Shown here: positions 1-64,000 of the stretch, piece after piece
How positions within the stretch are numbered: the first letter of the stretch is position 1
Layout: each line of letters starts with the position of its first letter
From: Amycolatopsis sp. 2-15
GTDB taxonomy: Bacteria > Actinomycetota > Actinomycetes > Mycobacteriales > Pseudonocardiaceae
Length of the DNA stretch: 64,000 nucleotides
Direction of reading: 5' to 3'
NCBI RefSeq assembly: GCF_030285625.1
Contig: NZ_CP127294.1
Span: 6,480,001 to 6,544,000 of the forward strand
Translations under genes and position numbers: made by a program
Notes under the pieces: model-generated
Databases searched by the model: none
What the model was told of the DNA's origin: nothing
The model's input: the letters and a program-made list of their open reading frames with translations, nothing else

Positions 1-264
1 CGACGTCTCCCAGGCGGCGACGGGGTCGTCTCCGAGCTGGTCGCCGTCGAAGCGGTCGCCGACGTCGTCGAGGGTGGCGCCGTCGAGCAGGGGCGGAACC
101 CACAGCTGTTCGACGACGAGGTGGTTCACGAGGTCGCGCACGGACCAGTCGGCGCAGGGCGTGCCGCGAGCCCAGTCACCGGGTCCGATTTCGTGCACGG
201 CCCGGTCGAAGAGGGCGAGGGCCTGTCCGTGCGCGTCGAGGATCTCCACGGCCACATTCAACAC
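1..264 (-). CDS. DinB-like / mycothiol-dependent maleylpyruvate isomerase N-terminal-type protein (partial)
   Basis: The window cuts this gene; only the first 88 codons are present. The N-terminus has the helical layout of the TIGR03086 / maleylpyruvate-isomerase N-terminal family, a DinB-type metal-binding four-helix bundle: an ALALFDRAVHEI helix, then DWSVRDLVNHLVVEQLW. The histidine of VNHLVVE sits where the first metal ligand lies in this family. Members are usually about 190-200 residues, many are mycothiol-linked enzymes and others have no known substrate. GTG at 264 is the outermost plausible start; GTG at 255 is possible. It lies in the same direction as acnR, 28 bp downstream of the acnR stop, so co-transcription is possible. 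The substrate is unknown. Confidence 0.75.
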   Translation of the reverse strand, partial: MLNVAVEILDAHGQALALFDRAVHEIGPGDWARGTPCADWSVRDLVNHLVVEQLWVPPLLDGATLDDVGDRFDGDQLGDDPVAAWETS

Positions 265-292
265 GAAAGTGACCGCGGCGCAGTGTGAGCGC

Positions 293-880
293 CTATCGGG
301 TGGTCCCGGGCCGGTGGCGCCGGACGGTCTCCTCGACCAGGTCGAGGACGGGGCCGAGGTCGTCGCCGGGCAGTCCCATCGCGAGGTGGGAGACCAGACC
401 TTCGAGCACGAGCTCGAGGAACGCGGTGAGCACGTCCACGTCCACGTCGTCGCGCAGATTGCCTGCCCCGCGCTGGCGCATGAGCCGTTCGCGCGTCGCG
501 GTGGTCAGCTGCTCGGAGCGCTCGGCCCAGCGGCCGCGGAACTCCGGGTCGGTGCGCAGCCGCCGGGACACCTCGAGCCGCGTACCGAGCCAGTCGGCGG
601 GGTGCTCGCTGTCGCCGGAGAGCAGCTCGCGCATCACCTGCACCAGGCCCTGTTCGGCCACGACGTCGGCCATCCGCACGGCGTCGTCCTCGGCAAGCGC
701 GAGGAACAGCGACTCCTTGTCGCGGAAGTGGTGGAAGATGGCTCCGCGGGACAGACCCGTCGCCTCCTCGAGGCGGCGGACTGTGGCACCCTCGTAGCCG
801 TACCGGGCGAAGCACACGCGCGAACCGTCGAGGATCTGGCGCCGGCGTGCGTCGAGGTGATCCTGGCTGACCCGTGGCAT
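293..880 (-). CDS. acnR: TetR-family aconitase repressor AcnR
   Basis: The 195-residue protein has an N-terminal TetR helix-turn-helix (about residues 12-60) with the run EGATVRRLEEATGLSRGAIF, then FRDKESLFLALAEDDAVRMA. This signature resembles AcnR of Corynebacterium glutamicum and Rv1474c of M. tuberculosis, which repress the aconitase gene. The start ATG at 880 is chosen because the family begins just before the HTH; the frame stays open further upstream to 1000, but that part is not protein-like. A palindrome matching the AcnR operator with one mismatch lies 38-53 bp upstream, which suggests autoregulation. In mycobacteria and corynebacteria acnR is next to acn; here acn begins near 19.4 kb, yet its promoter carries an exact motif match. 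The function call rests on family resemblance plus the two operators. Confidence 0.85.
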   Translation of the reverse strand: MPRVSQDHLDARRRQILDGSRVCFARYGYEGATVRRLEEATGLSRGAIFHHFRDKESLFLALAEDDAVRMADVVAEQGLVQVMRELLSGDSEHPADWLGTRLEVSRRLRTDPEFRGRWAERSEQLTTATRERLMRQRGAGNLRDDVDVDVLTAFLELVLEGLVSHLAMGLPGDDLGPVLDLVEETVRRHRPGTTR

Positions 881-917
881 CCTGGAATCCTGACATCTGG
901 GACGGGGTTCTCGCAAT

Positions 918-933
918 CCGTACGTACGTACTG
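918..933. promoter_or_regulatory. Candidate AcnR operator in front of acnR
   Basis: CCGTACGTACGTACTG contains the perfect 12-bp palindrome GTACGTACGTAC at 920-931. It fits the published AcnR motif CAGNACnnncGTACTG at all but one defined position. It lies 38 bp upstream of the acnR start, where a TetR autoregulator would bind. Binding is inferred. Confidence 0.7.
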
Positions 934-1064
934 TGACGTGGAGTCGCCGGAACCGGGTCGCTTCTTTCTTCGTCTCACCTCGGCCACGTTCTGCTGACAC
1001 AGACGTGGCCGGTGACTACGCTGTGCGCCATCACGGTGAGTGAGACTGGGGAGAGGAACGGGCC

Positions 1065-1460
1065 TTGATCATCGGCGAAGCGGGCCGCGCGGCCCAAACC
1101 GTCTTCGGCGACGTCTCCGGCCGTGGCCCCGTGTACGGCGGCGGGGGTGGGGCCGGAGGCACCTTCGAGATGGAGCCCGCCGAGCTCGATGCCGTGATCG
1201 GGCTGTGGGAAGACCAGCTCACGAAGATCACGGCCGACGGCCGCAAGATCGCGGACATCGTCACGGCGCTGAAAGCTCCCGGGAAGGACCCCGCCAGCAG
1301 TGATTACGCCACCACTGGTGGCGACTCGTTGCGCGCGCTGCAGGAGCAGAACGATTCGATGCGCCAGTACGTGCAGGGCTACCTCGCGAAGCTGAAGGCG
1401 GCCAAGGACAAGACCGTGGCGACCGACCAGGCGAACGCCGAGCTCGGCCAGGCACGATGA
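1065..1460 (+). CDS. Small PE-like type VII secretion-associated protein
   Basis: The 131-residue helical protein has no signal peptide. A Gly-rich patch (about residues 24-32) precedes two predicted helices, FEMEPAELDAVIGLWEDQL and LRALQEQNDSMRQYVQGYL. This is the size and form of the PE/Esx-like partner often found before DUF3558, PPE-like and EspG genes in Pseudonocardiaceae. The start is TTG 1065, backed by GGGGAGAGGAAC at 1048-1059; no ATG or GTG with a good ribosome site is nearby. It overlaps the next gene by 4 bp (ATGA), the first of four tightly packed genes to 4088. It is probably a partner of the PPE-like protein encoded at 2068. No secretion ATPase or membrane gene lies in the window, so an ESX link is an inference from company. 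Confidence 0.7.
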   Translation: MIIGEAGRAAQTVFGDVSGRGPVYGGGGGAGGTFEMEPAELDAVIGLWEDQLTKITADGRKIADIVTALKAPGKDPASSDYATTGGDSLRALQEQNDSMRQYVQGYLAKLKAAKDKTVATDQANAELGQAR

Positions 1461-2067
1461 GGGGAACCAGCGCGAGGGCGGCGTGTGCCGCGCTCGTGGT
1501 CATGGCCGTCGGGGTGGCGGCCGGGTGTTCGACACCCACCGCGGGTACCGCGGAGCCGGCCCGAGCAGTGCCTCCGACTCCCGTGCGCCGAAGGTGACGG
1601 ATCCGCTCGATCCGGCCGCGTACCTGGGCAAACCTTGTGCGCTCGTGCCGGAGAGTGTGCTGGCCCCGCTGCGTTATCCGGCGCAGGGCGAAGCGACCGT
1701 GACCGGGCCGTTCGCCGAGGCGGGGCCCGGTTGTGGCTGGCAGATCGGTGCCGAAGGGCTCAGCGTCCAGATCATCATCGGCACGGGGAACCGTGACCAG
1801 GGGATGGGTGGCCTCGCCGGCGTGTACCGCGCGAAGGACGCGGGACAACTCGGCTTCGTGGACCCCGCTCCCTCGGTGGCCGGTTACCCCGCGGTGTTCA
1901 GCGATCTCAGCGACCGCAGGGCCCGCGGAAACTGCAACCTCTGGGTCGGACTCGCCGACGACCTTGCGGTCACCGTGGCGGCTCAGGGCTATCAGGGCGA
2001 GCAGGATTCGTGCCAGGTCGCGGAAACCGTGGCGGGCGCCGTCGTCGGCACACTCAAGGGGGCTTAG
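1457..2067 (+). pseudogene. DUF3558-type lipoprotein, frame interrupted
   Basis: The signal peptide and the mature domain are in different frames. From ATG 1457 the frame reads MRGTSARAACAALVVMAVGV then AAGCS, a lipobox-type lipoprotein signal, but it stops at TGA 1595. The mature domain (APKVTDPLDPAAYLGKPCAL, later GPGCGW and GNCNLWVG) is in the frame one base back and runs to 2067. It looks like DUF3558, a lipoprotein family common in Pseudonocardiaceae type VII-related loci. Restoring one base between about 1550 and 1595 would give one protein of about 203 residues. Whether this is a true mutation or a base-call error cannot be told from the sequence. The stop abuts the GTG of the PPE-like gene. 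Confidence 0.75.
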
Positions 2068-3338
2068 GTGGACGGCAAGCAGATCTACGAGAACTTCAGA
2101 AACGGCAACACTTCGGGGCTGCGGACCGCGGCCACGCAGGTGCAGGAGCTGTCGTCGGCGTACCTGGAGCGGGCGCAGAGCATCAAGGACCTCCAGGACC
2201 GCATGGCGAAGTCCTGGACGGGCAACGGCGCCGATGCCGCCAACGCGGGCGCGGGGCCGTTGGAGAAGGCCTTCGCGGACACGGCGGACCCGCTCGACAT
2301 GACCAACGCGTCGGTGGACCTGCAGGCGAGCAGCTTCGAGGACTCGAGCCACGCCGTGGTCGAGGTGCCACCGAAGCCGGACAAGCCGAGCCCGTGGACG
2401 ACGGGGCTGAAGGCGGCGATCCCGATCGCGGGGCCGTTCATGGCGGCCCACGACCAGAACTCGTACCAGGACAAGCTGAACAAGTACAACGCCGCCAACG
2501 ACACCAACGTGCGCGTGATGGACCAGTACAACGGCCTCACCACGAGCACGAAGTCGGTGCTGCCGACGCAGTACGGCACGCTGGAGTCCGACGGCGCGGC
2601 GATCCGGCTGTCCACGCCGGCGCCGCCGGGGCACGTGAGCATCCCGGGCTCGCTCGGGAGCACGACGACGGGCGGGGCGACGGGGACCGGGACGGGCGGG
2701 CACACCTCGGCCACCGGGTTCCACGGCACCGGCGATCAGGTCATCACGGGTGGCCACACCGGCACCGGCCACACGGGTGGCACGGGTGGCACCGGGGGAA
2801 CCGGCGGCACGGGCGACTCCGGCGGTACGCACCACCCGCCGGACACGACCACGACGCAGAGCAGCACCGGCGGCACGAACACGGTGGTCCCGCCGGGCAC
2901 CTCGACGCTGCCGGACCCGACCTCCACCCGGGGCGGCACGGCGTTTCTCCCGAACGACCCCGGCCAGACCCCGACGTCCGGCCCGGCCGGCCTCATCGGC
3001 GGCGATTCCGGAGGCACGGCGGGACGGGGCGCGTCCGGCGGCCGGTTCGGCGGCGGTACCGGCGGCGAAGCCGGCGCGGCTGAAGGCCGGGCGCTGCGGG
3101 GCGGTGCCGGTGCGCGGTCGGGCGTCGGTGGTCTCAACGCCATCGCGGCCGAAGAAGCCGCGGCCGCACGTGGTGCTTCGGCGAGCCGCGGGACGGCGAT
3201 GGGACCCGCGGGTGCCGCCGGCCGCCGCGGGGAAGAGGAGGAGGACGCCGAGCACCGCCGTCCCGACTTCCTCGTCGAGCCCGATCCCGACGCCCTCTTC
3301 GGTACCGACCAGCGGACGATCCCGCCGGTCATCGGCGA

Positions 3339-3342
<4 letters not shown>
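2068..3342 (+). CDS. PPE/WXG100-like type VII secretion substrate with Gly/Thr-rich C-terminus
   Basis: The 424-residue protein has an N-terminal helical hairpin domain (about 1-130) with the WXG-like turn MAKSWTGNGADAANAG, which is typical of Esx/PPE-like substrates. A linker follows, then a low-complexity stretch at about 205-300 rich in Gly, Thr and His (TGGTGGTGGTGG). An Ala/Gly-rich part ends in the acidic tail RRPDFLVEPDPDALFGTDQ followed by PPVIGE. That tail recurs in type VII-related proteins of this family (from memory of the family). The start is GTG 2068 directly after the DUF3558 stop, with AAGGGGG at about 2056-2062. It overlaps the EspG-like gene by 4 bp. Likely exported, with the disordered tail outside; role unknown. 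Confidence 0.75.
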
Positions 3343-5093
<1,751 letters not shown>

Positions 5094-5116
5094 AGCGCTT
5101 GAACACCGGGAAGTTC

Positions 5117-5152
5117 CGCGCGGTGCCCCGCCCCGTCCCGGGGCACCGCGCG
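5117..5152. terminator. Convergent hairpin terminator
   Basis: A perfect 14-bp inverted repeat (CGCGCGGTGCCCCG at 5117-5130 against its complement at 5139-5152) with an 8-nt loop lies between the convergent pip and dehydrogenase genes. There is no T-run on either side, as usual in this GC range. Confidence 0.7.
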
Positions 5153-5177
5153 ACCCCCGGTCCGGAGGGGCGGCGGC

Positions 5178-6377
5178 TTACGGGATGAGAAGGGCAGGCG
5201 CCCCCTGGTTCGCCTGCGCCTCGGCCGCCCGGGCGGCGCGAGTGGTCTCGGCCAACTGCAGGCCGGTCACGCGCGGCGGCACGCGGTCGAGGTGCCACTC
5301 CGCGAGCAGCAGCGCCACCTTCGCCTGCATCTCCGTGCGCAGCCGCAGGAACGAGTCGGCCGGGTCCGCGCCCACCTCGCCCAGCAGCAGCCACCACGCC
5401 CACGCGGCGGCACCCGCGTTCGCGACGAAGTCCGGGATCACGGCGACACCGCGCGCGGACAGCGAAGCCTCGGCTTCGGGTGTCGTCGCCGCGTTCGCGG
5501 CCTCCACCACGACCTTGGCTTTCACGAGGTTCTCGTTGTCCACGCGCAGCGCGTAGGAGATCGCGGCCGGCACGAGGATGTCGGCGTCGGTCGCCACGAC
5601 CGCCTCACGCGGCAGCGTGCGGACGCCTTCGGGCAGCCGCGAGCGGTCCACCTCACCGAAGCGGTCGCGCAGGTCGAGCAGCGCCGGCACGTCGAGGCCC
5701 TCGGGGTCGTACAGCGTGCCCGCGGCATCGGCCACGGCGACGACCTTCACGCCGGCTTCGTGCAGGTACCACGCGGCGCCGCCGCCCATGGTGCCGATGC
5801 CCTGGATCGCGACGGTCGTCTCGGCCGCCTCCCAGCCCCACGCCGAGGCGGCGCCCAGGCAGGCCTGCGCCACGCCGTAGCCGCCGATCACGTCACCCAG
5901 CAGCAGGCCACCGGGCACGGGGGCGTTGAGCCCGGCCTGCACCCGCCGCAGCGTGCGCTCGGGATCGGCCGACCGGTGGATCGCGGCGTGGTACGACTGC
6001 TCCAGCCCGAGCTGCTCGAAGACGGAGTCGATGAGGTGCTGCGGCACGCCGAGGTCTTCGGCGGTAACCCAGCTGGCGTCGAGCCACGGCCGCAGGAACT
6101 CGCAGAACCGCGTGAGCACGCCGAAGGCCTGGGGGTCCTTGGGGTCGAAGTCGATGCCGCCCTTGGCGCCGCCGACGGGGAGGTTGAACGTGGCCGTCTT
6201 GTTCGCCATCCCGCGGGCGAGGTCCTCGACCTCGCCCATGGTGCAGCCCGCCCGCATCCGCGTGCCGCCCGTGGCGACGCCGGACACCAGGCTGTGCACG
6301 ACCAGGTAGCCGTGCGCGCCGGTGACGGGGTCGGTCCACGTCAGCCTCATCAACGGTTCGGCGTTCTGCGGAAGCAT
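5178..6377 (-). CDS. Glu/Leu/Phe/Val dehydrogenase family protein
   Basis: The 399-residue protein is an NAD(P)-dependent amino-acid dehydrogenase that would interconvert an L-amino acid and its 2-oxo acid with release of ammonia. The family signature LPVGGAKGGIDFDP (about residues 66-79) contains the catalytic lysine. A Rossmann nucleotide-binding motif IQGIGTMGGG lies near residue 190, and VVEAANAATTPEAE and FVANAG follow. The start ATG 6377 has GGAGGTGAG just upstream on the minus strand. The frame extends further upstream, but that part is not protein-like. It is divergent from a LysR-type gene, which probably regulates it. Short N-terminal dehydrogenases of this kind include leucine, valine and glutamate enzymes; substrate cannot be settled by eye. 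Confidence 0.85.
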   Translation of the reverse strand: MLPQNAEPLMRLTWTDPVTGAHGYLVVHSLVSGVATGGTRMRAGCTMGEVEDLARGMANKTATFNLPVGGAKGGIDFDPKDPQAFGVLTRFCEFLRPWLDASWVTAEDLGVPQHLIDSVFEQLGLEQSYHAAIHRSADPERTLRRVQAGLNAPVPGGLLLGDVIGGYGVAQACLGAASAWGWEAAETTVAIQGIGTMGGGAAWYLHEAGVKVVAVADAAGTLYDPEGLDVPALLDLRDRFGEVDRSRLPEGVRTLPREAVVATDADILVPAAISYALRVDNENLVKAKVVVEAANAATTPEAEASLSARGVAVIPDFVANAGAAAWAWWLLLGEVGADPADSFLRLRTEMQAKVALLLAEWHLDRVPPRVTGLQLAETTRAARAAEAQANQGAPALLIP

Positions 6378-6462
6378 CTGGCCACTCACCTCCAGGGGGG
6401 TCTGGACAGCCCGGGTCGGCCGTCGCTTTCGAGGGTGCGGTCGCAAGGCCCTTCGCGTCCAG

Positions 6463-6498
6463 TTAACGAAGCTGCACGAAGTTGTTTAGGGTTCGTGT
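6463..6498 (+). promoter_or_regulatory. Candidate leaderless promoter of the LysR gene
   Basis: TTAACG at 6463-6468 and TAGGGT at 6487-6492 are 18 bp apart. TAGGGT ends 6 bp before the ATG at 6499 and no Shine-Dalgarno is present, so transcription may start at the ATG itself. The direct repeat CGAAG-N5-CGAAG (6467-6481) lies between the boxes and could be a LysR contact. All inferred. Confidence 0.45.
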
Positions 6499-7425
6499 AT
6501 GGAGCTTTCGTTGCACCGCCTGCGGATGCTCCGGGAGCTGCGGCGCCGGGGGACGGTCACCGCTGCCGCGGTGTCGCTGCACTACACGGCTTCGGCCGTG
6601 TCGCAGCAGCTGGCGCAGCTCGAACGGGACGTGGGTGCGAAGTTGTTCGAACGACTCGGCCGGCGCGTCCAGCTCACCGAGCTGGGCGTGCTGCTCACCG
6701 AGCACGCCGAGGAGATCCTGGGCTCGGTCGAGCGCGCGACGCTCGCCCTCGAGGAGGCGCAGGGCTCGATGTCCGCGCGCCTGACCGCGGGGGTGTGGGC
6801 GTCGGTGGCGTCCGGGCTGCTGCCTTCGGCGCTGACCGCGCTCGCCGCCGAATACCCGGGGATCCAGCTGAAGACGCGCGAGCTGGCCCCCGAGGACACC
6901 GCCGAGGCGGTGCGCGACGGCACGCTCGACCTGTCGTTCGTGATCGACTACTCCGACGCGCCGACGCGGTGGGACAACGGGCTGGAACGCGCGGTGGTGG
7001 CCATCGAACGGCTGCACGCGGCCGTGCCCGCCGGCGCGTTCCCCGCCGGCTCGGTGTCGCTCGACGAGCTGGCCGAGCACCCGTGGATCCTCGCGAGCCC
7101 GAAGTCGCACTTCGGCCGGGCGATGCGTATGGCGTGCCACCGCCACGGCTTCTCCCCGAAGATCAACCACGAGGTCGAGGAGCAGTCCACGGCCATGGCC
7201 ATGGTGGGCGCAGGCCTCGGGGTCACGCTCGTGTCGGACCTCGGGCTGCGGCTGCTGCGGCCGCCGGGCATCGACGTGGTCACGCTGACGACGCCGCTGC
7301 TGCGCACGGTGTCGATCGCCTACCGGCGCACGGAGATCCGGCGCCCGGCGTTGCACCTCGTGATCGGGGCCGTGCAGTCCGCGGCCGCGGAGCTCGGATT
7401 GGGCACCGAACCTGCCCTGCCGTGA
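6499..7425 (+). CDS. LysR-family transcriptional regulator
   Basis: The 308-residue protein has an N-terminal winged helix-turn-helix at about 1-60 (RRGTVTAAAVSLHYTASAVS then QQLAQLERDVGAKLFERLGR), the LysR signature. A linker helix follows and then a periplasmic-binding-protein-like effector domain from about 90 (LTAGVWASVASGLLPSALTA). It is divergently transcribed from the amino-acid dehydrogenase at 5178-6377 across 121 bp, the classical LysR arrangement, so it probably controls that gene and itself. The effector is unknown; an amino acid or its 2-oxo acid would fit the neighbour. Confidence 0.88.
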   Translation: MELSLHRLRMLRELRRRGTVTAAAVSLHYTASAVSQQLAQLERDVGAKLFERLGRRVQLTELGVLLTEHAEEILGSVERATLALEEAQGSMSARLTAGVWASVASGLLPSALTALAAEYPGIQLKTRELAPEDTAEAVRDGTLDLSFVIDYSDAPTRWDNGLERAVVAIERLHAAVPAGAFPAGSVSLDELAEHPWILASPKSHFGRAMRMACHRHGFSPKINHEVEEQSTAMAMVGAGLGVTLVSDLGLRLLRPPGIDVVTLTTPLLRTVSIAYRRTEIRRPALHLVIGAVQSAAAELGLGTEPALP

Positions 7426-7603
7426 TCATCCGGACGGAGCAACGGGCGGGAACTTCAGGACAAACTCCCAGGTCAGGAGTCCTTACGAGAGTCTTGTGAT
7501 TCTCGCCTGCGCTCGCGGGCACCTGATTTTGTCAGACCCTCCGTGTAGCGTCCGAAGCCGAGAGGTCCCACCCCGCGGACCTCCTTGACTCGGACGGCGA
7601 ACG

Positions 7604-8866
7604 ATGACTGCGGTGCACGATTTTCCGGAGAAGTCCGGAAGTGCGTCGAACCTGACCGCGCGGGTGCTTTCGGACCGCGCGGCCGGGGAGGCGTACGTCG
7701 CCTCGGTGTGTTTCAAGCACGGCCCACCGAGACTGCTGGGCGTGGAACTGGAGTTCACGGTGCACCACACCGAGGACCCGGCCCGCCCGCTCGATCCCGA
7801 TGCCCTGGCCACGGCGCTCGGCCCGCACACCCCGCGGACACTGCGCCCCGACAGTCCGGCCACCCCGCTTCCGGCAGGCTCCCCCGTGAGTCTCGAGCCC
7901 GGGTGCCAGGTGGAGATCTCCGCTCTTCCTCAGGCCTCGCTGCCCGATCTGCACGCAGCCGTCTCGGCCGACCTCTCCCATCTCGTCAGCCTGCTGGCCC
8001 GGCACGGACTCGTGCTCGGCGAGTCGGGCATCGACGCCCACCGCCCGCCCCGGCGCGCCCTGCGCACTCCTCGCTACGCCGCGATGGAGCGCCGGTTCGA
8101 GCCGATCGGCGAAGGCGGGATCACCATGATGTGCAGCACCGCCGGGCTGCAGATCTGCGTGGACACGGGTGAAGCCGACCAGGTCGCGGCGCGCTGGGAG
8201 GCGGCCCACGTGATGGGTCCGCCGCTGCTGGCCGCGTTCGCCAACTCCCGGGTGCACGCCGGCCGCGACACCGGCCTCGAGTCCGCGCGCTGGCTCGCGG
8301 TGCTCGAGACCGAGCCGGTGCGGACCCGCTCGGCCGAGCCCGGTCCGGACCCCGCCGCCGACTGGGGCCGGCGGATGATGGACACGCCGTTGATGGTGCT
8401 GCCCCGCGGCGAGCGGCCGTGGGACGCGCCGGACGGGTTCACGTTCGCCGACTGGATCGAGGGCCGCGGTGCGGCCGGGGTGCTGCGCCGTCCGACGGCG
8501 GAGGACCTCGACTACCACCTCACCACGATGTTCACCCCGGTGCGGCCCCACGGGTACCTGGAGATCCGGTACCTCGACGCCCAGCCGCCCGGCGAGTGGC
8601 TGACCCCGGTCGCCCTCGTCTCGGCCCTGCTCGCCCGTCCGTCCACAGTGGACGAGGTGCGCCGCTTGTGCGCGCCGGTGGCGGACCGCTGGGTCGATGC
8701 CGCGACGCGGGGCCTGGCCGATGAGGCCATCGCCGCCGTCGCGCGCAAGCTCGTGGAGCTCGGCATCGCCGAGCTGTCCACCACGGGCCTGCCGGCCGCA
8801 ACCATCACGGAGATCACCGAGAGCGTGCGCACACGCGTGAACGGATCGAGGAGTCAGGAGCGATGA
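7604..8866 (+). CDS. egtA: Glutamate-cysteine ligase EgtA (ergothioneine pathway)
   Basis: The 420-residue ATP-dependent carboxylate-amine ligase would make gamma-glutamylcysteine, the sulfur donor for EgtB. Family features are LLGVELEFTVHH near residue 45 (the metal and ATP-binding glutamates of GCS2-type ligases), SLEPGCQVEISALPQ near 95, MMCSTAGLQICVD near 165, and PHGYLEIRYLDAQPPGEW near 315. It is the first gene of egtA-egtB-egtC-egtD, with a 4-bp overlap to egtB (ATGA). ATG 7604 is used although its ribosome site is weak. The 178-bp gap after the LysR gene holds the promoter region; no clear boxes could be assigned there. Confidence 0.93.
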   Translation: MTAVHDFPEKSGSASNLTARVLSDRAAGEAYVASVCFKHGPPRLLGVELEFTVHHTEDPARPLDPDALATALGPHTPRTLRPDSPATPLPAGSPVSLEPGCQVEISALPQASLPDLHAAVSADLSHLVSLLARHGLVLGESGIDAHRPPRRALRTPRYAAMERRFEPIGEGGITMMCSTAGLQICVDTGEADQVAARWEAAHVMGPPLLAAFANSRVHAGRDTGLESARWLAVLETEPVRTRSAEPGPDPAADWGRRMMDTPLMVLPRGERPWDAPDGFTFADWIEGRGAAGVLRRPTAEDLDYHLTTMFTPVRPHGYLEIRYLDAQPPGEWLTPVALVSALLARPSTVDEVRRLCAPVADRWVDAATRGLADEAIAAVARKLVELGIAELSTTGLPAATITEITESVRTRVNGSRSQER

Positions 8867-10209
8867 GCGTTACCCCGGAGCACAACCCGCTACTGGAGCT
8901 GAGCCCGCAGAACCTGCGGGCCCACGCGGCCGAGGCCCTCACCCGGGCGCGGGCGCGCAGCGTCGTCCTCACCGACGCCGTCGACGACGAGGACCTGGTC
9001 CGCCAGCACTCGAAGCTCATGTCGCCGCTGGTCTGGGACCTCGCGCACATCGGCAGCCAGGAAGAGCTGTGGCTGGTCCGCGACGTGGGCGGGCGCGAGC
9101 CACTGCGCCCGGACATCGACGACCTCTACGACGCGTTCCAGCACGCGCGCGCCGACCGGCCGGCCCTGCCGCTGCTCGGCCCGGCCGAGGCCCGCGCGTA
9201 CGTGCGCGAGGTCCGCGAGAAGGCGTTCGACGTGCTGGAGACCGCGCCGCTGGAGGGCAGCCGGCTCACCGAGAGCGCGTTCGCGTTCGGCATGATCACC
9301 CAGCACGAGCAGCAGCACGACGAGACCATGCTGGCCACCCACCAGCTGCGCAAGGGCGAGCCGGTGCTGCACGCGCCGGAGCCGCCGGCGTCGGCGGGCC
9401 GGCTGCCCGCCGAGGTCTTCGTGCCGGCCGGCCGCTTCACCATGGGGACCACGGCCGAGCCGTGGGCGCTGGACAACGAGCGCCCGGCCCACGAGATCGA
9501 CGTGCCGGCGTACTTCCTCGACACCGGTGCGGTCACGTGCGGGGCCTACGTCGAGTTCCTCGAGTCCGGCGGCTACGACGAGCGGCGGTTCTGGAGCGAG
9601 CCCGGCTGGGCCTACCGCCACGACCACGGCATCACGGCGCCGCGCTTCTGGCACCGCGAGCCGAGCGGCTGGTGGCGCACGCGGTTCGGCGTCCACGAGC
9701 CGGTTCCGGTGAACGAGCCGGTGGTGCACGTGTCGTACTACGAGGCCGAGGCCTACGCCGCCTGGGCGGGCAAGCGGTTGCCCACCGAGGCGGAGTGGGA
9801 GAAGGCCGCGCGCCATGACCCGGCGACTGGCCGTTCGCGGCGTTTCCCCTGGGGCGACGAGGAACCGACGGCCGAGCACGCCAACCTCGGGCAGCGCCAC
9901 CTGCGCGCGGCCGAGGCCGGCGCGTACCCGGCCGGGGCGTCGCCGCTGGGCGTGCACCAGCTGATCGGCGACGTGTGGGAGTGGACGAGCACCGATTTCC
10001 ACGGCTACCCGGGGTTCGCGGCGTTCCCGTACCGGGAGTACTCGGAGGTGTTCTTCGGCCCGGATCACAAGGTGCTGCGCGGTGGTTCGTTCGGCACCGA
10101 CTCGGCGGCGATCCGCGGCACGTTCCGCAACTGGGACTACCCGATCCGGCGGCAGATCTTCTCCGGCTTCCGCTGCGCCCGTGACCCCCGGCCCGGCGAG
10201 GTGAGCTGA
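8863..10209 (+). CDS. egtB: Ergothioneine sulfoxide synthase EgtB
   Basis: This 448-residue non-heme iron enzyme uses O2 to join hercynine and gamma-glutamylcysteine into the sulfoxide precursor of ergothioneine. The N-terminal DinB-like domain supplies the three-histidine iron site: WDLAHI near residue 65 and QHEQQHDETM near 150. The C-terminal FGE-sulfatase-type domain begins near 185 (VPAGRFTMGTTAEPWALDNE) and includes GKRLPTEAEWEKAAR, GDVWEWTSTDF and LRGGSFGT. Length and domain order match the family. It overlaps egtA by 4 bp and ends 5 bp before egtC, indicating translational coupling. Confidence 0.95.
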   Translation: MSVTPEHNPLLELSPQNLRAHAAEALTRARARSVVLTDAVDDEDLVRQHSKLMSPLVWDLAHIGSQEELWLVRDVGGREPLRPDIDDLYDAFQHARADRPALPLLGPAEARAYVREVREKAFDVLETAPLEGSRLTESAFAFGMITQHEQQHDETMLATHQLRKGEPVLHAPEPPASAGRLPAEVFVPAGRFTMGTTAEPWALDNERPAHEIDVPAYFLDTGAVTCGAYVEFLESGGYDERRFWSEPGWAYRHDHGITAPRFWHREPSGWWRTRFGVHEPVPVNEPVVHVSYYEAEAYAAWAGKRLPTEAEWEKAARHDPATGRSRRFPWGDEEPTAEHANLGQRHLRAAEAGAYPAGASPLGVHQLIGDVWEWTSTDFHGYPGFAAFPYREYSEVFFGPDHKVLRGGSFGTDSAAIRGTFRNWDYPIRRQIFSGFRCARDPRPGEVS

Positions 10210-10214
10210 ACGGC

Positions 10215-10979
10215 ATGTGCCGGCACCTCGCGTACCTCGGCGCGCCCATTTCGCCTGCCGAGCTGATGTTCGCCGCGCCCCACGCGCTGCTCGTACAGTC
10301 GTACGCACCGCTCGACATGCGCGGCGGCGGCTCGGTCAACGCCGACGGCTTCGGCCTCGGCTGGTACCCCGAGCTCGGTGGCGCGCCGCAGCGCTACCGG
10401 CGTCAGTCTCCACTGTGGACGGAACAGACGCTGCCCGCGCTGGCCGCCTCGGTCTCGACCACGGCGTTCGTCGCCGCGGTCCGCAACGGCACCACCGGGA
10501 TGCCGGTGACCGAGGCGGCCGCGGCGCCGTTCACCGACGGGCGGTGGCTGTTCAGCCACAACGGCGTGGTCCGCGGCTGGCCCGGTTCGATGGCCGGGCT
10601 GGCGAAGTCCCTCGACGTCACCGAGCTGCTCACGCTCGAGGCGCCGACCGACGCGGCGCTGCTGTGGGCGCTGCTGCGCGCGCGGCTCCGGGACGGAGCC
10701 GACCCGCTGGCCGCCGTCACCGACCTGATCGCCGAGGTCGAGGCCGCGGCCCCGGGTTCCCGGCTGAACTTCCTGCTGACCGACGGCACCACGCTGATCG
10801 GCACCACGTGGACGCACGCGCTGTCGGTGCGGTCCGCGGCCGGTGGTGTGGTGCTGGCGTCCGAGCCGTGCGACCCGGACCCGGCCTGGACCCCCGTTCC
10901 CGACCATCACGCCGTGCGCGTCACCGCGGCCGGCGTCGAACTCCTTCCCCTGACCCTGGATCGGAGCACCAACTCATGA
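10215..10979 (+). CDS. egtC: Gamma-glutamyl hercynylcysteine sulfoxide hydrolase EgtC
   Basis: The 254-residue class II (Ntn-type) glutamine amidotransferase-like hydrolase removes the glutamyl group from the EgtB product. The sequence begins MCRHLAYLG; Cys2 becomes the N-terminal nucleophile after Met removal. NADGFGLGWY near residue 41 and FSHNGVVRGWP near 113 are the class II fold motifs. It follows egtB by 5 bp and overlaps egtD by 4 bp (ATGA), consistent with one mRNA. Confidence 0.94.
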   Translation: MCRHLAYLGAPISPAELMFAAPHALLVQSYAPLDMRGGGSVNADGFGLGWYPELGGAPQRYRRQSPLWTEQTLPALAASVSTTAFVAAVRNGTTGMPVTEAAAAPFTDGRWLFSHNGVVRGWPGSMAGLAKSLDVTELLTLEAPTDAALLWALLRARLRDGADPLAAVTDLIAEVEAAAPGSRLNFLLTDGTTLIGTTWTHALSVRSAAGGVVLASEPCDPDPAWTPVPDHHAVRVTAAGVELLPLTLDRSTNS

Positions 10980-11947
10980 CGGAAGTGGATCTCGAAAGCC
11001 ATCGCCGCGACGTCGCGGGCGAGCTTCGCGCGGACGTGCGAGCGGGCCTGACGGCGGAGCAGAAGTGGTTGCCGCCCAAGTGGTTCTACGACGCCGAGGG
11101 CAGCGAGCTGTTCGAGAAGATCACCGAGCTGCCCGAGTACTACCCGACCCGCAGCGAGCGCGAGGTGCTCGCGGCGCGAGCCGGTGACGTCGCGCGGCTC
11201 ACCGACGCGCACACGCTCGTCGAGTTGGGGTCCGGGTCGAGCGAGAAGACGCGGCTGCTGCTCGACGCGCTGACCGAGCACGGCACGCTCGAGTCGTTCG
11301 TGCCCCTGGACGTGTCGGAGTCGGCGCTGGCCGAAGCCGCCGAGGCGATCGCGGCGGACTATCCGAAGTTGGAGGTACGCGGTGTCGTCGGCGACTTCAC
11401 CCAGCACCTGAACCTCCTGCCGGGCACCTCGCCGCGCGTCGTGGCGTTCCTCGGCGGGACGATCGGCAACTTCCTGCCCGGCGAGCGCGCCATGTTCCTG
11501 CACTCGGTGCGGGAGGTGCTCGACGAGGGCGAGTGGCTGCTGCTGGGCACCGACCTGGTGAAGGACCGCGAGACGCTGGAGCGCGCCTACGACGACGCGG
11601 CCGGCGTCACCGCCGCCTTCAACAGCAACGTGCTGCGGGTCATCAACTCCCAGCTGGGGGCGAACTTCGACCTCGACGCCTTCGAACACGTCTCGCACTG
11701 GAACGCCGAGGACGAGTGGATCGAGATGTGGCTGCGCGCCCGGCGCGAGGTCACCGTCGACATCCCGGGCGCCGACCTGCAGGTGCACTTCGCGGCGGGC
11801 GAGCACATCCGCACGGAGATCTCCGCGAAGTTCCGGCGCACCGGCGTCGAGGCGGAGCTGGCCGCCGCCGGGTTCGCCGTCGAGCGCTGGTGGACGGACT
11901 CGAAGGAGCGGTTCGGGGTGAGTTTGGCAAGATCTGTGCGTGCGTAA
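10976..11947 (+). CDS. egtD: L-histidine N-alpha-methyltransferase EgtD
   Basis: The 323-residue SAM-dependent enzyme trimethylates histidine to hercynine, the first committed step to ergothioneine. It has the SAM motif LVELGSGSSEKTRLLLDAL near residue 80, YDAEGSELFEKITELPEYYP near 38, FLGGTIGNF near 160, and FNSNVLRVINSQLGANFD near 215. ATG 10976 overlaps the egtC stop. No egtE-like (PLP beta-lyase) gene follows; the next gene is an F420-type oxidoreductase overlapping by 8 bp. The final lyase step is therefore encoded elsewhere or done by another enzyme. Confidence 0.95.
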   Translation: MTEVDLESHRRDVAGELRADVRAGLTAEQKWLPPKWFYDAEGSELFEKITELPEYYPTRSEREVLAARAGDVARLTDAHTLVELGSGSSEKTRLLLDALTEHGTLESFVPLDVSESALAEAAEAIAADYPKLEVRGVVGDFTQHLNLLPGTSPRVVAFLGGTIGNFLPGERAMFLHSVREVLDEGEWLLLGTDLVKDRETLERAYDDAAGVTAAFNSNVLRVINSQLGANFDLDAFEHVSHWNAEDEWIEMWLRARREVTVDIPGADLQVHFAAGEHIRTEISAKFRRTGVEAELAAAGFAVERWWTDSKERFGVSLARSVRA

Positions 11948-12410
11948 CCCCCTCGAGCCCTTCGCTCGCAAGCTCGGCACCCGGCCCTTCGTGATGACGC
12001 TCTCGCGCGGCATCATCTGGACCGATCAGAAGCTGCACCGCTTCTTCGGCGGGCGGGTGAGCCTGGTCGGCATCGCGGGCCTGCCGTCGCTGCGGCTGAC
12101 CACGACCGGGCGCAAGAGCGGGCTGCCACGCAGCACGAACCTGCTGTACTTCCCGCACGGCGACGACTTCGTGCTCACGGGCTCGAACTGGGGCCGGCCG
12201 AACAACCCGGCCTGGACCTACAACCTGCGCGCGGATCCCAAAGCGACAGTCGGGATCCGCGCGCAGGTCGTTGAGGTCAAGGCCCGCGAGCTCGAAGGCG
12301 CGGAGTACGACCGGATGTGGTCCGAGCTGCTCGCGTTCTGGCCAGGCTACGAGATGGAACGCGTCGCGGCCGGGCGGCCGTTGCCGGTCTTCGTCTTGTC
12401 CCGGCGGTAG
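11940..12410 (+). CDS. Deazaflavin (F420)-dependent nitroreductase-family protein
   Basis: The 156-residue split-beta-barrel protein resembles the Ddn family of F420H2-dependent reductases. It has SLRLTTTGRKSGLPRSTNLL near residue 50, then YFPHGDDFVLTGSNWGRPNN and PAWTYNLRADPKATV, all typical of that family. GTG 11940 overlaps the 3' end of egtD by 8 bp, so it is read from the egt mRNA. Some F420H2 reductases of this superfamily act on quinones or protect against redox stress, which would suit a thiol operon. The substrate is unknown and the link to ergothioneine is only by position. Confidence 0.85.
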   Translation: MRNPLEPFARKLGTRPFVMTLSRGIIWTDQKLHRFFGGRVSLVGIAGLPSLRLTTTGRKSGLPRSTNLLYFPHGDDFVLTGSNWGRPNNPAWTYNLRADPKATVGIRAQVVEVKARELEGAEYDRMWSELLAFWPGYEMERVAAGRPLPVFVLSRR

Positions 12411-12514
12411 GGCGACCGGCTTCGGGGGGACACGGCCACCGGAGTGTCCTTCCCTCCGAAAAGCGGGCATAACGGGACAACCCTCTTGTCAGGTGTGTGC
12501 GAATACGTGAAGGT

Positions 12515-12535
12515 GTTCGCCTGAAGTTCACCTGA
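12515..12535 (+). promoter_or_regulatory. PHO-box-like direct repeat ahead of efeO
   Basis: GTTCGCCTGA (12515-12524) and GTTCACCTGA (12526-12535) are direct repeats with an 11-bp period. Streptomyces PhoP binds 11-bp units of the form GTTCACC. The repeat sits just before the efeO ribosome site. One gene of this operon is a secreted phosphoesterase, so phosphate control is conceivable. Weak, pattern-based call. Confidence 0.35.
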
Positions 12536-12547
12536 GGGGAGTTGTCG

Positions 12548-13733
12548 GTGCGGCATCGGGGCGCCTGGCGCGGGGCGGCGTTGGCCGCTCTCGTTGTCCT
12601 CGCCGCCGGGATCGTGATCGCTGTCAGCCGCTCCGGAGCGCCGGCCGAGACCGGCCCGACGCTCCGGAGCGCCGGCCGAGACCGGCCCGATCACGGTGTC
12701 CCGGTCGGACTGCGGCGGGAGCTGGGTGGCGCCGGCTCCTGGGCCGCAGACGTTGCGGGTGCGCAACACCGCCGCGGTCACGATGGAGGTCGAGCTCGTC
12801 GATCCCGCCACGGGGACCGTGTTCGGGGAGCTGGAGGGAGTGGGATCCGGCACGACCCGGTCCCTGCCGGTGAGCCTGGCCGGCGGTGCCTACGCGCTGC
12901 GGTGCGCCCCGGAAGACGGCACGCCGTTCCTCGGGCCGGCCGTGCGGATCAGCGGCGGCGCACAGCGCCCGGGACCGGCGGTGGTGCCGGTGACCTACGC
13001 GGACCTGCTGGAGCCGTTGAGGAAGTACCACGCGTACGTGGCCGACGGGCTCACCGCACTCGCGGGACAGACCGCGCAGCTGACGCGGACCGTCCACAGT
13101 GGAGACCGGGCGGCGGCCGAGCGGGCGTGGCTCACGGCGCACCTGACCTACGAGCGGCTCGGCGCGGCCTACGACGCGTTCGGTGACGCCGACGGCGCGA
13201 TCAACGGCACGACCGCGGGTCTGGCCGGCGGTGTTCCCGATCCAGGGTTCACCGGTTTTCACCGGCTCGAGAACGGCTTGTGGCACAACGAAATCCTGTC
13301 CGCGCTGGAGCCTGTGGCCACGCGGCTGGACGCGGACGTCCAGGACCTGCGCGCGGGGTTCGGCGACACGCAGATCGACCAGAACGACCTGGGCCTGCGC
13401 GCCCACGAGATCATGGAGAACACCCTGCAGTTCGAGCTCACCGGCCGCACCGACTACGGCAGCGGCAGCACGCTCGCGACGGCACAGGCCAACGTCACGG
13501 GCACCCGCGCCGTACTCGACGTGCTGCGCCCCTTGCTCACCACGAGATTTTCCGGGCTCGAAGATCTCGACGCCTGGCTCGACCGCACCGAGCGCGACCT
13601 GCGCGCGGGGCAGGGGAAAGCGCTGACCGCTCTCGACCGCGCGCGGCGCGAGAAGATCAACGCCGACGTCGCCGAGCTCACCGAGCGGCTCGCGCCCATC
13701 GCCGCGATCGCGGAGCCGAGGAGGATCTCGTGA
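12548..13733 (+). pseudogene. efeO: Iron uptake protein EfeO, frame broken by a 31-bp tandem duplication
   Basis: EfeO is the secreted cupredoxin-imelysin subunit of the EfeUOB iron system. GTG 12548 (ribosome site AGGGGA) starts a signal anchor, WRGAALAALVVLAAGIVIAV, then SRSGAPAETGP. A perfect 31-bp tandem duplication at 12629-12690 throws the frame. The body is in another frame: cupredoxin-like VSRSDCGGSWVAPAPGPQTL, then an imelysin (M75) domain with [18 protein letters not shown] near 13245 and [15 protein letters not shown]. Deleting one 31-bp copy joins the two frames exactly and gives a protein of about 384 residues. The stop overlaps efeB. No efeU permease lies in the window. As written, the ORF beginning at 12696 lacks a signal peptide, so EfeO export is probably lost. 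Confidence 0.85.
12629..12690 (+). repeat. 31-bp perfect tandem duplication inside efeO
   Basis: The 31-bp unit at 12629-12659 is repeated exactly at 12660-12690 (both begin CGCTCCGGAGCGCC). The unit itself contains short inverted repeats (CTCCGGAG; GGCCGAGACCGGCC). Since 31 is not a multiple of three, the duplication causes the efeO frameshift; loss of one copy restores the frame exactly. Confidence 0.97.
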
Positions 13734-14893
13734 CCCTCGGGCGGCGGACGTTCCTGCGCGGCGCCGCGGCCGCCGGGGCGGGAGCCGGGCTCATGGGGCT
13801 CGCCGGCGGTGCGTCCACAGCGGAGCCCGGACCGGTGCCGTTCCACAGCCCGCGCCAGGCCGCGGTGCTCGCCGAACCGGTGCGGCACACGATTGTCGCG
13901 GCGTTCGACGTGGTCGCGCAGAACCGCCACGAGCTCACGGAGCTGCTGCGCGAGCTGACCGGTCGCGCCGCGTTCCTCACCGCCGGTGGCGCACTGGCCG
14001 CACTCGGCATCACCGGCCCGCCCGCCGACTCCGGAGTACTCGGACCCGAGGTGCCTGCGGGGGAGCTGTCGGTGCTCGTCGGCGTGGGTTCCTCGCTGTT
14101 CGACGACCGCTACGGCCTGGCCGCTCGCAAGCCGGCGAAGCTCAAGCCGATGCCGGTCTTCCCCGACGACGCCCTCGAAGACCGCTGGTGCCACGGCGAC
14201 CTGAGCCTCGTGCTCGGCGCCTCGGAGCCCGACACGGTGCTGCACGCGCTGCGCGACATCACCCGTGCCACTCGTGGCGGCATGCAGGTGCGCTGGAAGA
14301 TCGACGGGTTCACCTCGCCTCCGCGCCCGGCCGGCACGCCGCGCAACCTGCTGGGGTTCAAGGACGGCACGGCCAACCCGCAGCCGTCCGAACTGGACCG
14401 TCTGGTGTGGACCGACGACGGCGGTAGCTACCAGGTGGTGCGGCTCATCCGGATGCTCGTGGAGTTCTGGGACCGCGTGTCGCTCTCGGAGCAGGAGAGC
14501 ATGATCGGCCGTCGCCGCGACACCGGCGCCCCGCTCGACGGCGGGCAGGAGCATGACGTGCCGCGCTACGCCGAGGACCCCGTGGGCACCGTGATCCCGC
14601 TGACGAGCCACATCCGCCTCGCCGACCCGCGCACGCCGCGCACCGACGGCGAGCGGATCCTGCGCCGCGCGGTGAACTACGACCTCGGCGTGGACACCAA
14701 CGGCAACCTCGACATGGGCCTGGTGTTCACGTGTTATCAGCGCGAGCTCGAGCGGCAGTTCGAGGCGGTGCAGAAGCGGCTCGAAGGCGAGCCGCTCACG
14801 GACTACGTCTCGCCGTTCGGGGGCGGGTACTTCTACCTGCTCCCCGGCGTGACGGACCCGGCCGACCACTACGGCCGGGTGTTGCTGGGATGA
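13730..14893 (+). CDS. efeB: Dye-decolorizing (Dyp-type) heme peroxidase EfeB
   Basis: The 387-residue protein starts with a twin-arginine signal ([20 protein letters not shown]), fitting a folded heme enzyme exported by Tat. Dyp-type motifs are GFKDGTANP near residue 205, where the distal Asp is in the GxxDG motif, [15 protein letters not shown] near 262, and the proximal histidine region [15 protein letters not shown] near 287. EfeB works with EfeO in ferrous iron or heme-iron uptake. GTG 13730 overlaps the efeO stop, so translation is coupled; the efeO frameshift could reduce efeB expression. It overlaps the next gene by 4 bp. Confidence 0.93.
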
Positions 14894-16518
14894 GCGGGAA
14901 GGGGCAGGTCGTGGGCAGGAGCAGGAGCAGGACCACGCTCGCCGCGGGCGCGCTGGGCGCGGCGGCGCTGCTGGCGGCGGCGTGCGCGAGCAGTTCGGCG
15001 GCGCCGGCGGTACCGGAGGCAGCGGTGGACGCGGCGAGCTTCGCCACCGCGACGCCGATCAAGCACGTCGTGGTGATCTTCGGCGAGAACATCGCCTTCG
15101 ATCACTACTTCGGCACCTACCCGAACGCCACCAACGAGAACGGCACGCCGTTCCACGCCGCGCCCCACACTCCGAATGTCAACGGGCTCGACCACAAGCT
15201 GCTCACCGACAACCCCAACGCCTACAACCCGAAGCGGCTCGACCCCGACCAGGCCCTCACGTGCGACCAGGCCCACGACTACAACAAGGAACAGGCCGCC
15301 TTCAACGGCGGGAAGATGGACAAGTTCGTCGAGAACACCGAGAAGGACAAGTGCACGGGCCAGCCCGTGCTGTTCGGTGAACCCGGCCTGGTCATGGACT
15401 ACTTCGACGGCAACACCGTGACCGCGATGTGGAACTACGCCCAGCACTACGCGCTCAACGACAACTCGTTCGACGCGGTGTTCGGCCCGTCCAGCCCCGG
15501 GGCGATCAACCTGATCTCCGGCCAGACCCACGGCCTGCAGCCCGTGGACTCGGTCACGGGGGAGCCGAAGGTCGACCCGAACACGGCGGCTTCGCCCGAC
15601 GAGCACGGTGTCGGCACGATGATCACCGACCCGGACCCGGCGTTCGACGACTGCTCCGACAAGAACCACACCGCGACCGACAACCTCGGTGCCTTCGAGG
15701 GGCGCAACGTCGGTGACTTGCTCAACGCCAAGCACGTGACGTGGGGTTGGTTCGAGGGTGGCTTCAAGCCCACGGGCTCGGCCGGCGGCTACGCGGTCTG
15801 CGGCACGCAGCACGCGAACGTCGGCGACCAGGCCGTGGTGGACTACAGCCCGCACCACGAGCCGTTCCAGTACTACGAGTCGACGGCGAACGCGAAGCAC
15901 CTCCCGCCGAGCTCGCCGCATGCCGTCGGTCAGCCCGACCGGGCCAACCACCAGTACGACGTGAGCGACTTCGACGAAGCGTTGGGCGCCGGCACCATGC
16001 CCGCGGTGAGCTTCCTCAAGGCACCGTCCTACCAGGACGGACACGCCGGCTACTCCGACTCGCTCGACGAGCAGGCGTTCGTGGTCTCCGAGATCAACCG
16101 GATCCAGGCGTCGCCGCACTGGCGGGACACCGCGATCGTGCTCGCCTACGACGACTCCGACGGCTGGTACGACCACGTGCCCTCGAAGATCGTGAACGGC
16201 TCCCACGACTCCGCTCAGGACTCCGCGATCTGCACCTCGCATCCCGTGCGGCTCGGCGGGTACGCCGACCGCTGCGGTTACGGCCCGCGCCTGCCGCTGC
16301 TCGTGATCTCGCCCTACAGCCGCGTGAACCACGTGGACCACACGATGACCGACCAGACGTCGGTGCTTCGGTTCATCGAGGACAACTGGCACCTCGGCCG
16401 CATCGGCGACGGCTCCTTCGACGCCCTGGCGGCGCCGCTCACCGGTATGTTCGACTTCTCCCACCCGAAGGCGAAACCGCTGAAGCTCGATCCTGAGTCC
16501 GGCGCCGTCGTCCGGTAA
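14890..16518 (+). CDS. Secreted phosphoesterase / phospholipase C-like lipoprotein
   Basis: The 542-residue protein belongs to the phosphoesterase family that includes bacterial non-hemolytic phospholipase C and acid phosphatases. An N-terminal lipoprotein signal ends [10 protein letters not shown]. The catalytic region begins [20 protein letters not shown] near residue 57, with the metal-binding Glu-Asn of the family. Later motifs are [18 protein letters not shown] near 198, [11 protein letters not shown] near 418, and [20 protein letters not shown] near 470. ATG 14890 overlaps efeB by 4 bp, so it is in the efe transcription unit. It is unlikely to be part of iron uptake itself; phosphate release from extracellular esters is the likely role. 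A strong hairpin follows. Confidence 0.88.
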
Positions 16519-16533
16519 CCCGGTTCAACAACG

Positions 16534-16570
16534 GCGAAGGCCGCCCCGGAAACTCCGGAGCGGCCTTCGC
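16534..16570. terminator. Bidirectional terminator between the phosphoesterase gene and acn
   Basis: GCGAAGGCCGC at 16534-16544 pairs with GCGGCCTTCGC at 16560-16570. It lies between two convergent genes, 16 bp from each stop. Confidence 0.8.
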
Positions 16571-16586
16571 GCGTGTTCTGGGCAGG

Positions 16587-19721
<3,135 letters not shown>

Positions 19722-19761
19722 TCACTGCTGGCAGGCGCTGGTGAGCGGGAGGTGGCTGGTC

Positions 19762-21096
19762 GTGGTGGTCCGGCGTGGGCGGGTCTTGCGGCGTGGTCTC
19801 ACTGTCGGCTCCTTCGCCCTCGTGGTCCTGTTCGGAGCAGCGGGCACGGGCCTGGCGGTGCCGCCGCCTCCGCCCAACCCGAGCGACTCCGAGCTGAACT
19901 CGTCGAAGGCCGCGGCCAACGAGAAGGCCGGCGAAGTCGGCAAGCTCACCAACCAGCTCGCACAGGCCGAGCAGAAGCTCAGCTCGCTGCAGGACGACGT
20001 CGAGCTGAAACAGGAACAGGCCATGAAGGCCCTGGTCGACCTGCAGTCGGCGCAGGACGCCGCGAGCCAGGCCGAGGACGCCGCGAAGTCCGCGCGCACG
20101 CAGGCCGACGCCGCGGCGGGCGCGATCGAGAAGGCGCGCCAGGACCTCAAGGAGTTCGCGGCGGCCAGCTTCGAGCAGGGCAGCACGGTCGGCTCCATCT
20201 CGGCGTACCTCACCTCCGACAGCCCCAAGGACCTGCTGGCCCGCGCCCAGATCCTCGACTCCATCGGTGGTTCGCGGCTCAACGCTCTCGACCGGCTCCA
20301 GCAGGCGCAGACGGACAAGTCCAACAAGGACGCCGCCGCACGCAAGGCCCTCGACGTCGCGCAGCAGAAGCAGGAAGCCGCGCGCCAGGCGAAGAGCGGC
20401 GCCGACGCCGCCCAGGCCGACGCCGTGCAGGCGCAGCAGGCCCAGACGTCGCAGAACCAGCAGCTGCAGGCGAGCAAGAGCTCGGTGGAGCAGCAGCTCT
20501 ACGCGGCGCAGTCCAAGGTCAACGGCCTGCAGGGCCAGCGCCAGCGCTACCAGGACTGGGTCGCGCAGAAACAGCGTGAGGACGAGGCACGCGCCCGCCA
20601 GGCGGCACTGGCCTCCTCGGGCGGCGGCGGTCGTCCCTCCTCCGGTGGCGGTGGCCGGCCTTCACCCGGGGCGGGCTCGTCGATCGAGTCCGTGATCGCC
20701 CGGGCGCTGTCGCAGCTGGGCCGCCCGTACGCCTGGGGCGGCGGCAACGGCAGCGGCCCCACCCGCGGCATCCACGACGGCGGCGTCGCCGACATGTACG
20801 GCGACTACCGCAAGATCGGCTTCGACTGCTCCGGCCTGATGATCTACGCCTTCGCCGGCGTGCGCGCCCTGCCGCACTACAGCGGCTACCAGTACACCTC
20901 CGGCCGCCGTGTCCCCCTTTCCCAGATGCGCCGCGGCGACATGCTCTTCTGGGGCGGCTCGGGCGGCATCCACCACGTCGCCCTGTACCTCGGCGGCGGG
21001 CAGATGGTGGAGGCTCCGCAGTCCGGCTCGTACGTGCGGGTGACGGCGGTGCGCTACGGCGGGATCATGCCGTATGCGACTCGGTTGATCGGCTGA
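19762..21096 (+). CDS. RipA-like NlpC/P60 peptidoglycan endopeptidase
   Basis: The secreted protein is about 444 residues: a signal peptide (RRGRVLRRGLTVGSFALVVL, cleavage likely after GTGLA), a Pro-rich turn, a long coiled coil at about 45-265 rich in Ala, Gln and Lys, a Gly/Ser/Pro linker, and a C-terminal NlpC/P60 domain. The catalytic cysteine is in KIGFDCSGLMIYAF and the histidine in GGIHHVALYLGGG. RipA-type enzymes cut the D-Glu to diaminopimelate bond and help daughter-cell separation; the coiled coil holds the catalytic domain inactive. GTG 19762 is preferred because GGGAGGTG sits 7 bases ahead; GTG 19741 is in frame. It lies divergent to acn, as in M. tuberculosis, which has a ripA-ripB pair; only one gene is here. 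Confidence 0.88.
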   Translation: MVVRRGRVLRRGLTVGSFALVVLFGAAGTGLAVPPPPPNPSDSELNSSKAAANEKAGEVGKLTNQLAQAEQKLSSLQDDVELKQEQAMKALVDLQSAQDAASQAEDAAKSARTQADAAAGAIEKARQDLKEFAAASFEQGSTVGSISAYLTSDSPKDLLARAQILDSIGGSRLNALDRLQQAQTDKSNKDAAARKALDVAQQKQEAARQAKSGADAAQADAVQAQQAQTSQNQQLQASKSSVEQQLYAAQSKVNGLQGQRQRYQDWVAQKQREDEARARQAALASSGGGGRPSSGGGGRPSPGAGSSIESVIARALSQLGRPYAWGGGNGSGPTRGIHDGGVADMYGDYRKIGFDCSGLMIYAFAGVRALPHYSGYQYTSGRRVPLSQMRRGDMLFWGGSGGIHHVALYLGGGQMVEAPQSGSYVRVTAVRYGGIMPYATRLIG

Positions 21097-21115
21097 GGTC
21101 CTACGCTCGTCCCTC

Positions 21116-21763
21116 GTGACGTGGGACGGAGTCCGCGGCCGGCTGGCGAAGCGGCGGGACTCGCGCTCGGTGTTCGGCGCGAGCGCACACGGGTTCCGGC
21201 TGGCTCCACCGCTGCGCGAACCCGAGGCTGAGGGAGTCGAGGAGCAGTTCGGCACGTCGTTGCCCGAGCCGTACCGGAGCTTCCTCGTGGAGGTCGGCGC
21301 GAGTGGGGCGGGTCCGGGCTACGGGCTGCTGGGCTTCCGCCGGTCCGGCCGGCGCTGGGAGTTCGCCGTCGGCGACCGGCGTGGCGACGGCGTGGACTCG
21401 CGGGCGGAGTTCCCGCACCGAGAGCTCTTCCACCACGCCGAACGGCCGGACTTCACGACGATCCCGCGGGAGCGATGGCCCGAGCTGTCCCGCTCGCTCG
21501 ATGCCAGCAACGAGGCCGGCACCCACGGCACCTTGCCGCTCTGCCACCGGGGCTGCGGCCACTACGACCTCCTCGTGGTGACCGGCCCCGACCGCGGCGC
21601 GCTGTGGTTCGACTGCGAGGCCTCCGACGGCGGAATCGGACCGCGGGCCGATGGCCGCGGCCGGATGACGTTCGACCCCTGGTACCTCGGCTGGCTCGCC
21701 GAGGTCGAGCTCCAGGCCGAGCGGGCCCGAGGGCACCAGGCCTCGTGGTGGTCACGGCGCTGA
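21116..21763 (+). CDS. SMI1/KNR4 (SUKH) family protein
   Basis: The 215-residue cytosolic protein has the SUKH-type start EAEGVEEQFGTSLPEPYRSF then LVEVGASGAGPGYGLLGF. These are the conserved hydrophobic, Pro and Gly positions of the family. Later GTLPLCHRGCGHYDLLVVTG and GALWFDCEASDGGIGP match the second half. Many bacterial SUKH proteins are immunity proteins against polymorphic toxins, and others are of unknown function. No toxin gene is adjacent, so a housekeeping or orphan role is equally likely. GTG 21116 starts 19 bp after the ripA-like stop, with no terminator between, so read-through is possible. No transmembrane segment. Confidence 0.78.
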   Translation: MTWDGVRGRLAKRRDSRSVFGASAHGFRLAPPLREPEAEGVEEQFGTSLPEPYRSFLVEVGASGAGPGYGLLGFRRSGRRWEFAVGDRRGDGVDSRAEFPHRELFHHAERPDFTTIPRERWPELSRSLDASNEAGTHGTLPLCHRGCGHYDLLVVTGPDRGALWFDCEASDGGIGPRADGRGRMTFDPWYLGWLAEVELQAERARGHQASWWSRR

Positions 21764-22051
21764 ACCAGCGCCCGCCCTTCCGGAGCGGTATTCACCTCCT
21801 CGCCCCGTGCTTCGTCGTTGCGCCGTCGGTCCGGTGGTGGCAGGAAACCCGTGGCCGTGAAGTGCCGCACGTGGCCGGAAAGCTCTCGGCGTCCAGCGGG
21901 CGCGGGAAAACGCCGTGGATGGCGGCCGCGGTTCGGGTGGCGGTGGCGTCGCAGGTGAGCGGGTGTTGATCACCGGACCCCTATTGGCGACTCGATAAAA
22001 ACGCATGGTGAAAAGAAAACGCGGGATTGTCGGGACGGAGAAAAACAAACC
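21764..22051. other. Intergenic, 288 bp, with an AT-rich end
   Basis: No coding pattern or terminator hairpin was found between the convergent SUKH and GNAT genes. The right third (about 21985-22050) is unusually A-rich for this genome, with runs such as ATAAAAACG, GAAAAGAAAA and GAAAAACAAA. Confidence 0.5.
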
Positions 22052-22834
22052 TCAACCGGGATTGCGTACATACGGCGTCGTCGTGGTCACCGCGGTGAAG
22101 CCGAGGCGCTCGAGAATCGGGCGGCTCGGCGGCAGCGCGTCGACCTGCAGGTACCGGACCCCGCGGCTGCGCGCGGCGGCCACCCGGTGTGCGACGAGGG
22201 CGCGGTAGAGCCCGCGGCCGCGGAACTCCGGCAGGGTCGCCCCGCCCCAGAGGCCCGCGAACGTGGTGCCCGGCACGAGCTCCAGGCGTGCGGCGGAGAC
22301 GAGCCGCCCGTCGGATTCGGCCACGACGTGCACGGTCGTGCCGTGGTCCTCGCTCGCACGGGCGAGCAGCTCACGCGCCACGGCCTGCTCGTCGCCGCCG
22401 AACACGGCGGCCGTGAGCTCCGCGATCCGGCGCAGATCCCTTGCGCCGGTGGCTTCGCGGACCAGCGCGTCCGAGGATGGCGGCGCGGAGGCGGCGATCG
22501 CGGACAGCGGTGCGATGAGCACGGTCTCCGTCTCCTCCGCGGCGAACCCGGCGGCGAGCAGCCGATCGGGCAGCTCGGCGGGACGGTCGTGGGCGCGCGT
22601 CTTCCACTCGAACACCTCGCCGCGTGCGCCGAAGAACCGCACCTGCCGCTCGATGAGCACCGCCAGCGCCGCCCCGGTCACGCCGAGGTCGGGCAAGCCC
22701 ACGACCTGGCCGCGCCGCGCGCCGACGATCCGGGCCACGGGTCCGTCGCGCAGCAGGGTCGTGCCCGGCTCGGCGGTCGTGAGCTCGGCTGCGCGGACCT
22801 CGGTGTCGTAGGCGGCCAGCAGGGGATCGTCCAT
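22052..22834 (-). CDS. GNAT-family N-acetyltransferase
   Basis: The 260-residue protein has its acetyl-CoA-binding motif A near residue 205: ATLPEFRGRGLYRALVAHRV, with R-G-R-G-L as the pyrophosphate loop. Motif B-like VRYLQVDALPPSRPILERLG follows and ends at GFTAVTTTTPY. The N-terminal half (1-130) is a second, degenerate GNAT-like or partner region. The substrate cannot be predicted. It is convergent with the SUKH gene and divergent from the moxR operon. ATG 22834 is used; no better start is seen. Confidence 0.85.
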   Translation of the reverse strand: MDDPLLAAYDTEVRAAELTTAEPGTTLLRDGPVARIVGARRGQVVGLPDLGVTGAALAVLIERQVRFFGARGEVFEWKTRAHDRPAELPDRLLAAGFAAEETETVLIAPLSAIAASAPPSSDALVREATGARDLRRIAELTAAVFGGDEQAVARELLARASEDHGTTVHVVAESDGRLVSAARLELVPGTTFAGLWGGATLPEFRGRGLYRALVAHRVAAARSRGVRYLQVDALPPSRPILERLGFTAVTTTTPYVRNPG

Positions 22835-23238
22835 GCGCAGACGCTAGCGCGAGCGGGTGGTGTGCGTGGGGAGTTCGTGCTCGCCGGCCCGGCGACTGTC
22901 CGGTGTGGACCAACGGGAGCCCGGCGGGATATCCACAGTGGACCGCCGGCTCGGCGCGGCCGGTGCGCCGATGGTGCCGTATTCGTCGAGCCCGGCGGGG
23001 GACGGGCTGCGCGGCGTGTGGCACACCCAGGCCCCGCCGGGATCGCCGAATCGGGCGAAAGCGACGACTTCGACACGCCGCGCGACCTGCGCCGGCACCG
23101 CTGACACGGTCTTCACAGCTGTCACACCGCTGATGCGCTTGGCTACCGTGACGGGCCAGCGTGCCGCGCGGACTACGACCACCGGGAAGCAGTACGGTCG
23201 CGGGCGAGCCCGGAGAAAGCAGAACCACAGGAGGCAGA
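22835..23238. other. Intergenic, 404 bp, promoter region of moxR
   Basis: No gene was recognised here. It holds one copy of the iterated word TCCACAGTGGA at 22932-22942. About 120 bp before moxR are TTCACAG and GTCACAC words, 9 bp apart, similar to the TCACA words before the ripA-like gene. The moxR ribosome site ACAGGAGGCAG is at about 23226-23236. Confidence 0.5.
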
Positions 23239-24303
23239 GTGACCGAGCCCGGCTACGCCGAGGGCGGGAACGGGCAGCAGCCCGGCACGCCGGCGCGGGA
23301 CGCCCAGTTGCTGGAACGCACCGTGTTCGAGGTCAAGCGCATCATCGTCGGCCAGGACCGGCTGGTGGAGCGCATGCTCGTCGGGCTGCTGGCGAAGGGG
23401 CACCTGCTGCTGGAAGGCGTGCCCGGTGTCGCGAAGACGCTGGCCGTGGAGACCTTCGCGCGGGTGGTCGGCGGGTCGTTCTCCCGGGTGCAGTTCACGC
23501 CCGACCTCGTGCCGGCCGACATCCTCGGCACGCGCATCTACCGCCAGGGCGCCGAGCGCTTCGACGTGGAGCTCGGCCCGGTCGTGGCCAACTTCGTCCT
23601 CGCCGACGAGATCAACCGCGCGCCGGCGAAGGTGCAGTCGGCGATGCTGGAGGTGATGGCCGAGCGGCACGTGTCGATCGGTGGCCAGACCTTCCCGATG
23701 CCCGACCCGTTCCTCGTGCTCGCCACGCAGAACCCGATCGAGAACGAGGGCGTGTACCCGCTGCCCGAGGCGCAGCGCGACCGCTTCCTGTTCAAGATCG
23801 TGGTCGAGTACCCCACCGCCGAGGAAGAGCGCGAGATCATCTACCGGATGGGCGTCACGCCGCCGGTGCCCCACGAGGTGCTCAGCCCCAGCGAGCTGGT
23901 GCGCCTGCAGGGCGTCGCGTCGCAGGTGTTCGTGCACCACGCGCTGGTCGACTACGTGGTGCGCCTCGTGCTCACCACCCGCACGCCCAACGACCACGGC
24001 CTCGCCGACGTCGCCGGCTGGGTCTCCTACGGCGCGTCGCCGCGCGCGAGCCTCGGCATCATCGCCGCCGCCCGCGCGCTCGCGCTGGTGCGCGGCCGCG
24101 ACTACGTGCTGCCGCAGGACGTCGTCGACGTGGTGCCCGACGTGCTGCGCCACCGCCTCGTCCTGTCCTACGACGCGCTGGCCGACGGCGTGCCCGTGGA
24201 CCACATCATCACCCGCGTGCTGCAGACGGTGCCCCTGCCGCAGGTCTCGGCCCGGCCGCAGGGCGGGGCCGGACCGGTGCCGGCGGGCGCGCCCGTCAGG
24301 TAG
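23239..24303 (+). CDS. moxR1: MoxR-family AAA+ ATPase
   Basis: The 354-residue ATPase has Walker A LLEGVPGVAKT near residue 58 (G-V-P-G-V-A-K-T), Walker B VLADEINRAP near 120, sensor LATQNPIENEGVYPLPEAQ near 158, and a C-terminal lid domain. This is the MoxR/RavA-like AAA_3 class, often paired with DUF58 and VWA proteins as here. It is thought to act as a chaperone-type activator of surface or redox enzymes. Start GTG 23239 with AGGAGG 5-10 bases upstream. It is first in moxR-DUF58-VWA, equivalent by order to Rv1479-Rv1480-Rv1481. In M. tuberculosis that operon follows ripA and ripB directly; here two genes intervene. Confidence 0.93.
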   Translation: MTEPGYAEGGNGQQPGTPARDAQLLERTVFEVKRIIVGQDRLVERMLVGLLAKGHLLLEGVPGVAKTLAVETFARVVGGSFSRVQFTPDLVPADILGTRIYRQGAERFDVELGPVVANFVLADEINRAPAKVQSAMLEVMAERHVSIGGQTFPMPDPFLVLATQNPIENEGVYPLPEAQRDRFLFKIVVEYPTAEEEREIIYRMGVTPPVPHEVLSPSELVRLQGVASQVFVHHALVDYVVRLVLTTRTPNDHGLADVAGWVSYGASPRASLGIIAAARALALVRGRDYVLPQDVVDVVPDVLRHRLVLSYDALADGVPVDHIITRVLQTVPLPQVSARPQGGAGPVPAGAPVR

Positions 24304-24308
24304 TCGGC

Positions 24309-25256
24309 GTGGCAGGGAAGGCGCAGAAGGAACAGCGTCCCGGGTGGGCGCCCCCGGTGCTGCGCGGCGACCGCCTGGAGGCGGGGCTGCGCACGCTGGA
24401 GCTCGATGTCCGCCGCCGGCTCGACGGCCTGCTGCAGGGCAACCACCTCGGCCTCGTGCCGGGCCCCGGCTCCGAGCCGGGCGAGGCACGGCCGTACCAG
24501 CCGGGCGACGACGTGCGGCGGATGGACTGGGCCGTCACGGCCCGCACGACCACGCCGCACATCCGCGAGACGGTGGCCGACCGGGAGCTGGAGACGTGGG
24601 TTGTCGCGGACATGTCCGCGAGCCTCGACTTCGGCACCGCGCTGTGCGAGAAACGCGATCTGGTGGTCTGCGCGACGGCCGCCGTCGCCCACCTCACCGG
24701 CGGAGGCGGCAACCGCATCGGCGCGCTCGTGTCCAACGGCCAGGGCGTGACCCGAATCCCCGCGCGCGGTGGGCTCGCCCACGCGCGCGGCCTGATCCGG
24801 CGGCTGGCCGAGACCCCTCGGGCGCCCGAGGGCGTCCGAGGCGACCTCGCCGACGCGCTGGAGCAGCTTCGCCGTCCGCCGCGGCGGCGCGGTCTGGGCG
24901 TGGTGATCTCGGACTTCCTGGGACCCACCGACTGGCAGCGGCCGCTACGCGCGCTCGGCGGGCACCACGAGCTCATCGCCATCGAAGTCCTCGACCCGCG
25001 CGACGTGGACCTGCCCGACGTGGGCACCGTCGTCCTGGCCGACCCGGAGACAGGGAAACAGCGCGAAGTGCACGCTTCCGCCTTGCTGCGCAAGGAGTTC
25101 GGCGCCGCGGCGCACGCCCACCGGCAGGACGTCGCGGCCGGGCTGCGCCGCGCGGGTGCGGCGCACCTGGTGCTGCGCACCGACTCCGACTGGATCGCGG
25201 ACATGGTGCGGTTCGTGGTCGCGCGCAAGCGCCGCTGGTCGGGCGGTGTCGCATGA
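24309..25256 (+). CDS. DUF58 domain protein (Rv1480-like)
   Basis: The 315-residue protein carries the DUF58 signature EARPYQPGDDVRRMDWAVTA near residue 60, followed by a VWA-like fold (ETWVVADMSASLDFGTALCE). DMSAS is the remnant of a metal-ion-dependent adhesion site. LGVVISDFLGPTDW comes later. It has no clear transmembrane segment. It starts 6 bp after the moxR stop and overlaps the VWA gene by 4 bp, so these three form one unit. DUF58 proteins are presumed partners of MoxR ATPases; the cargo is unknown. Confidence 0.9.
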   Translation: MAGKAQKEQRPGWAPPVLRGDRLEAGLRTLELDVRRRLDGLLQGNHLGLVPGPGSEPGEARPYQPGDDVRRMDWAVTARTTTPHIRETVADRELETWVVADMSASLDFGTALCEKRDLVVCATAAVAHLTGGGGNRIGALVSNGQGVTRIPARGGLAHARGLIRRLAETPRAPEGVRGDLADALEQLRRPPRRRGLGVVISDFLGPTDWQRPLRALGGHHELIAIEVLDPRDVDLPDVGTVVLADPETGKQREVHASALLRKEFGAAAHAHRQDVAAGLRRAGAAHLVLRTDSDWIADMVRFVVARKRRWSGGVA

Positions 25257-26233
25257 GCCTGGCCGGGTTCACTTCTCCGTGGTGGTTCCTGCTGCTGATC
25301 CTGGTGGCGGCCGTCGCCGTGGCCTACGTGCTCGCCCAGCGGGCGCGGCGCAAGCGCGTGATGCGGTTCGCGAACCTGGAGCTGCTCGACAAGATCGCGC
25401 CGAAGACGCAGGGCTGGATCCGGCACGTGCCGGCGGTGCTGATCGTGTTCTCGCTGCTGGTGCTCACCGTGGCGCTGGCCGGGCCGACGGCCGAGCAGAA
25501 GGTGCCGCGCAACCGCGCCACGGTCGTGCTGGTGATCGACGTGTCGCTGTCGATGGAAGCCACCGACGTCGCGCCCAACCGGCTGAAGGCGGCGCAGGAC
25601 GCGGCCAAGCAGTTCGCCGAGAACATGACCCCGGGCGTGAACCTCGGGCTGATCTCCTTCGCCGGCACCGCGACCGTGCTGGTCAACCCGACCACCGATC
25701 GCGCCGGCGTGGTCAAGGCGATCGACAACCTGAAGCTCGCGCAGTCCACCGCGACCGGTGAAGGCATCTTCGCGGCCATGCAGTCGATCGAGAGCTTCTC
25801 GGCCGTGGTCGGCGGCGCCGACGGTCCGCCGCCCGCGCGCATCGTGCTGATGAGCGACGGCAAGCAGACCGTGCCGGAGGATCTCTACGCCCCGCGCGGC
25901 GCGTACACCGCGGCGCAGGCGGCGAAGCAGGCGCAGATGCCGATCTCGTCGATCTCGTTCGGCACCACCCACGGTTCGGTCGACATCGAGGGCAAACCGC
26001 AGGACGTGCGGGTGGACGACGACTCGCTGAAGGAGATCGCGCGGCTGTCCGGCGGCGACTTCTACAAGGCGGCGAGCGCCGACGAGCTGAAGAAGGTCTA
26101 CGCCGACCTCGGCGAGCAGATCGGCTACGAGCTCAAGAACGCCGACGCGAGCAAGCCGTGGGTCGTGATCGGCACCCTGGTGCTGATGATCGGGGCGGCG
26201 GCCGCGTTGCTGATCGGGCAGAGACTCCCGTAG
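25253..26233 (+). CDS. Membrane-anchored VWA protein (Rv1481-like)
   Basis: The 326-residue protein has two N-terminal membrane segments (PWWFLLLILVAAVAVAYVLA near residue 10 and VPAVLIVFSLLVLTVALAGP near 60). A VWA domain follows from about 88, with an intact MIDAS, VIDVSLSMEATD, plus Thr in TATGEG and Asp in LMSDGKQT. A C-terminal membrane helix (VVIGTLVLMIGAAAALLIGQ) ends the protein. The topology places the VWA domain between membrane helices as in BatA-type proteins. It is last in the moxR operon and is probably the membrane target or effector of MoxR. Confidence 0.9.
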   Translation: MSLAGFTSPWWFLLLILVAAVAVAYVLAQRARRKRVMRFANLELLDKIAPKTQGWIRHVPAVLIVFSLLVLTVALAGPTAEQKVPRNRATVVLVIDVSLSMEATDVAPNRLKAAQDAAKQFAENMTPGVNLGLISFAGTATVLVNPTTDRAGVVKAIDNLKLAQSTATGEGIFAAMQSIESFSAVVGGADGPPPARIVLMSDGKQTVPEDLYAPRGAYTAAQAAKQAQMPISSISFGTTHGSVDIEGKPQDVRVDDDSLKEIARLSGGDFYKAASADELKKVYADLGEQIGYELKNADASKPWVVIGTLVLMIGAAAALLIGQRLP

Positions 26234-26239
26234 CGGGCT

Positions 26240-26707
26240 TCAGCCTGGCGGCCGGCCGAAACCGTTCTGCCGCCAGGCTTCGTAGATCGTGATGGCCGCG
26301 GTGTTGGCCAGGTTGAGCGAGCGGCTCGTGGGCACCATCGGCAGCCGCACCCGGTCGGTGATCTCGGCCGAGTGCTGCACGTCATCGGGCAGGCCGGCGG
26401 ATTCCGGTCCGAACAGCAGCACGTCGCCGGGTTCGTAGGCCACGTCGGTGTAGAGGCGCGTGGCCTTGGCGCTGAACGCGTAGACCTTGGCCGGCAGCAA
26501 CGCGTGCCACGCGGCGGCGAGATCGGCGTGCACGCGGACGCGCGCGAGGTCGTGGTAGTCGAGCCCGGCGCGGCGCAGCTGCTTGTCCTCGAGCGTGAAC
26601 CCCAGTGGTTCGACCAGGTGCAGCTCGCAGCCGGTGTTGGCGGCCAGCCGGATCGCGTTGCCGGTGTTCGGCGGGATCTCGGGGTGGTAGAAGAGTACGC
26701 GGAACAT
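26240..26707 (-). CDS. trmL: tRNA (cytidine/uridine-2'-O-)-methyltransferase TrmL-like
   Basis: The 155-residue SPOUT-class methyltransferase would methylate the wobble ribose (position 34) of some leucine tRNAs. The SAM-binding knot motifs are visible: YHPEIPPNTGNAIRLAANTG near residue 8, DVLLFGPESAGLPDDV near 94, and PTSRSLNLANTAAITIYEAW near 124. Length matches TrmL. The start ATG 26707 is chosen by family N-terminus. It is convergent with the VWA gene (6 bp apart) and 20 bp downstream of the thioesterase gene on the same strand. Confidence 0.9.
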   Translation of the reverse strand: MFRVLFYHPEIPPNTGNAIRLAANTGCELHLVEPLGFTLEDKQLRRAGLDYHDLARVRVHADLAAAWHALLPAKVYAFSAKATRLYTDVAYEPGDVLLFGPESAGLPDDVQHSAEITDRVRLPMVPTSRSLNLANTAAITIYEAWRQNGFGRPPG

Positions 26708-26727
26708 AGCCGGACCTCGGGCAAACG

Positions 26728-27162
26728 TCAGGAAGCGGTGGGTGCGGGCAGGTGGGCCGCATAGGCGTCGCGCACGGCGGCGGGTGGCTCGGTCTTGCGC
26801 AGGGTCACGGGGTCGATGAACACGTAGCGGATCTTCGCCTCGGTGGTGAGCTTGCCGCCGCGGCGGATCTCCGCCTCGTAGATCATCGACGTGGTCCCGA
26901 GGTGCGTGAGGAACACCGACACCACGAGGTCGTCGTCGTAGCGGCACGGCGCGCGGTAGCGCAGGTTCGACTCCGCGACCACGACGTCGATCCCGGTGGC
27001 CAGGAACGCTTCGTGCGAGCCGAACAGCGCCTTCTCGACCTCGAAGGAGGCCATGTCGACGTAGGCCAGGTAGTGGGCGTTGAAGACGATCCCCTGGCCG
27101 TCGCACTCGTGGTAGCGCACGCGCAAGGGCATCTCGACCAGCGGTCGGCACGGTGGGGTCAC
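26728..27162 (-). CDS. Hot-dog acyl-CoA thioesterase
   Basis: The 144-residue 4HBT-type hot-dog protein has the catalytic loop VRYHECDGQGIVFNAHYLAY near residue 15; Asp in CDGQG is the catalytic acid of the YbgC/4-hydroxybenzoyl-CoA thioesterase class. DMASFEVEKALFG follows. GTG 27162 is the likely start, and ATG 27132 (before PLRVRYHE) is the alternative. It lies between trmL and the TAXI gene on the same strand, but no functional link is evident. Substrate unknown. Confidence 0.85.
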   Translation of the reverse strand: MTPPCRPLVEMPLRVRYHECDGQGIVFNAHYLAYVDMASFEVEKALFGSHEAFLATGIDVVVAESNLRYRAPCRYDDDLVVSVFLTHLGTTSMIYEAEIRRGGKLTTEAKIRYVFIDPVTLRKTEPPAAVRDAYAAHLPAPTAS

Positions 27163-27185
27163 ACGACCAATCTAGCGAGCGCGGA

Positions 27186-28136
27186 TCAGCCGTGGAGCGC
27201 CCGGTACGTGTCGGCGGCCCCGGGGTGCAGCGGCACCGGCTGGGTGCCGATGAGCGTGCGCACATCGAGGAACTGCGTCCCGACGGCCTGCGCCGGCACC
27301 AGATCCGCCGCGCGGCCGGCGAGCACCCGCACCACCGCGGCGGCCACGTCCGAGGGCAGCCGCGGGGCGCAGACGAGCAGGTTCGCGACCCCGATCGTCG
27401 CCGGCGCCCCGACTCCCGCGTAGGCGCCGGCGGGGACCTGGACCTGTTCGTAGACCGGCCCGTGCTTCGCGCGCAGCGCGGGGATCACCGACGCGAGCGG
27501 CAACAGGGCCAGCGGTGTCGTGCGGTTGAGCTCGGCCAGGGCGGGGGTGGGGAGGCCACCCGACCACAGGAGCGCGTCGATGCGGCGGCTCTCCAGCGCC
27601 GCGATGGCGTCCGCCAGCGGCAGGTGCTGCGCCACCACGGACACGCCGGCCGCGGCGAACACGCGCTCGCCCAGCTGCGCGGCGCCCGATCCGCCCGCGC
27701 CGACGGACACCGGCCGGCCGGCCAGGTCCCGCAGCCGCGCGAGGCGATCGTCCGCGCGCACCACGAGCTGCAGGTAGTTCTCATAGACTCGGCCCAGCGC
27801 CCGCAACGGCACCGGCGCGGGAAACGGCGCCTGCCCCGCGAGCGCCGACTGCGCGACGTCCGCGAGCACCAGTCCCAGATCGGCCGTTCCGTCGCGCACG
27901 CGCTCGACGTTCGCGACACTCGCCTCGGTCGGCACGGCCGCGCAGTGCAACCGCGGCTCCGCCCGGCTCACCTCGGCCGCGAGCACCTCCGCGAACGCCA
28001 GGTAGAACCCGCCCTGCTCGCCGGCGGCGATCGTGACAGACCGCTCGGGGCCGCGATACGCGGGCGCGCACCCGGCCAGTGCGAGGCCGAGCCCGCCCAG
28101 TCCGCCCAGCAACGCGGTGCGGCGCGTGATCGTCAC
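27186..28136 (-). CDS. TAXI-family solute-binding lipoprotein
   Basis: The 316-residue protein starts TITRRTALLGGLGGLGLALA then GCAPAY, a lipoprotein signal with an Arg-Arg pair. The body matches TAXI-type binding proteins of TRAP transporters: VTIAAGEQGGFYLAFAEVLA near residue 35, PVSVGAGGSGAAQLGERVF near 140. No TRAP membrane gene is nearby. Instead its GTG 28136 overlaps the stop of a sensor kinase gene by 3 bases, and the regulator and an MHS transporter precede it. It may therefore be a ligand-sensing partner of the kinase, not a transport subunit (inference). Ligands of this family are small organic acids such as glutamate or dicarboxylates. Confidence 0.85.
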   Translation of the reverse strand: MTITRRTALLGGLGGLGLALAGCAPAYRGPERSVTIAAGEQGGFYLAFAEVLAAEVSRAEPRLHCAAVPTEASVANVERVRDGTADLGLVLADVAQSALAGQAPFPAPVPLRALGRVYENYLQLVVRADDRLARLRDLAGRPVSVGAGGSGAAQLGERVFAAAGVSVVAQHLPLADAIAALESRRIDALLWSGGLPTPALAELNRTTPLALLPLASVIPALRAKHGPVYEQVQVPAGAYAGVGAPATIGVANLLVCAPRLPSDVAAAVVRVLAGRAADLVPAQAVGTQFLDVRTLIGTQPVPLHPGAADTYRALHG

Positions 28137-29527
28137 GACGTCACCGCCGGCAGTGTCACGCGAACCAGCAACCCGCGCGGCGCGTTGGCGCGCAGTTCGA
28201 GTGTGCCGCCGCGGGCACGGGTTTGCTCGCGCGCGATGGCAAGACCGAGGCCCGTGCCTCGGGGTGCGCCGTCGCCGCCGGCGCGCCAGAAGCGGTCCGT
28301 CGCGCGGGCGAGGTCGGTGGCCGGCAGGCCGGGGCCGTCGTCGGTGACGACGACGGTGGCGGCGCCCCGCGAGGTCTCCCACGTGGCCGAGATGGTGGCG
28401 CCGCGACCGGCGTGGTGGACGGCGTTGTCGAGGAGCACGTCGAGGAGCTGCGCGAGCTCGCCCTCGGGCGTGTGGACGAGGACTGGCGAGACGTGGCCGG
28501 GGCAGGGGAGCAGGGTGGCGCCGGCGTCGTCGGCGGCGGGACGCCAGGCGTCGACGCGTTCGGCGATCACGGCGGCGAGGTCGGCCGGTTCACCGACGGC
28601 GCCGTCCGCGCCGGCGGCGATGCGGGTGGCGGTGGACTCCGCGGTGGCGAGCGCGAGGAGCCCGTCGAGGATGCGTTCGAGGCGCTCGACCTCCGCGACG
28701 ATCGCGCGGTACGCCGGTTGCTCGGCCTCGGCCCAGGCGAGCGAGTCGACGCGCAGCCGCAGCGCGGCCATCGGGTTGCGCAGCTGGTGGGAGGTGTCGG
28801 CGACGAGCCGGTGCTGCTGATCGGCGGCTTCGGCCACGGCGTCGGACATGCGGTTCACCGAAGCCGCCAATGCCCGCAGCTCGCGCGGCCCGGAGCTCTC
28901 GGGCACCTGCGCGCGGTGGCCGCCCGCGACGGCGAGCACACCCGTCTCCAGCTCGACCAGCGGCCGCACCATCCACCGGGCCAGCAACACCGCCAGCAGG
29001 ACGAACACGGCGGCCACGAGCAGCGCCCCGGCCGCGATCGCGCTCCAGCGGGCGGCGACGTCGGTGGCCGCCGCGGCCACGGAAGCGCGCAGCACCACCA
29101 CGCCGGCCACCCGCGTGCCCGAACCCACCGGGCGCGCGAACAGCACCGGCCCGGCCGACCACGGGCTCAGCCGCTCGACGCGCGGCGCCGGCTCGTTGCG
29201 CATGGTCGCCTCCACGAGCGCGCGCACCTCCGGCGCGGCGGCCGTGAGCCCGCCCGTCTGCACCAGCGGGGCGCGCTGCGCGTCGACGACCACCACGGCC
29301 TCGCCGTAGAGCGCCGAGTACCGCTCAGCCTCGGCGTCGAGCGCCGCCGGGTCGTGCGCGTCGACCGCCTGCTGCGCCAGCACGCCGAACCGGTCGACGT
29401 CGCTGCTGCGGGAGATCACCAGCTGCTGCGTGCGCTGCTCCGCCGTGCTCGCCAGCAGCGGCACGGCGAAGGCGGCCACCACGAGCAGCGCGAGCGCGAC
29501 CAGCACGACGAGCAGTCGGGTGCGCAC
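28133..29527 (-). CDS. Sensor histidine kinase
   Basis: The 464-residue kinase has an N-terminal membrane helix (RLLVVLVALALLVVAAFAVP), an extracellular region of about 130 residues, and a second helix near 160-185 (WSAIAAGALLVAAVFVLLAV). A HAMP-like linker follows, then the H-box LVADTSHQLRNPMAALRLRV near 245 with the phospho-accepting His. The ATPase domain has LLDNAVHHAG (N-box), VTDDGPGLP (G1), and GTGLGLAIAREQ (G2). GTG 29527 is 3 bp from the regulator stop. The gene order regulator-kinase-TAXI with overlapping ends suggests the extracellular domain reads the TAXI protein. Confidence 0.92.
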   Translation of the reverse strand: MRTRLLVVLVALALLVVAAFAVPLLASTAEQRTQQLVISRSSDVDRFGVLAQQAVDAHDPAALDAEAERYSALYGEAVVVVDAQRAPLVQTGGLTAAAPEVRALVEATMRNEPAPRVERLSPWSAGPVLFARPVGSGTRVAGVVVLRASVAAAATDVAARWSAIAAGALLVAAVFVLLAVLLARWMVRPLVELETGVLAVAGGHRAQVPESSGPRELRALAASVNRMSDAVAEAADQQHRLVADTSHQLRNPMAALRLRVDSLAWAEAEQPAYRAIVAEVERLERILDGLLALATAESTATRIAAGADGAVGEPADLAAVIAERVDAWRPAADDAGATLLPCPGHVSPVLVHTPEGELAQLLDVLLDNAVHHAGRGATISATWETSRGAATVVVTDDGPGLPATDLARATDRFWRAGGDGAPRGTGLGLAIAREQTRARGGTLELRANAPRGLLVRVTLPAVTS

Positions 29528-29530
29528 CGC

Positions 29531-30196
29531 TCAGCCCCGGCCCAGCCGGTAGCCGAAGCCGCGGATCGTGGTGAGCAGGCCCGGCCGGTCGAGCTTGGCG
29601 CGCAGCTGTGTCATGTGGACGTCCAGCGATCGCGAGATGGCGAGGTACGCGTCGCCCCACACCTCGTCCATCAGCTGCTGCCGGCTCACGGCGGTGCCCG
29701 GTCGCGTGGCGAGCACGGCCAGCACCGCGAATTCCTTCGTCGTCAGCCCGATGTCCCGGCCCGCCACGAGGACCCGGCGCCCGCCGAGGTCGATCTCGAC
29801 GTCTTCGAGCCGCACCACGGCGTCGTCGGCCGTGGTGTCGCGCACGCCTGCCCGGCGGACGACGGCGTCCATCCGGGCGAGCAGTTCGGCCAGCCGCACG
29901 GGTTTCGTGAGGTAGTCGTCGGCACCCAGGCGCAGGCCGCGGACCACGGAGCGCTCGTCGCCGCGCGCGGTCAGCACGATCACGGGCACGGGTGAGACCT
30001 GGCGGATCTTGCGCAGCACGTCGAGCCCGTTGAGGTCCGGCAGGCCGAGGTCGAGCAGCAGCAGGTCGGCCTCACGGTGCCGGTGCAGCGCGTCGGCACC
30101 GCGGCCGACGCTGGTCACGGCGTGGCCGCGCGCGTGCAGCGTCTCGGCGAGCGCACCGGCGACCCCGGTGTCGTCCTCCACGAGCAGCACGCGCAC
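29531..30196 (-). CDS. OmpR-family response regulator
   Basis: The 221-residue protein has a receiver domain with acidic pocket VEDD (residues 6-9), the phospho-acceptor in LLLLDLGLPDLNG (Asp about 49), and Lys in DDYLTKPV. The C-terminal OmpR-type winged helix from about 125 ends in LAISRSLDVHMTQLRAKLDR then TIRGFGYRLG. GTG 30196 is the start, and it lies 14 bp after the transporter stop. It pairs with the kinase at 28133. The upstream MHS transporter is the most likely target gene. Confidence 0.93.
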   Translation of the reverse strand: MRVLLVEDDTGVAGALAETLHARGHAVTSVGRGADALHRHREADLLLLDLGLPDLNGLDVLRKIRQVSPVPVIVLTARGDERSVVRGLRLGADDYLTKPVRLAELLARMDAVVRRAGVRDTTADDAVVRLEDVEIDLGGRRVLVAGRDIGLTTKEFAVLAVLATRPGTAVSRQQLMDEVWGDAYLAISRSLDVHMTQLRAKLDRPGLLTTIRGFGYRLGRG

Positions 30197-30210
30197 GGCC
30201 GTCCTCCCGC

Positions 30211-31539
30211 TCAGTCTTCGTCACGTTCCAGGGCGGACGAACGCGACGTTTCGCGCATTGTCCCGTACACGATGAGCGAGACGAGGATGCAGCCCGCGAC
30301 GTACCAGAAGAACAGCGACTCGTGCCCCGCCTTCTTCAGCGCCTGCGCGATGAGCTCCGCCGTGCCACCGAAGATCGCCACGGTCAGCGCGTACGGCAGG
30401 CCGACGCCGAGCGCGCGGATCCGCGTGGGGAACAGCTCGGCCTTCACGATCGCGTTGATGGACGTGTAGCCCGTGACGATCACGAGCGCGCCGAGCAGTA
30501 GCAGGAAGGCGAACACCGGCTGCTTCGTGTGCGCCATGGTCGTCATGATCGGGACGGTGAGCACGGTGCCGGCGATGCCGAAGAACATCAGCAGCTTCCG
30601 CCGTCCGATCCGGTCCGACAGCCGCCCGGCCACCGGCTGCAGGAGCGCGAACACGAGCAACGCGATGAACAGGATCCACGTCACCGTGCGGCGCGGGATG
30701 CCGGCGGTGTTCTCGAGGAACTTCTGCGTGTAGGTCGCGTAGGTGTAGAAGGCGACCGTGCCGCCGAGCGTGAGGCCGACGACGAGCGCGATCTCCTTCG
30801 GGTACTTCACGAGCGTGCGCAGCGTGCCGCGTTCGCCGGCCTGCTTGCCCGAACGCGATTCCGCGGCTGCGCGCTCGTAGCTGGCCGACTCGTCCATGCT
30901 GCGCCGCAGCGCCATCACGACCACGGCCGCGACGGCGCCGACCACGAACGCGATGCGCCAGCCCCAGTCGCCCATCTGCGCCTCGGTGAGCACGCTCTGC
31001 AGGATCAGCTGCAGCCCGAGCGCGAGCAGCTGCCCGCCGACGAGCGTCACGTACTGGAAGCTGGAGTAGAACCCGCGTTTGCCGGGAGTGGCCACTTCGG
31101 ACAGATACGTAGCCGAGGTCGAGTACTCACCCCCCACGGAAAGGCCCTGCAGCAGCCGCGCGAGCACGAGCAGGATCGGCGCCGCGACACCGATGGACGC
31201 GTAGCCCGGCGTCGCCGCGATGAGCAGTGAGCCGAACGCCATCATCGAAACCGAGAGCACGAGCGCGCTGCGGCGCCCGAACCGGTCGGCGAAGCGTCCG
31301 AGCATCCACCCGCCGAGCGGGCGCATCAGGAACCCGACCGCGAACACGGCCGCGGTGTTCAGGAACTGGGCTGTCGCGTCGCCGCCGGGGAAGAACGCTT
31401 TGGCGAAGTAGATCGTGAACGCCGAGTAGGCGTACCAGTCGTACCATTCGACGAGATTGCCGATGGAGCCGCGCAGCACGTTGCCGACGACTCGGCGCTC
31501 GCCCTCGCGGGTCGCCGGGGTGGGGATCCGGGTTGTCAT
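30211..31539 (-). CDS. MHS-family (MFS) metabolite:proton symporter
   Basis: The 442-residue permease has about 12 membrane segments. MHS-family features are GNLVEWYDWYAYSAFTIYFA near residue 27, GFLMRPLGGWMLGRFADRFG near 68, RLLQGLSVGGEYSTSATYLS near 128, and RIGRR. This class (KgtP, ShiA, ProP, citrate permeases) takes up small carboxylates or betaines. A 2-oxoglutarate or dicarboxylate substrate would suit the adjacent TAXI/two-component genes, but this cannot be read from the sequence. ATG 31539 has GGAGGTCAAGG right upstream. It is the promoter-proximal gene of the minus-strand unit ending with the TAXI gene. Confidence 0.88.
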   Translation of the reverse strand: MTTRIPTPATREGERRVVGNVLRGSIGNLVEWYDWYAYSAFTIYFAKAFFPGGDATAQFLNTAAVFAVGFLMRPLGGWMLGRFADRFGRRSALVLSVSMMAFGSLLIAATPGYASIGVAAPILLVLARLLQGLSVGGEYSTSATYLSEVATPGKRGFYSSFQYVTLVGGQLLALGLQLILQSVLTEAQMGDWGWRIAFVVGAVAAVVVMALRRSMDESASYERAAAESRSGKQAGERGTLRTLVKYPKEIALVVGLTLGGTVAFYTYATYTQKFLENTAGIPRRTVTWILFIALLVFALLQPVAGRLSDRIGRRKLLMFFGIAGTVLTVPIMTTMAHTKQPVFAFLLLLGALVIVTGYTSINAIVKAELFPTRIRALGVGLPYALTVAIFGGTAELIAQALKKAGHESLFFWYVAGCILVSLIVYGTMRETSRSSALERDED

Positions 31540-32592
<1,053 letters not shown>

Positions 32593-32648
32593 CCTGCCCG
32601 ACTACCGCGACCACCACAAGCGATATCACCCAAGACTGGAGGAACCCC

Positions 32649-33416
32649 TTGCCCGGACTGCTCGAAGGCAAGCGGCTGCTGATCACCGGCGTCATCACCG
32701 ACGCCTCGCTCGCGTTCCACGCGGCCAAGATCGCGCAGCAGGAGGGCGCTGAGGTCGTGCTCACCGGCTTCGGCCGGCTCTCGCTGGTGAAGACGATCGC
32801 CAAGCGCCTCCCGAAGCCGGCGCCCGTGCTCGAGCTGGACGTGACGAACTCCGAGCACCTCGACTCGCTGGCCGACCGCGTGCGTGAGCACGTCGACGGC
32901 CTCGACGGCGTGCTGCACTCGATCGGCTTCGCCCCGCAGACCTGCCTGGGCGCGCCGTTCCTGGACGCGCCGAGCGACGACGTGAAGATCGCCGTGGACG
33001 TGTCGGCGTTCTCGTTCAAGTCGCTGGCCGTGGCGACGCTGCCGCTGCTTTCGCGCGGCTCGTCGATCGTCGGCATGGACTTCGACGCGCGCGTGGCGTG
33101 GCCGGCCTACAACTGGATGGGCGTCGCGAAGGCGGCCCTGGAGTCGGTGAACCGCTACCTCGCGCGGGACCTCGGCCCGCGCGGCATCCGCGTGAACCTG
33201 GTCAGCGCCGGTCCGATGAAAACGATGGCCGCGAAGTCGATCCCGGGCTTCAACGAGCTCGAAGACGGCTGGAACGAGCGTGCCCCGCTCGGCTGGGACA
33301 GCTCCGACCCGGACCCGACGGCCAAGACCGTCTGTGTCGCGCTGTCGGACTGGCTGCCCGCCACCACCGGCTCGATGATCATGGTCGACGGCGGCGTGCA
33401 CGCGCTCGGCATATGA
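32649..33416 (+). CDS. inhA: Enoyl-ACP reductase InhA/FabI
   Basis: The 255-residue enzyme reduces trans-2-enoyl-ACP with NADH, the last step of each elongation cycle. It aligns closely with mycobacterial InhA: GLLEGKRLLITGVITDASLA at the N-terminus, LHSIGFAPQT (Ser and Ile of the isoniazid-NAD site are kept), IVGMDFDARVAWPAYNWMGV with the catalytic Tyr and then Lys in AK, and DWLPATTGSMIMVDGG near the end. It is shorter in the substrate-binding loop before LEDGWNERAPLGW than InhA, as expected for a shorter-chain enzyme. TTG 32649 is the start, with GGAGGAA 4-10 bases upstream; no ATG or GTG is better placed. Confidence 0.93.
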   Translation: MPGLLEGKRLLITGVITDASLAFHAAKIAQQEGAEVVLTGFGRLSLVKTIAKRLPKPAPVLELDVTNSEHLDSLADRVREHVDGLDGVLHSIGFAPQTCLGAPFLDAPSDDVKIAVDVSAFSFKSLAVATLPLLSRGSSIVGMDFDARVAWPAYNWMGVAKAALESVNRYLARDLGPRGIRVNLVSAGPMKTMAAKSIPGFNELEDGWNERAPLGWDSSDPDPTAKTVCVALSDWLPATTGSMIMVDGGVHALGI

Positions 33417-33427
33417 GTTCTTTCCTT

Positions 33428-33472
33428 ACGGCGAACGGCTCCCGCGAAGTTTTCGCAGGAGCCGTTCGCCGT
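33428..33472. terminator. Terminator after inhA
   Basis: ACGGCGAACGGCTCC (33428-33442) pairs with GGAGCCGTTCGCCGT (33458-33472). The loop can extend the stem with GCGAA/TTCGC. It lies between the convergent inhA and MFS genes. Confidence 0.85.
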
Positions 33473-33473
33473 T

Positions 33474-34676
33474 TCACCGCGCGGCCGGTTGGGTCACCGG
33501 TTCTTCGGGGGAGAGCGCCGGAACGCGCGCGTCGTCGGACCGCTGCAGGCGCACGGCGAACGTCAGGGCGGCCAGCGCCAGCCCGCCGAGCCCCACGCTC
33601 ACCCAGGCGACGCTCGGGAAGCCGAGACCCGCGTTGATCGCGACGCCGCCGACCCACGGGCCCGCGGTGTTGCCGACGTTGAAGCCCGACGTGGTGCTGG
33701 CGCCGACCAGGGTGGACGATCCGCCCGCGACCGAGTACGCGCGGACGTTGAGGGCCGGGTTGGCCGCGAAGGCCGCGCCGCCGAGCACGAGGACCGCGAT
33801 CACGGCCACCATCAGGTCCGAGGTGACCGCCAGCGCGACGAGCGCGACGACGGCCAGCCCCAGGCTGCCGTAGAGCGTCGAGAACGGGTGGGCGTCGGCG
33901 AGCTTGCCACCCGCGAGGATGCCGATCAGCGCACCGGCGCCGAAGAGCACCAGCACGAGCGGGACCCACGAAGACGGCAGGCCGTCGGTCGTCGTGAGCA
34001 ACGGCGCGAGGTAGCTGAACGTCGCGAAGACCATGGCCTGCGTCAGCGCGATCACGCCCAGCGCCAGCCACACGCGCCCGTTGCGGAAGACCTGCAGCTC
34101 GGTCCGCACCCGCAGGGCCGAGGAGTCCGCGACGGTGCGCGGCACGAACGCGAGGACACCGACGACGGCCACCACGGTCAGCGCCGCCACCGCCCAGAAC
34201 GCGGTGCGCCAGCCCGCGTGCTGGCCGAGGAGGGTGCCGGCGGGGACACCGGCGATGTTCGCCAGGGTCAGCCCGCCGACCAGCACCGCGAGCGCCCGGC
34301 CCCGGCGCGCGGCGGGGACGAGCGAAACGGTGGTCGCCGCGGCGACGGCCCAGAACCCGGCGCAGGCCAGGGCGCTCACGATCCGGGTCGCGAAGAGCAG
34401 GCGGTAGCCCGGTGCGAGCGCGCCGACGACGTGCGAGCCCGCGAACACCACGAGTAGCGCGAGCAGGGTCGTGCGACGGGGCAGCTTGAGCGTGCCGACG
34501 GCCAGCAGCGGCGCGCCGACCACCATGCCGACGGCGAACGCCGAGATGAGCAGGCCGGCGTCGGGGATGCTGACGCCGAGGTCGGCCGCCATCCCGGGCA
34601 GCAGGCCGGTGATCATGAACTCCGAGGTGCCGAGGGCGAAGATGCTGAGCCCGAGCACGAAGACGGCCAGGGGCAC
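33474..34676 (-). CDS. MFS drug-efflux-type transporter
   Basis: The 400-residue, 12-helix transporter resembles the Cmx/CmlR-type (DHA1) drug:proton antiporters: FALGTSEFMITGLLPGMAAD near residue 13, and the antiporter motif region SALACAGFWAVAAATTVSLV with later NIAGVPAGTLLGQHAGWRTA. Repeated small residues mark the second half. GTG 34676 has AGGAGAG about 10 bases upstream. The TetR gene at 34766 is upstream on the same strand, and a matching operator-like sequence precedes each gene, so the transporter is probably induced when its substrate releases the TetR protein. Substrate unknown. Confidence 0.88.
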   Translation of the reverse strand: MPLAVFVLGLSIFALGTSEFMITGLLPGMAADLGVSIPDAGLLISAFAVGMVVGAPLLAVGTLKLPRRTTLLALLVVFAGSHVVGALAPGYRLLFATRIVSALACAGFWAVAAATTVSLVPAARRGRALAVLVGGLTLANIAGVPAGTLLGQHAGWRTAFWAVAALTVVAVVGVLAFVPRTVADSSALRVRTELQVFRNGRVWLALGVIALTQAMVFATFSYLAPLLTTTDGLPSSWVPLVLVLFGAGALIGILAGGKLADAHPFSTLYGSLGLAVVALVALAVTSDLMVAVIAVLVLGGAAFAANPALNVRAYSVAGGSSTLVGASTTSGFNVGNTAGPWVGGVAINAGLGFPSVAWVSVGLGGLALAALTFAVRLQRSDDARVPALSPEEPVTQPAAR

Positions 34677-34690
34677 GGTTCGTCTCTCCT

Positions 34691-34712
34691 TTTTGGATCG
34701 AGTGTTACAAAA
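34691..34712. promoter_or_regulatory. TetR-type operator candidate before the MFS gene
   Basis: The plus strand reads TTTTGGATCGAGTGTTACAA then AA. It shares the pattern TTTTGGATnG-N6-TACAnAA with the site at 35368-35389 in front of the tetR gene. It lies 14 bp upstream of the MFS start. Confidence 0.55.
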
Positions 34713-34765
34713 CTGGCTCATGACACACCGACGCCGATGGCGGATGGCGATTGAGGTGGCTTGGG

Positions 34766-35350
34766 TCAGCGACGGGCGAGCGCGGCGACGGCGATGTCGG
34801 CGACCGCCGTCATGGCCGGGCGTTCCGCGCCGCGGCGCGACATCAGCCGTAGCCCGCTCACGGTGCTGTGCACGAACTCCGCAATGTCACGCGGATCCCG
34901 GTCGCGGGTGATGCTGCCGTCGGCCTGGCCGACGCGGGCGCACTCGGCGAGCGAGGCCAGGTGCGCGGCGGTGTCGGCCTGTACGCGCGCCGTGATCTCG
35001 GGGTCCCCGGTGCCGAACTCGGCGACAGTGTTCACCACCAGGCAGCCGCGGCGGCCGTGGGTGAGCTCGTCGTCGATCACCGACGCCAGGAGCCGGCGGA
35101 TCGCGTCGAGACCGTCATCCGCTTGTTCCAATACGGCGGCCCGGCCACGGACGCCGAGTTCGATGTAGTGCTCGAGCGCGCGCCGGAACAGGATTTCCTT
35201 GCTGGTGAAGGTGTTGTACACGCTGCTACGGCCCAGCCCGGTCGCGGCGCAGAGGTCCTGTGTCGAGGTCGCCTCGTAGCCGCGAGCCCAGAAGGCGTTC
35301 ATGGCGCCTTCGAGGGCTTCGGTCTCGTCGAACTCGCGTGGCCGGGGCAT
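34766..35350 (-). CDS. TetR-family repressor
   Basis: The 194-residue regulator has its HTH at about 10-55: NAFWARGYEATSTQDLCAAT followed by GLGRSSVYNTFTSKEILFRR. This form is like the subclass that controls drug pumps or dehydrogenases (ATG start, MPRPREFDETEAL). The C-terminal ligand domain holds LTHGRRGCLVVNTVAEFGTG. ATG 35350 is chosen by family N-terminus; the frame continues upstream to 35389 without homology. It sits between the MFS gene (same strand) and hemH (divergent). The operator-like motif occurs before itself and before the MFS gene, arguing for control of both. An effect on hemH is possible, as the site is only 39 bp from its start. Confidence 0.87.
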   Translation of the reverse strand: MPRPREFDETEALEGAMNAFWARGYEATSTQDLCAATGLGRSSVYNTFTSKEILFRRALEHYIELGVRGRAAVLEQADDGLDAIRRLLASVIDDELTHGRRGCLVVNTVAEFGTGDPEITARVQADTAAHLASLAECARVGQADGSITRDRDPRDIAEFVHSTVSGLRLMSRRGAERPAMTAVADIAVAALARR

Positions 35351-35367
35351 GAGGACACCGTACCAGG

Positions 35368-35389
35368 TTTTGGATAGGTCAGTACACAA
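35368..35389. promoter_or_regulatory. TetR-type operator candidate between tetR and hemH
   Basis: The plus strand reads TTTTGGATAGGTCAGTACAC then AA, with 15 of 22 positions equal to the site before the MFS gene at 34691-34712, including both outer blocks. It is 18 bp upstream of the tetR start. Confidence 0.55.
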
Positions 35390-35427
35390 TGAGCCCGCTC
35401 CGTCGTGGGCGCCGCCACAGGGGCAAG

Positions 35428-36480
35428 ATGGAAACCGTGGGTTACGACGCGTTGTTATGGCTTTCGTTCGGCGGTCCGGAGGGGCCCGACGAGGTGATGC
35501 CGTTCCTGGAGAACGTCACCCGGGGCCGCGGGGTGCCGCGCGAGCGGCTGCTGGAGGTCGCCGAGCACTACCAGCACTTCGGCGGGGTGTCGCCGATCAA
35601 CCGGCTCAACCGCGCGGCCATCGCGGCCGTCGAGAAGCAGCTGGCGGCCGAGGGCCTGGACCTGCCGGTGTACTTCGGCAACCGCAACTGGCAGCCCATG
35701 GTGGAGGACACCGTGGCGCGGATGAAGGCCGACGGCGTGCGGCGCGTGCTCGCGTTCCCCACCAGCGCCTACGGCGGTTACTCCGCGTGCCGCCAGTACG
35801 ACGAGGACATCGTGCGTGCCCGCGAAGCCGTGGGTCCCGACGCGCCGGAGATCGTGAAGCTGCGCCAGTTCTTCGACCACCCGCTGTTCGTCACCGCGAT
35901 CGCCGACGCGGTGCGCGCCGCCCACGCGCGCCTCGGCGACCGCCCGGACACGCGCACGGTCTTCACCGCGCACTCCGTGCCTGTGAGCGCCGACGTCGCG
36001 TCCGGTCCGCCCGCCGAAGGGGGCCGGCGCTACTCCCGCCAGATCGCCGAAGCGGCGCGGCTGGTGGCCGCCGAGGCGGGCATCGCGGAGTACGACGTGG
36101 TCTGGCAGTCGCGCTCGGGGCCGCCGCAGGTGCCGTGGCTGGAGCCGGACATCGTCGACCACCTCGACGCGCTGCACGCCGACGGCGTGAAGTCCGTAGT
36201 GGTCAGCCCGATCGGCTTCGTCTCGGACCACCTCGAGGTGATCTGGGACCTCGACAACGAAGCCGCCGAGCGCGCTGCCGAACACGGCATGGCCTTCGCC
36301 CGCGCCGCGACGCCTGACGTGGACCCGCGCTTCGCCGAGCTGGTGGTGGAACTGGTGCGGGAGCACGTTTCCGCCGCGCCGGCCCGCAAGCTCTCGCCCT
36401 TCTCGGCTGCCGGCTGCTCGGTCAACGGCGCGCCCTGCTCGGTCGGGTGCTGCGAGCCGGCGAAGCGTCCCGCCCGCTGA
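35428..36480 (+). CDS. hemH: Ferrochelatase (coproporphyrin-type) with Fe-S cysteine motif
   Basis: The 350-residue enzyme inserts Fe2+ into coproporphyrin III in the actinobacterial heme route (HemH, also called CpfC). Family motifs are [20 protein letters not shown] near residue 9, [16 protein letters not shown] near 79, [11 protein letters not shown] near 182 with the catalytic His, and [20 protein letters not shown] near 255 with the catalytic Glu region. An internal cysteine ([12 protein letters not shown]) plus C-terminal cysteines in [16 protein letters not shown] match the [2Fe-2S] ligand pattern of mycobacterial ferrochelatase. ATG 35428 follows an AGGGG site; GTG 35437 is possible. 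It follows fabG-inhA by order, as in M. tuberculosis, but with an MFS/TetR pair between. Confidence 0.93.
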
Positions 36481-36490
36481 TCTTGAAGAG

Positions 36491-36523
36491 CCCGCGTTGC
36501 CCGGGAAAACCGGGCAACGCGGG
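36491..36523 (+). terminator. Rho-independent-type terminator after hemH
   Basis: CCCGCGTTGCCCGG (36491-36504) pairs with CCGGGCAACGCGGG (36510-36523) around a GAAAA loop. It follows the hemH stop by 10 bp. The gap to the next gene (36594, convergent) is otherwise empty. Confidence 0.88.
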
Positions 36524-36593
36524 CAAAAAGCACGTTGTTCGCTATCGGCTGAGGCCGGGGTGCGCGTTCGCGGTCAGCTGACCGTGGAGAACC

Positions 36594-37391
36594 TCACGAT
36601 TGCCGGTCGGTCTGCTCCGCGAACACCCGCACCGCTTCGTTGACCGACGCCGTGCGAGCCGTGCGTACGGCGTCGGACAACGGCCGCAACGCTTCGGCTC
36701 GACGGCTGGCGGCCGAAGCGGACAGCGCGCCACCCGGGTCGTCGGTGCGGGCGATCGCCAGGATCGCGGAGATCTCCTCCGCGCGCTGCAGCACCCGCAG
36801 CGCCCGCGCGGGTGTGCCGGCCGGCCACTCCACCTGCGGTCGCGACCGCAGGTGCGCCGACAGCTCGGCGCGCACGCCGGGGCGGTCGCTGGCCACGTCC
36901 AGCGCCTGCAACGCACCCGCGCTGGCGCGGATCGCGTCCGTGAGCCCGTGTTCGGCGTCGGGCAGCGACTGGTACTCCAGCGGAACCGGGGTGGGCACCG
37001 AGTAGACCGTCCAGCGCATCAGGCCTTCCGCGATCGGCTCGGGCACGAGACCGAAGCCGAGCTCGGTCAGTACCACCGCGTCACCGCAGCGCAGCGCCGC
37101 TTCGGCGAACGGCCCGCCCCCGCCGAGGCCGCGGACGTCGCCGGGCACGGGGAGCACGAGCTGCGCCATCTTCACGCTCTGCGCGCGCAGCGCCATGAGC
37201 AGCTGGACCGGGGTGGCGGCGCGATGGAACGCCAGCGGGAGCTCGAAGGCTTCGGCGGCGGGGGCGTCGGCCGCGACGACGTCGTGCGCTTCGCCCCAGG
37301 CAGCGAGGGCGTCGAGCACATCGTCGGAAGCGGCGGCTCCGTTGAGCCACGCGGAGGACCAGACGGCGAGGGTCGCACTGGGACGGCACAC
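36594..37391 (-). CDS. Conserved hypothetical protein (position of Rv1486c)
   Basis: The function of this 265-residue soluble protein is not recognised. It is Ala- and Leu-rich, mostly helical, with motifs QLVLPVPGDVRGLGGGGPFA and GFGLVPEPIAEGLMRWTVYS. It has no signal or membrane segment. In M. tuberculosis the gene after ferrochelatase on the opposite strand is Rv1486c, also a conserved unknown, so this may be its ortholog (by order only). GTG 37391 lacks a ribosome site, but TAAAAT lies 8 bp upstream on the minus strand, which fits a leaderless mRNA. Confidence 0.75.
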   Translation of the reverse strand: MCRPSATLAVWSSAWLNGAAASDDVLDALAAWGEAHDVVAADAPAAEAFELPLAFHRAATPVQLLMALRAQSVKMAQLVLPVPGDVRGLGGGGPFAEAALRCGDAVVLTELGFGLVPEPIAEGLMRWTVYSVPTPVPLEYQSLPDAEHGLTDAIRASAGALQALDVASDRPGVRAELSAHLRSRPQVEWPAGTPARALRVLQRAEEISAILAIARTDDPGGALSASAASRRAEALRPLSDAVRTARTASVNEAVRVFAEQTDRQS

Positions 37392-37491
37392 GACGCCCTA
37401 TTTTACCGGTAGCCCGCCCTTCGTGGACGATCGCCCACGCTGGAGTCGCTCCACGTCGACGTACGCCGAAACGGTAAGTAGCGTCGATGCC

Positions 37492-38889
37492 GTGACCGTT
37501 GTCCCAGACTCACTTCCCCGTACCGCGGGCGAGCTCCGCGCCGCCGGGTACACCCCGCGCCCCATCGCGCAGGAGATCCACGACAATCTGCTGACCGCCC
37601 TTCGGGAAGGCCGCGACGCGTGGCCCGGCATCGTCGGCTTCTCCCGCACCGTCCTGCCGCAGCTCGAGCGCGCGCTGCTCGCCGGCCACGACGTCGTCCT
37701 GCTCGGCGAACGAGGCCAGGGCAAGACCCGCCTGTTGCGCACCCTCGCCGGCCTGCTCGACGAGTGGACCCCCGTCATCGAGGGCTCCGAGCTCGGCGAG
37801 CACCCCCTCGACCCGATCACCCCCGCCTCGATCCGCCGCGCGGCGGAGCTGGGCGACGACCTGCCCGTGGCGTGGCGCCACCGCAGCGAGCGCTACACCG
37901 AGAAGCTCGCGACGCCGGACACGTCCGTCGGTGACCTCATCGGCGACGTCGACCCGGTGAAGGTGGCCGAGGGCCGCAGCCTCGGCGACCCGGAGACGAT
38001 CCACTTCGGGCTCGTCCCACGCGCCCACCGCGGCATCGTGGCGATCAACGAGCTGCCCGACCTCGCCGAGCGCATCCAGGTCGCGCTGCTCAACGTGATG
38101 GAGGAGCGCGACATCCAGGTCCGCGGCTACACGCTGCGGCTGCCGTTGGACGTGCTGCTCGTCGCCACCGCCAACCCCGAGGACTACACCAACCGCGGCC
38201 GCATCATCACGCCGCTGAAGGACCGCTTCGGCGCGGAGATCCGCACGCACTACCCGCTCGACGTCGAAGCCGAAGTCGCCGTGGTGAAGCAAGAGGCGCA
38301 CCTCGTCGCCGAGGTCGGCGAGCCGCTGCTGGAGGTGCTGGCCCGGTTCGTGCGCAACCTGCGCGAGTCGCCGGTGATCGACCAGCGCTCCGGCGTGTCG
38401 GCGCGTTTCGCCGTGGCCGCCGCCGAAACGGTCGCCGCCGCGGCGCTGCGCCGTGCGGCGCTCACGGGGGAGGACCCGGCCGTCGCGCGGCCGGTCGACC
38501 TCGAAGCGGTGCCCGCCGTGCTGCGCGGGAAGATTGAGTTCGAACCTGGTGAGGAGGGCCGCGAGGTCGAGCACCTCGTGCACCTGATGCGCCGGGCCGT
38601 CGCGGAGACCGCGCGCGAGCGCTTCGCTGGACTGGACCTGCGTCCGCTGTCCGACGCCGTCGCCGACGGCCACCTGGTGGCCACCGGCGAGCGCGTGCCG
38701 GCCCGCGACGTGCTCGCCGCCCTGCCGGAGCTGCCGGTGCTGCACGAGGTCGCCCAGCGTGCCGGGGTGTCCTCCGACGAGCCGGCCGGTCGTATCGCGG
38801 CCGCGGTGGAGCTGGCCCTGGAGTCGCTGTTCCTCGCCCGGCGGCTGGCGAAGGACTCCGACGAGAACACCACGGTGTACGGCCAGTAA
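37492..38889 (+). CDS. MoxR/Mg-chelatase-type AAA+ ATPase (Rv0958-like)
   Basis: The 465-residue ATPase has Walker A DVVLLGERGQGKTRLLRTLA near residue 65, Walker B GIVAINELPDLAERIQVALL near 182, and sensor-type LLVATANPEDYTNRGRIITP near 222. This is the Mg-chelatase ChlI-like subclass found beside a large VWA protein, as in Rv0958-Rv0959. GTG 37492 has no Shine-Dalgarno but TAGCGT ends 7 bp upstream, so the transcript is probably leaderless. The stop overlaps the VWA start (TAATG), so the two are coupled. The pair is likely an ATPase-adaptor machine; its target is not known. Confidence 0.9.
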   Translation: MTVVPDSLPRTAGELRAAGYTPRPIAQEIHDNLLTALREGRDAWPGIVGFSRTVLPQLERALLAGHDVVLLGERGQGKTRLLRTLAGLLDEWTPVIEGSELGEHPLDPITPASIRRAAELGDDLPVAWRHRSERYTEKLATPDTSVGDLIGDVDPVKVAEGRSLGDPETIHFGLVPRAHRGIVAINELPDLAERIQVALLNVMEERDIQVRGYTLRLPLDVLLVATANPEDYTNRGRIITPLKDRFGAEIRTHYPLDVEAEVAVVKQEAHLVAEVGEPLLEVLARFVRNLRESPVIDQRSGVSARFAVAAAETVAAAALRRAALTGEDPAVARPVDLEAVPAVLRGKIEFEPGEEGREVEHLVHLMRRAVAETARERFAGLDLRPLSDAVADGHLVATGERVPARDVLAALPELPVLHEVAQRAGVSSDEPAGRIAAAVELALESLFLARRLAKDSDENTTVYGQ

Positions 38890-40844
38890 TGCCGCTCATT
38901 CCCGAGGGATACTCCTACGGCCCGTGGCACGACGGGCCGGATCCGCTGGCGCCGCCGGCGGACCTGCGCGATGCGCTCGACGAGATCGGCCGCGACGTGA
39001 TGGCCGGCGCGTCGCCGCGTTCGGCACTGGAGGAGCTGCTGCGCCGCGGCACCGAGCGCACGTCGGGGCTCGACGAGCTCACGCGGCGGCTGTGGCAGCG
39101 GCGTTCGGAGATCCAGCGCCGTCATCGGCTCGACGGCACGCTGCAGGAGGTGCAGCAGCTGCTGAGCGAGGCGCTGACCGCCGAGCGCCGTGAGCTGTTT
39201 CCGGACCCGGACGACGAGGCGCGCTTCCGCGAGGCGCAGCTCGACGCCCTCCCGCCGGGCACCGCCGCGGCCGTGCGCGAGCTGAGCGAGTACGACTGGC
39301 GTTCTTCGGAGGGACGGCAGAAGTACGAGCAGATCCGCGACCTGCTCGGCCGCGAGGCGCTCGACGCGCGGTTCCAGGGCATGAAGCAGGCGCTGCAGAA
39401 CGCCGGGCCCGAGGACGTCGAGCAGGTCAACCAGATGCTGTCCGACCTCAACGCGCTGCTGCAGGCCCACGCGCAGGGTGCCGACGACATCGACGAGCGG
39501 TTCGCGGAGTTCATGAACCGGTACGGCGAGTTCTTCCCGGAGAACCCGCGCAACGTCGAGGAGCTGATCGACGCGCTGGCCGCACGCGCGGCCGCGGCGC
39601 AGCGGATGCTGAACTCGATGTCGGCCGAGCAGCGTGCCGAGCTGGCGGAGCTGTCGCAGCAGGCGTTCGGCGACCCGCGCATCGCCCAGCAGCTGTCCGC
39701 TCTGGACGCCGCGCTGCAGGCGCTGCGGCCGGGGGAGGACTGGGCGGGCTCGGAACGCTTCCGCGGCCAGGACCCGCTGGGCCTGGGTGAGGGCGCACAG
39801 GCGATGCAGGACCTCGCGGAGCTCGACGGGCTGGCCGAGCAGCTGGGCCAGTCCTACCCGGGCGCGCGGCTCGAGGACATCGACATGGACGCGCTGCAGC
39901 GCCAGCTGGGTCCCGACGCCGGTGTCGACGCGCGGCGACTGTCCGAACTGGAGCGTGAGCTGCGTCGGCAGGGCCTGTTCGAACGCGCGGCCGACGGCAC
40001 GCTCCGCCTGTCGCCCAAGGCGTTGCGGCGCCTGGGCGAGACGGCACTGTCCGATGTGGTCAACTCGCTGCGCGGCAAGACGGGCGACCGGGAGACCGAG
40101 TCCGCCGGTGCCGCGGGTGAGCCCACGGGCTCGAGCCGTCCGTGGCGGTTCGGGGACATGCAGCCGTGGGACGTGCCGCGCACGGTCCGCAACGCGGTGC
40201 TGCGCTCGACGTCGCTCGGCTCGCGCGCGGTGACACTAGACGTCGAGGACGTGGAGGTCGTCGAGACCGAGCACCGGTCGCGCGCGGCCGTGGCGCTGCT
40301 GGTCGACACGTCGTGGTCGATGGTGCAGGAGGACCGCTGGCTGCCGATGAAGCGCACCGCGCTCGCGCTGCACCAGCTGATCAGCACCCGCTTCCGCAAC
40401 GACGCGCTGCAGCTGATCACCTTCGGCCGCTACGCGATGAAGGTGGACCTGCCGGAGCTGGTGGGCCTGGAGGGCACGTGGGAGCAGGGCACCAACGCCC
40501 ACCACGCGCTGCTGCTGGCCGGCCAGCACCTGCGCCGCCACCCCGACGCGCAGCCCGTGGTGCTGATGGTGACCGACGGCGAGCCGACCGCCCACCTCGA
40601 ACCCGACGGTGAAGCGGTGTTCGACTACCCGCCGGACCCGCGCACGATCTACAAGACACTGTCCGAAGTGGACCGGATCGCCAAGATGGGCGCCTCGGTC
40701 ACGGTGTTCCGGCTCGGGGAGGACCCCCGGCTGGAAGCGTTCGTGGACACCATCGCCCGCCGCTCCGGCGGCCGCGTGGTGGCCCCCGACCTCGACGGCC
40801 TGGGCGCCGCCGTGGTCGGCGACTACCTTCGCACCAGGCGCTGA
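38889..40844 (+). CDS. VWA-domain protein partner of MoxR-type ATPase (Rv0959-like)
   Basis: The 651-residue soluble protein has an N-terminal half (1-350) that is almost wholly helical, rich in Leu, Ala, Gln and Glu, with coiled-coil stretches such as ELLRRGTERTSGLDELTRRL. The C-terminal VWA domain starts near 470 with an intact MIDAS, ALLVDTSWSMVQEDRW, a Thr in EQGTNAHHALLLAG and Asp in LMVTDGEPTAHLEP. No membrane segment is present. It starts within the stop of the ATPase gene. The VWA metal site likely binds the ATPase or its client. The gene is followed at once by palindromic element copy 1. Confidence 0.9.
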   Translation: MPLIPEGYSYGPWHDGPDPLAPPADLRDALDEIGRDVMAGASPRSALEELLRRGTERTSGLDELTRRLWQRRSEIQRRHRLDGTLQEVQQLLSEALTAERRELFPDPDDEARFREAQLDALPPGTAAAVRELSEYDWRSSEGRQKYEQIRDLLGREALDARFQGMKQALQNAGPEDVEQVNQMLSDLNALLQAHAQGADDIDERFAEFMNRYGEFFPENPRNVEELIDALAARAAAAQRMLNSMSAEQRAELAELSQQAFGDPRIAQQLSALDAALQALRPGEDWAGSERFRGQDPLGLGEGAQAMQDLAELDGLAEQLGQSYPGARLEDIDMDALQRQLGPDAGVDARRLSELERELRRQGLFERAADGTLRLSPKALRRLGETALSDVVNSLRGKTGDRETESAGAAGEPTGSSRPWRFGDMQPWDVPRTVRNAVLRSTSLGSRAVTLDVEDVEVVETEHRSRAAVALLVDTSWSMVQEDRWLPMKRTALALHQLISTRFRNDALQLITFGRYAMKVDLPELVGLEGTWEQGTNAHHALLLAGQHLRRHPDAQPVVLMVTDGEPTAHLEPDGEAVFDYPPDPRTIYKTLSEVDRIAKMGASVTVFRLGEDPRLEAFVDTIARRSGGRVVAPDLDGLGAAVVGDYLRTRR

Positions 40845-40852
40845 GTCTCTGG

Positions 40853-40986
40853 CTGTGTTTTTGGCCCCGGCTTCGCCGGGGCGTGCGAGATCGCCTTTGA
40901 GCCGGCTTCCGGATGGGGCGGTGCGATCGGCCCCCGGGCCGATCCGACCGCCCCATCCGGAAGCCGGCGCGATCTCGCGCTGTGGT
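40853..40986 (+). repeat. Palindromic covarying element, copy 1 (full)
   Basis: Parts in order: CTGTGTTTTTGG box, small hairpin CCCCGGCTTCGCCGGGG, outer stem GCGAGATCGC (40885-40894), spacer, perfect 22-bp arms at 40901-40922 and 40947-40968, near-palindromic centre around GATCGGCC, and outer stem GCGATCTCGC (40969-40978). It begins 9 bp after a stop codon. Arm sequence differs from the other copies but pairs perfectly with itself. Confidence 0.9.
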
Positions 40987-41048
40987 TGCGTTCGGAGATC
41001 AGGTGGGGAGGGGGCCGGGCGATTCGCGGGGGGTGTCCTATGTGGTTG

Positions 41049-42254
41049 TCAAGCCGCGGTTGTGGTGGGAGCGGGTTCGGGGTGGCGGTAGTGGGTGCCG
41101 TTGCGCAGCATGGCGTAGAGGACGTCGCAGCGGCGGCGGGCCAGGCAGATGAGTGCTGCGTTGTGTTTCTTGCCCTCGGCGCGTTTGCGGTCGTAGTAGG
41201 TCCTGCTGGTCGGGTCTGCCAGGGCGGCGAACGCGGCGAGGAAAAAGGCGCGTTTGAGCTTGCGGTTGCCGGTTCGCGCGGGATGTTCGCCCTTGATCGA
41301 AGACCCAGAACTGCGGGTGACAGGGGCGATGCCCGCGTAGGCGGCCAAGTGCCCGGAGGACTTGAAGTTCGAGGCGTCACCGATCTCCAGCAGGATGCGG
41401 GCTGCGGTCCTGACCCCGATGCCGGGCATCGAGATCAGGACCCCGGCAAGAGGGTGCGCATCGAGTATCCCCTCGACCTGCTCGGCGACGGCTTTGCGTT
41501 GCTGAAGCACGGTTTTCAGGCTGTCCGCGAGCCGGGGCAGCACGGTGTCTGCGGCTGCGGTGCCTGGAACGGTGACGGTTTGCTCGTCGAGAGCGGTCAT
41601 GATTGCGTCGACGAGTGCGTCGCCCATGCGGGGTGCGTGGACTTTGGCGATCGCGGCGAGTTTGCGGCGGCCCGCTTTGGCGATGCCGGCCGGTCCGCCG
41701 CAGCGGGAGAGGAGTTCCAGAACGGCCGGGTGGCTGATCCGTGGTCCGATGGCGCGTTCGAGGGCGGGGTGGATACCGGTGAGCAGACCACGGATCCGGT
41801 TGGCGATGCGGGTGGCCTCGCCGGCCAGGTCGTCATCGAACCCGACCAGCACATCCAGCTCGGCCAAGGCGTCGTCGCCGACGTCGACCGGCCGCAGCGT
41901 GTGCGGCAGCGAGCGGGCAGCATCGGCGATGACGAACGCGTCCCGGGCATCGGTCTTCGCCCGGCCCGGGTAGAGATCGGCAATGCGGCGCATCGCCAGT
42001 CCGGGCAGGTAGGCCACCTGATGCCCTGCCGCGCGTGCGACCGCGACCGGCAGCGCCCCGATCGTGGCCGGCTGGTCGACCACGACCAGCAGCGTTCCGT
42101 GCTGGGCGAGCTTGGCGAACAGCGCCCGCAGCTTCGGTTCGGTGTTGGGCAGCGGCCCGTCATGCAGCCGCTTCCCGTCCGGGTCCAGGCCGACCGCGTG
42201 GTGGCCACCTTTGCCGACATCCAGGCCGAGGAACACCCCGAAACTGCTGCTCAT
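41049..42254 (-). CDS. IS110-family DEDD transposase
   Basis: The 401-residue enzyme is full-length for the family. The N-terminal RuvC-like DEDD domain begins GVFLGLDVGKGGHHAVGLDP (first catalytic Asp in GLDVGK) and includes LYPGRAKTDARDAFVIADAA. The C-terminal Transposase_20 domain has ISMPGIGVRTAARILLEIGD, SSGHLAAYAGIAPVTRSSGS with the catalytic serine region, and GNRKLKRAFFLAAFAAL. No frame break is seen, so it may be active. IS110 recombinases are guided by a bridge RNA encoded in the flank next to the gene; for the IS110 group this is upstream. Confidence 0.95.
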   Translation of the reverse strand: MSSSFGVFLGLDVGKGGHHAVGLDPDGKRLHDGPLPNTEPKLRALFAKLAQHGTLLVVVDQPATIGALPVAVARAAGHQVAYLPGLAMRRIADLYPGRAKTDARDAFVIADAARSLPHTLRPVDVGDDALAELDVLVGFDDDLAGEATRIANRIRGLLTGIHPALERAIGPRISHPAVLELLSRCGGPAGIAKAGRRKLAAIAKVHAPRMGDALVDAIMTALDEQTVTVPGTAAADTVLPRLADSLKTVLQQRKAVAEQVEGILDAHPLAGVLISMPGIGVRTAARILLEIGDASNFKSSGHLAAYAGIAPVTRSSGSSIKGEHPARTGNRKLKRAFFLAAFAALADPTSRTYYDRKRAEGKKHNAALICLARRRCDVLYAMLRNGTHYRHPEPAPTTTAA

Positions 42255-42490
42255 CCACCATGCCGTTCGTTCGCCGCGACGTGGTCACCGGTCTGGCATC
42301 GATGGCCGGCACCCACGTTACGACGAGACCTACCCTGCGGCGGCCGTGTCCCTATCAGCGGTCCCTCGATGCCACCAGGCCCGGTGACACCACCCCCCGG
42401 ATCATGCCTACGACTGGGGGCGTCAGTCATGCCGAACCCGGCGACCACAACTCCCTGATCGAGAGCCACGAAAAAGGTAACGGGGGGGTG
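42255..42490 (-). ncRNA. Candidate bridge RNA region of the IS110 element
   Basis: About 235 bp between the transposase start and the presumed element end have no coding pattern. Published work on IS110 (bridge RNA / seekRNA) places the guide RNA in this position for IS110-group elements. The sequence has potential stem regions, such as the GGTGACACCACC and GTGGTCACCGG segments, but the loops and guides could not be assigned by eye. Confidence 0.45.
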
Positions 42491-42557
42491 ATGTCGGTTC
42501 TGGAGAGCGGGCGAATCCGGCGCGCGTGAGTGCCCGTGTTGGCCAGACTGCGGTGGC

Positions 42558-43202
42558 ATGGACACGCTGGGGAAGCTGCGTCTGGAAGTGGAAGCGATCT
42601 GGGGCCGCGACGACACCGGCCTCGCGGCGGGCACGGTGTTCGCGGTAATCACGACCTGCGACGGGCGCTCGGAGTTGATCGCCGGGCACGAGGCGCCGGA
42701 CCGGCCGACGGCCGTGACGGCGGCTCGGAGCTGGCTGCTGCCGGCGGCCGCGGAAGCGCCCGTGGCTCCGGCGGGGCCGACGCTCGTGCGCGAGCGCGGT
42801 GACCTGGGCCCGTCCGCGCCGCCCACGCCCGTGGGCGGACTACGCCGGCCTGCGCGCCCGAGCGCTGGACAGCGGGCGGCTGGAAGCTGCTGTTGGCCGG
42901 TGAGTGCGGCCCCTGGGCGGCTCTCGCCGACGGAGGCCAGGTCGTGAGCCTGGCTCACTGCGCCCGCCTCACCGCCGAGGCCGCGGAGGTCGGCGTGCAG
43001 ACGGCGGGGTCGCACCGCGGCCGCGGCCTGGCGGCGGTGGTCGTACGGGTGTGGACGGCGTTGTTCGCGCCAGGGGAGCGGATGCTCTTCTACAGCGCGT
43101 TCGAGACCAACGAGTCTTCCCACCGTGTCGCCGCGAATGTGCGGCGCCGAACCGCTTGGGATGCTGACCCGGCTGTTCGTGCTTGACCCTCAAGCGACGT
43201 AA
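42558..43202 (+). pseudogene. Decayed GNAT acetyltransferase
   Basis: Three segments of a GNAT enzyme lie in changing frames. An N-terminal part starts at ATG 42558 (DTLGKLRLEVEAIWGRDDTG). A middle part from about 42880 (GWKLLLAGECGPWAALADGG) includes motif A, SHRGRGLAAVVVRVWTALFA, and FYSAFETNESSHRVAANV. A last part after another shift reads GAEPLGMLTRLFVLDPQAT to TAA 43202. At least two frameshifts are needed. It stands between the IS110 element and a broken MerR gene, so the area looks like decaying accessory DNA. Confidence 0.75.
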
Positions 43203-43239
43203 GGCGCCATCGTCGGCGGGGACAGGAAACGCGGGGGAG

Positions 43240-43506
43240 ATGGGCTACTGGGTGACCGAAGTCGCCGCGTTCGCGGGGATCACCGTGCCCCACATTGCAC
43301 CGCTACGACGAGATCGGCCTGCTGTCGCCGAGCTGGCGCACCGCCACCGGCGCTTGAGCGAAGCCGATCTCGACCGGCTGCAGCGCGTGCTGTTCTACCG
43401 GGAGCTCGGATTCCTCTTCGAGACGATCGCCACAACGCCGCGCGCTGCTGAGCGTCGTGAGGGGGAGTGCGGCTACGAGACGCAGCAGCGGATGGCAGAG
43501 CTCTAG
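43240..43506 (+). pseudogene. Decayed MerR-family regulator
   Basis: ATG 43240 (ribosome site GGGGGAG) begins YWVTEVAAFAGITV, the first HTH helix of a MerR protein. The recognition part HRYDEIGLLSPSWRTATG is in a different frame, and RRLSEADLDRLQRVLFYREL returns to the first frame. So two indels scramble the wing. The C-terminal effector domain is missing: the frame ends 30 residues after FLFETIATT. MerR regulators of this look (TipA/SkgA-like) usually have 250 residues. Probably non-functional. Confidence 0.7.
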
Positions 43507-43520
43507 GTGGCCGACCCGGC

Positions 43521-43583
43521 AGCGAGATCGCCGGCCTCGAGGCGATCTCGCACGCCTCGGCGGAGCCGAGGCAGAAAACACAG
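43521..43583 (-). repeat. Palindromic element, copy 2 (inner hairpin deleted)
   Basis: In minus orientation it has the CTGTGTTTTCTG box, the hairpin CCTCGGCTCCGCCGAGG and both outer stems. Between the outer stems only CTCGAGGCCG remains, the spacer plus the foot of the arm. The 65-bp inner hairpin is missing without other change. It lies 27 bp before mshC. Confidence 0.88.
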
Positions 43584-43609
43584 TCCGTCTGTCCCGTTAC
43601 AGTTGAGTC

Positions 43610-44845
43610 ATGCAGACTTGGTCCTCCGTCGACGTGCCCCGGTTGCCGGGCACGCCTCGCCCGCTTCGGCTCCACGACACGTCGACCGGGCAGATCCGCC
43701 CGACGGCTCCGGGAGCCACCGCCCGGATGTACGTCTGCGGCATCACGCCCTACGACGCCACGCACCTCGGCCACGCGGCGACCTACCTGGCGTTCGACCT
43801 GGTCAACCGGATCTGGCGGGACAACGGGCACGAGGTCCACTACGTGCAGAACGTGACCGACATCGACGACCCGCTGCTGGAGCGCGCCGAGCGTGACTCC
43901 GACGACTGGGTGGTGCTCGCGATGCGCGAGACGGCGCTGTTCCGCGAGGACATGGAGGCGCTGCGCGTGCTGCCGCCGCGGCAGTTCGTGAGCGTGGTGG
44001 CGGCGATCCCGGAGATCGTGGAGGTCGCAGCGAAGCTGCTGGCCAACGGCAGTGCCTATCGGGTGGACGACGCGGAGTACCCGGACGTGTACTTCGACCA
44101 CGCGGCGAGCGGCCGGTTCGGGTACGAGTCGCGCTACGACGAGGAGACGATGGCGAAGTTCTTCGCCGAGCGCGGGGGTGACCCCGACCGCGTGGGCAAA
44201 CGGCACCCGCTCGACGCGCTGCTCTGGCGTGTCGAGCGGGAAGGCGAGCCGTCGTGGGAGTCGGAGCTGGGTGCCGGGCGGCCGGGCTGGCACATCGAGT
44301 GCAGCGCGATCTCGGTGAACCGGCTCGGGTTCGGGTTCGACCTGCAGGGTGGTGGTTCGGACCTGCGGTTCCCGCACCACGAGTACAGCGCCGCGCACGC
44401 CGAGGCCGTGGCGGGGGAGCACCCGTTCGCGCGCCACTACGTGCACGCCGGGATGATCGGTCTCGACGGCGAGAAGATGTCGAAGTCGCGCGGGAACCTG
44501 GTGTTCGTCTCGCGGCTGCGCGCCGACGGCGTGGACACCTCGGCCATCCGGCTCGCGCTGTTCGCCGGCCACTACCGCGAGGACCGGCCGTGGACCGACG
44601 CGCTGCTGGTCGAAGCGCAGGAGCGCCTGGCCCGCTGGCGTGAGGCCGTGGCGCTGCCCGCGGGTCCCGACGCGACGGAGACCCTCGCACGCCTGCGCGA
44701 CCACCTCTCCGACGACCTCGACACCCCCAAGGCCCTGGCTGCCATCGACGCGTGGGCGGACGCGGCCCTTCGCCGCGACGGTAGTGACGCCACCGCGCCC
44801 GGCCTGATCCGCATCGCGGTCGACGCCCTCCTCGGCATCGTCTGA
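43610..44845 (+). CDS. mshC: Cysteine:1D-myo-inositol 2-amino-2-deoxy-glucopyranoside ligase MshC
   Basis: The 411-residue class I aminoacyl-tRNA-synthetase-like ligase joins cysteine to GlcN-Ins in mycothiol synthesis. It has [20 protein letters not shown] near residue 40 (zinc Cys and the HIGH-type motif), [14 protein letters not shown] near 228, [16 protein letters not shown] near 254, and the KMSKS loop [10 protein letters not shown] near 291. MshC differs from CysRS by [12 protein letters not shown] at the start and by its shorter C-terminus, both seen here. ATG 43610 is the start. Palindromic elements flank it on both sides (copies 2 and 3). Confidence 0.95.
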
Positions 44846-44846
44846 A

Positions 44847-44889
44847 TTTTCTGCCCCGGCTTCGCGCGCGATCTCGCGCTGTGGTCGCC
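44847..44889 (+). repeat. Palindromic element, copy 3 (truncated)
   Basis: TTTTCTGCCCCGGCTTCG is joined directly to the 3' outer stem CGCGATCTCGC and the tail GCTGTGGTCGCC. The second half of the small hairpin, the left outer stem and the inner hairpin are deleted. It starts 1 bp after the mshC stop. The rest of the gap to 44950 is unassigned, with an AT-rich spot (TTAGTGTATAACGACCTATA). Confidence 0.82.
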
Positions 44890-44950
44890 GAAGCTGGGGC
44901 ACCTTGATCCGGGCGTTCGAGCTCGGGGCGCCCCATTAGTGTATAACGAC

Positions 44951-46576
44951 CTATACGGCCGCGGTTTCAACGGCCGCTAGCTCCAGGTGGTCGCCCTGCC
45001 AGCGGCGGCGCAGCCACCGATCATGAGAAGCAATGACGACGGCGCCCGGGGCGTCGTCGAGGGCGGCGAAGAGCTCTTCGGCCAGCGTGAGAGAGATGTG
45101 GTTGGTCGGCTCGTCGAGCAGGAGCACGTCCGGCGGGTCCGCGAGCAGCACCGCGAGCGCGAGGCGCCGCCGCTGGCCCACGGACAGCTCGCCGACGGGC
45201 CGGCCGAGGTCCCGTGAGGACAGCAAACCCAAGCGGGACAACGGCGGCGCGTCATCCCCGAGTTCGGCGCGGTAGACCTCGTGGGCCACGCGCTCCGGAT
45301 CGGGGAACACCACGTCCTGCTCCAGCAACCCCACACGCAGCCCGGGTCCGAAGTGGACGGCCCCGCTTGCGGGTGCCAGCCGGCCGGCCAGCACTGACAG
45401 GAGCGTGGACTTGCCCGCGCCGTTGCCGCCGGTCACGAGCAGCCGCGCCGTGCCGCTGACGTCGAGCCGGTCGAGGGTCAACCGGCCCGGCACGTCCAGG
45501 TTCCGCACCGAGATCGCCGGTCCTTCGCCTGACGCGGTGGCCGTGAGCCGCGCCCGGAACCGCAGCGGTGCGGGCGGTTTGCGCACCTGGTCGTGTTCGA
45601 GCTCGTCGAGCCGCAGCTGAGCGTTGCGGACGCGGCGGGACACCTGTTTCTGCACCCGCCCTCCCTTGAAGTTGTAGAGGTTCTTGTCTCCGTCGGGCTG
45701 CGCGCGGTTGTGCGCGACCCGCCGCGCCGTGATCACGACCGACTCCCGCAGCTCCTTCAGCTCGTCCTGTTCCTCGGCGAAGCGCTGCTCCCAGCGCGCG
45801 CGTTCGGCTCGCTTCTGGTCGAGGTAGTCGCTGTAGGTACCGCCGTAGCGCGTCGCCCCGCCGACGAGCCGGTCGGCCGGCGCCGGGTCGAGGTCGACGA
45901 TGTCGGTGCACACCGCGTCGAGGAACACGCGGTCGTGCGAGGACAGCACGACGATGCCGGAGAGCTCCACGAGGTGGTGCTCCAGGAACTCCATCGCGGT
46001 GTCGTCGAGGTGGTTGGTCGGCTCGTCGAGCAACATCGTGGCGGGACGGCGGATCAGCAGTGCCGCCATTCCGAGCCGGGACCGCTGCCCACCCGACATC
46101 TCGCCGAGTCGCCGGTCGCGCCCGAGCGCGCCGAGCCCGAGCCCGTCGCACACCAGCTCGGCGCGGCGGTCGGCGTCCCAGAGGTCGTGGGCCTGCGCCC
46201 ACTCCAGGAGCCTCCCGTACTCGTCGAGCGCGCTCGCGTCGTCGGGCCGGTCGGTCATCGCCGTGGTGAGCGCGTCGAGCCGTGCGGTGGCCGAACGAAT
46301 GTCGGCCAGCGCGTGGTCGAGGACATCGCCGAAGGTCGCCGACGCCGGGAACGGCAGCTCCTGCACCAGGAAGCCGACGTCGTCGCCGCGGACGATCTCG
46401 CCCGAGCGTGGCTGTTCGAGGCCGGCGAGCAGCCGCAGCAGCGTGGACTTGCCGGTGCCGTTCTCGCCGACGAGCCCGAGGCGGCGCCCGGCCGACGCGG
46501 TGACGGAGACGCCGTCGAGGACGGTCCTGGCGCCGTAGCCGAACACGACGTCGGTGGCTTTGAGGGACAAAGACAT
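44951..46576 (-). CDS. ABC-F family ATPase (ribosome-associated)
   Basis: The 541-residue protein has two ABC domains and no membrane segments. Domain 1 has Walker A GLVGENGTGKSTLL near residue 35, signature LGEMSGGQRSRLG and Walker B MLLDEPTNHLDD. Domain 2 has LVTGGNGAGKSTLLSVLAG near 385, GELSVGQRRRLALAVLL and LLLDEPTNHIS. Between them is the charged linker (KRAERARWEQRFAEEQDELK) of ABC-F proteins, which enters the ribosome E-site; many such proteins displace antibiotics. A Rv1473-like macrolide-resistance role is possible but not shown. ATG 46576. An upstream leader contains a candidate promoter and mini-ORF. Confidence 0.92.
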   Translation of the reverse strand: MSLSLKATDVVFGYGARTVLDGVSVTASAGRRLGLVGENGTGKSTLLRLLAGLEQPRSGEIVRGDDVGFLVQELPFPASATFGDVLDHALADIRSATARLDALTTAMTDRPDDASALDEYGRLLEWAQAHDLWDADRRAELVCDGLGLGALGRDRRLGEMSGGQRSRLGMAALLIRRPATMLLDEPTNHLDDTAMEFLEHHLVELSGIVVLSSHDRVFLDAVCTDIVDLDPAPADRLVGGATRYGGTYSDYLDQKRAERARWEQRFAEEQDELKELRESVVITARRVAHNRAQPDGDKNLYNFKGGRVQKQVSRRVRNAQLRLDELEHDQVRKPPAPLRFRARLTATASGEGPAISVRNLDVPGRLTLDRLDVSGTARLLVTGGNGAGKSTLLSVLAGRLAPASGAVHFGPGLRVGLLEQDVVFPDPERVAHEVYRAELGDDAPPLSRLGLLSSRDLGRPVGELSVGQRRRLALAVLLADPPDVLLLDEPTNHISLTLAEELFAALDDAPGAVVIASHDRWLRRRWQGDHLELAAVETAAV

Positions 46577-46692
46577 GGGGGATCACCGGCCCTGGTCTGT
46601 ACAGCGGATTCCCCGACGGGACTCGTGGCTCGCGGGAGCGGGGCTCGACCGGGAGCTGCCTCGGTGCGGGAAAAGGGCTGGGCTCAGCTGTC

Positions 46693-46735
46693 CATGATGA
46701 GGAGAGGTTAACGCAACACCAGTAGGGTTAGTCAA
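46693..46735 (-). promoter_or_regulatory. Candidate promoter and three-codon leader ORF of the ABC-F gene
   Basis: On the minus strand TTGACT (46735-46730) and TTAACC (46711-46706) are 18 bp apart. Ten bases further, ATG GAC AGC TGA (46695-46684) is a minimal leader ORF, about 105 bp ahead of the ABC-F start. Leader ORFs often control ABC-F resistance genes by attenuation. Suggestive only. Confidence 0.35.
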
Positions 46736-47217
46736 CCCCGAATTTCGCGGGGCTGCCGCGCGGCCTTGTCGACCTGCCGCGTGGCCAGGTCGGCCGCCGT
46801 CTCGCCCTCGGTCAGGAACGACACCAGCGCGGTGAGCTGACGGCGGTCGAACCCGGCCAGGCGCTCACCGAATCGCTGGGCGAGCGGGGCGTAGAGCTCG
46901 GTCAGCTCCGCCATGCGGTCGGGCAGCGCGCGCACGCGCAGCCGCCGGCGGTCCGCCGGGTCGGGCACGCGTTCCACGAGCCGGGCGCGCTCCATCCGGT
47001 CGAGCATCCGCGTGAACGCGCCGGTGGTCATCCCGAGCAGCCGAGCCAGCTCCGTCGGGGAGTCGGTGGCGCCGCTGTGCACGAGCTGCAGGCAGTGCAG
47101 CTCAGCCGGGGTCACGCCGAGCCGGTCGGCGACCGCGGTGTGGAAGCGGACCGTTGCGCTCACGAACCGGGGGAGCGCCAGTGCGGCGGCGGTGGCGAGT
47201 TCTCGCTGGTGGGGCAA
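46732..47217 (-). CDS. MarR-family regulator
   Basis: The 161-residue regulator has a winged helix centred at about 55-105: TDSPTELARLLGMTTGAFTR then MLDRMERARLVERVPDPADR and RRLRVRAL, the MarR DNA-binding and wing signature. The upstream frame lacks ATG or GTG starts, so TTG 47217 is proposed because GAGGA lies 9-14 bases ahead. It is divergent from the ArsR-MFS unit and probably regulates it, or itself. Its end touches the ABC-F promoter candidate. Ligand unknown. Confidence 0.8.
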   Translation of the reverse strand: MPHQRELATAAALALPRFVSATVRFHTAVADRLGVTPAELHCLQLVHSGATDSPTELARLLGMTTGAFTRMLDRMERARLVERVPDPADRRRLRVRALPDRMAELTELYAPLAQRFGERLAGFDRRQLTALVSFLTEGETAADLATRQVDKAARQPREIRG

Positions 47218-47267
47218 CAGACCGTCCTCGGCGCGGGAGTGGCTGGCAGAGACAACGACTGCACGAC

Positions 47268-47353
47268 ACAGTAACTGTCCGTGATGGTAGCGAAGCCCGT
47301 TGACGGCAGGTCGGGCGGCTGCAACTCTGAAAGGATAGTTTCGAAGTAACTGT
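47268..47353. promoter_or_regulatory. Repeated AGTAACTGT words between marR and arsR-like genes
   Basis: ACAGTAACTGT (47268-47278) is a perfect inverted repeat with one central base. The 9-mer AGTAACTGT occurs again at 47345-47353, 20 bp before the arsR-like start. CTGAAA and TTTCAG flank the second site. One of the two divergent regulators probably binds here. Confidence 0.5.
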
Positions 47354-47373
47354 TTCAGATATTCGGAGGACAG

Positions 47374-47961
47374 ATGGCCGAGCTGCCGCCGCGCAAACGC
47401 GTCGACGACGCCGAGCTGCTGCGCGCCCTGGCGCACCCGCTGCGTTCGGCGCTGCTGCACCACCTGATGGCCGTCGGGCCCCGCACGGCCAGCGAATGCG
47501 CCGAGGCCGTCGGCTCCACCGCGTCCAACTGCAGCTGGCACCTGCGCCGGCTCGCACAGCACGGCCTCGTGGAGCGCGCCGACGCCACCGACGGGCGCGA
47601 GCGGCCCTGGCGCGCCCTGCAGGTCGGCCTCGACCTCGGCGACCTGGGCGACGACCCGGCGCTCAACCGGGCGCAGCTCGCCGTGGTGGGTACGCAGCTC
47701 GCGGAGGAACAGGACCTCACGCGGCGCTTCCTCGACTCCCTCGAAACGCTCGACCCGGCTTGGCGCGCCGTCGGTGGCTTCAGCTCGTACACGCTGCAGG
47801 TGACGCCGGCGGAGCTCGACCGGCTGCTGCAGGCGGTCGACGGGCTGGTCCGCCCCTACGTCGGTGCCATCCGCGAAGACGCGCCGGAAGGCGCCCTGCC
47901 GGTGCACGTCGGCCTGCGCTCATTTCTGCGGCTCGGGCCGGACGGGGAGCCGGTGTCGTGA
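47374..47961 (+). CDS. ArsR-type winged-helix regulator
   Basis: The 195-residue protein has an N-terminal ArsR-like winged helix: LLRALAHPLRSALLHHLMAV near residue 15, then GPRTASECAEAVGSTASNCS and WHLRRLAQHGLVERADATDG. It lacks the metal-binding cysteine pair of metal-sensing ArsR proteins (the single Cys in SNCSW aligns inside the recognition helix). The C-terminal half is helical (AEEQDLTRRFLDSLETLDPA) as in the helix-turn-helix 20 class. GGAGGA precedes ATG 47374. It overlaps the MFS gene by 4 bp, so it likely controls this transporter. Confidence 0.87.
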   Translation: MAELPPRKRVDDAELLRALAHPLRSALLHHLMAVGPRTASECAEAVGSTASNCSWHLRRLAQHGLVERADATDGRERPWRALQVGLDLGDLGDDPALNRAQLAVVGTQLAEEQDLTRRFLDSLETLDPAWRAVGGFSSYTLQVTPAELDRLLQAVDGLVRPYVGAIREDAPEGALPVHVGLRSFLRLGPDGEPVS

Positions 47962-49232
47962 GACAGCTGCTGGGCGTGCCCACGTTCGTGCGGCTCTGGC
48001 TGGCGGCGTTCTTCGGCGAGTCCGCCGAGTGGATGCTGCAGGTCGCGCTGCCGGTGTTCCTCTTCGCGACCACCGGCTCGGCCGCGACGACGGCGCTCAG
48101 CGTGGTGCTCGGCCTGCTGCCGGCGGTGCTGCTGAGCCCGGTCGCCGGGGTTGTCGCGGACCGGTGGGACCGCCGGGTCGTGCTCGCCGTGGTGTGTGTC
48201 GGCCAGGCGGTGGTCGCATTGCCGCTGCTCGCCGGCGACGGCATCCCCGTCGCGCTCGTGTACCTGGTGATGGCCGCGCAGGCGGGGCTGGCGTCGGTGT
48301 TCGAACCGGCGCGCAACGCGCTGGTGCCGGAGCTGGTCGGCGTCGCCGAGGTGACCGGCGCCAACGGCTTGATGAGCGTGAACGGCAGCGTCGCCCGGCT
48401 CGCGGGGGGCTGGGCCGGCGGCGTGCTGCTCGGCTGGGGCGGGCTGGACCGCGTGGTGCTCGGGTACCTCGGCGCGCTGGCCGTCGCGGCGGTGCTGCTC
48501 GCGCGCCCGTTTCCGGGACCGGTGGCGCCGCGGGTCCGGGAGCCACGCCGGGAACCGGTCGTCACCGCGTGGCTGGCCGGGCTGCGGGAGCTCACGCGGG
48601 ACCCGCGGCTGCGGGCCACCGGGATCGCGACGGTGCTCGTGTCCGTGGCCCAGGGGATGTTCCTGGTGCTGTTCGTGGTCTTCGTACTGGATGTGCTCCG
48701 CGGCAGCGAGGCCGACGCCGGCCTGCTGCGCGGCGTGCAGGCGATCGGCGGGCTCGCGGCGGGCTTCGCCGTGGCGACGCTCGCCCGGCGGGTGGGGGGC
48801 GCGACGCTGCTCGCGTGGGGCTCGCTGGCGACCGGGCTGGTGTCGGCGTTGATCTGGAACGCGGCAGCCCTCACGACCGCGCTCGGGGTCTACGTGGGCC
48901 TGTTCGCGGCGGCCGGCGGACCCGCGGTGGTCGCAGGCGCCGGGCTGCTGGCCCACGTCCAGAGCGTGGCGGCGCCCGAACGCGCCGGGCGGGTGCTGAG
49001 CACGGTGTTCGCCGTGGTCGCGGCGGGGCAGGCCCTCGGGTCGCTGCTCGCCGGGGCGCTGGTGGCCGGGACCGGTCCGGCGGTGCTGCTCGACGTGCAG
49101 GCCGGCGTCTACGTCGTGGCCGGACTGGTGCTGCTGGGGTGGCGTAAGGGGCGGTTCTGGCGATCTGCCGGTCGGGAAATGGCTACGGTGGAGGAGTGCC
49201 GTCTCTCTTCGCCACCAGCGACCTCCACGTGA
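47958..49232 (+). CDS. MFS transporter
   Basis: The 424-residue protein has about 12 membrane helices: LWLAAFFGESAEWMLQVALP at the N-terminus, the MFS loop GVVADRWDRRVVLAVV near residue 65, and a second half starting GIATVLVSVAQGMFLVLFVV near 230. It belongs to the MFS_3/enterobactin-exporter-like class, common next to ArsR-type regulators. GTG 47958 overlaps the regulator stop (GTGA), and its last 37 bp overlap the phosphoesterase gene. Export of a drug or metabolite is likely; substrate unknown. Confidence 0.88.
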   Translation: MRQLLGVPTFVRLWLAAFFGESAEWMLQVALPVFLFATTGSAATTALSVVLGLLPAVLLSPVAGVVADRWDRRVVLAVVCVGQAVVALPLLAGDGIPVALVYLVMAAQAGLASVFEPARNALVPELVGVAEVTGANGLMSVNGSVARLAGGWAGGVLLGWGGLDRVVLGYLGALAVAAVLLARPFPGPVAPRVREPRREPVVTAWLAGLRELTRDPRLRATGIATVLVSVAQGMFLVLFVVFVLDVLRGSEADAGLLRGVQAIGGLAAGFAVATLARRVGGATLLAWGSLATGLVSALIWNAAALTTALGVYVGLFAAAGGPAVVAGAGLLAHVQSVAAPERAGRVLSTVFAVVAAGQALGSLLAGALVAGTGPAVLLDVQAGVYVVAGLVLLGWRKGRFWRSAGREMATVEECRLSSPPATST

Positions 49233-50026
49233 CCCACGAGGGCAACGGGCCGATCCTCGACCGCGTCGTGCCGGATTCGCCGGAAGACTGGCTGCTCGTG
49301 GTCGGTGACGTCGCCGAGCGCTCGTCCGTCATCCGCGACACGCTCGCCACCCTGCGCGAGCGGTTCGCCAAGGTCGTGTGGGTGCCGGGCAACCACGAGC
49401 TGTGGACCACGCCGAAGGACGAGTCCCAGCTGCGCGGCCAGGCCCGCTACGAGTTCCTCGTGGAGCAGTGCCGGGAGATCGACGTGCTGACCCCCGAGGA
49501 CGAGTTCCCCGTGTGGGACCACGGCGCCAAGCCGCTGACGATCGCGCCGCTGTTCGTGCTCTACGACTACAGCTGGCGCACGCCGGCCGCCGAAGGCAAG
49601 ACGATCGAGGAGGTGCTCGCGCAGGCGCGCGAGGCCGGTGTCGTCTGCACCGACGAGTACTTCCTGCACCCCGACCCGTTCCCGAGCCGCCAGGCCTGGT
49701 GCACCGAGCGTCTGAAGGTCAGCACCGACCGTCTCGACGCCATCCCGGCCGAGCACGGCACGATCCTTGTGTCGCACTGGCCGCTGCACCGCCACCCGAC
49801 CGCGCCGCTGCACTACCCGGACTTCGCGCTGTGGTGCGGCACCACGGAGACCGAGGACTGGCACCTGCGCTATCGCGCCGAGCTCGCCGTGTACGGCCAC
49901 CTGCACATCCCGCGCACGACGTCGGCCGACGGCGTGCGGTTCGAGGAGGTGTCGCTCGGCTACCCGCGCGAGTGGAGCCGCCGCGCCCGCGGAGCCGTGC
50001 CGCTGCGGAAGCTGCTGACCGCGTGA
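49196..50026 (+). CDS. Calcineurin-like metallophosphoesterase
   Basis: The 276-residue protein shows the full set of metal-ligand motifs: ATSDLHVTHEG at residues 6-16, LVVGDVAERS near 35, WVPGNHELWT near 63, ILVSHWPLHRHPT near 187, and VYGHLHIPRTT near 232. It is a soluble two-metal phosphoesterase, and its nucleotide or phosphoester substrate is unknown. GTG 49196 (GGAGGA 3-8 bases upstream) starts inside the end of the MFS gene, and it overlaps the amidohydrolase gene by 4 bp. The four-gene unit from 47374 is thus tightly coupled. Confidence 0.9.
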   Translation: MPSLFATSDLHVTHEGNGPILDRVVPDSPEDWLLVVGDVAERSSVIRDTLATLRERFAKVVWVPGNHELWTTPKDESQLRGQARYEFLVEQCREIDVLTPEDEFPVWDHGAKPLTIAPLFVLYDYSWRTPAAEGKTIEEVLAQAREAGVVCTDEYFLHPDPFPSRQAWCTERLKVSTDRLDAIPAEHGTILVSHWPLHRHPTAPLHYPDFALWCGTTETEDWHLRYRAELAVYGHLHIPRTTSADGVRFEEVSLGYPREWSRRARGAVPLRKLLTA

Positions 50027-50970
50027 CCGGGGAACCCCGGGTCCGCACCGTCCGCGGTGACGTCGCGCCCTCGTCGCTCGAAGTGTGCGACGCGCACGAC
50101 CACCTGTTCTTCGCCTCCCGGCAGCTCGCCGGGCAGGAGCTCGACGACGCGGCGGCCGCCGGGGCCGAGCTGCGCGCGTTCGCGGCCGCGGGCGGGCGCA
50201 CGGTGGTCCAGTGGACGCCGTTCGGCCTGAACCGCCGCGCGGCCGACCTGGCCGCGCTTTCGGAGGCGACCGGCGTGCACGTCGTCGCCGCGACGGGCTT
50301 CCACCGCGCCGAGCACTACCCGGCCGACGTCCTCGACCGCGTCTCCGACCGGCTGGCCGAGATCTTCGTGGCCGACCTGCTCGACGGCATCCCGGCCGGC
50401 GACGACCCGGACGCCGAGCGGACCGGACCCCGGGCGGGCCTGATCAAGGTGGCGGGCGGCTTCCACGTCGTCGACCGGCACGCCCGCTGGACGATGGTCG
50501 CCGCCGCGCAGGCCCACCAGGAGACGGGCGCGCCGATCGCCGTGCACCTGGAACTGGGCACCGCGGCCCGGGAGGTCGCCGACCTGCTGTGCGGTGAGCT
50601 GGCCGTGCCGCCGTCGCGCGTGATCCTGGGCCACCTCAACCGCAACCCCGACCTGCGCGTGCTGCGCGAGGTCGCCGACACCGGTGTCTTCCTGGGCTTC
50701 GACGGCCCGTCGCGCGCCAACCACGCCACCGACTGGCGCGTCACCGACCTGCTGTTCGAGCTCGCGACTTCCGGCCACACCGGCCAGCTGCTCCTCGGCG
50801 GCGACACGACCACCGCCGCGGCCCGGCTGTCCTCCGGCGGCGGCCCCGGCATCCCGTACCTGCTCACGACGCTGCGGCCCCGGCTGGTCCGAGCTTTGGG
50901 CGAAGACGTGGTGCAGGCGATGCTCGTCTCGAACCCGGCCCGCGCGTTCGCCGCCCGCTGGCGTCGCTGA
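50023..50970 (+). CDS. Phosphotriesterase-like (PTE) amidohydrolase
   Basis: The 315-residue TIM-barrel metal hydrolase has the HxH pair in CDAHDHLFFASR near residue 24, the bridging lysine in AGLIKVAGGFH near 138, His in IAVHLELGTAA near 171 and in RVILGHLNRNPDL near 198, and the catalytic Asp in LLLGGDTTTAAARL near 256. These are the ligands of the PTE family, whose members act as lactonases or phosphotriesterases. GTG 50023 overlaps the phosphoesterase stop. A paired role with that enzyme in breaking down an organophosphate is possible, but not shown. Confidence 0.87.
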   Translation: MTGEPRVRTVRGDVAPSSLEVCDAHDHLFFASRQLAGQELDDAAAAGAELRAFAAAGGRTVVQWTPFGLNRRAADLAALSEATGVHVVAATGFHRAEHYPADVLDRVSDRLAEIFVADLLDGIPAGDDPDAERTGPRAGLIKVAGGFHVVDRHARWTMVAAAQAHQETGAPIAVHLELGTAAREVADLLCGELAVPPSRVILGHLNRNPDLRVLREVADTGVFLGFDGPSRANHATDWRVTDLLFELATSGHTGQLLLGGDTTTAAARLSSGGGPGIPYLLTTLRPRLVRALGEDVVQAMLVSNPARAFAARWRR

Positions 50971-50991
50971 GCGGAGCCCTGAGACGGGAAA

Positions 50992-51019
50992 GGCCCCCAC
51001 CGCGAGTGCGGCAGGGGCC
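50992..51019. terminator. Convergent terminator
   Basis: GGCCCC (50992-50997) pairs with GGGGCC (51014-51019), extended by CCGC/GCGG inside. It lies between the convergent PTE-like and PAC2 genes. Confidence 0.6.
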
Positions 51020-51038
51020 ATTCCGGCTGAAAAGCTGG

Positions 51039-51953
51039 TCAGCGGAGGCCGAAGCCGCCGCCTTCCTGGCCCGGGCGGCGCCGGCGCAGGTAACGCTCGA
51101 ACTCGGCCGCGATCTTGTCGCCGGACACCTCCTCCATCGTGAAGTCGGTTTCCGCGTCGCCGCGCTCTTCGAGGCTGCGGACGTACTCGCTGATCTCTTC
51201 GTCCTCGTCGGCCATCTCGCTGACGGTCCGCTGCCACTCCTCGGCCTGCTCGGGCAGCGCGCCCAGCGGGATCTCGACGTCGAGGACGTCTTCGAGCTTG
51301 TGCAGCAGCGCCAGGGTCGCCTTGGGGGACGGCGGGTGCGACACGTAGTGCGGCACGGCCGCCCAGATCGACACGGCGGGGATGCCGGCCTGCACGCAGT
51401 AGTCCTGCAGTACGCCCACGATCCCGGTCGGCCCCTGGTAGTTGTTCAGCTCGAGGCGGAACCGGCTCGCGGTGTCCTTGTCGTAGGCGGTCCCGGTGAC
51501 CGGGACGGGCCGCGTGTGCGCGGTGTCGGCCAGCAAAGCGCCGAGCGCGACGACCGTGTCCACGTCGAGCTGCATGATGTGCTCCAGCAGCTCCGCGCAG
51601 AACGCGCGCCAGCGCATGTTCGGCTCGGGACCCTGCACCAGCACCACGTCGCGGTCGAGGCCCTCGGGCCGGCAGATGGACAGGCGCGTGGTCGGCCACT
51701 CCACCTGCCTGGTCACGCCGTCGACCATGCTGATGGTCGGCCTGCTGACCTGGAAGTCGTAGTAGTCGTCCGGCTCCAGCTCCGCCAGGGGGGTGGCGTC
51801 CCAGTTGAGCTGCAGATGCTCGATCGCGCGGCTGGCCGCGTCACCAGCGTCGTTCCAGCCTTCGAAGGCCACCACCATCAGGGGGCGCTTCGATTCCGGG
51901 CGGGCGCGATCCGGGTCTCCGGGTCGCTGGGTCTCGTCGACTGGCTCACTCAC
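51039..51953 (-). CDS. PAC2-family protein (proteasome assembly chaperone-like fold)
   Basis: The 304-residue protein has the PAC2 signatures PLMVVAFEGWNDAGDAASRA near residue 25 and VVLVQGPEPNMRWRAFCAEL near 104, then VVALGALLADTAHTRPVPVT and ISIWAAVPHYVSHPPSPKAT-like text (here VSIWAAVPHYVSHPPSPKAT). The acidic C-terminus (SEMADEDEEISEYVRSLEER) is typical of actinobacterial members. Its role is unproven; a link to the proteasome is attractive since arc/mpa lies 10 kb away, in the same neighbourhood as in M. tuberculosis (Rv2125 and Rv2115c). GTG 51953 is the start. Confidence 0.9.
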   Translation of the reverse strand: MSEPVDETQRPGDPDRARPESKRPLMVVAFEGWNDAGDAASRAIEHLQLNWDATPLAELEPDDYYDFQVSRPTISMVDGVTRQVEWPTTRLSICRPEGLDRDVVLVQGPEPNMRWRAFCAELLEHIMQLDVDTVVALGALLADTAHTRPVPVTGTAYDKDTASRFRLELNNYQGPTGIVGVLQDYCVQAGIPAVSIWAAVPHYVSHPPSPKATLALLHKLEDVLDVEIPLGALPEQAEEWQRTVSEMADEDEEISEYVRSLEERGDAETDFTMEEVSGDKIAAEFERYLRRRRPGQEGGGFGLR

Positions 51954-52293
51954 CTTCCCAGCCTACGACCCTTCGCCCGTAACCTGTGCAGCATGTCCGA
52001 CCGCGCGCCGTCACCACCGCCGCCCGCCGGCGGCGTACGGGTCCCGGTGTGCGGGACACGCCGGGGAGCCGCAGCTCAGCGCCTTGTGGACGGCGCGCCG
52101 CACCCGCGCCCGTCGGCGCGATGCGGATGGGATACTGGAGACGATCCGGCCCGCCGTCGTGCTCGGTTCCCCCGGTGGACGGTCCGGGGCCGCCGCCGGC
52201 GCGACGCAAACCCACCCTTTCGGGGCGGATTCGCGCGGGTGTGCCGCGGCTGTCCGTCCGGCCACCCGCCGACGCACCGACAAGGAGAAAACC
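51954..52293. other. Intergenic, 340 bp, divergent PAC2/HAD promoters
   Basis: No convincing gene. An ATG at 51992 opens a frame with SDRAPSPPPPAGG but it has no ribosome site and no family look. The ribosome site of the HAD gene is at 52282-52287 (AAGGAG). Confidence 0.5.
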
Positions 52294-52980
52294 GTGACTG
52301 CACCGTCCTCTTCGGACGGACTGGGCGCCGTCCTGTGGGACATGGACGGCACGCTCGTCGATTCCGAGAAGCTCTGGGATGTCGCGCTGTACGAGTGCGC
52401 GGAAGCGCTCGGCGGCACGCTGTCGGAGGAGCAGCGGATGACGCTCGTGGGGTCCAACATGGACGCCACGGCCACCTACCTGCTGGAGGTCACCGCGCAG
52501 GAGGTCACGCCGGAGTCGGTGGCCGAGACCGGTGCGTGGATCCGCCGGCGCACGGCGGGCCTGTTCGACGACGCGCTGCCGTGGCGCCCCGGCGCGCGCG
52601 AAGCGCTGGCCGCGGTGAAGGCCGCCGGCATCCCGTCGGCGCTGGTCACGTCGACCGAGCGCGCGCTGACGGAGCTGGCGCTGCAGACGATCGGCCGCGA
52701 GTTCTTCGACGTCACGGTGTGCGGTGACGAGGTCGACGGCCTGAACAAGCCGCACCCGAGGCCCTACCTCAAGGCCGCCGAGCTGCTCGGCGTGCCGCCG
52801 GAGCGGTGCGTCGCGGTGGAGGACTCGCCGCCGGGTGCGGAGTCGGCCGAGCGCGCCGGCTGCTCGGTGCTCGTGATCCCGAACGACGTGGCGGTCCCGG
52901 CGGGGCCGCGGCGGGTGTTCCGCGAGTCGCTCGCGGGCGTCGACGTTGCCACGCTGGCCGCGTTGCTGCCGCGAGTGTGA
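52294..52980 (+). CDS. HAD-superfamily phosphatase / beta-phosphoglucomutase-like
   Basis: The 228-residue HAD hydrolase has motif [17 protein letters not shown] near residue 13 (nucleophile Asp and acid Asp), motif [13 protein letters not shown] (Thr) near 115, the Lys in [17 protein letters not shown] near 150, and motif [19 protein letters not shown] near 170. The alpha-helical cap lies between I and II. This is the PGMB-type subgroup, which acts on sugar phosphates. GTG 52294 follows AAGGAG by 7 bases. It ends 65 bp before hisE. The M. tuberculosis neighbourhood (Rv2121c to Rv2125) is similar, and some actinobacteria have a HAD enzyme in this position, but a histidine-pathway role is not shown. 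Confidence 0.88.
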
Positions 52981-53045
52981 CTCCTGCGGCATCGGGGTCA
53001 CCCGGGGCAGCGCCCGCCCGTGCGGGATGGAAGGATCTGCAGACC

Positions 53046-53309
53046 GTGAAGACCTTCGATGAGCTGTTCGCGGAGCTTGCCGAGCGCGCCCGCACCCGTC
53101 CCGACGGGTCCGGCACCGTCGTCGCCCTCGACGACGGGGTGCACGCACAGGGCAAGAAGGTGCTGGAAGAAGCCGGCGAGGTGTGGATCGCCGCCGAGCA
53201 CGAGTCCGACGACCGCCTCGCGGAGGAGATCTCGCAACTGCTGTACCGGGTGCAGGTGCTCATGCTCGGCCGGGGGATCTCGACCGAGGACGTGTACCGC
53301 TACCTGTGA
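53046..53309 (+). CDS. hisE: Phosphoribosyl-ATP pyrophosphohydrolase HisE
   Basis: The 87-residue all-helical enzyme removes pyrophosphate from phosphoribosyl-ATP, step 2 of histidine synthesis. Family features are [15 protein letters not shown] at the start, [20 protein letters not shown] near residue 32 with the metal-binding Glu residues, and [23 protein letters not shown] 53046 begins at the family N-terminus; an upstream extension of the frame is not conserved-looking. It precedes hisG by 35 bp, the actinobacterial hisE-hisG arrangement. Confidence 0.93.
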
Positions 53310-53344
53310 CGCGTTCGCGCACCGGAGATCGAGGAGAGAACGAA

Positions 53345-54190
53345 ATGCTGCGTGTTGCCGTGCCTAACAAGGGAGCCCTCGCCGCGGCGGCGGCCGAGAT
53401 GCTTTCCGAGGCGGGCTACCGCAAGCGACATGACTCGAAGGACCTGACCGTGCTGGACACGGTCAACGAGGTCGAGTTCTTCTTCCTGCGCCCCAAGGAC
53501 ATCGCGATCTACGTCGGCTCCGGCGAGCTCGACCTCGGCATCACCGGCCGCGACCTCGCGCTCGACTCGGGCGCGCCGGTCGACGAGATGCTCGCGCTCG
53601 GCTTCGGCGGATCCACGTTCCGCTACGCCGCCCCGGCCGGCCAGGACTGGAAGCCGGCCGACCTGCAGGGCAAGCGCCTGGCGACCTCGTACCCGCGGCT
53701 CGTGCGCGAGGACCTGGCGCGTCACGGCGTCGAGGCCGACGTGATCCGCCTCGACGGCGCCGTCGAGATCTCGATCCAGCTCGGCGTCGCCGACGCGATC
53801 GCCGACGTGGTCGAGTCCGGCCGCTCCCTGCGCCAGCACAACCTGGTGGCCTTCGGCGACCCGATCTGCGTGTCGGAAGCCGTACTGCTGCAGCGCGCGG
53901 GCAGCGACTCGGCGAAGGCGAAGAACCAGCTGGCCGCGCGGCTGCGGGGAGTCGTGTTCGCGCAGCAGTACATGATGCTCGACTACGACTGCCGGCGCAC
54001 GCTGCTGGAGCAGGCCATCGCCATCACCCCGGGCCTGGAGTCGCCGACGGTCGCCCCGCTCGCCGACGAGGACTGGGTCGCCGTGCGCGCCATGGTGCCG
54101 CGCAAGAAGGTCAACCAGATCATGGACGAACTCGCCGAGGTCGGCGCCAAGGCGATCCTCGCCTCCGACATCCGCTCCTGCCGGTTGTAG
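53345..54190 (+). CDS. hisG: ATP phosphoribosyltransferase HisG (long form)
   Basis: The 281-residue enzyme makes phosphoribosyl-ATP, the first and feedback-controlled step of histidine synthesis. It has [20 protein letters not shown] at the start, [20 protein letters not shown] near residue 55, and the PRPP-type region [20 protein letters not shown] near 140. The C-terminal regulatory (ACT-like) domain from about 205 ([20 protein letters not shown]) marks the long form, which does not need HisZ. ATG 53345. A strong hairpin follows the stop. Confidence 0.95.
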
Positions 54191-54208
54191 TTCGGTCGTA
54201 GCTTCCGC

Positions 54209-54245
54209 GGTCTGCCCGCCCCGGCTCCGCCAGGGCGGGCAGACC
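54209..54245 (+). terminator. Terminator after hisG
   Basis: GGTCTGCCCGCCC (54209-54221) pairs with GGGCGGGCAGACC (54233-54245) around an 11-nt loop, 19 bp after the hisG stop. Confidence 0.85.
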
Positions 54246-54316
54246 GGTCCGAGCCGACTTCGGTCCGTCCCGTAGCGACTTTGGTCCCGGAGCAAGGCTT
54301 TGCAGCCGACCACGCC

Positions 54317-54439
54317 GCGAGATCGCGCCGGTGTCTCGAATGGACGGTGCGATCGGCCCCGGCCGATCGCACCGTCCATTCGAGACACCGGCTTCGCGGC
54401 GATCTCGCCGTCTCGGCGGAGCCGAGACAGAAAACACAG
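54317..54439 (-). repeat. Palindromic covarying element, copy 4 (full)
   Basis: Minus orientation. CTGTGTTTTCTG box, small hairpin TCTCGGCTCCGCCGAGA, outer stems GCGAGATCGC-type at 54317-54326 and 54399-54408, perfect 22-bp arms at 54327-54348 and 54371-54392, and a perfect palindromic centre at 54349-54370 with loop CC. It follows the ParA stop on the minus strand by about 25 bp. A partial second small hairpin follows to about 54462. Confidence 0.92.
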
Positions 54440-54464
54440 CGCGAGTCGAGGCGGAGCCGAGACC

Positions 54465-55400
54465 TCAGCGCGGCCGGCTCGGGCGTTTCGGCATTAGGTC
54501 GTAGAGTTTTTTGCGGGCGCCGTTGTCGTTGGCATTGCGGGTCATCGCGACCTCGGAGATGAAGTCCTCGAAGACGAACTCGTCGTCGGCCGGGACCTCG
54601 GTCGGGCCGGGGTTCTGGGCGAGGTAGCCGTCGAGGGTTTCGGCGATCTCGCGGAACGACAGGGCCTGCAGGGTTTCCGGTGCGTACGTGGTGACGGGCA
54701 CGCCGTTGGCCGCGGCCTCGTTCATCACGACGCCGAGCGGCACGTGCGAGAGCATCGGGATGCCGAAACTGTACATCTCCTGCAGCGCCGCGGCCGCGTA
54801 GTGGGAGATCGGGCGGCGGTAGAGCCCGGGCACGATCCCGTACCACGCGATGGGCGTGCGGCCGGTGGTCTGTTCCACGTAACGCACCTGGTCGCCGAGC
54901 AGCCGCAGCGCACGGATGCTCGTTTTGTCCGGCTGCACCGGCACCAGGATCCCGTGCGACGCCGCGAGTGCGTTGTTGGTGAGCACGTCGAGCGCGGGCG
55001 GGCAGTCGATGACCACGTGGTCGTAGTTCGCGAACTGGATCACGCGTGCGAGCTGCCAGCCCGGCACGCGGAACGAGTCCAGCCGGCGGATCAGATCGAA
55101 CATGCCCGGCGACGTCGGGATCACGTCGAACGCGCCGCCGCGGCCGAGGTTGCTGCGCGGGTGCGGCACCGCGAGCTCCTCGATCGGGCCTTTCCAGAGC
55201 TTCGTGAGCGCCTTCGCGAGCGTGGGTGCGTCACCGGACGCCTCGGCCAGGCCGAGCATCTCGGTGGTGGCGTGTCCCTGCGGGTCGAGGTCGATCAGCA
55301 GCACGCGCCGGCCGCGTTCGGCCAGCGCCGCGGCCGCGCCCACGCTGAGTGAGGTCTTGCCGACCCCGCCTTTCTGGTTGACCACCGAGGTGATCTGCAT
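54465..55400 (-). CDS. ParA/Soj-family ATPase (orphan)
   Basis: The 311-residue P-loop ATPase has the deviant Walker A QKGGVGKTSLSV at residues 9-20, LLIDLDPQGHATTEMLG near 34, switch-type DHVVIDCPPALDVLTNNALA near 127, and VPVQPDKTSIRALRLL. No ParB gene or parS-like array is adjacent, and the chromosomal parAB normally lies near the origin, so this is an orphan ParA that may position another cargo. The C-terminal tail (ISEVAMTRNANDNGARKKLY) is unusual in being polar and basic. ATG 55400 has an AGGGAGCG stretch upstream. Confidence 0.88.
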   Translation of the reverse strand: MQITSVVNQKGGVGKTSLSVGAAAALAERGRRVLLIDLDPQGHATTEMLGLAEASGDAPTLAKALTKLWKGPIEELAVPHPRSNLGRGGAFDVIPTSPGMFDLIRRLDSFRVPGWQLARVIQFANYDHVVIDCPPALDVLTNNALAASHGILVPVQPDKTSIRALRLLGDQVRYVEQTTGRTPIAWYGIVPGLYRRPISHYAAAALQEMYSFGIPMLSHVPLGVVMNEAAANGVPVTTYAPETLQALSFREIAETLDGYLAQNPGPTEVPADDEFVFEDFISEVAMTRNANDNGARKKLYDLMPKRPSRPR

Positions 55401-55463
55401 GCCGGAGCGCTCCCTTGTCGATCGTTCCGCGAAGGCTATTGGATCCGGGGCGCGGGCGCGCGG

Positions 55464-56255
55464 TTATCCGCCCCCGGCCTGTCGCGGCCGGACGAGCAGA
55501 GCCTGCGCACCGGCGCCGACCGGGCCGGAGCCGTCGTGCAGGGTACTCGTGGCGGTGCCGATGCCGTGCGGCCCGACCAGGGTCACTGCGTCGAGCCCGA
55601 TCCACTCGCCCTCCGGCGCCCGGCGCAGGTGGACCGTGAGCTCCGAGTTGATGAACCACCAGTCGGCGGTGGGCAGGAAGTGGGACACGCCGTTGGCCGA
55701 GTCCGCGACCGCGAACAGCCGCTGCAACCCGGTGGGCTCCTCTCCGTCGACGAGCGGGATCCGCTGCCGGCCCCACACGGCGGCCGGGCCCGGCGCCGAG
55801 ATGCTGCCGCGCACCGCCCGCCACTCGACGGCGTTGAGGTAACCGCCGCGCCAGTCTGCGGGGAACGTGGTCTCCGTGCCCACCTCCGCCGAGGGAAGCA
55901 GGGGACCGGCGTCGGTCGCGACGCTCGTCGTGTCGGTGGTCGCGATCCGCCACGCGCTGGCCCGCGCGATCAGCTTGCCGTCCGCGGACAGCTCCGACTG
56001 CAGCAGCTCGACCGACCGGCCGGGCCGCTCGATCCACGACCGCTGGTCCAGCTCCGCGACGGGCGCCGGCCCGAGGATCTCGATGGTCACGCGCGCGATG
56101 AGCGCCGGGTGCGGCGCTTCGAGCCGCTCCAGCCCGCGCGCGAGCAGCGCCGACGGCGGGCCGAAGTGCTGCGCGCCGGGTGCCCAGGGGCCGCTGGTGT
56201 GCTCGGTCGCGGCATACCGCTCGTCACCGAGGGGGACGTAGAACGCGTCGGCCAT
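55464..56255 (-). CDS. TesB-like acyl-CoA thioesterase (double hot-dog)
   Basis: The 263-residue protein holds two hot-dog domains. The first half has QHFGPPSALLARGLERL near residue 30 and ARVTIEILGPAP near 54. The second half has DWWFINSELTVHLRRAPEGE near 195 and WIGLDAVTLVGPHGIGTATS then TLHDGSGPVG. The Asp and Thr/Ser of the second domain fit the TesB catalytic type. ATG 56255 overlaps the RecB-like stop (ATGA), so translation is coupled, although no shared function is evident. Acyl chain specificity unknown. Confidence 0.83.
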   Translation of the reverse strand: MADAFYVPLGDERYAATEHTSGPWAPGAQHFGPPSALLARGLERLEAPHPALIARVTIEILGPAPVAELDQRSWIERPGRSVELLQSELSADGKLIARASAWRIATTDTTSVATDAGPLLPSAEVGTETTFPADWRGGYLNAVEWRAVRGSISAPGPAAVWGRQRIPLVDGEEPTGLQRLFAVADSANGVSHFLPTADWWFINSELTVHLRRAPEGEWIGLDAVTLVGPHGIGTATSTLHDGSGPVGAGAQALLVRPRQAGGG

Positions 56256-57148
56256 CAGTCGGCCCGGTCCAGTGCGGTCTCTTCGCCGGCGTCGGGTTCC
56301 GGCCAGCCGGGGTATTCCGGTGGGGTGCCGCCGAACTCCGGGCAGTGCGCCTGGTGGTCGCACCACGAGCACAGCTTGCCCGGGTTGGGCCGGAAGTCGC
56401 CGGTCTTGCCGGCCTTCAGGATCGCCTGCCAGATGGCTTCCAGGGTGCGCTCGAACCGCACCAGCTCGGCCTCGTCGGGCGTGTAGGCGAGCGACTGGCC
56501 GTCGGTGAGGTACATCAGCTTCAGCTGCCGCGGCACGACGCCGCGCAGCCGCCACAGCACCACGGCGTAGAACTTCATCTGGAACATCGCCTTGGCCTCG
56601 CCGATCTCACGCGGCGCGGCCCCGGTCTTGTAGTCCACCACGCGGATCTCGCCGGTCGGCGCCACGTCGACGCGGTCGATGTACCCGCGCAGCAGCACCC
56701 CCGAGCCCAGCTCGATCTCCACGTGCAGCTCACACGCCTCCGGCTCCAGCCGGCGCGGGTCCTCCAGCTCGAAGTACGCGTCGAGCAGCTTCTCCGCCGA
56801 AGCGAGCCATTTGTCGGTTTCGCCCGCCTCGGCATCCGTGAACAGTTCGGTCCACTCCGGACTCGCGGCGGAGAGCTCGGCCCACGTGGGCGCCAGCAGA
56901 TCCTTCGCCCGTGGCGCCACGCGGTCACCCGCGGGCAGACCGAACAACCGTTCCAGCACGGCGTGCACGAGCGTCCCGCGCACCTGGGCCTTCGTGGGCA
57001 CCTCGGGCAGCCGGTCGACGGCCCGGAATCGGTAGAGGAGCGGACACTGTTTGAAATCGCTGGCACGTGACGGCGACAGCGCCGGCCGCCTGCGGACGGG
57101 CGCGTCACCGGTTCCCGGTGGGGTGGTGACCGTAGCGGTGTCGGGCAT
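56255..57148 (-). CDS. RecB-family exonuclease with Fe-S cysteine cluster
   Basis: The 297-residue PDDEXK nuclease (Cas4/AddB-like) has LSPSRASDFKQCPLLYRFRA near residue 25 with the first cluster cysteine, VRGTLVHAVLERLFGLP near 58 with the active-site His, GYIDRVDVAPTGEIRVVDYK with the Asp and then Lys of the PD-(D/E)xK core, and the C-terminal cysteines CSWCDHQAHCPEF near 268. One upstream and three downstream cysteines are the ligand set of a [4Fe-4S] cluster in this family. M. tuberculosis Rv2119 is the counterpart by position. The gene lies divergent to the M50 protease across the 1.3-kb repeat region. ATG 57148. Confidence 0.9.
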   Translation of the reverse strand: MPDTATVTTPPGTGDAPVRRRPALSPSRASDFKQCPLLYRFRAVDRLPEVPTKAQVRGTLVHAVLERLFGLPAGDRVAPRAKDLLAPTWAELSAASPEWTELFTDAEAGETDKWLASAEKLLDAYFELEDPRRLEPEACELHVEIELGSGVLLRGYIDRVDVAPTGEIRVVDYKTGAAPREIGEAKAMFQMKFYAVVLWRLRGVVPRQLKLMYLTDGQSLAYTPDEAELVRFERTLEAIWQAILKAGKTGDFRPNPGKLCSWCDHQAHCPEFGGTPPEYPGWPEPDAGEETALDRAD

Positions 57149-57197
57149 GGCCAGAGCGTAACGCTGGGCACCGACAGAATCTTTTGCCCCGGCTCCG

Positions 57198-57330
57198 CTG
57201 TGTCGTCTGCCTCGGCTCCGCCGAGGCGTGCGAGATCGCCTCGAGGCCGGTGTTTCGACTGGGCGGTCGGATCGGCCGGGGGCCGATCGCACCGCCCAGC
57301 CGAAACACCGGCGCGATCTCGCTGCCGGGT
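57198..57330 (+). repeat. Palindromic covarying element, copy 5 (full)
   Basis: Plus orientation. CTGTGTCGTCTG box, small hairpin CCTCGGCTCCGCCGAGG (57210-57226), outer stem 57230-57239, arms 57246-57267 and 57291-57312 (21 of 22 paired; the exception is a G-U pair on the minus-strand RNA), centre around GATCGGCC, outer stem 57313-57322. A further fragment of the box and hairpin (TTTTGCCCCGGCTCCG) precedes it at 57182. Confidence 0.92.
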
Positions 57331-57486
57331 CGCCTTTGTCTGGTGGCCATGGGAGGGAGGGAGGGTGCGGTCGCGAGGTGGTCGCCGCGCGGTGGAAGTG
57401 GTTTGAAGCGATCCGGCTGGCTGTGGGGGCGGCCAAAGGTAGATCCGAGTTCGTAGTGCGTGCCGCTTTCACCCATCAACGAAGCT

Positions 57487-58245
57487 CGCCATGCGCCGCG
57501 ACCAACTCCGATGCGCCCGGTCCGGCGACCGAGTCCGCCACGCCGGGCCTCCTGCCGAACCCCGACACGCCCGGGCCGCGTGGCGATCCGACACGCCCGG
57601 CCCCAGGATCGAACCCGGTGTGCCCGGCCCGGACCAAGGCTGACTCGGCCGGCCTTGCGACGAAGCGCGCCGTGCTCGGCCTTGCGACGAAGCCTGATGT
57701 GCCCGGCCGGACCAAATCCGACCTGCCCGGCCTCGCGACCAACTCCGACACGCCAGACCTCGCGACCGAGTCCGCCCGCTCTTGCGGCCGAGCTCGACAT
57801 GCCCGGCCTCGCGACCAACTCCGACACGCCAGACCTCGCGACCGAGTCCGCCCGCTCTTGCGGCCGAGCTCGACATGCCCGGTCTCGCGATCGAGGCCGC
57901 CGTGCCTGATTTCGCGACCGGGTCCGCTACGCCCGGTCTTGCGACCAAACCTGACATGCCAGCTCTTGCGGCCGAGCCTGCCCGCTCTTGCAGCCGAGTC
58001 CGACACGCGCGGTTCTCGCGACCACGGCCGCCATGTCTGCTCTCGTGAACATGTCTGACACGCCCGGTCTCGCGACCGAGCCTGCCCGCTCTTGCAGCCG
58101 AGTCCGACACGCGCGGTTCTCGCGACCACGGCCGCCATGTCTGCTCTCGTGAACATGTCCGACACGCCCGGTCTCGCGACCAACTCCGACAAGCCCGACC
58201 TCGCGACCAAGCCCACCTCGCCCGGCCCCCGACCAACCGCGCGTT
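57487..58245. repeat. Degenerate 27-bp minisatellite, about 28 units
   Basis: Units resemble CGACACGCCCGGTCTCGCGA plus CCGAGTC, mostly 27 bp, some 22-26 bp. Higher-order duplications are visible: an almost exact 76-bp period (TGCCCGG at 57724, 57800 and 57876) and a 104-bp period (CCTGCCCGCTCTTGCAG at 57977 and 58081). There are no unique spacers, so it is not CRISPR. Long frames are open on both strands only because the unit lacks stops. It fills the gap between copies 5 and 6 of the palindromic element. Confidence 0.92.
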
Positions 58246-58279
58246 CCCACCCAACTCACCCCGCGAAGGCGACCCACCA

Positions 58280-58404
58280 GCGAGATCGCGCCGGCTTCCC
58301 GATTGTGCGGTGCGATCGGCCCCCGGCCGATCCGACCGCACAATCGGGAAGCCGGCTTCGCGGCGATCTCGCACGCCCCGACGGAGTCGGGGCCAAAGAC
58401 ACAG
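58280..58404 (-). repeat. Palindromic covarying element, copy 6 (full)
   Basis: Minus orientation. Outer stems 58280-58289 and 58363-58372, perfect 22-bp arms 58290-58311 and 58335-58356, centre around GATCGGCC, small hairpin CCCCGACGGAGTCGGGG (58376-58392), and box CCAAAGACACAG. The small hairpin has an A-T pair where other copies have G-C. It ends 40 bp before the M50 gene. Confidence 0.92.
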
Positions 58405-58444
58405 ATCACCCGCTTCCCACACTTCGCCCTTTACTCTTGCGCGC

Positions 58445-59602
58445 ATGGCCGCGACCCGACAGCACGGTGCCGGGCCGTCCCGGCGCGTCACGCCCGGCGA
58501 CGGCGGGCTGTTGCTGTTCCGGGTGGCCGGGGTGCCGGTGCTGCTGGCGCCGTCGTGGTGGATCGGGTCGTTGATCATCGTGGTGCTGTACGCGCCGCTG
58601 GTGGGGCGGTTGCTGCCGGACGCGTCGACGCCGACGTCGTGGCTGCTGGCGGCCGCATTCGCGGTGCTGCTGGGGCTGTCGGTGCTCGCGCACGAGCTGG
58701 GGCACTGTCTCGTGGCGCTGCGGTTGGGGATTCCCGTGCGCCGGTTGCGGTTGTTCCTGCTCGGTGGGCTGTCCGAGGTCGCGCGGACGCCGCGCCGGCC
58801 CGGACAGGAGGGGTTGGTGGCCGCGGCGGGGCCGGCGGTGTCGCTGGTGCTGGGCGGGTTCTGTGCCCTGCTGATGCTCGCCGTGCCGCCCGACGGGGCC
58901 GTGTGGCTGCTGGTCGCGGAGTGCGCCGTGGCGAACTTGGCGGTGGGCGTGTTCAACCTGCTCCCCGGGCTGCCGCTCGACGGCGGCCGCCTCGTGCGCG
59001 CGGGCGTCTGGGCCGCGACGGGGATGCGCGCCAAGGGCACGCGCGCGGCCGTGGCCGGGGGCGCGGTGGTGGCGACCGGCCTGATCGTGTGGGCGCTGTG
59101 GGGCCTGGCGACCCAGAGCGAGGACCGCTGGCTGCGGCTCGGTGTCTGCGTGGTCACGGCGTGGTTCGTGATCCTGGGTGCCCGCGGAGAGCTCGCGGCC
59201 GAGGCCCGGCGCAGCTGGCCCGACGGCCTCGAGCTGACCGAGCTGGTCCGGCCTGTTCTGCAGCTGCCCGCGGAAAGCCCGGTGTCCGACGCGCTCGCCG
59301 CGTCGGCCGGCCGCGGGGTGGTCCTCGTGCGGGCCGACGGGGTTGCCGCGGGGCTGCTCGACGAGCAGGCCGCCGAGCAGCTGGCGGGGACGCACCCGAA
59401 CGCCCCGGCGGAGCTCGCGGCCGAACCGATCCGGGCCGAGACGGTGCTGCTGGCCTCGGAGCCGGGGGAGGAGATCGCCGAACGAGTGCGCGAAACCCCC
59501 GCGTGGCAGTTCCTCGTGGTCGACGACGAGGGCCGCCCCGCCGGCGTGCTGCGCCGCGAAGACCTCCGGGCCGCGCTCGTGCGCGGCCGCCGCGCTCACT
59601 GA
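58445..59602 (+). CDS. Site-2-type M50 metalloprotease with CBS-like C-terminus
   Basis: The 385-residue membrane zinc protease has hydrophobic segments near 45-65 and 68-90, with the zinc motif VLAHELGHCLVALRLGIPVR near residue 80 (HExxH), and the second metal motif FNLLPGLPLDGGRLVRAGVW near 172 (NxxPxxxLDGG). After the last membrane segment a cytosolic CBS-domain-like part (LVRPVLQLPAESPVSDALAA, then WQFLVVDDEGRPAGVLRRED) follows. This matches the Rip3-type proteins of actinobacteria, which cut membrane regulators such as anti-sigma factors. ATG 58445. It lies 81 bp ahead of trmI. Confidence 0.9.
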   Translation: MAATRQHGAGPSRRVTPGDGGLLLFRVAGVPVLLAPSWWIGSLIIVVLYAPLVGRLLPDASTPTSWLLAAAFAVLLGLSVLAHELGHCLVALRLGIPVRRLRLFLLGGLSEVARTPRRPGQEGLVAAAGPAVSLVLGGFCALLMLAVPPDGAVWLLVAECAVANLAVGVFNLLPGLPLDGGRLVRAGVWAATGMRAKGTRAAVAGGAVVATGLIVWALWGLATQSEDRWLRLGVCVVTAWFVILGARGELAAEARRSWPDGLELTELVRPVLQLPAESPVSDALAASAGRGVVLVRADGVAAGLLDEQAAEQLAGTHPNAPAELAAEPIRAETVLLASEPGEEIAERVRETPAWQFLVVDDEGRPAGVLRREDLRAALVRGRRAH

Positions 59603-60514
<912 letters not shown>

Positions 60515-60517
60515 GGT

Positions 60518-60970
60518 CTAGCCCGGCACGCACCACCGGCCGTTTTCCCGGTGCATCGGGAACGGCGTGTCCTTGCGCCCGCCTGCGCCCGCCACCTGCA
60601 CGGTGACGCCGGCCGAATCGCCGGCGACGGTCGGCGGCCCCGCCAGGGCCACGGTGAGCGGTCCCGCCGCGTCCCACTGGGACTGCAGTTCGGCCAGCGC
60701 CTGGGACGTCTGCGGTTCGCACGTGAGCCGGCCGAACTCCGTGGCGTCACCGCCCTTGATGGCGTCGACGATGGCGTTGGCGAGCACGTTCGTCGCGGCG
60801 ACGTCCGCGTCGCTCGCGGACGAAGAAGCGGTGGGAATGCTCGCCGGCGGCGAAGCCGCGGCGGGCGGTGGCGCCGAGGGCCCGGCGGGTGCGACCAGAA
60901 CCAGACCGAGCACCGCGCCGGCCACGAGAGCGCCGAGCACGACGAGCCCGGCGGTGAGTCTGCCACTCAC
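60518..60970 (-). CDS. Small anchored exported protein, DUF4878/NTF2-like
   Basis: The 150-residue protein has an N-terminal membrane helix (LTAGLVVLGALVAGAVLGLV), then a Pro/Ala/Ser-rich linker and a domain of about 95 residues, ATNVLANAIVDAIKGGDATE to GRWCVPG. The domain resembles the one in the adjacent gene, including two cysteines (LTCEPQ and WCVPG) that could form a disulfide. Tandem duplication of the domain is likely. It starts at GTG 60970, 10 bp after the neighbour, so they are co-transcribed. Function unknown. Confidence 0.8.
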   Translation of the reverse strand: MSGRLTAGLVVLGALVAGAVLGLVLVAPAGPSAPPPAAASPPASIPTASSSASDADVAATNVLANAIVDAIKGGDATEFGRLTCEPQTSQALAELQSQWDAAGPLTVALAGPPTVAGDSAGVTVQVAGAGGRKDTPFPMHRENGRWCVPG

Positions 60971-60980
60971 CGCCGGGGTC

Positions 60981-62003
60981 TCACTGCTTGTCCGCCTGGG
61001 CGTCGACCAGGCACCAGACGCCGGCCTCGCGCTTGGAGGTCATCGTCCCGTTGGCCGTCCTCGTGCCCTGCGTGGCCTTGTACCGCACGGACGCAGTGTC
61101 GCCGTTCTCCTGTGCGGCGCCCGTGAGCTGGATGTCGGTCTTCGGGATGTCCACCGCGCCACCGCTGTAGATACTGCGGCACGCCAGCCCGGCCAGCGCC
61201 GAGCCGTCGCCGCTGGTGAAGTCGGTCGCGGCGGCCTGGAACAGCTCCTGCGCGCTTTGCTTCCCGCCGGGCGCGGGGGAGTTGCTGCCCGAGGCCGACC
61301 CCGTCGACGGGGTCGAACCGGTGCTCGTGCCGGGCTGGGTCGGCGCGCCGGTGTTCGGCGCGCCGCCACCCTGGCTGGTCACACCCGGCGGCGGCGGGGC
61401 CGCGATGTCGGTTTTGTCGTTGTCGTCACCCGAAAGCCCGATCACGAGACCGATCGCGGCACCCACCACGACCACCACGCCGACGGCGATCCCGACGATC
61501 AGGCCGGTCTTCTTTTTCCTCGGAGGCTGCTCGTTGTAGCCGCCGAAGGACTGATAACCACCCGGTTGGCCGTACTGATCGCCGAAACCGCCCTGCTGGA
61601 AGCCCTCGGACTGCCCGAACTGCTGCGTTCCGCCCTGCTGGTACGGATCTTGCTGTCCGTACTGCTGGGGCCCGTCCTGCTGCCGGTAGGGATCTTGCTG
61701 CCCGAACTGCGGCGGCTGGGCGTACGGATCTTGCTGCCCGAAGGGCGGGGGCTGCTGCGCCGGGTAGCCCGGCTGCTGCTGCGGACCGGACTGCGGGTAC
61801 CCGCCCTGCGGGGGCCAGGTGCCCGGCTGTGGCTGCCCGCCGTAGGGCTGCGCGCCGGGGTAGCCGGGCTGCTGCTGGGGGCCGGACTGGGGCTGACCTG
61901 GGCCCTGAGGGGACTGTCCGTAGGGATTCGGCTGCTGCCCGTAGCCTCCGTAGCCACCGCCCTGCTGGCCGTGACCACCGGGCTGCTGCGGCGGGTAGGT
62001 CAT
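60981..62003 (-). CDS. Gln/Gly/Pro-rich membrane protein with exported DUF4878-like domain
   Basis: The 340-residue protein has an N-terminal 160 residues of low complexity, rich in Gln, Gly, Pro and Tyr with repeats such as PQQQPGYP and GQQDPYQQ. The membrane anchor follows: [20 protein letters not shown]. Beyond it are a Pro/Gly/Ser/Thr linker and a C-terminal domain ([20 protein letters not shown] to GVWCLVDAQ) with cysteines in LACRSI and WCLVD. The topology puts the Q-rich part inside and the domain outside. Such cytosolic tails are common in actinobacterial envelope proteins and may bind kinases or phase-separate. Role unknown. ATG 62003. Confidence 0.85.
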
Positions 62004-62354
62004 GTGTGCTGCCCCCTAGCGTTCCTTCGCGTGCTGACCTGGCCACCGGGTGAGGTGAACCCGGGGGGATGCTAGCCAGGCCGCCCGGGATCCGTGCGCT
62101 CAGGCCGGAATCCGGCGAAACCAGGGTTGGCGGCAGGGTCCGCGGGGTACCTGCACCGTGCTCGCTTCCGCCTGGTGGAACACGGCGTGACGGCCTCCGG
62201 TGTCCGGGCACCGAATCGGCCGCTTGCGCATCCGTGACGACCGTGCTGAGCGGGTACGGAAATCGCGACGCGCCGATCTTGTGATGCGGAAAGGCCTTTT
62301 CTTGTCGGTGATCGCCGGTACCGTGGAATGAAAAGCACTCCGAGGAGGTGCCCG
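62004..62354. other. Intergenic, 351 bp, divergent promoter region of arc
   Basis: No gene was recognised. AT-richer stretches occur near 62270-62335 (GGAAAGGCCTTTTCTTGTCG and GGAATGAAAAGC) ahead of arc; the arc ribosome site GAGGAGG is at 62342-62348. Confidence 0.5.
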
Positions 62355-64000
62355 ATGCATCATGACCTTCCCGGAGGTCGGCGCGAGGAGGCCGACCCTT
62401 CAGCAACAGGCGGAGCTGGGCTTACGGCGGAGCAACAAGCCCGGCAGATCCGTTTTCTCGAGGAGGAAGTGGCGCTCTTGCGTCGCAAACTCACCGATTC
62501 GCCGCGGCAGAACCGAGTTCTCGAACAGCGCCTCGCCGAGGCGTCCGAACGGGTGAGCCAGCTCACCGAGCGCAACACGAAACTGGTCGAGACCCTGCGC
62601 GAGGCGCGTGGTCAGCTGCTTGCCCTGCGCGAGGAGGTCGACAGACTGGCCCAGCCGCCGAGCGGCTACGGGGTCTTCGTCACCTCGTACGAGGACAACA
62701 CGGTGGACGTCTTCACCGCGGGCCGCAAGATGCGGGTCTCGGTGTCGCCGGCCGTGGAGATCTCGTCGCTGCGCCGTGGTCAGGCGTTGCGTCTCAACGA
62801 GGCACTCACCGTTGTCGAAGGCGGCGATTTCGAGCGCACCGGTGAGGTGTGCGCACTGCGTGAGGTGCTCGCACCCGAGGACGAGGGCGGCATTCCCCGT
62901 GCCCTCGTGGTGGGGCACGCGGACGAGGAGCGGGTTGTCCTGCTCTCCGAACCGCTGGCCGAGCAGCCGCTCAAGCCGGGCGACTCGCTGCTCGTGGACA
63001 CGAAGGTCGGGTACGCGTACGAGCGGGTGCCCAAGGCCGAGGTCGAGGACCTGGTGCTGGAGGAGGTGCCCGACGTCCGCTACGAGGACATCGGTGGCCT
63101 GAGCAGGCAGATCGAGCAGATCCGCGACGCGGTGGAGCTGCCGTTCCTGCACGCCGATCTCTACCAGGAGTACCAGCTGCGGCCGCCGAAGGGCGTGCTG
63201 CTCTACGGGCCTCCGGGCTGCGGGAAGACGCTCATCGCCAAGGCGGTGGCCAACTCCCTGGCCAAGAAGGTCGCGCAGGCACGGGGCGACAAGGCGGACG
63301 GGAAGTCCTACTTCCTGAACATCAAGGGCCCCGAGCTGCTCAACAAGTTCGTCGGCGAGACCGAGCGGTCCATCCGCCTGATCTTCCAGCGGGCTCGGGA
63401 GAAGGCCTCCGAGGGCACTCCCGTCATCGTGTTCTTCGACGAGATGGACTCCATCTTCCGCACCCGTGGCTCGGGCGTGTCCTCCGACGTGGAGACCACG
63501 ATCGTGCCGCAGCTGCTGTCGGAGATCGACGGTGTGGAAGGGCTGGAGAACGTCATCGTCATCGGCGCCTCCAACCGTGAGGACATGATCGACCCGGCGA
63601 TCCTGCGGCCGGGCCGGCTCGACGTGAAGATCAAGATCGAGCGTCCGGACGCCGAAGGCGCGAAGGACATCTTCTCCAAGTACCTGGCCGAAGGCCTGCC
63701 GATCCACGCCGACGACCTGGCGGAGTTCGGCGGGGACCAGAAGGCCACGTTCGACGCGATGATCCAGCACACCGTCGAGCGCATGTACGAGGAGAGCGAC
63801 GAAAACCGGTTCCTCGAGGTGACCTACGCCAACGGGGACAAGGAAGTCCTGTACTTCCGCGACTTCAACTCGGGCGCGATGATCCAGAACATCGTGGACC
63901 GGGCGAAGAAGTCGGCGATCAAGTCGGTGCTGGAGACCCAGCAGCCCGGCTTGCGCGTGCAGCACCTGCTGGACGCGATCGTCGACGAGTTCGCGGAGAA
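62355..64000 (+). CDS. arc: Proteasome-associated AAA+ ATPase Arc/Mpa (partial)
   Basis: About 548 codons are present and the gene runs off the window. The N-terminal coiled coil from about 30 ([20 protein letters not shown] to LREEVDRL) binds Pup-tagged proteins. Two OB-type domains follow (about 97-245). The AAA+ domain has Walker [21 protein letters not shown] near 280 and Walker [17 protein letters not shown] near 355. Mpa unfolds pupylated substrates and feeds them to the 20S proteasome. ATG 62355 follows GAGGAGG by 6 bases. The downstream partners (dop, pup, proteasome subunits) lie outside the window. Confidence 0.96.

Follow-up and report, generated by a model that had tools for sequence, protein, structure and literature searches.

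What is the palindrome that recurs between positions 40,853 and 58,404 of this window (the whole 64,000-nucleotide stretch of Amycolatopsis sp. 2-15 DNA that was analysed), and why do its arms differ between copies while each copy still pairs with itself? The six elements with a common layout named in the original prediction proved to be four full copies and two remnants, one internally deleted and one a short fragment, of a dispersed element of approximately 134 nt (approximately 125-145 nt across the family). Its parts follow the order CTGTG box, small hairpin, 10-bp outer stem, one-sided bulge of 5-6 nt and long inner hairpin. All four full copies are class I elements matched by our covariance model. 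The first, at 40853-40986 on the plus strand, comprises the box (40853-40863), small hairpin (40864-40882), outer stem (40885-40894 / 40969-40978), bulge CTTTGA (40895-40900), inner hairpin (40901-40968) and right end GCTGTGGT (40979-40986), and its tip is inverted relative to most class I copies. The second (54309-54439, minus strand; outer stem 54317-54326 / 54399-54408) has an inner hairpin (54327-54392) that is paired throughout, without a bubble, and lies between the convergent genes hisG (53183-54190, plus) and a ParA-family gene (54465-55400, minus). The third (57198-57330, plus strand; outer stem 57230-57239 / 57313-57322, bulge 57240-57245, inner hairpin 57246-57312) is immediately preceded by an extra partial box (57175-57197), and the fourth (58272-58404, minus strand; outer stem 58280-58289 / 58363-58372, inner hairpin 58290-58356) has the opposite orientation to the third. 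The internally deleted copy, also a covariance-model match (43514-43583, minus strand), has lost the inner hairpin and retains the box, small hairpin and outer stem. The fragment at 44842-44885 (plus strand) was seen by eye, has a 20-base match at E 0.007 and was missed by the covariance model; it contains the box, half of the small hairpin, the right outer-stem arm (44868-44877) and the right end.

Within the window the covariance model gave nine matches, five on the box-carrying strand and four in which the palindromic core was simply picked up in antisense, and it found nothing before 40853, in agreement with the earlier impression that the first 40 kb hold no copies. The outer-stem pattern GCGAGATCGC-N70-95-GCGATCTCGC occurs four times in the window and not once in 100 shuffles. 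The near-perfect pairing first described (21-22 of 22 positions per arm) stood in part: the variable stem is free of mismatches in three full copies and has a single A.C in 57246-57312, while beyond the 22 counted pairs a C.C/G.G double mismatch sits beside the GATCGGCC tip in three of the four window copies.

Our data indicate that this is a real family with covarying arms in a Pseudonocardiaceae genome, and probably other than a standard terminator, as had been proposed. The covariance-model search suggested at the outset detected it in 24 of 80 Amycolatopsis genomes and, within the host family Pseudonocardiaceae, in 7 of the 46 genera sampled, with weak matches in two further actinobacterial families; since match counts per genome are capped and include antisense matches, they are not copy numbers. 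A pattern scan of named genomes returned at least 118 stretches, and among those listed most appeared by eye to be chance outer-stem matches. Twenty-three actinobacterial stretches from the scan were rechecked with the model, and those matching at full length above 50 bits were L072, L150, L086, L087, L120, L142 and L095. For further analysis 158 copies were chosen from the matches, excluding antisense and internally deleted ones, and L042 and one other were removed for having more than one outer-stem mismatch, which left 156. CTGTG forms the left end of 72 of the 156 copies, with the remaining starts mostly near variants, and the right end of the element is GNTGTGGT. The 5-6-nt bulge is present in 153 of 156 copies and entirely absent from two. 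Among class I copies the bubble is CG or CT against GC in 45 of 51.

We found that covariation in the family is very strong. Arms were said to differ between copies yet pair with themselves, and indeed class I left arms differ at a mean of 6.0 of 20 positions, compared to 0.9 mismatches between the two arms of one copy (40 unique arm pairs). The small hairpin also covaries, as first noted (at one pair U-A 32, C-G 21, G-C 1 and A-U 1; n=61). Double-change cells numbered 212 versus 58.1 in shuffles (61 Amycolatopsis copies). Across 37 diverse copies the covariation score was 0.641 versus 0.173 when shuffled, a value reached in 0 of 500 shuffles and approached by no slid version (at most 0.112), with double changes in 33 of 39 pairs.

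The mismatches that remain in the stems are not evenly distributed between strands. On the box-first strand A.C outnumbers G.T by 57 to 9 among 110 arm-unique copies and by 66:14 among 142 unique copies (genome bootstrap 0.69-0.90), the same tally holding C.T 24, C.C 20, G.G 4, A.G 4, T.T 1 and A.A 1. By genome, 12 lean in one direction and 1 in the other, with ties in the remainder; exceptions to the excess are G026 (A.C:G.T 3:3) and G043 (0:1). Because A.C on the box-first strand corresponds to a wobble pair on the opposite strand, this excess suggests that the fold being maintained is probably that of the box-last strand, whether as RNA or as single-stranded DNA. The predicted bottom-strand RNA fold is the more stable in 41 of 43 B/C, 14 of 15 "other" and 29 of 36 class III copies (assignment to B, B/C and other is approximate, and several B copies are filed under other), but in only 25 of 51 class I and 3 of 10 class IV copies.

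We think that there is about an even chance that these are non-autonomous mobile palindromic elements of actinobacteria, REP-like yet not REPs, which would be moved in trans. This reading is supported by the covariation and the strand bias of mismatches, and mobility in particular by many dispersed copies, a left boundary that is sharp by information content (151 anchored copies), the same arms elsewhere (seven G051 copies have identical class I arms at unrelated places), a mostly empty site, the use of one site in either orientation or by different subfamilies, and head-to-tail arrays joined at CTGTG. The mostly empty site is L188, where the element is absent from 25 of 30 loci, present in G051 and present in a deleted form in G000, and begins at the stop CTGA. 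No target-site duplication was shown, and the junction was compared with empty sites, by eye, at a single site. Arrays could arise through unequal recombination, and the similarity of copies through gene conversion. The original prediction foresaw neither the wider taxonomic spread nor the strand, the subfamily-specific bubbles, the sites at gene ends, the use of both orientations at one site or the arrays.

A tentative alternative, which we consider possible though well short of probable, is that a structured RNA is read from the box-last strand, in the simplest case a terminator or a stabiliser of mRNA 3' ends where genes converge, with dispersal being secondary. The strand-specific tolerance of wobbles and the bottom-strand folding energy are consistent with this, as is the recurrence in distant taxa of the B core TCTTCCCTC...CTCAGTCCAGA, which is recognisable in 9 of 9 copies of family f31 and, variants included, in 7 of the 23 copies that come from elsewhere in the host family, outside the genus. 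Gene context is suggestive as well, here as for the mobile-element reading: 62 of 128 classified copies lie between convergent genes, compared to 11 of the window's 48 gene pairs (five copies near a locus end were omitted, and 23 of 151 were unclassifiable), and a stop codon falls within the first 4-6 nt of the element in 18 of the 90 copies that have their left gene running towards the box. At hisG-parA, 17 of 19 element-free loci carry a plain hairpin, as judged by eye, and G051, G064, G057 and G033 carry only the element. However, 56 classified copies are in tandem and 10 in divergent contexts, both orientations are used at one site, and in the genomes empty at L188 the genes nearly abut, with no hairpin to be replaced. 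Moreover, 56 of 80 Amycolatopsis genomes give no covariance-model match at E 0.001, and reading of the window copies upheld the earlier remark that no T-run follows a hairpin.

We regard it as unlikely that the palindromes are neutral, with symmetry kept solely by template-switch mutation or arm-to-arm conversion and no selected structure. Template switching is known to homogenise arms, invert loops and introduce several compensatory changes at once, and has been proposed as a cause of asymmetric base-pair frequencies in RNA stems (PMC8794818, PMC8604942). Several features favour this reading: the left arms of class I correspond to the right arms of class B in reverse complement, two G051 copies are of left type on both arms, the 40853 copy has its inverted tip, two copies are fully paired, and in 59 same-site copy pairs both-sided changes number 140 versus 128 one-sided. 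Such copying alone does not predict the 66:14 excess of A.C over G.T, and bubbles and bulges are mostly retained rather than erased. The outer stem covaries between lineages as well, and the closest same-site pairs change mostly on one side, so arm copying is not immediate. Structural selection and arm-to-arm conversion were both offered at first; the former is now better supported, by the strand asymmetry of mismatches, the conserved stem interruptions and the one-sided changes in the closest same-site copies. Arm-to-arm copying probably happened occasionally, as the ground plan common to class B, class I and reverse-converted copies, the inverted tip in one copy and the loss of the bubble in two suggest.

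It is very improbable that the family belongs to one of the single-strand hairpin systems already described, whether REP/RAYT or IS200/IS605-derived elements or the attC sites of integrons: it does share an interrupted hairpin, one apparently preferred strand, a short left-end core, a palindrome conserved beyond its sequence, and inverted pairs and arrays, but the proposed RAYT link failed, with Y1_Tnp (PF01797) found in neither the host genome (0/1) nor the genus (0/80 genomes) and in 5 of 14 controls, and by reading there is no GTAG or CGTC tag. For the integron integrase (TIGR02249), 0 of 80 genomes exceeded the cut-off, a search that lacks a positive control since 0 of 14 control genomes exceeded it either. 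Sub-threshold matches occurred in 80 of 80 genomes and 14 of 14 controls; those listed span only about profile positions 235-303, and we take them to be ordinary tyrosine recombinases. No recombinase was present among ten proteins beside arrays or distant copies (five loci), and a search for plasmid or phage relatives of one class I copy found none. An autonomous version lying between two elements was rejected, since two inverted pairs enclose a luciferase-like monooxygenase or a FUSC-like membrane protein and no transposase. A bridge-RNA (IS110) origin, considered because an IS110-type gene adjoins one copy, received no support. The view that no described family fits has held: Rfam gave 0 matches at threshold in the window and eight loci (five sub-threshold matches in the latter, the best being mir-341 at 34.4/90 bits), and our literature searches returned no description of the element.

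ERIC and similar 100-150-nt repeats are imperfect palindromes, intergenic and non-autonomous, ERIC being enterobacterial; going by this general description, our element shares their length, palindromy, sites and non-autonomy and differs in host group. REPs are dispersed intergenic imperfect hairpins, non-autonomous and often in inverted pairs, whose single-stranded DNA is recognised and cleaved by RAYT (PMC3733652, PMC2817692). Our element resembles them in being dispersed, intergenic, imperfectly paired, non-autonomous and often in inverted pairs, and its bubbles, bulges and mismatch bias point to one preferred strand. It differs in its length of approximately 135 nt, made up of two hairpins plus an outer stem, compared to 20-40 bp in REPs, in its CTGTG/CTGA rather than GTAG left core, in the lack of a Y1 transposase match in the genus, and in arms that covary freely. 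Rickettsial-type CGTC REPs are likewise dispersed palindromes apparently without a dedicated transposase (PMC3733652); tag, length, hosts and architecture differ. The attC sites are 57-142 nt, poorly conserved in sequence and conserved in palindromic fold; their bottom strand is the one recombined, and extrahelical bases together with an unpaired spacer determine this choice of strand (PMC2727003). The asymmetry of our element may be of a similar kind; unlike attC, the dispersed unit is the palindrome itself, no cassette genes were noticed, and no integrase exceeded the cut-off in the genus.

Returning to mobile elements moved in trans, we suggest that a recombinase or transposase would recognise the folded single strand with box-last polarity and insert it at a short core of CTG type (CTGTG/CTGA). 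Insertion would often fall at a stop codon and so leave genes intact. Arms would stay paired because the enzyme reads the fold, with arm mutations arising mostly stepwise through wobble pairs and by template switching between arms now and then. Some copies at convergent gene ends may double as terminators. A more specific version, which we put forward as a possibility we rather doubt, is a new single-strand hairpin mobility system in which the box-last strand moves folded into CTG-type cores at or beside stops, forms arrays and uses a trans enzyme outside the Y1 and integron-integrase families.

Our data give the antibiotic-producing actinobacteria a further family of dispersed, structured elements. 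The mobilising enzyme, if one exists, is something other than a Y1 transposase of the Pfam kind. The strand whose fold is maintained can probably be read from sequence, which is seldom so for DNA palindromes, and the arms, which change fast yet remain paired, are natural material for testing whether compensation is stepwise or due to template switching. Furthermore, their sites at the 3' ends of genes mark these elements as candidate influences on how transcription terminates between convergent genes.

The window holds four full copies of the palindromic element, at 40853-40986 (+), 54309-54439 (-), 57198-57330 (+) and 58272-58404 (-), and two remnants, at 43514-43583 (-) and 44842-44885 (+), which together are the six elements of the original prediction. 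The outer-stem pattern occurred four times in the window versus 0 in 100 shuffles, and a covariance model built later recovered the same four full copies and one deleted copy, with no match before 40853, as had been reported for the first 40 kb. Across the whole 10.05-Mb genome, this self-complementary pattern was found at 22 places, one of them a composite (8069324), and the reversed control pattern at none; 23 full copies were parsed from the genome. An IS110-family transposase gene (DEDD_Tnp_IS110 and Transposase_20; 41049-42254, minus strand) directly adjoins the 40853-40986 element. Degenerate tandem repeats with a CGCGACC-type unit occupy the interval (57494-58230) that separates the two inverted elements, and in another Amycolatopsis genome, G051, the corresponding two elements are just ~225 bases apart.

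Read from the box, the element comprises CTGTG with a short T-rich stretch, a small hairpin of ~19 nt, a 10-bp outer stem, a one-sided bulge, a long inner hairpin, the closing outer-stem arm and the right end GNTGTGGT. The bulge is single-sided and 5-6 nt long in 153 of 156 copies, most commonly CTTTGA (34) or CTTTAA (19). Information content across 151 anchored copies rises sharply where the box begins and fades past the right end, which indicates a discrete unit. Outer stems vary by lineage, with both sides changed (GCGAGATCGC in 79, GCGGGATCGC in 45, CCGAGATCGC in 8 and GAGAAATCGC in 5 of 158 copies). The window type, class I, combines variable, nearly always paired arms with a double mismatch adjoining GATCGGCC. 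Of 51 class I copies, 45 place CG or CT opposite GC here, 2 pair fully, 1 has the inverted arrangement and 3 differ in another way. Class B has an internal loop that sets TTCCCTCCC opposite a GAGTCC-type sequence, and class III (outer stem GCGGGATCGC), which is less uniform, and class IV carry other recurrent near-tip mismatches. At the left end of some copies (loci L259, L028, L188, L025 and L193), the box and half of the small hairpin are partially duplicated head-to-tail, the duplication at L259 taking in the whole small hairpin. Copies at L002, L026, L027, L188 and L206 have in common a G-rich sequence (GGTCGCC...GGGTGGGTTGGG-like) past the right end, and a longer form of the element may therefore exist.

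We found that the hairpin arms covary, as first proposed. Among 61 copies, 98.0% of cells were paired versus 89.2% in shuffles, double-change cells numbered 212 versus 58.1, and the covariation score was 0.252 versus 0.083, with 0 of 500 shuffles reaching 0.252 and slid controls at or below 0.047; the outer stem is invariant in this set because it was how the copies were found. Among 37 diverse copies, in an alignment fitted to the model and leaning towards it, double changes occurred at 33 of 39 pairs and the score was 0.641 versus 0.173 in shuffles (slid controls at or below 0.112); the number of further pair types was unexceptional, being reached by 124 of 500 shuffles.

Selection for structure and arm-to-arm gene conversion had both been offered as the source of compensatory change, and our data point mostly to the former route. 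Same-site pairs between genomes (n=59) contained 140 both-sided, 128 one-sided and 5 other changes, and some of these pairs may be independent insertions that inflate the both-sided count. Changes are one-sided in the closest pairs (e.g., L018/L179, L036/L172, L298/L310 and L303/L312), which argues that compensation is mostly stepwise. Some copying from arm to arm probably took place as well: the left arms of class I look like the reverse complement of the class B right arms, and left-type sequence fills both arms in two G051 copies. Tip inversion of the kind at 40853 is ascribed to template switching in one published report (PMC8794818).

Known families and partners were not recovered. Rfam gave no match at threshold in the window or in 8 loci, and an open-access literature of partial coverage, searched with palindromic-repeat, MITE, RNA-motif and motif strings, held nothing resembling a family description among the matches listed, in line with the original prediction, which knew of none. 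Y1 transposases, of which the RAYT type had been suggested for a search, were found in 0 of 80 Amycolatopsis genomes, and the one copy tested had no phage or plasmid relatives. No integron integrase scored over the cut-off in the genus genomes, in a search run without a positive control.

The element behaves as a mobile unit. Seven G051 copies at unrelated places share one set of class I arms. Of 30 loci compared for one convergent site, 25 are without an element and 3 are unreadable, while G051 carries a full copy plus a partial extra box and genome G000 an internally deleted copy; by eye, the inserted sequence starts at the CTGA in which the empty genomes have their stop codon. Where the left gene points at the box (90 copies), its stop codon falls inside the first 4 or 6 bases of the element in 18. 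The gap between hisG and a ParA-family gene has a full element at 6 of 30 loci, a cut-off part at 1, a remnant at 1 and none at 19 (3 unreadable); three subfamilies are present, and the orientation shared by G000 and G049 is opposite to that in G051, G064, G057 and G033. Many other Amycolatopsis without the element there (L260-L273) have unrelated hairpins in this gap, for example TGAGTGTTTAGGCGGGTTAGAACCCGCCTAAACACTCA, which may belong to a different family of repeats or terminators. At another site, both flanks match and the element in G028, G001 and G067 is opposite to that in G009, G039 and G064. Head-to-tail arrays joined at CTGTG were also found (3 x 115 and 2.3 x 131, with a three-unit array identified by eye). 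By gene calls based on codon composition only, the 128 classified copies divide into 62 in convergent, 56 in tandem and 10 in divergent contexts; under the same caller the window's 48 gene pairs divide into 11, 25 and 12.

Searching other Pseudonocardiaceae, as had been suggested, yielded further copies. Model R1 matched 24 of 80 Amycolatopsis genomes at E 0.001 and, at E 0.0001, 50 of 297 genomes of the family sample, which fall in 7 of the 46 genera sampled. Among the matches listed from named genomes are Actinokineospora auranticolor, two Lentzea species and a record labelled Nocardia sp. NRRL S-836, with a weak match (54 bits) in Allorhizocola rhizosphaerae. The copy in the Nocardia-named record (L087) has the length and score range of the Lentzea copies L120 and L142, so the genus given for that record may merit a check. 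At the level of the order, model R2 matched 13 of 397 genomes, 11 belonging to the host's own family, and at the level of the class 6 of 394; two other families, f8 and f31, scored 50-67 bits. Among the matches listed, the B-type core TCTTCCCTC...CTCAGTCCAGA can be made out in 9 of 9 f31 copies and, in exact form, in 0 of 4 f8 copies; with variants allowed, it occurs in 7 of the 23 copies found in other genera of the host's family. Broad but patchy, this distribution suggests that class B is ancestral but does not prove it.

We asked which strand carries the fold. On the box-first strand, variable-stem mismatches were A.C in 57 and G.T in 9 cases (110 arm-unique copies), and 66 and 14 under a slightly different mask (142 unique copies; genome bootstrap 0.69-0.90). 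These A.C mismatches are G.U or G.T wobbles on the opposite strand. The bias is alike on both contig strands for classes I, III and IV (A.C 18 and 16, G.T 4 and 3), which argues, weakly, against a replication-strand bias. The predicted RNA fold of the box-last strand is more stable in 41 of 43 class B/C, 14 of 15 'other' and 29 of 36 class III copies, in 25 of 51 class I copies and in only 3 of 10 class IV copies. The covarying fold of the element, its spread and its mobile behaviour are well supported, and the case for the box-last strand is good; most simply, the functional form of the element would be a single strand of box-last polarity, as RNA or DNA.
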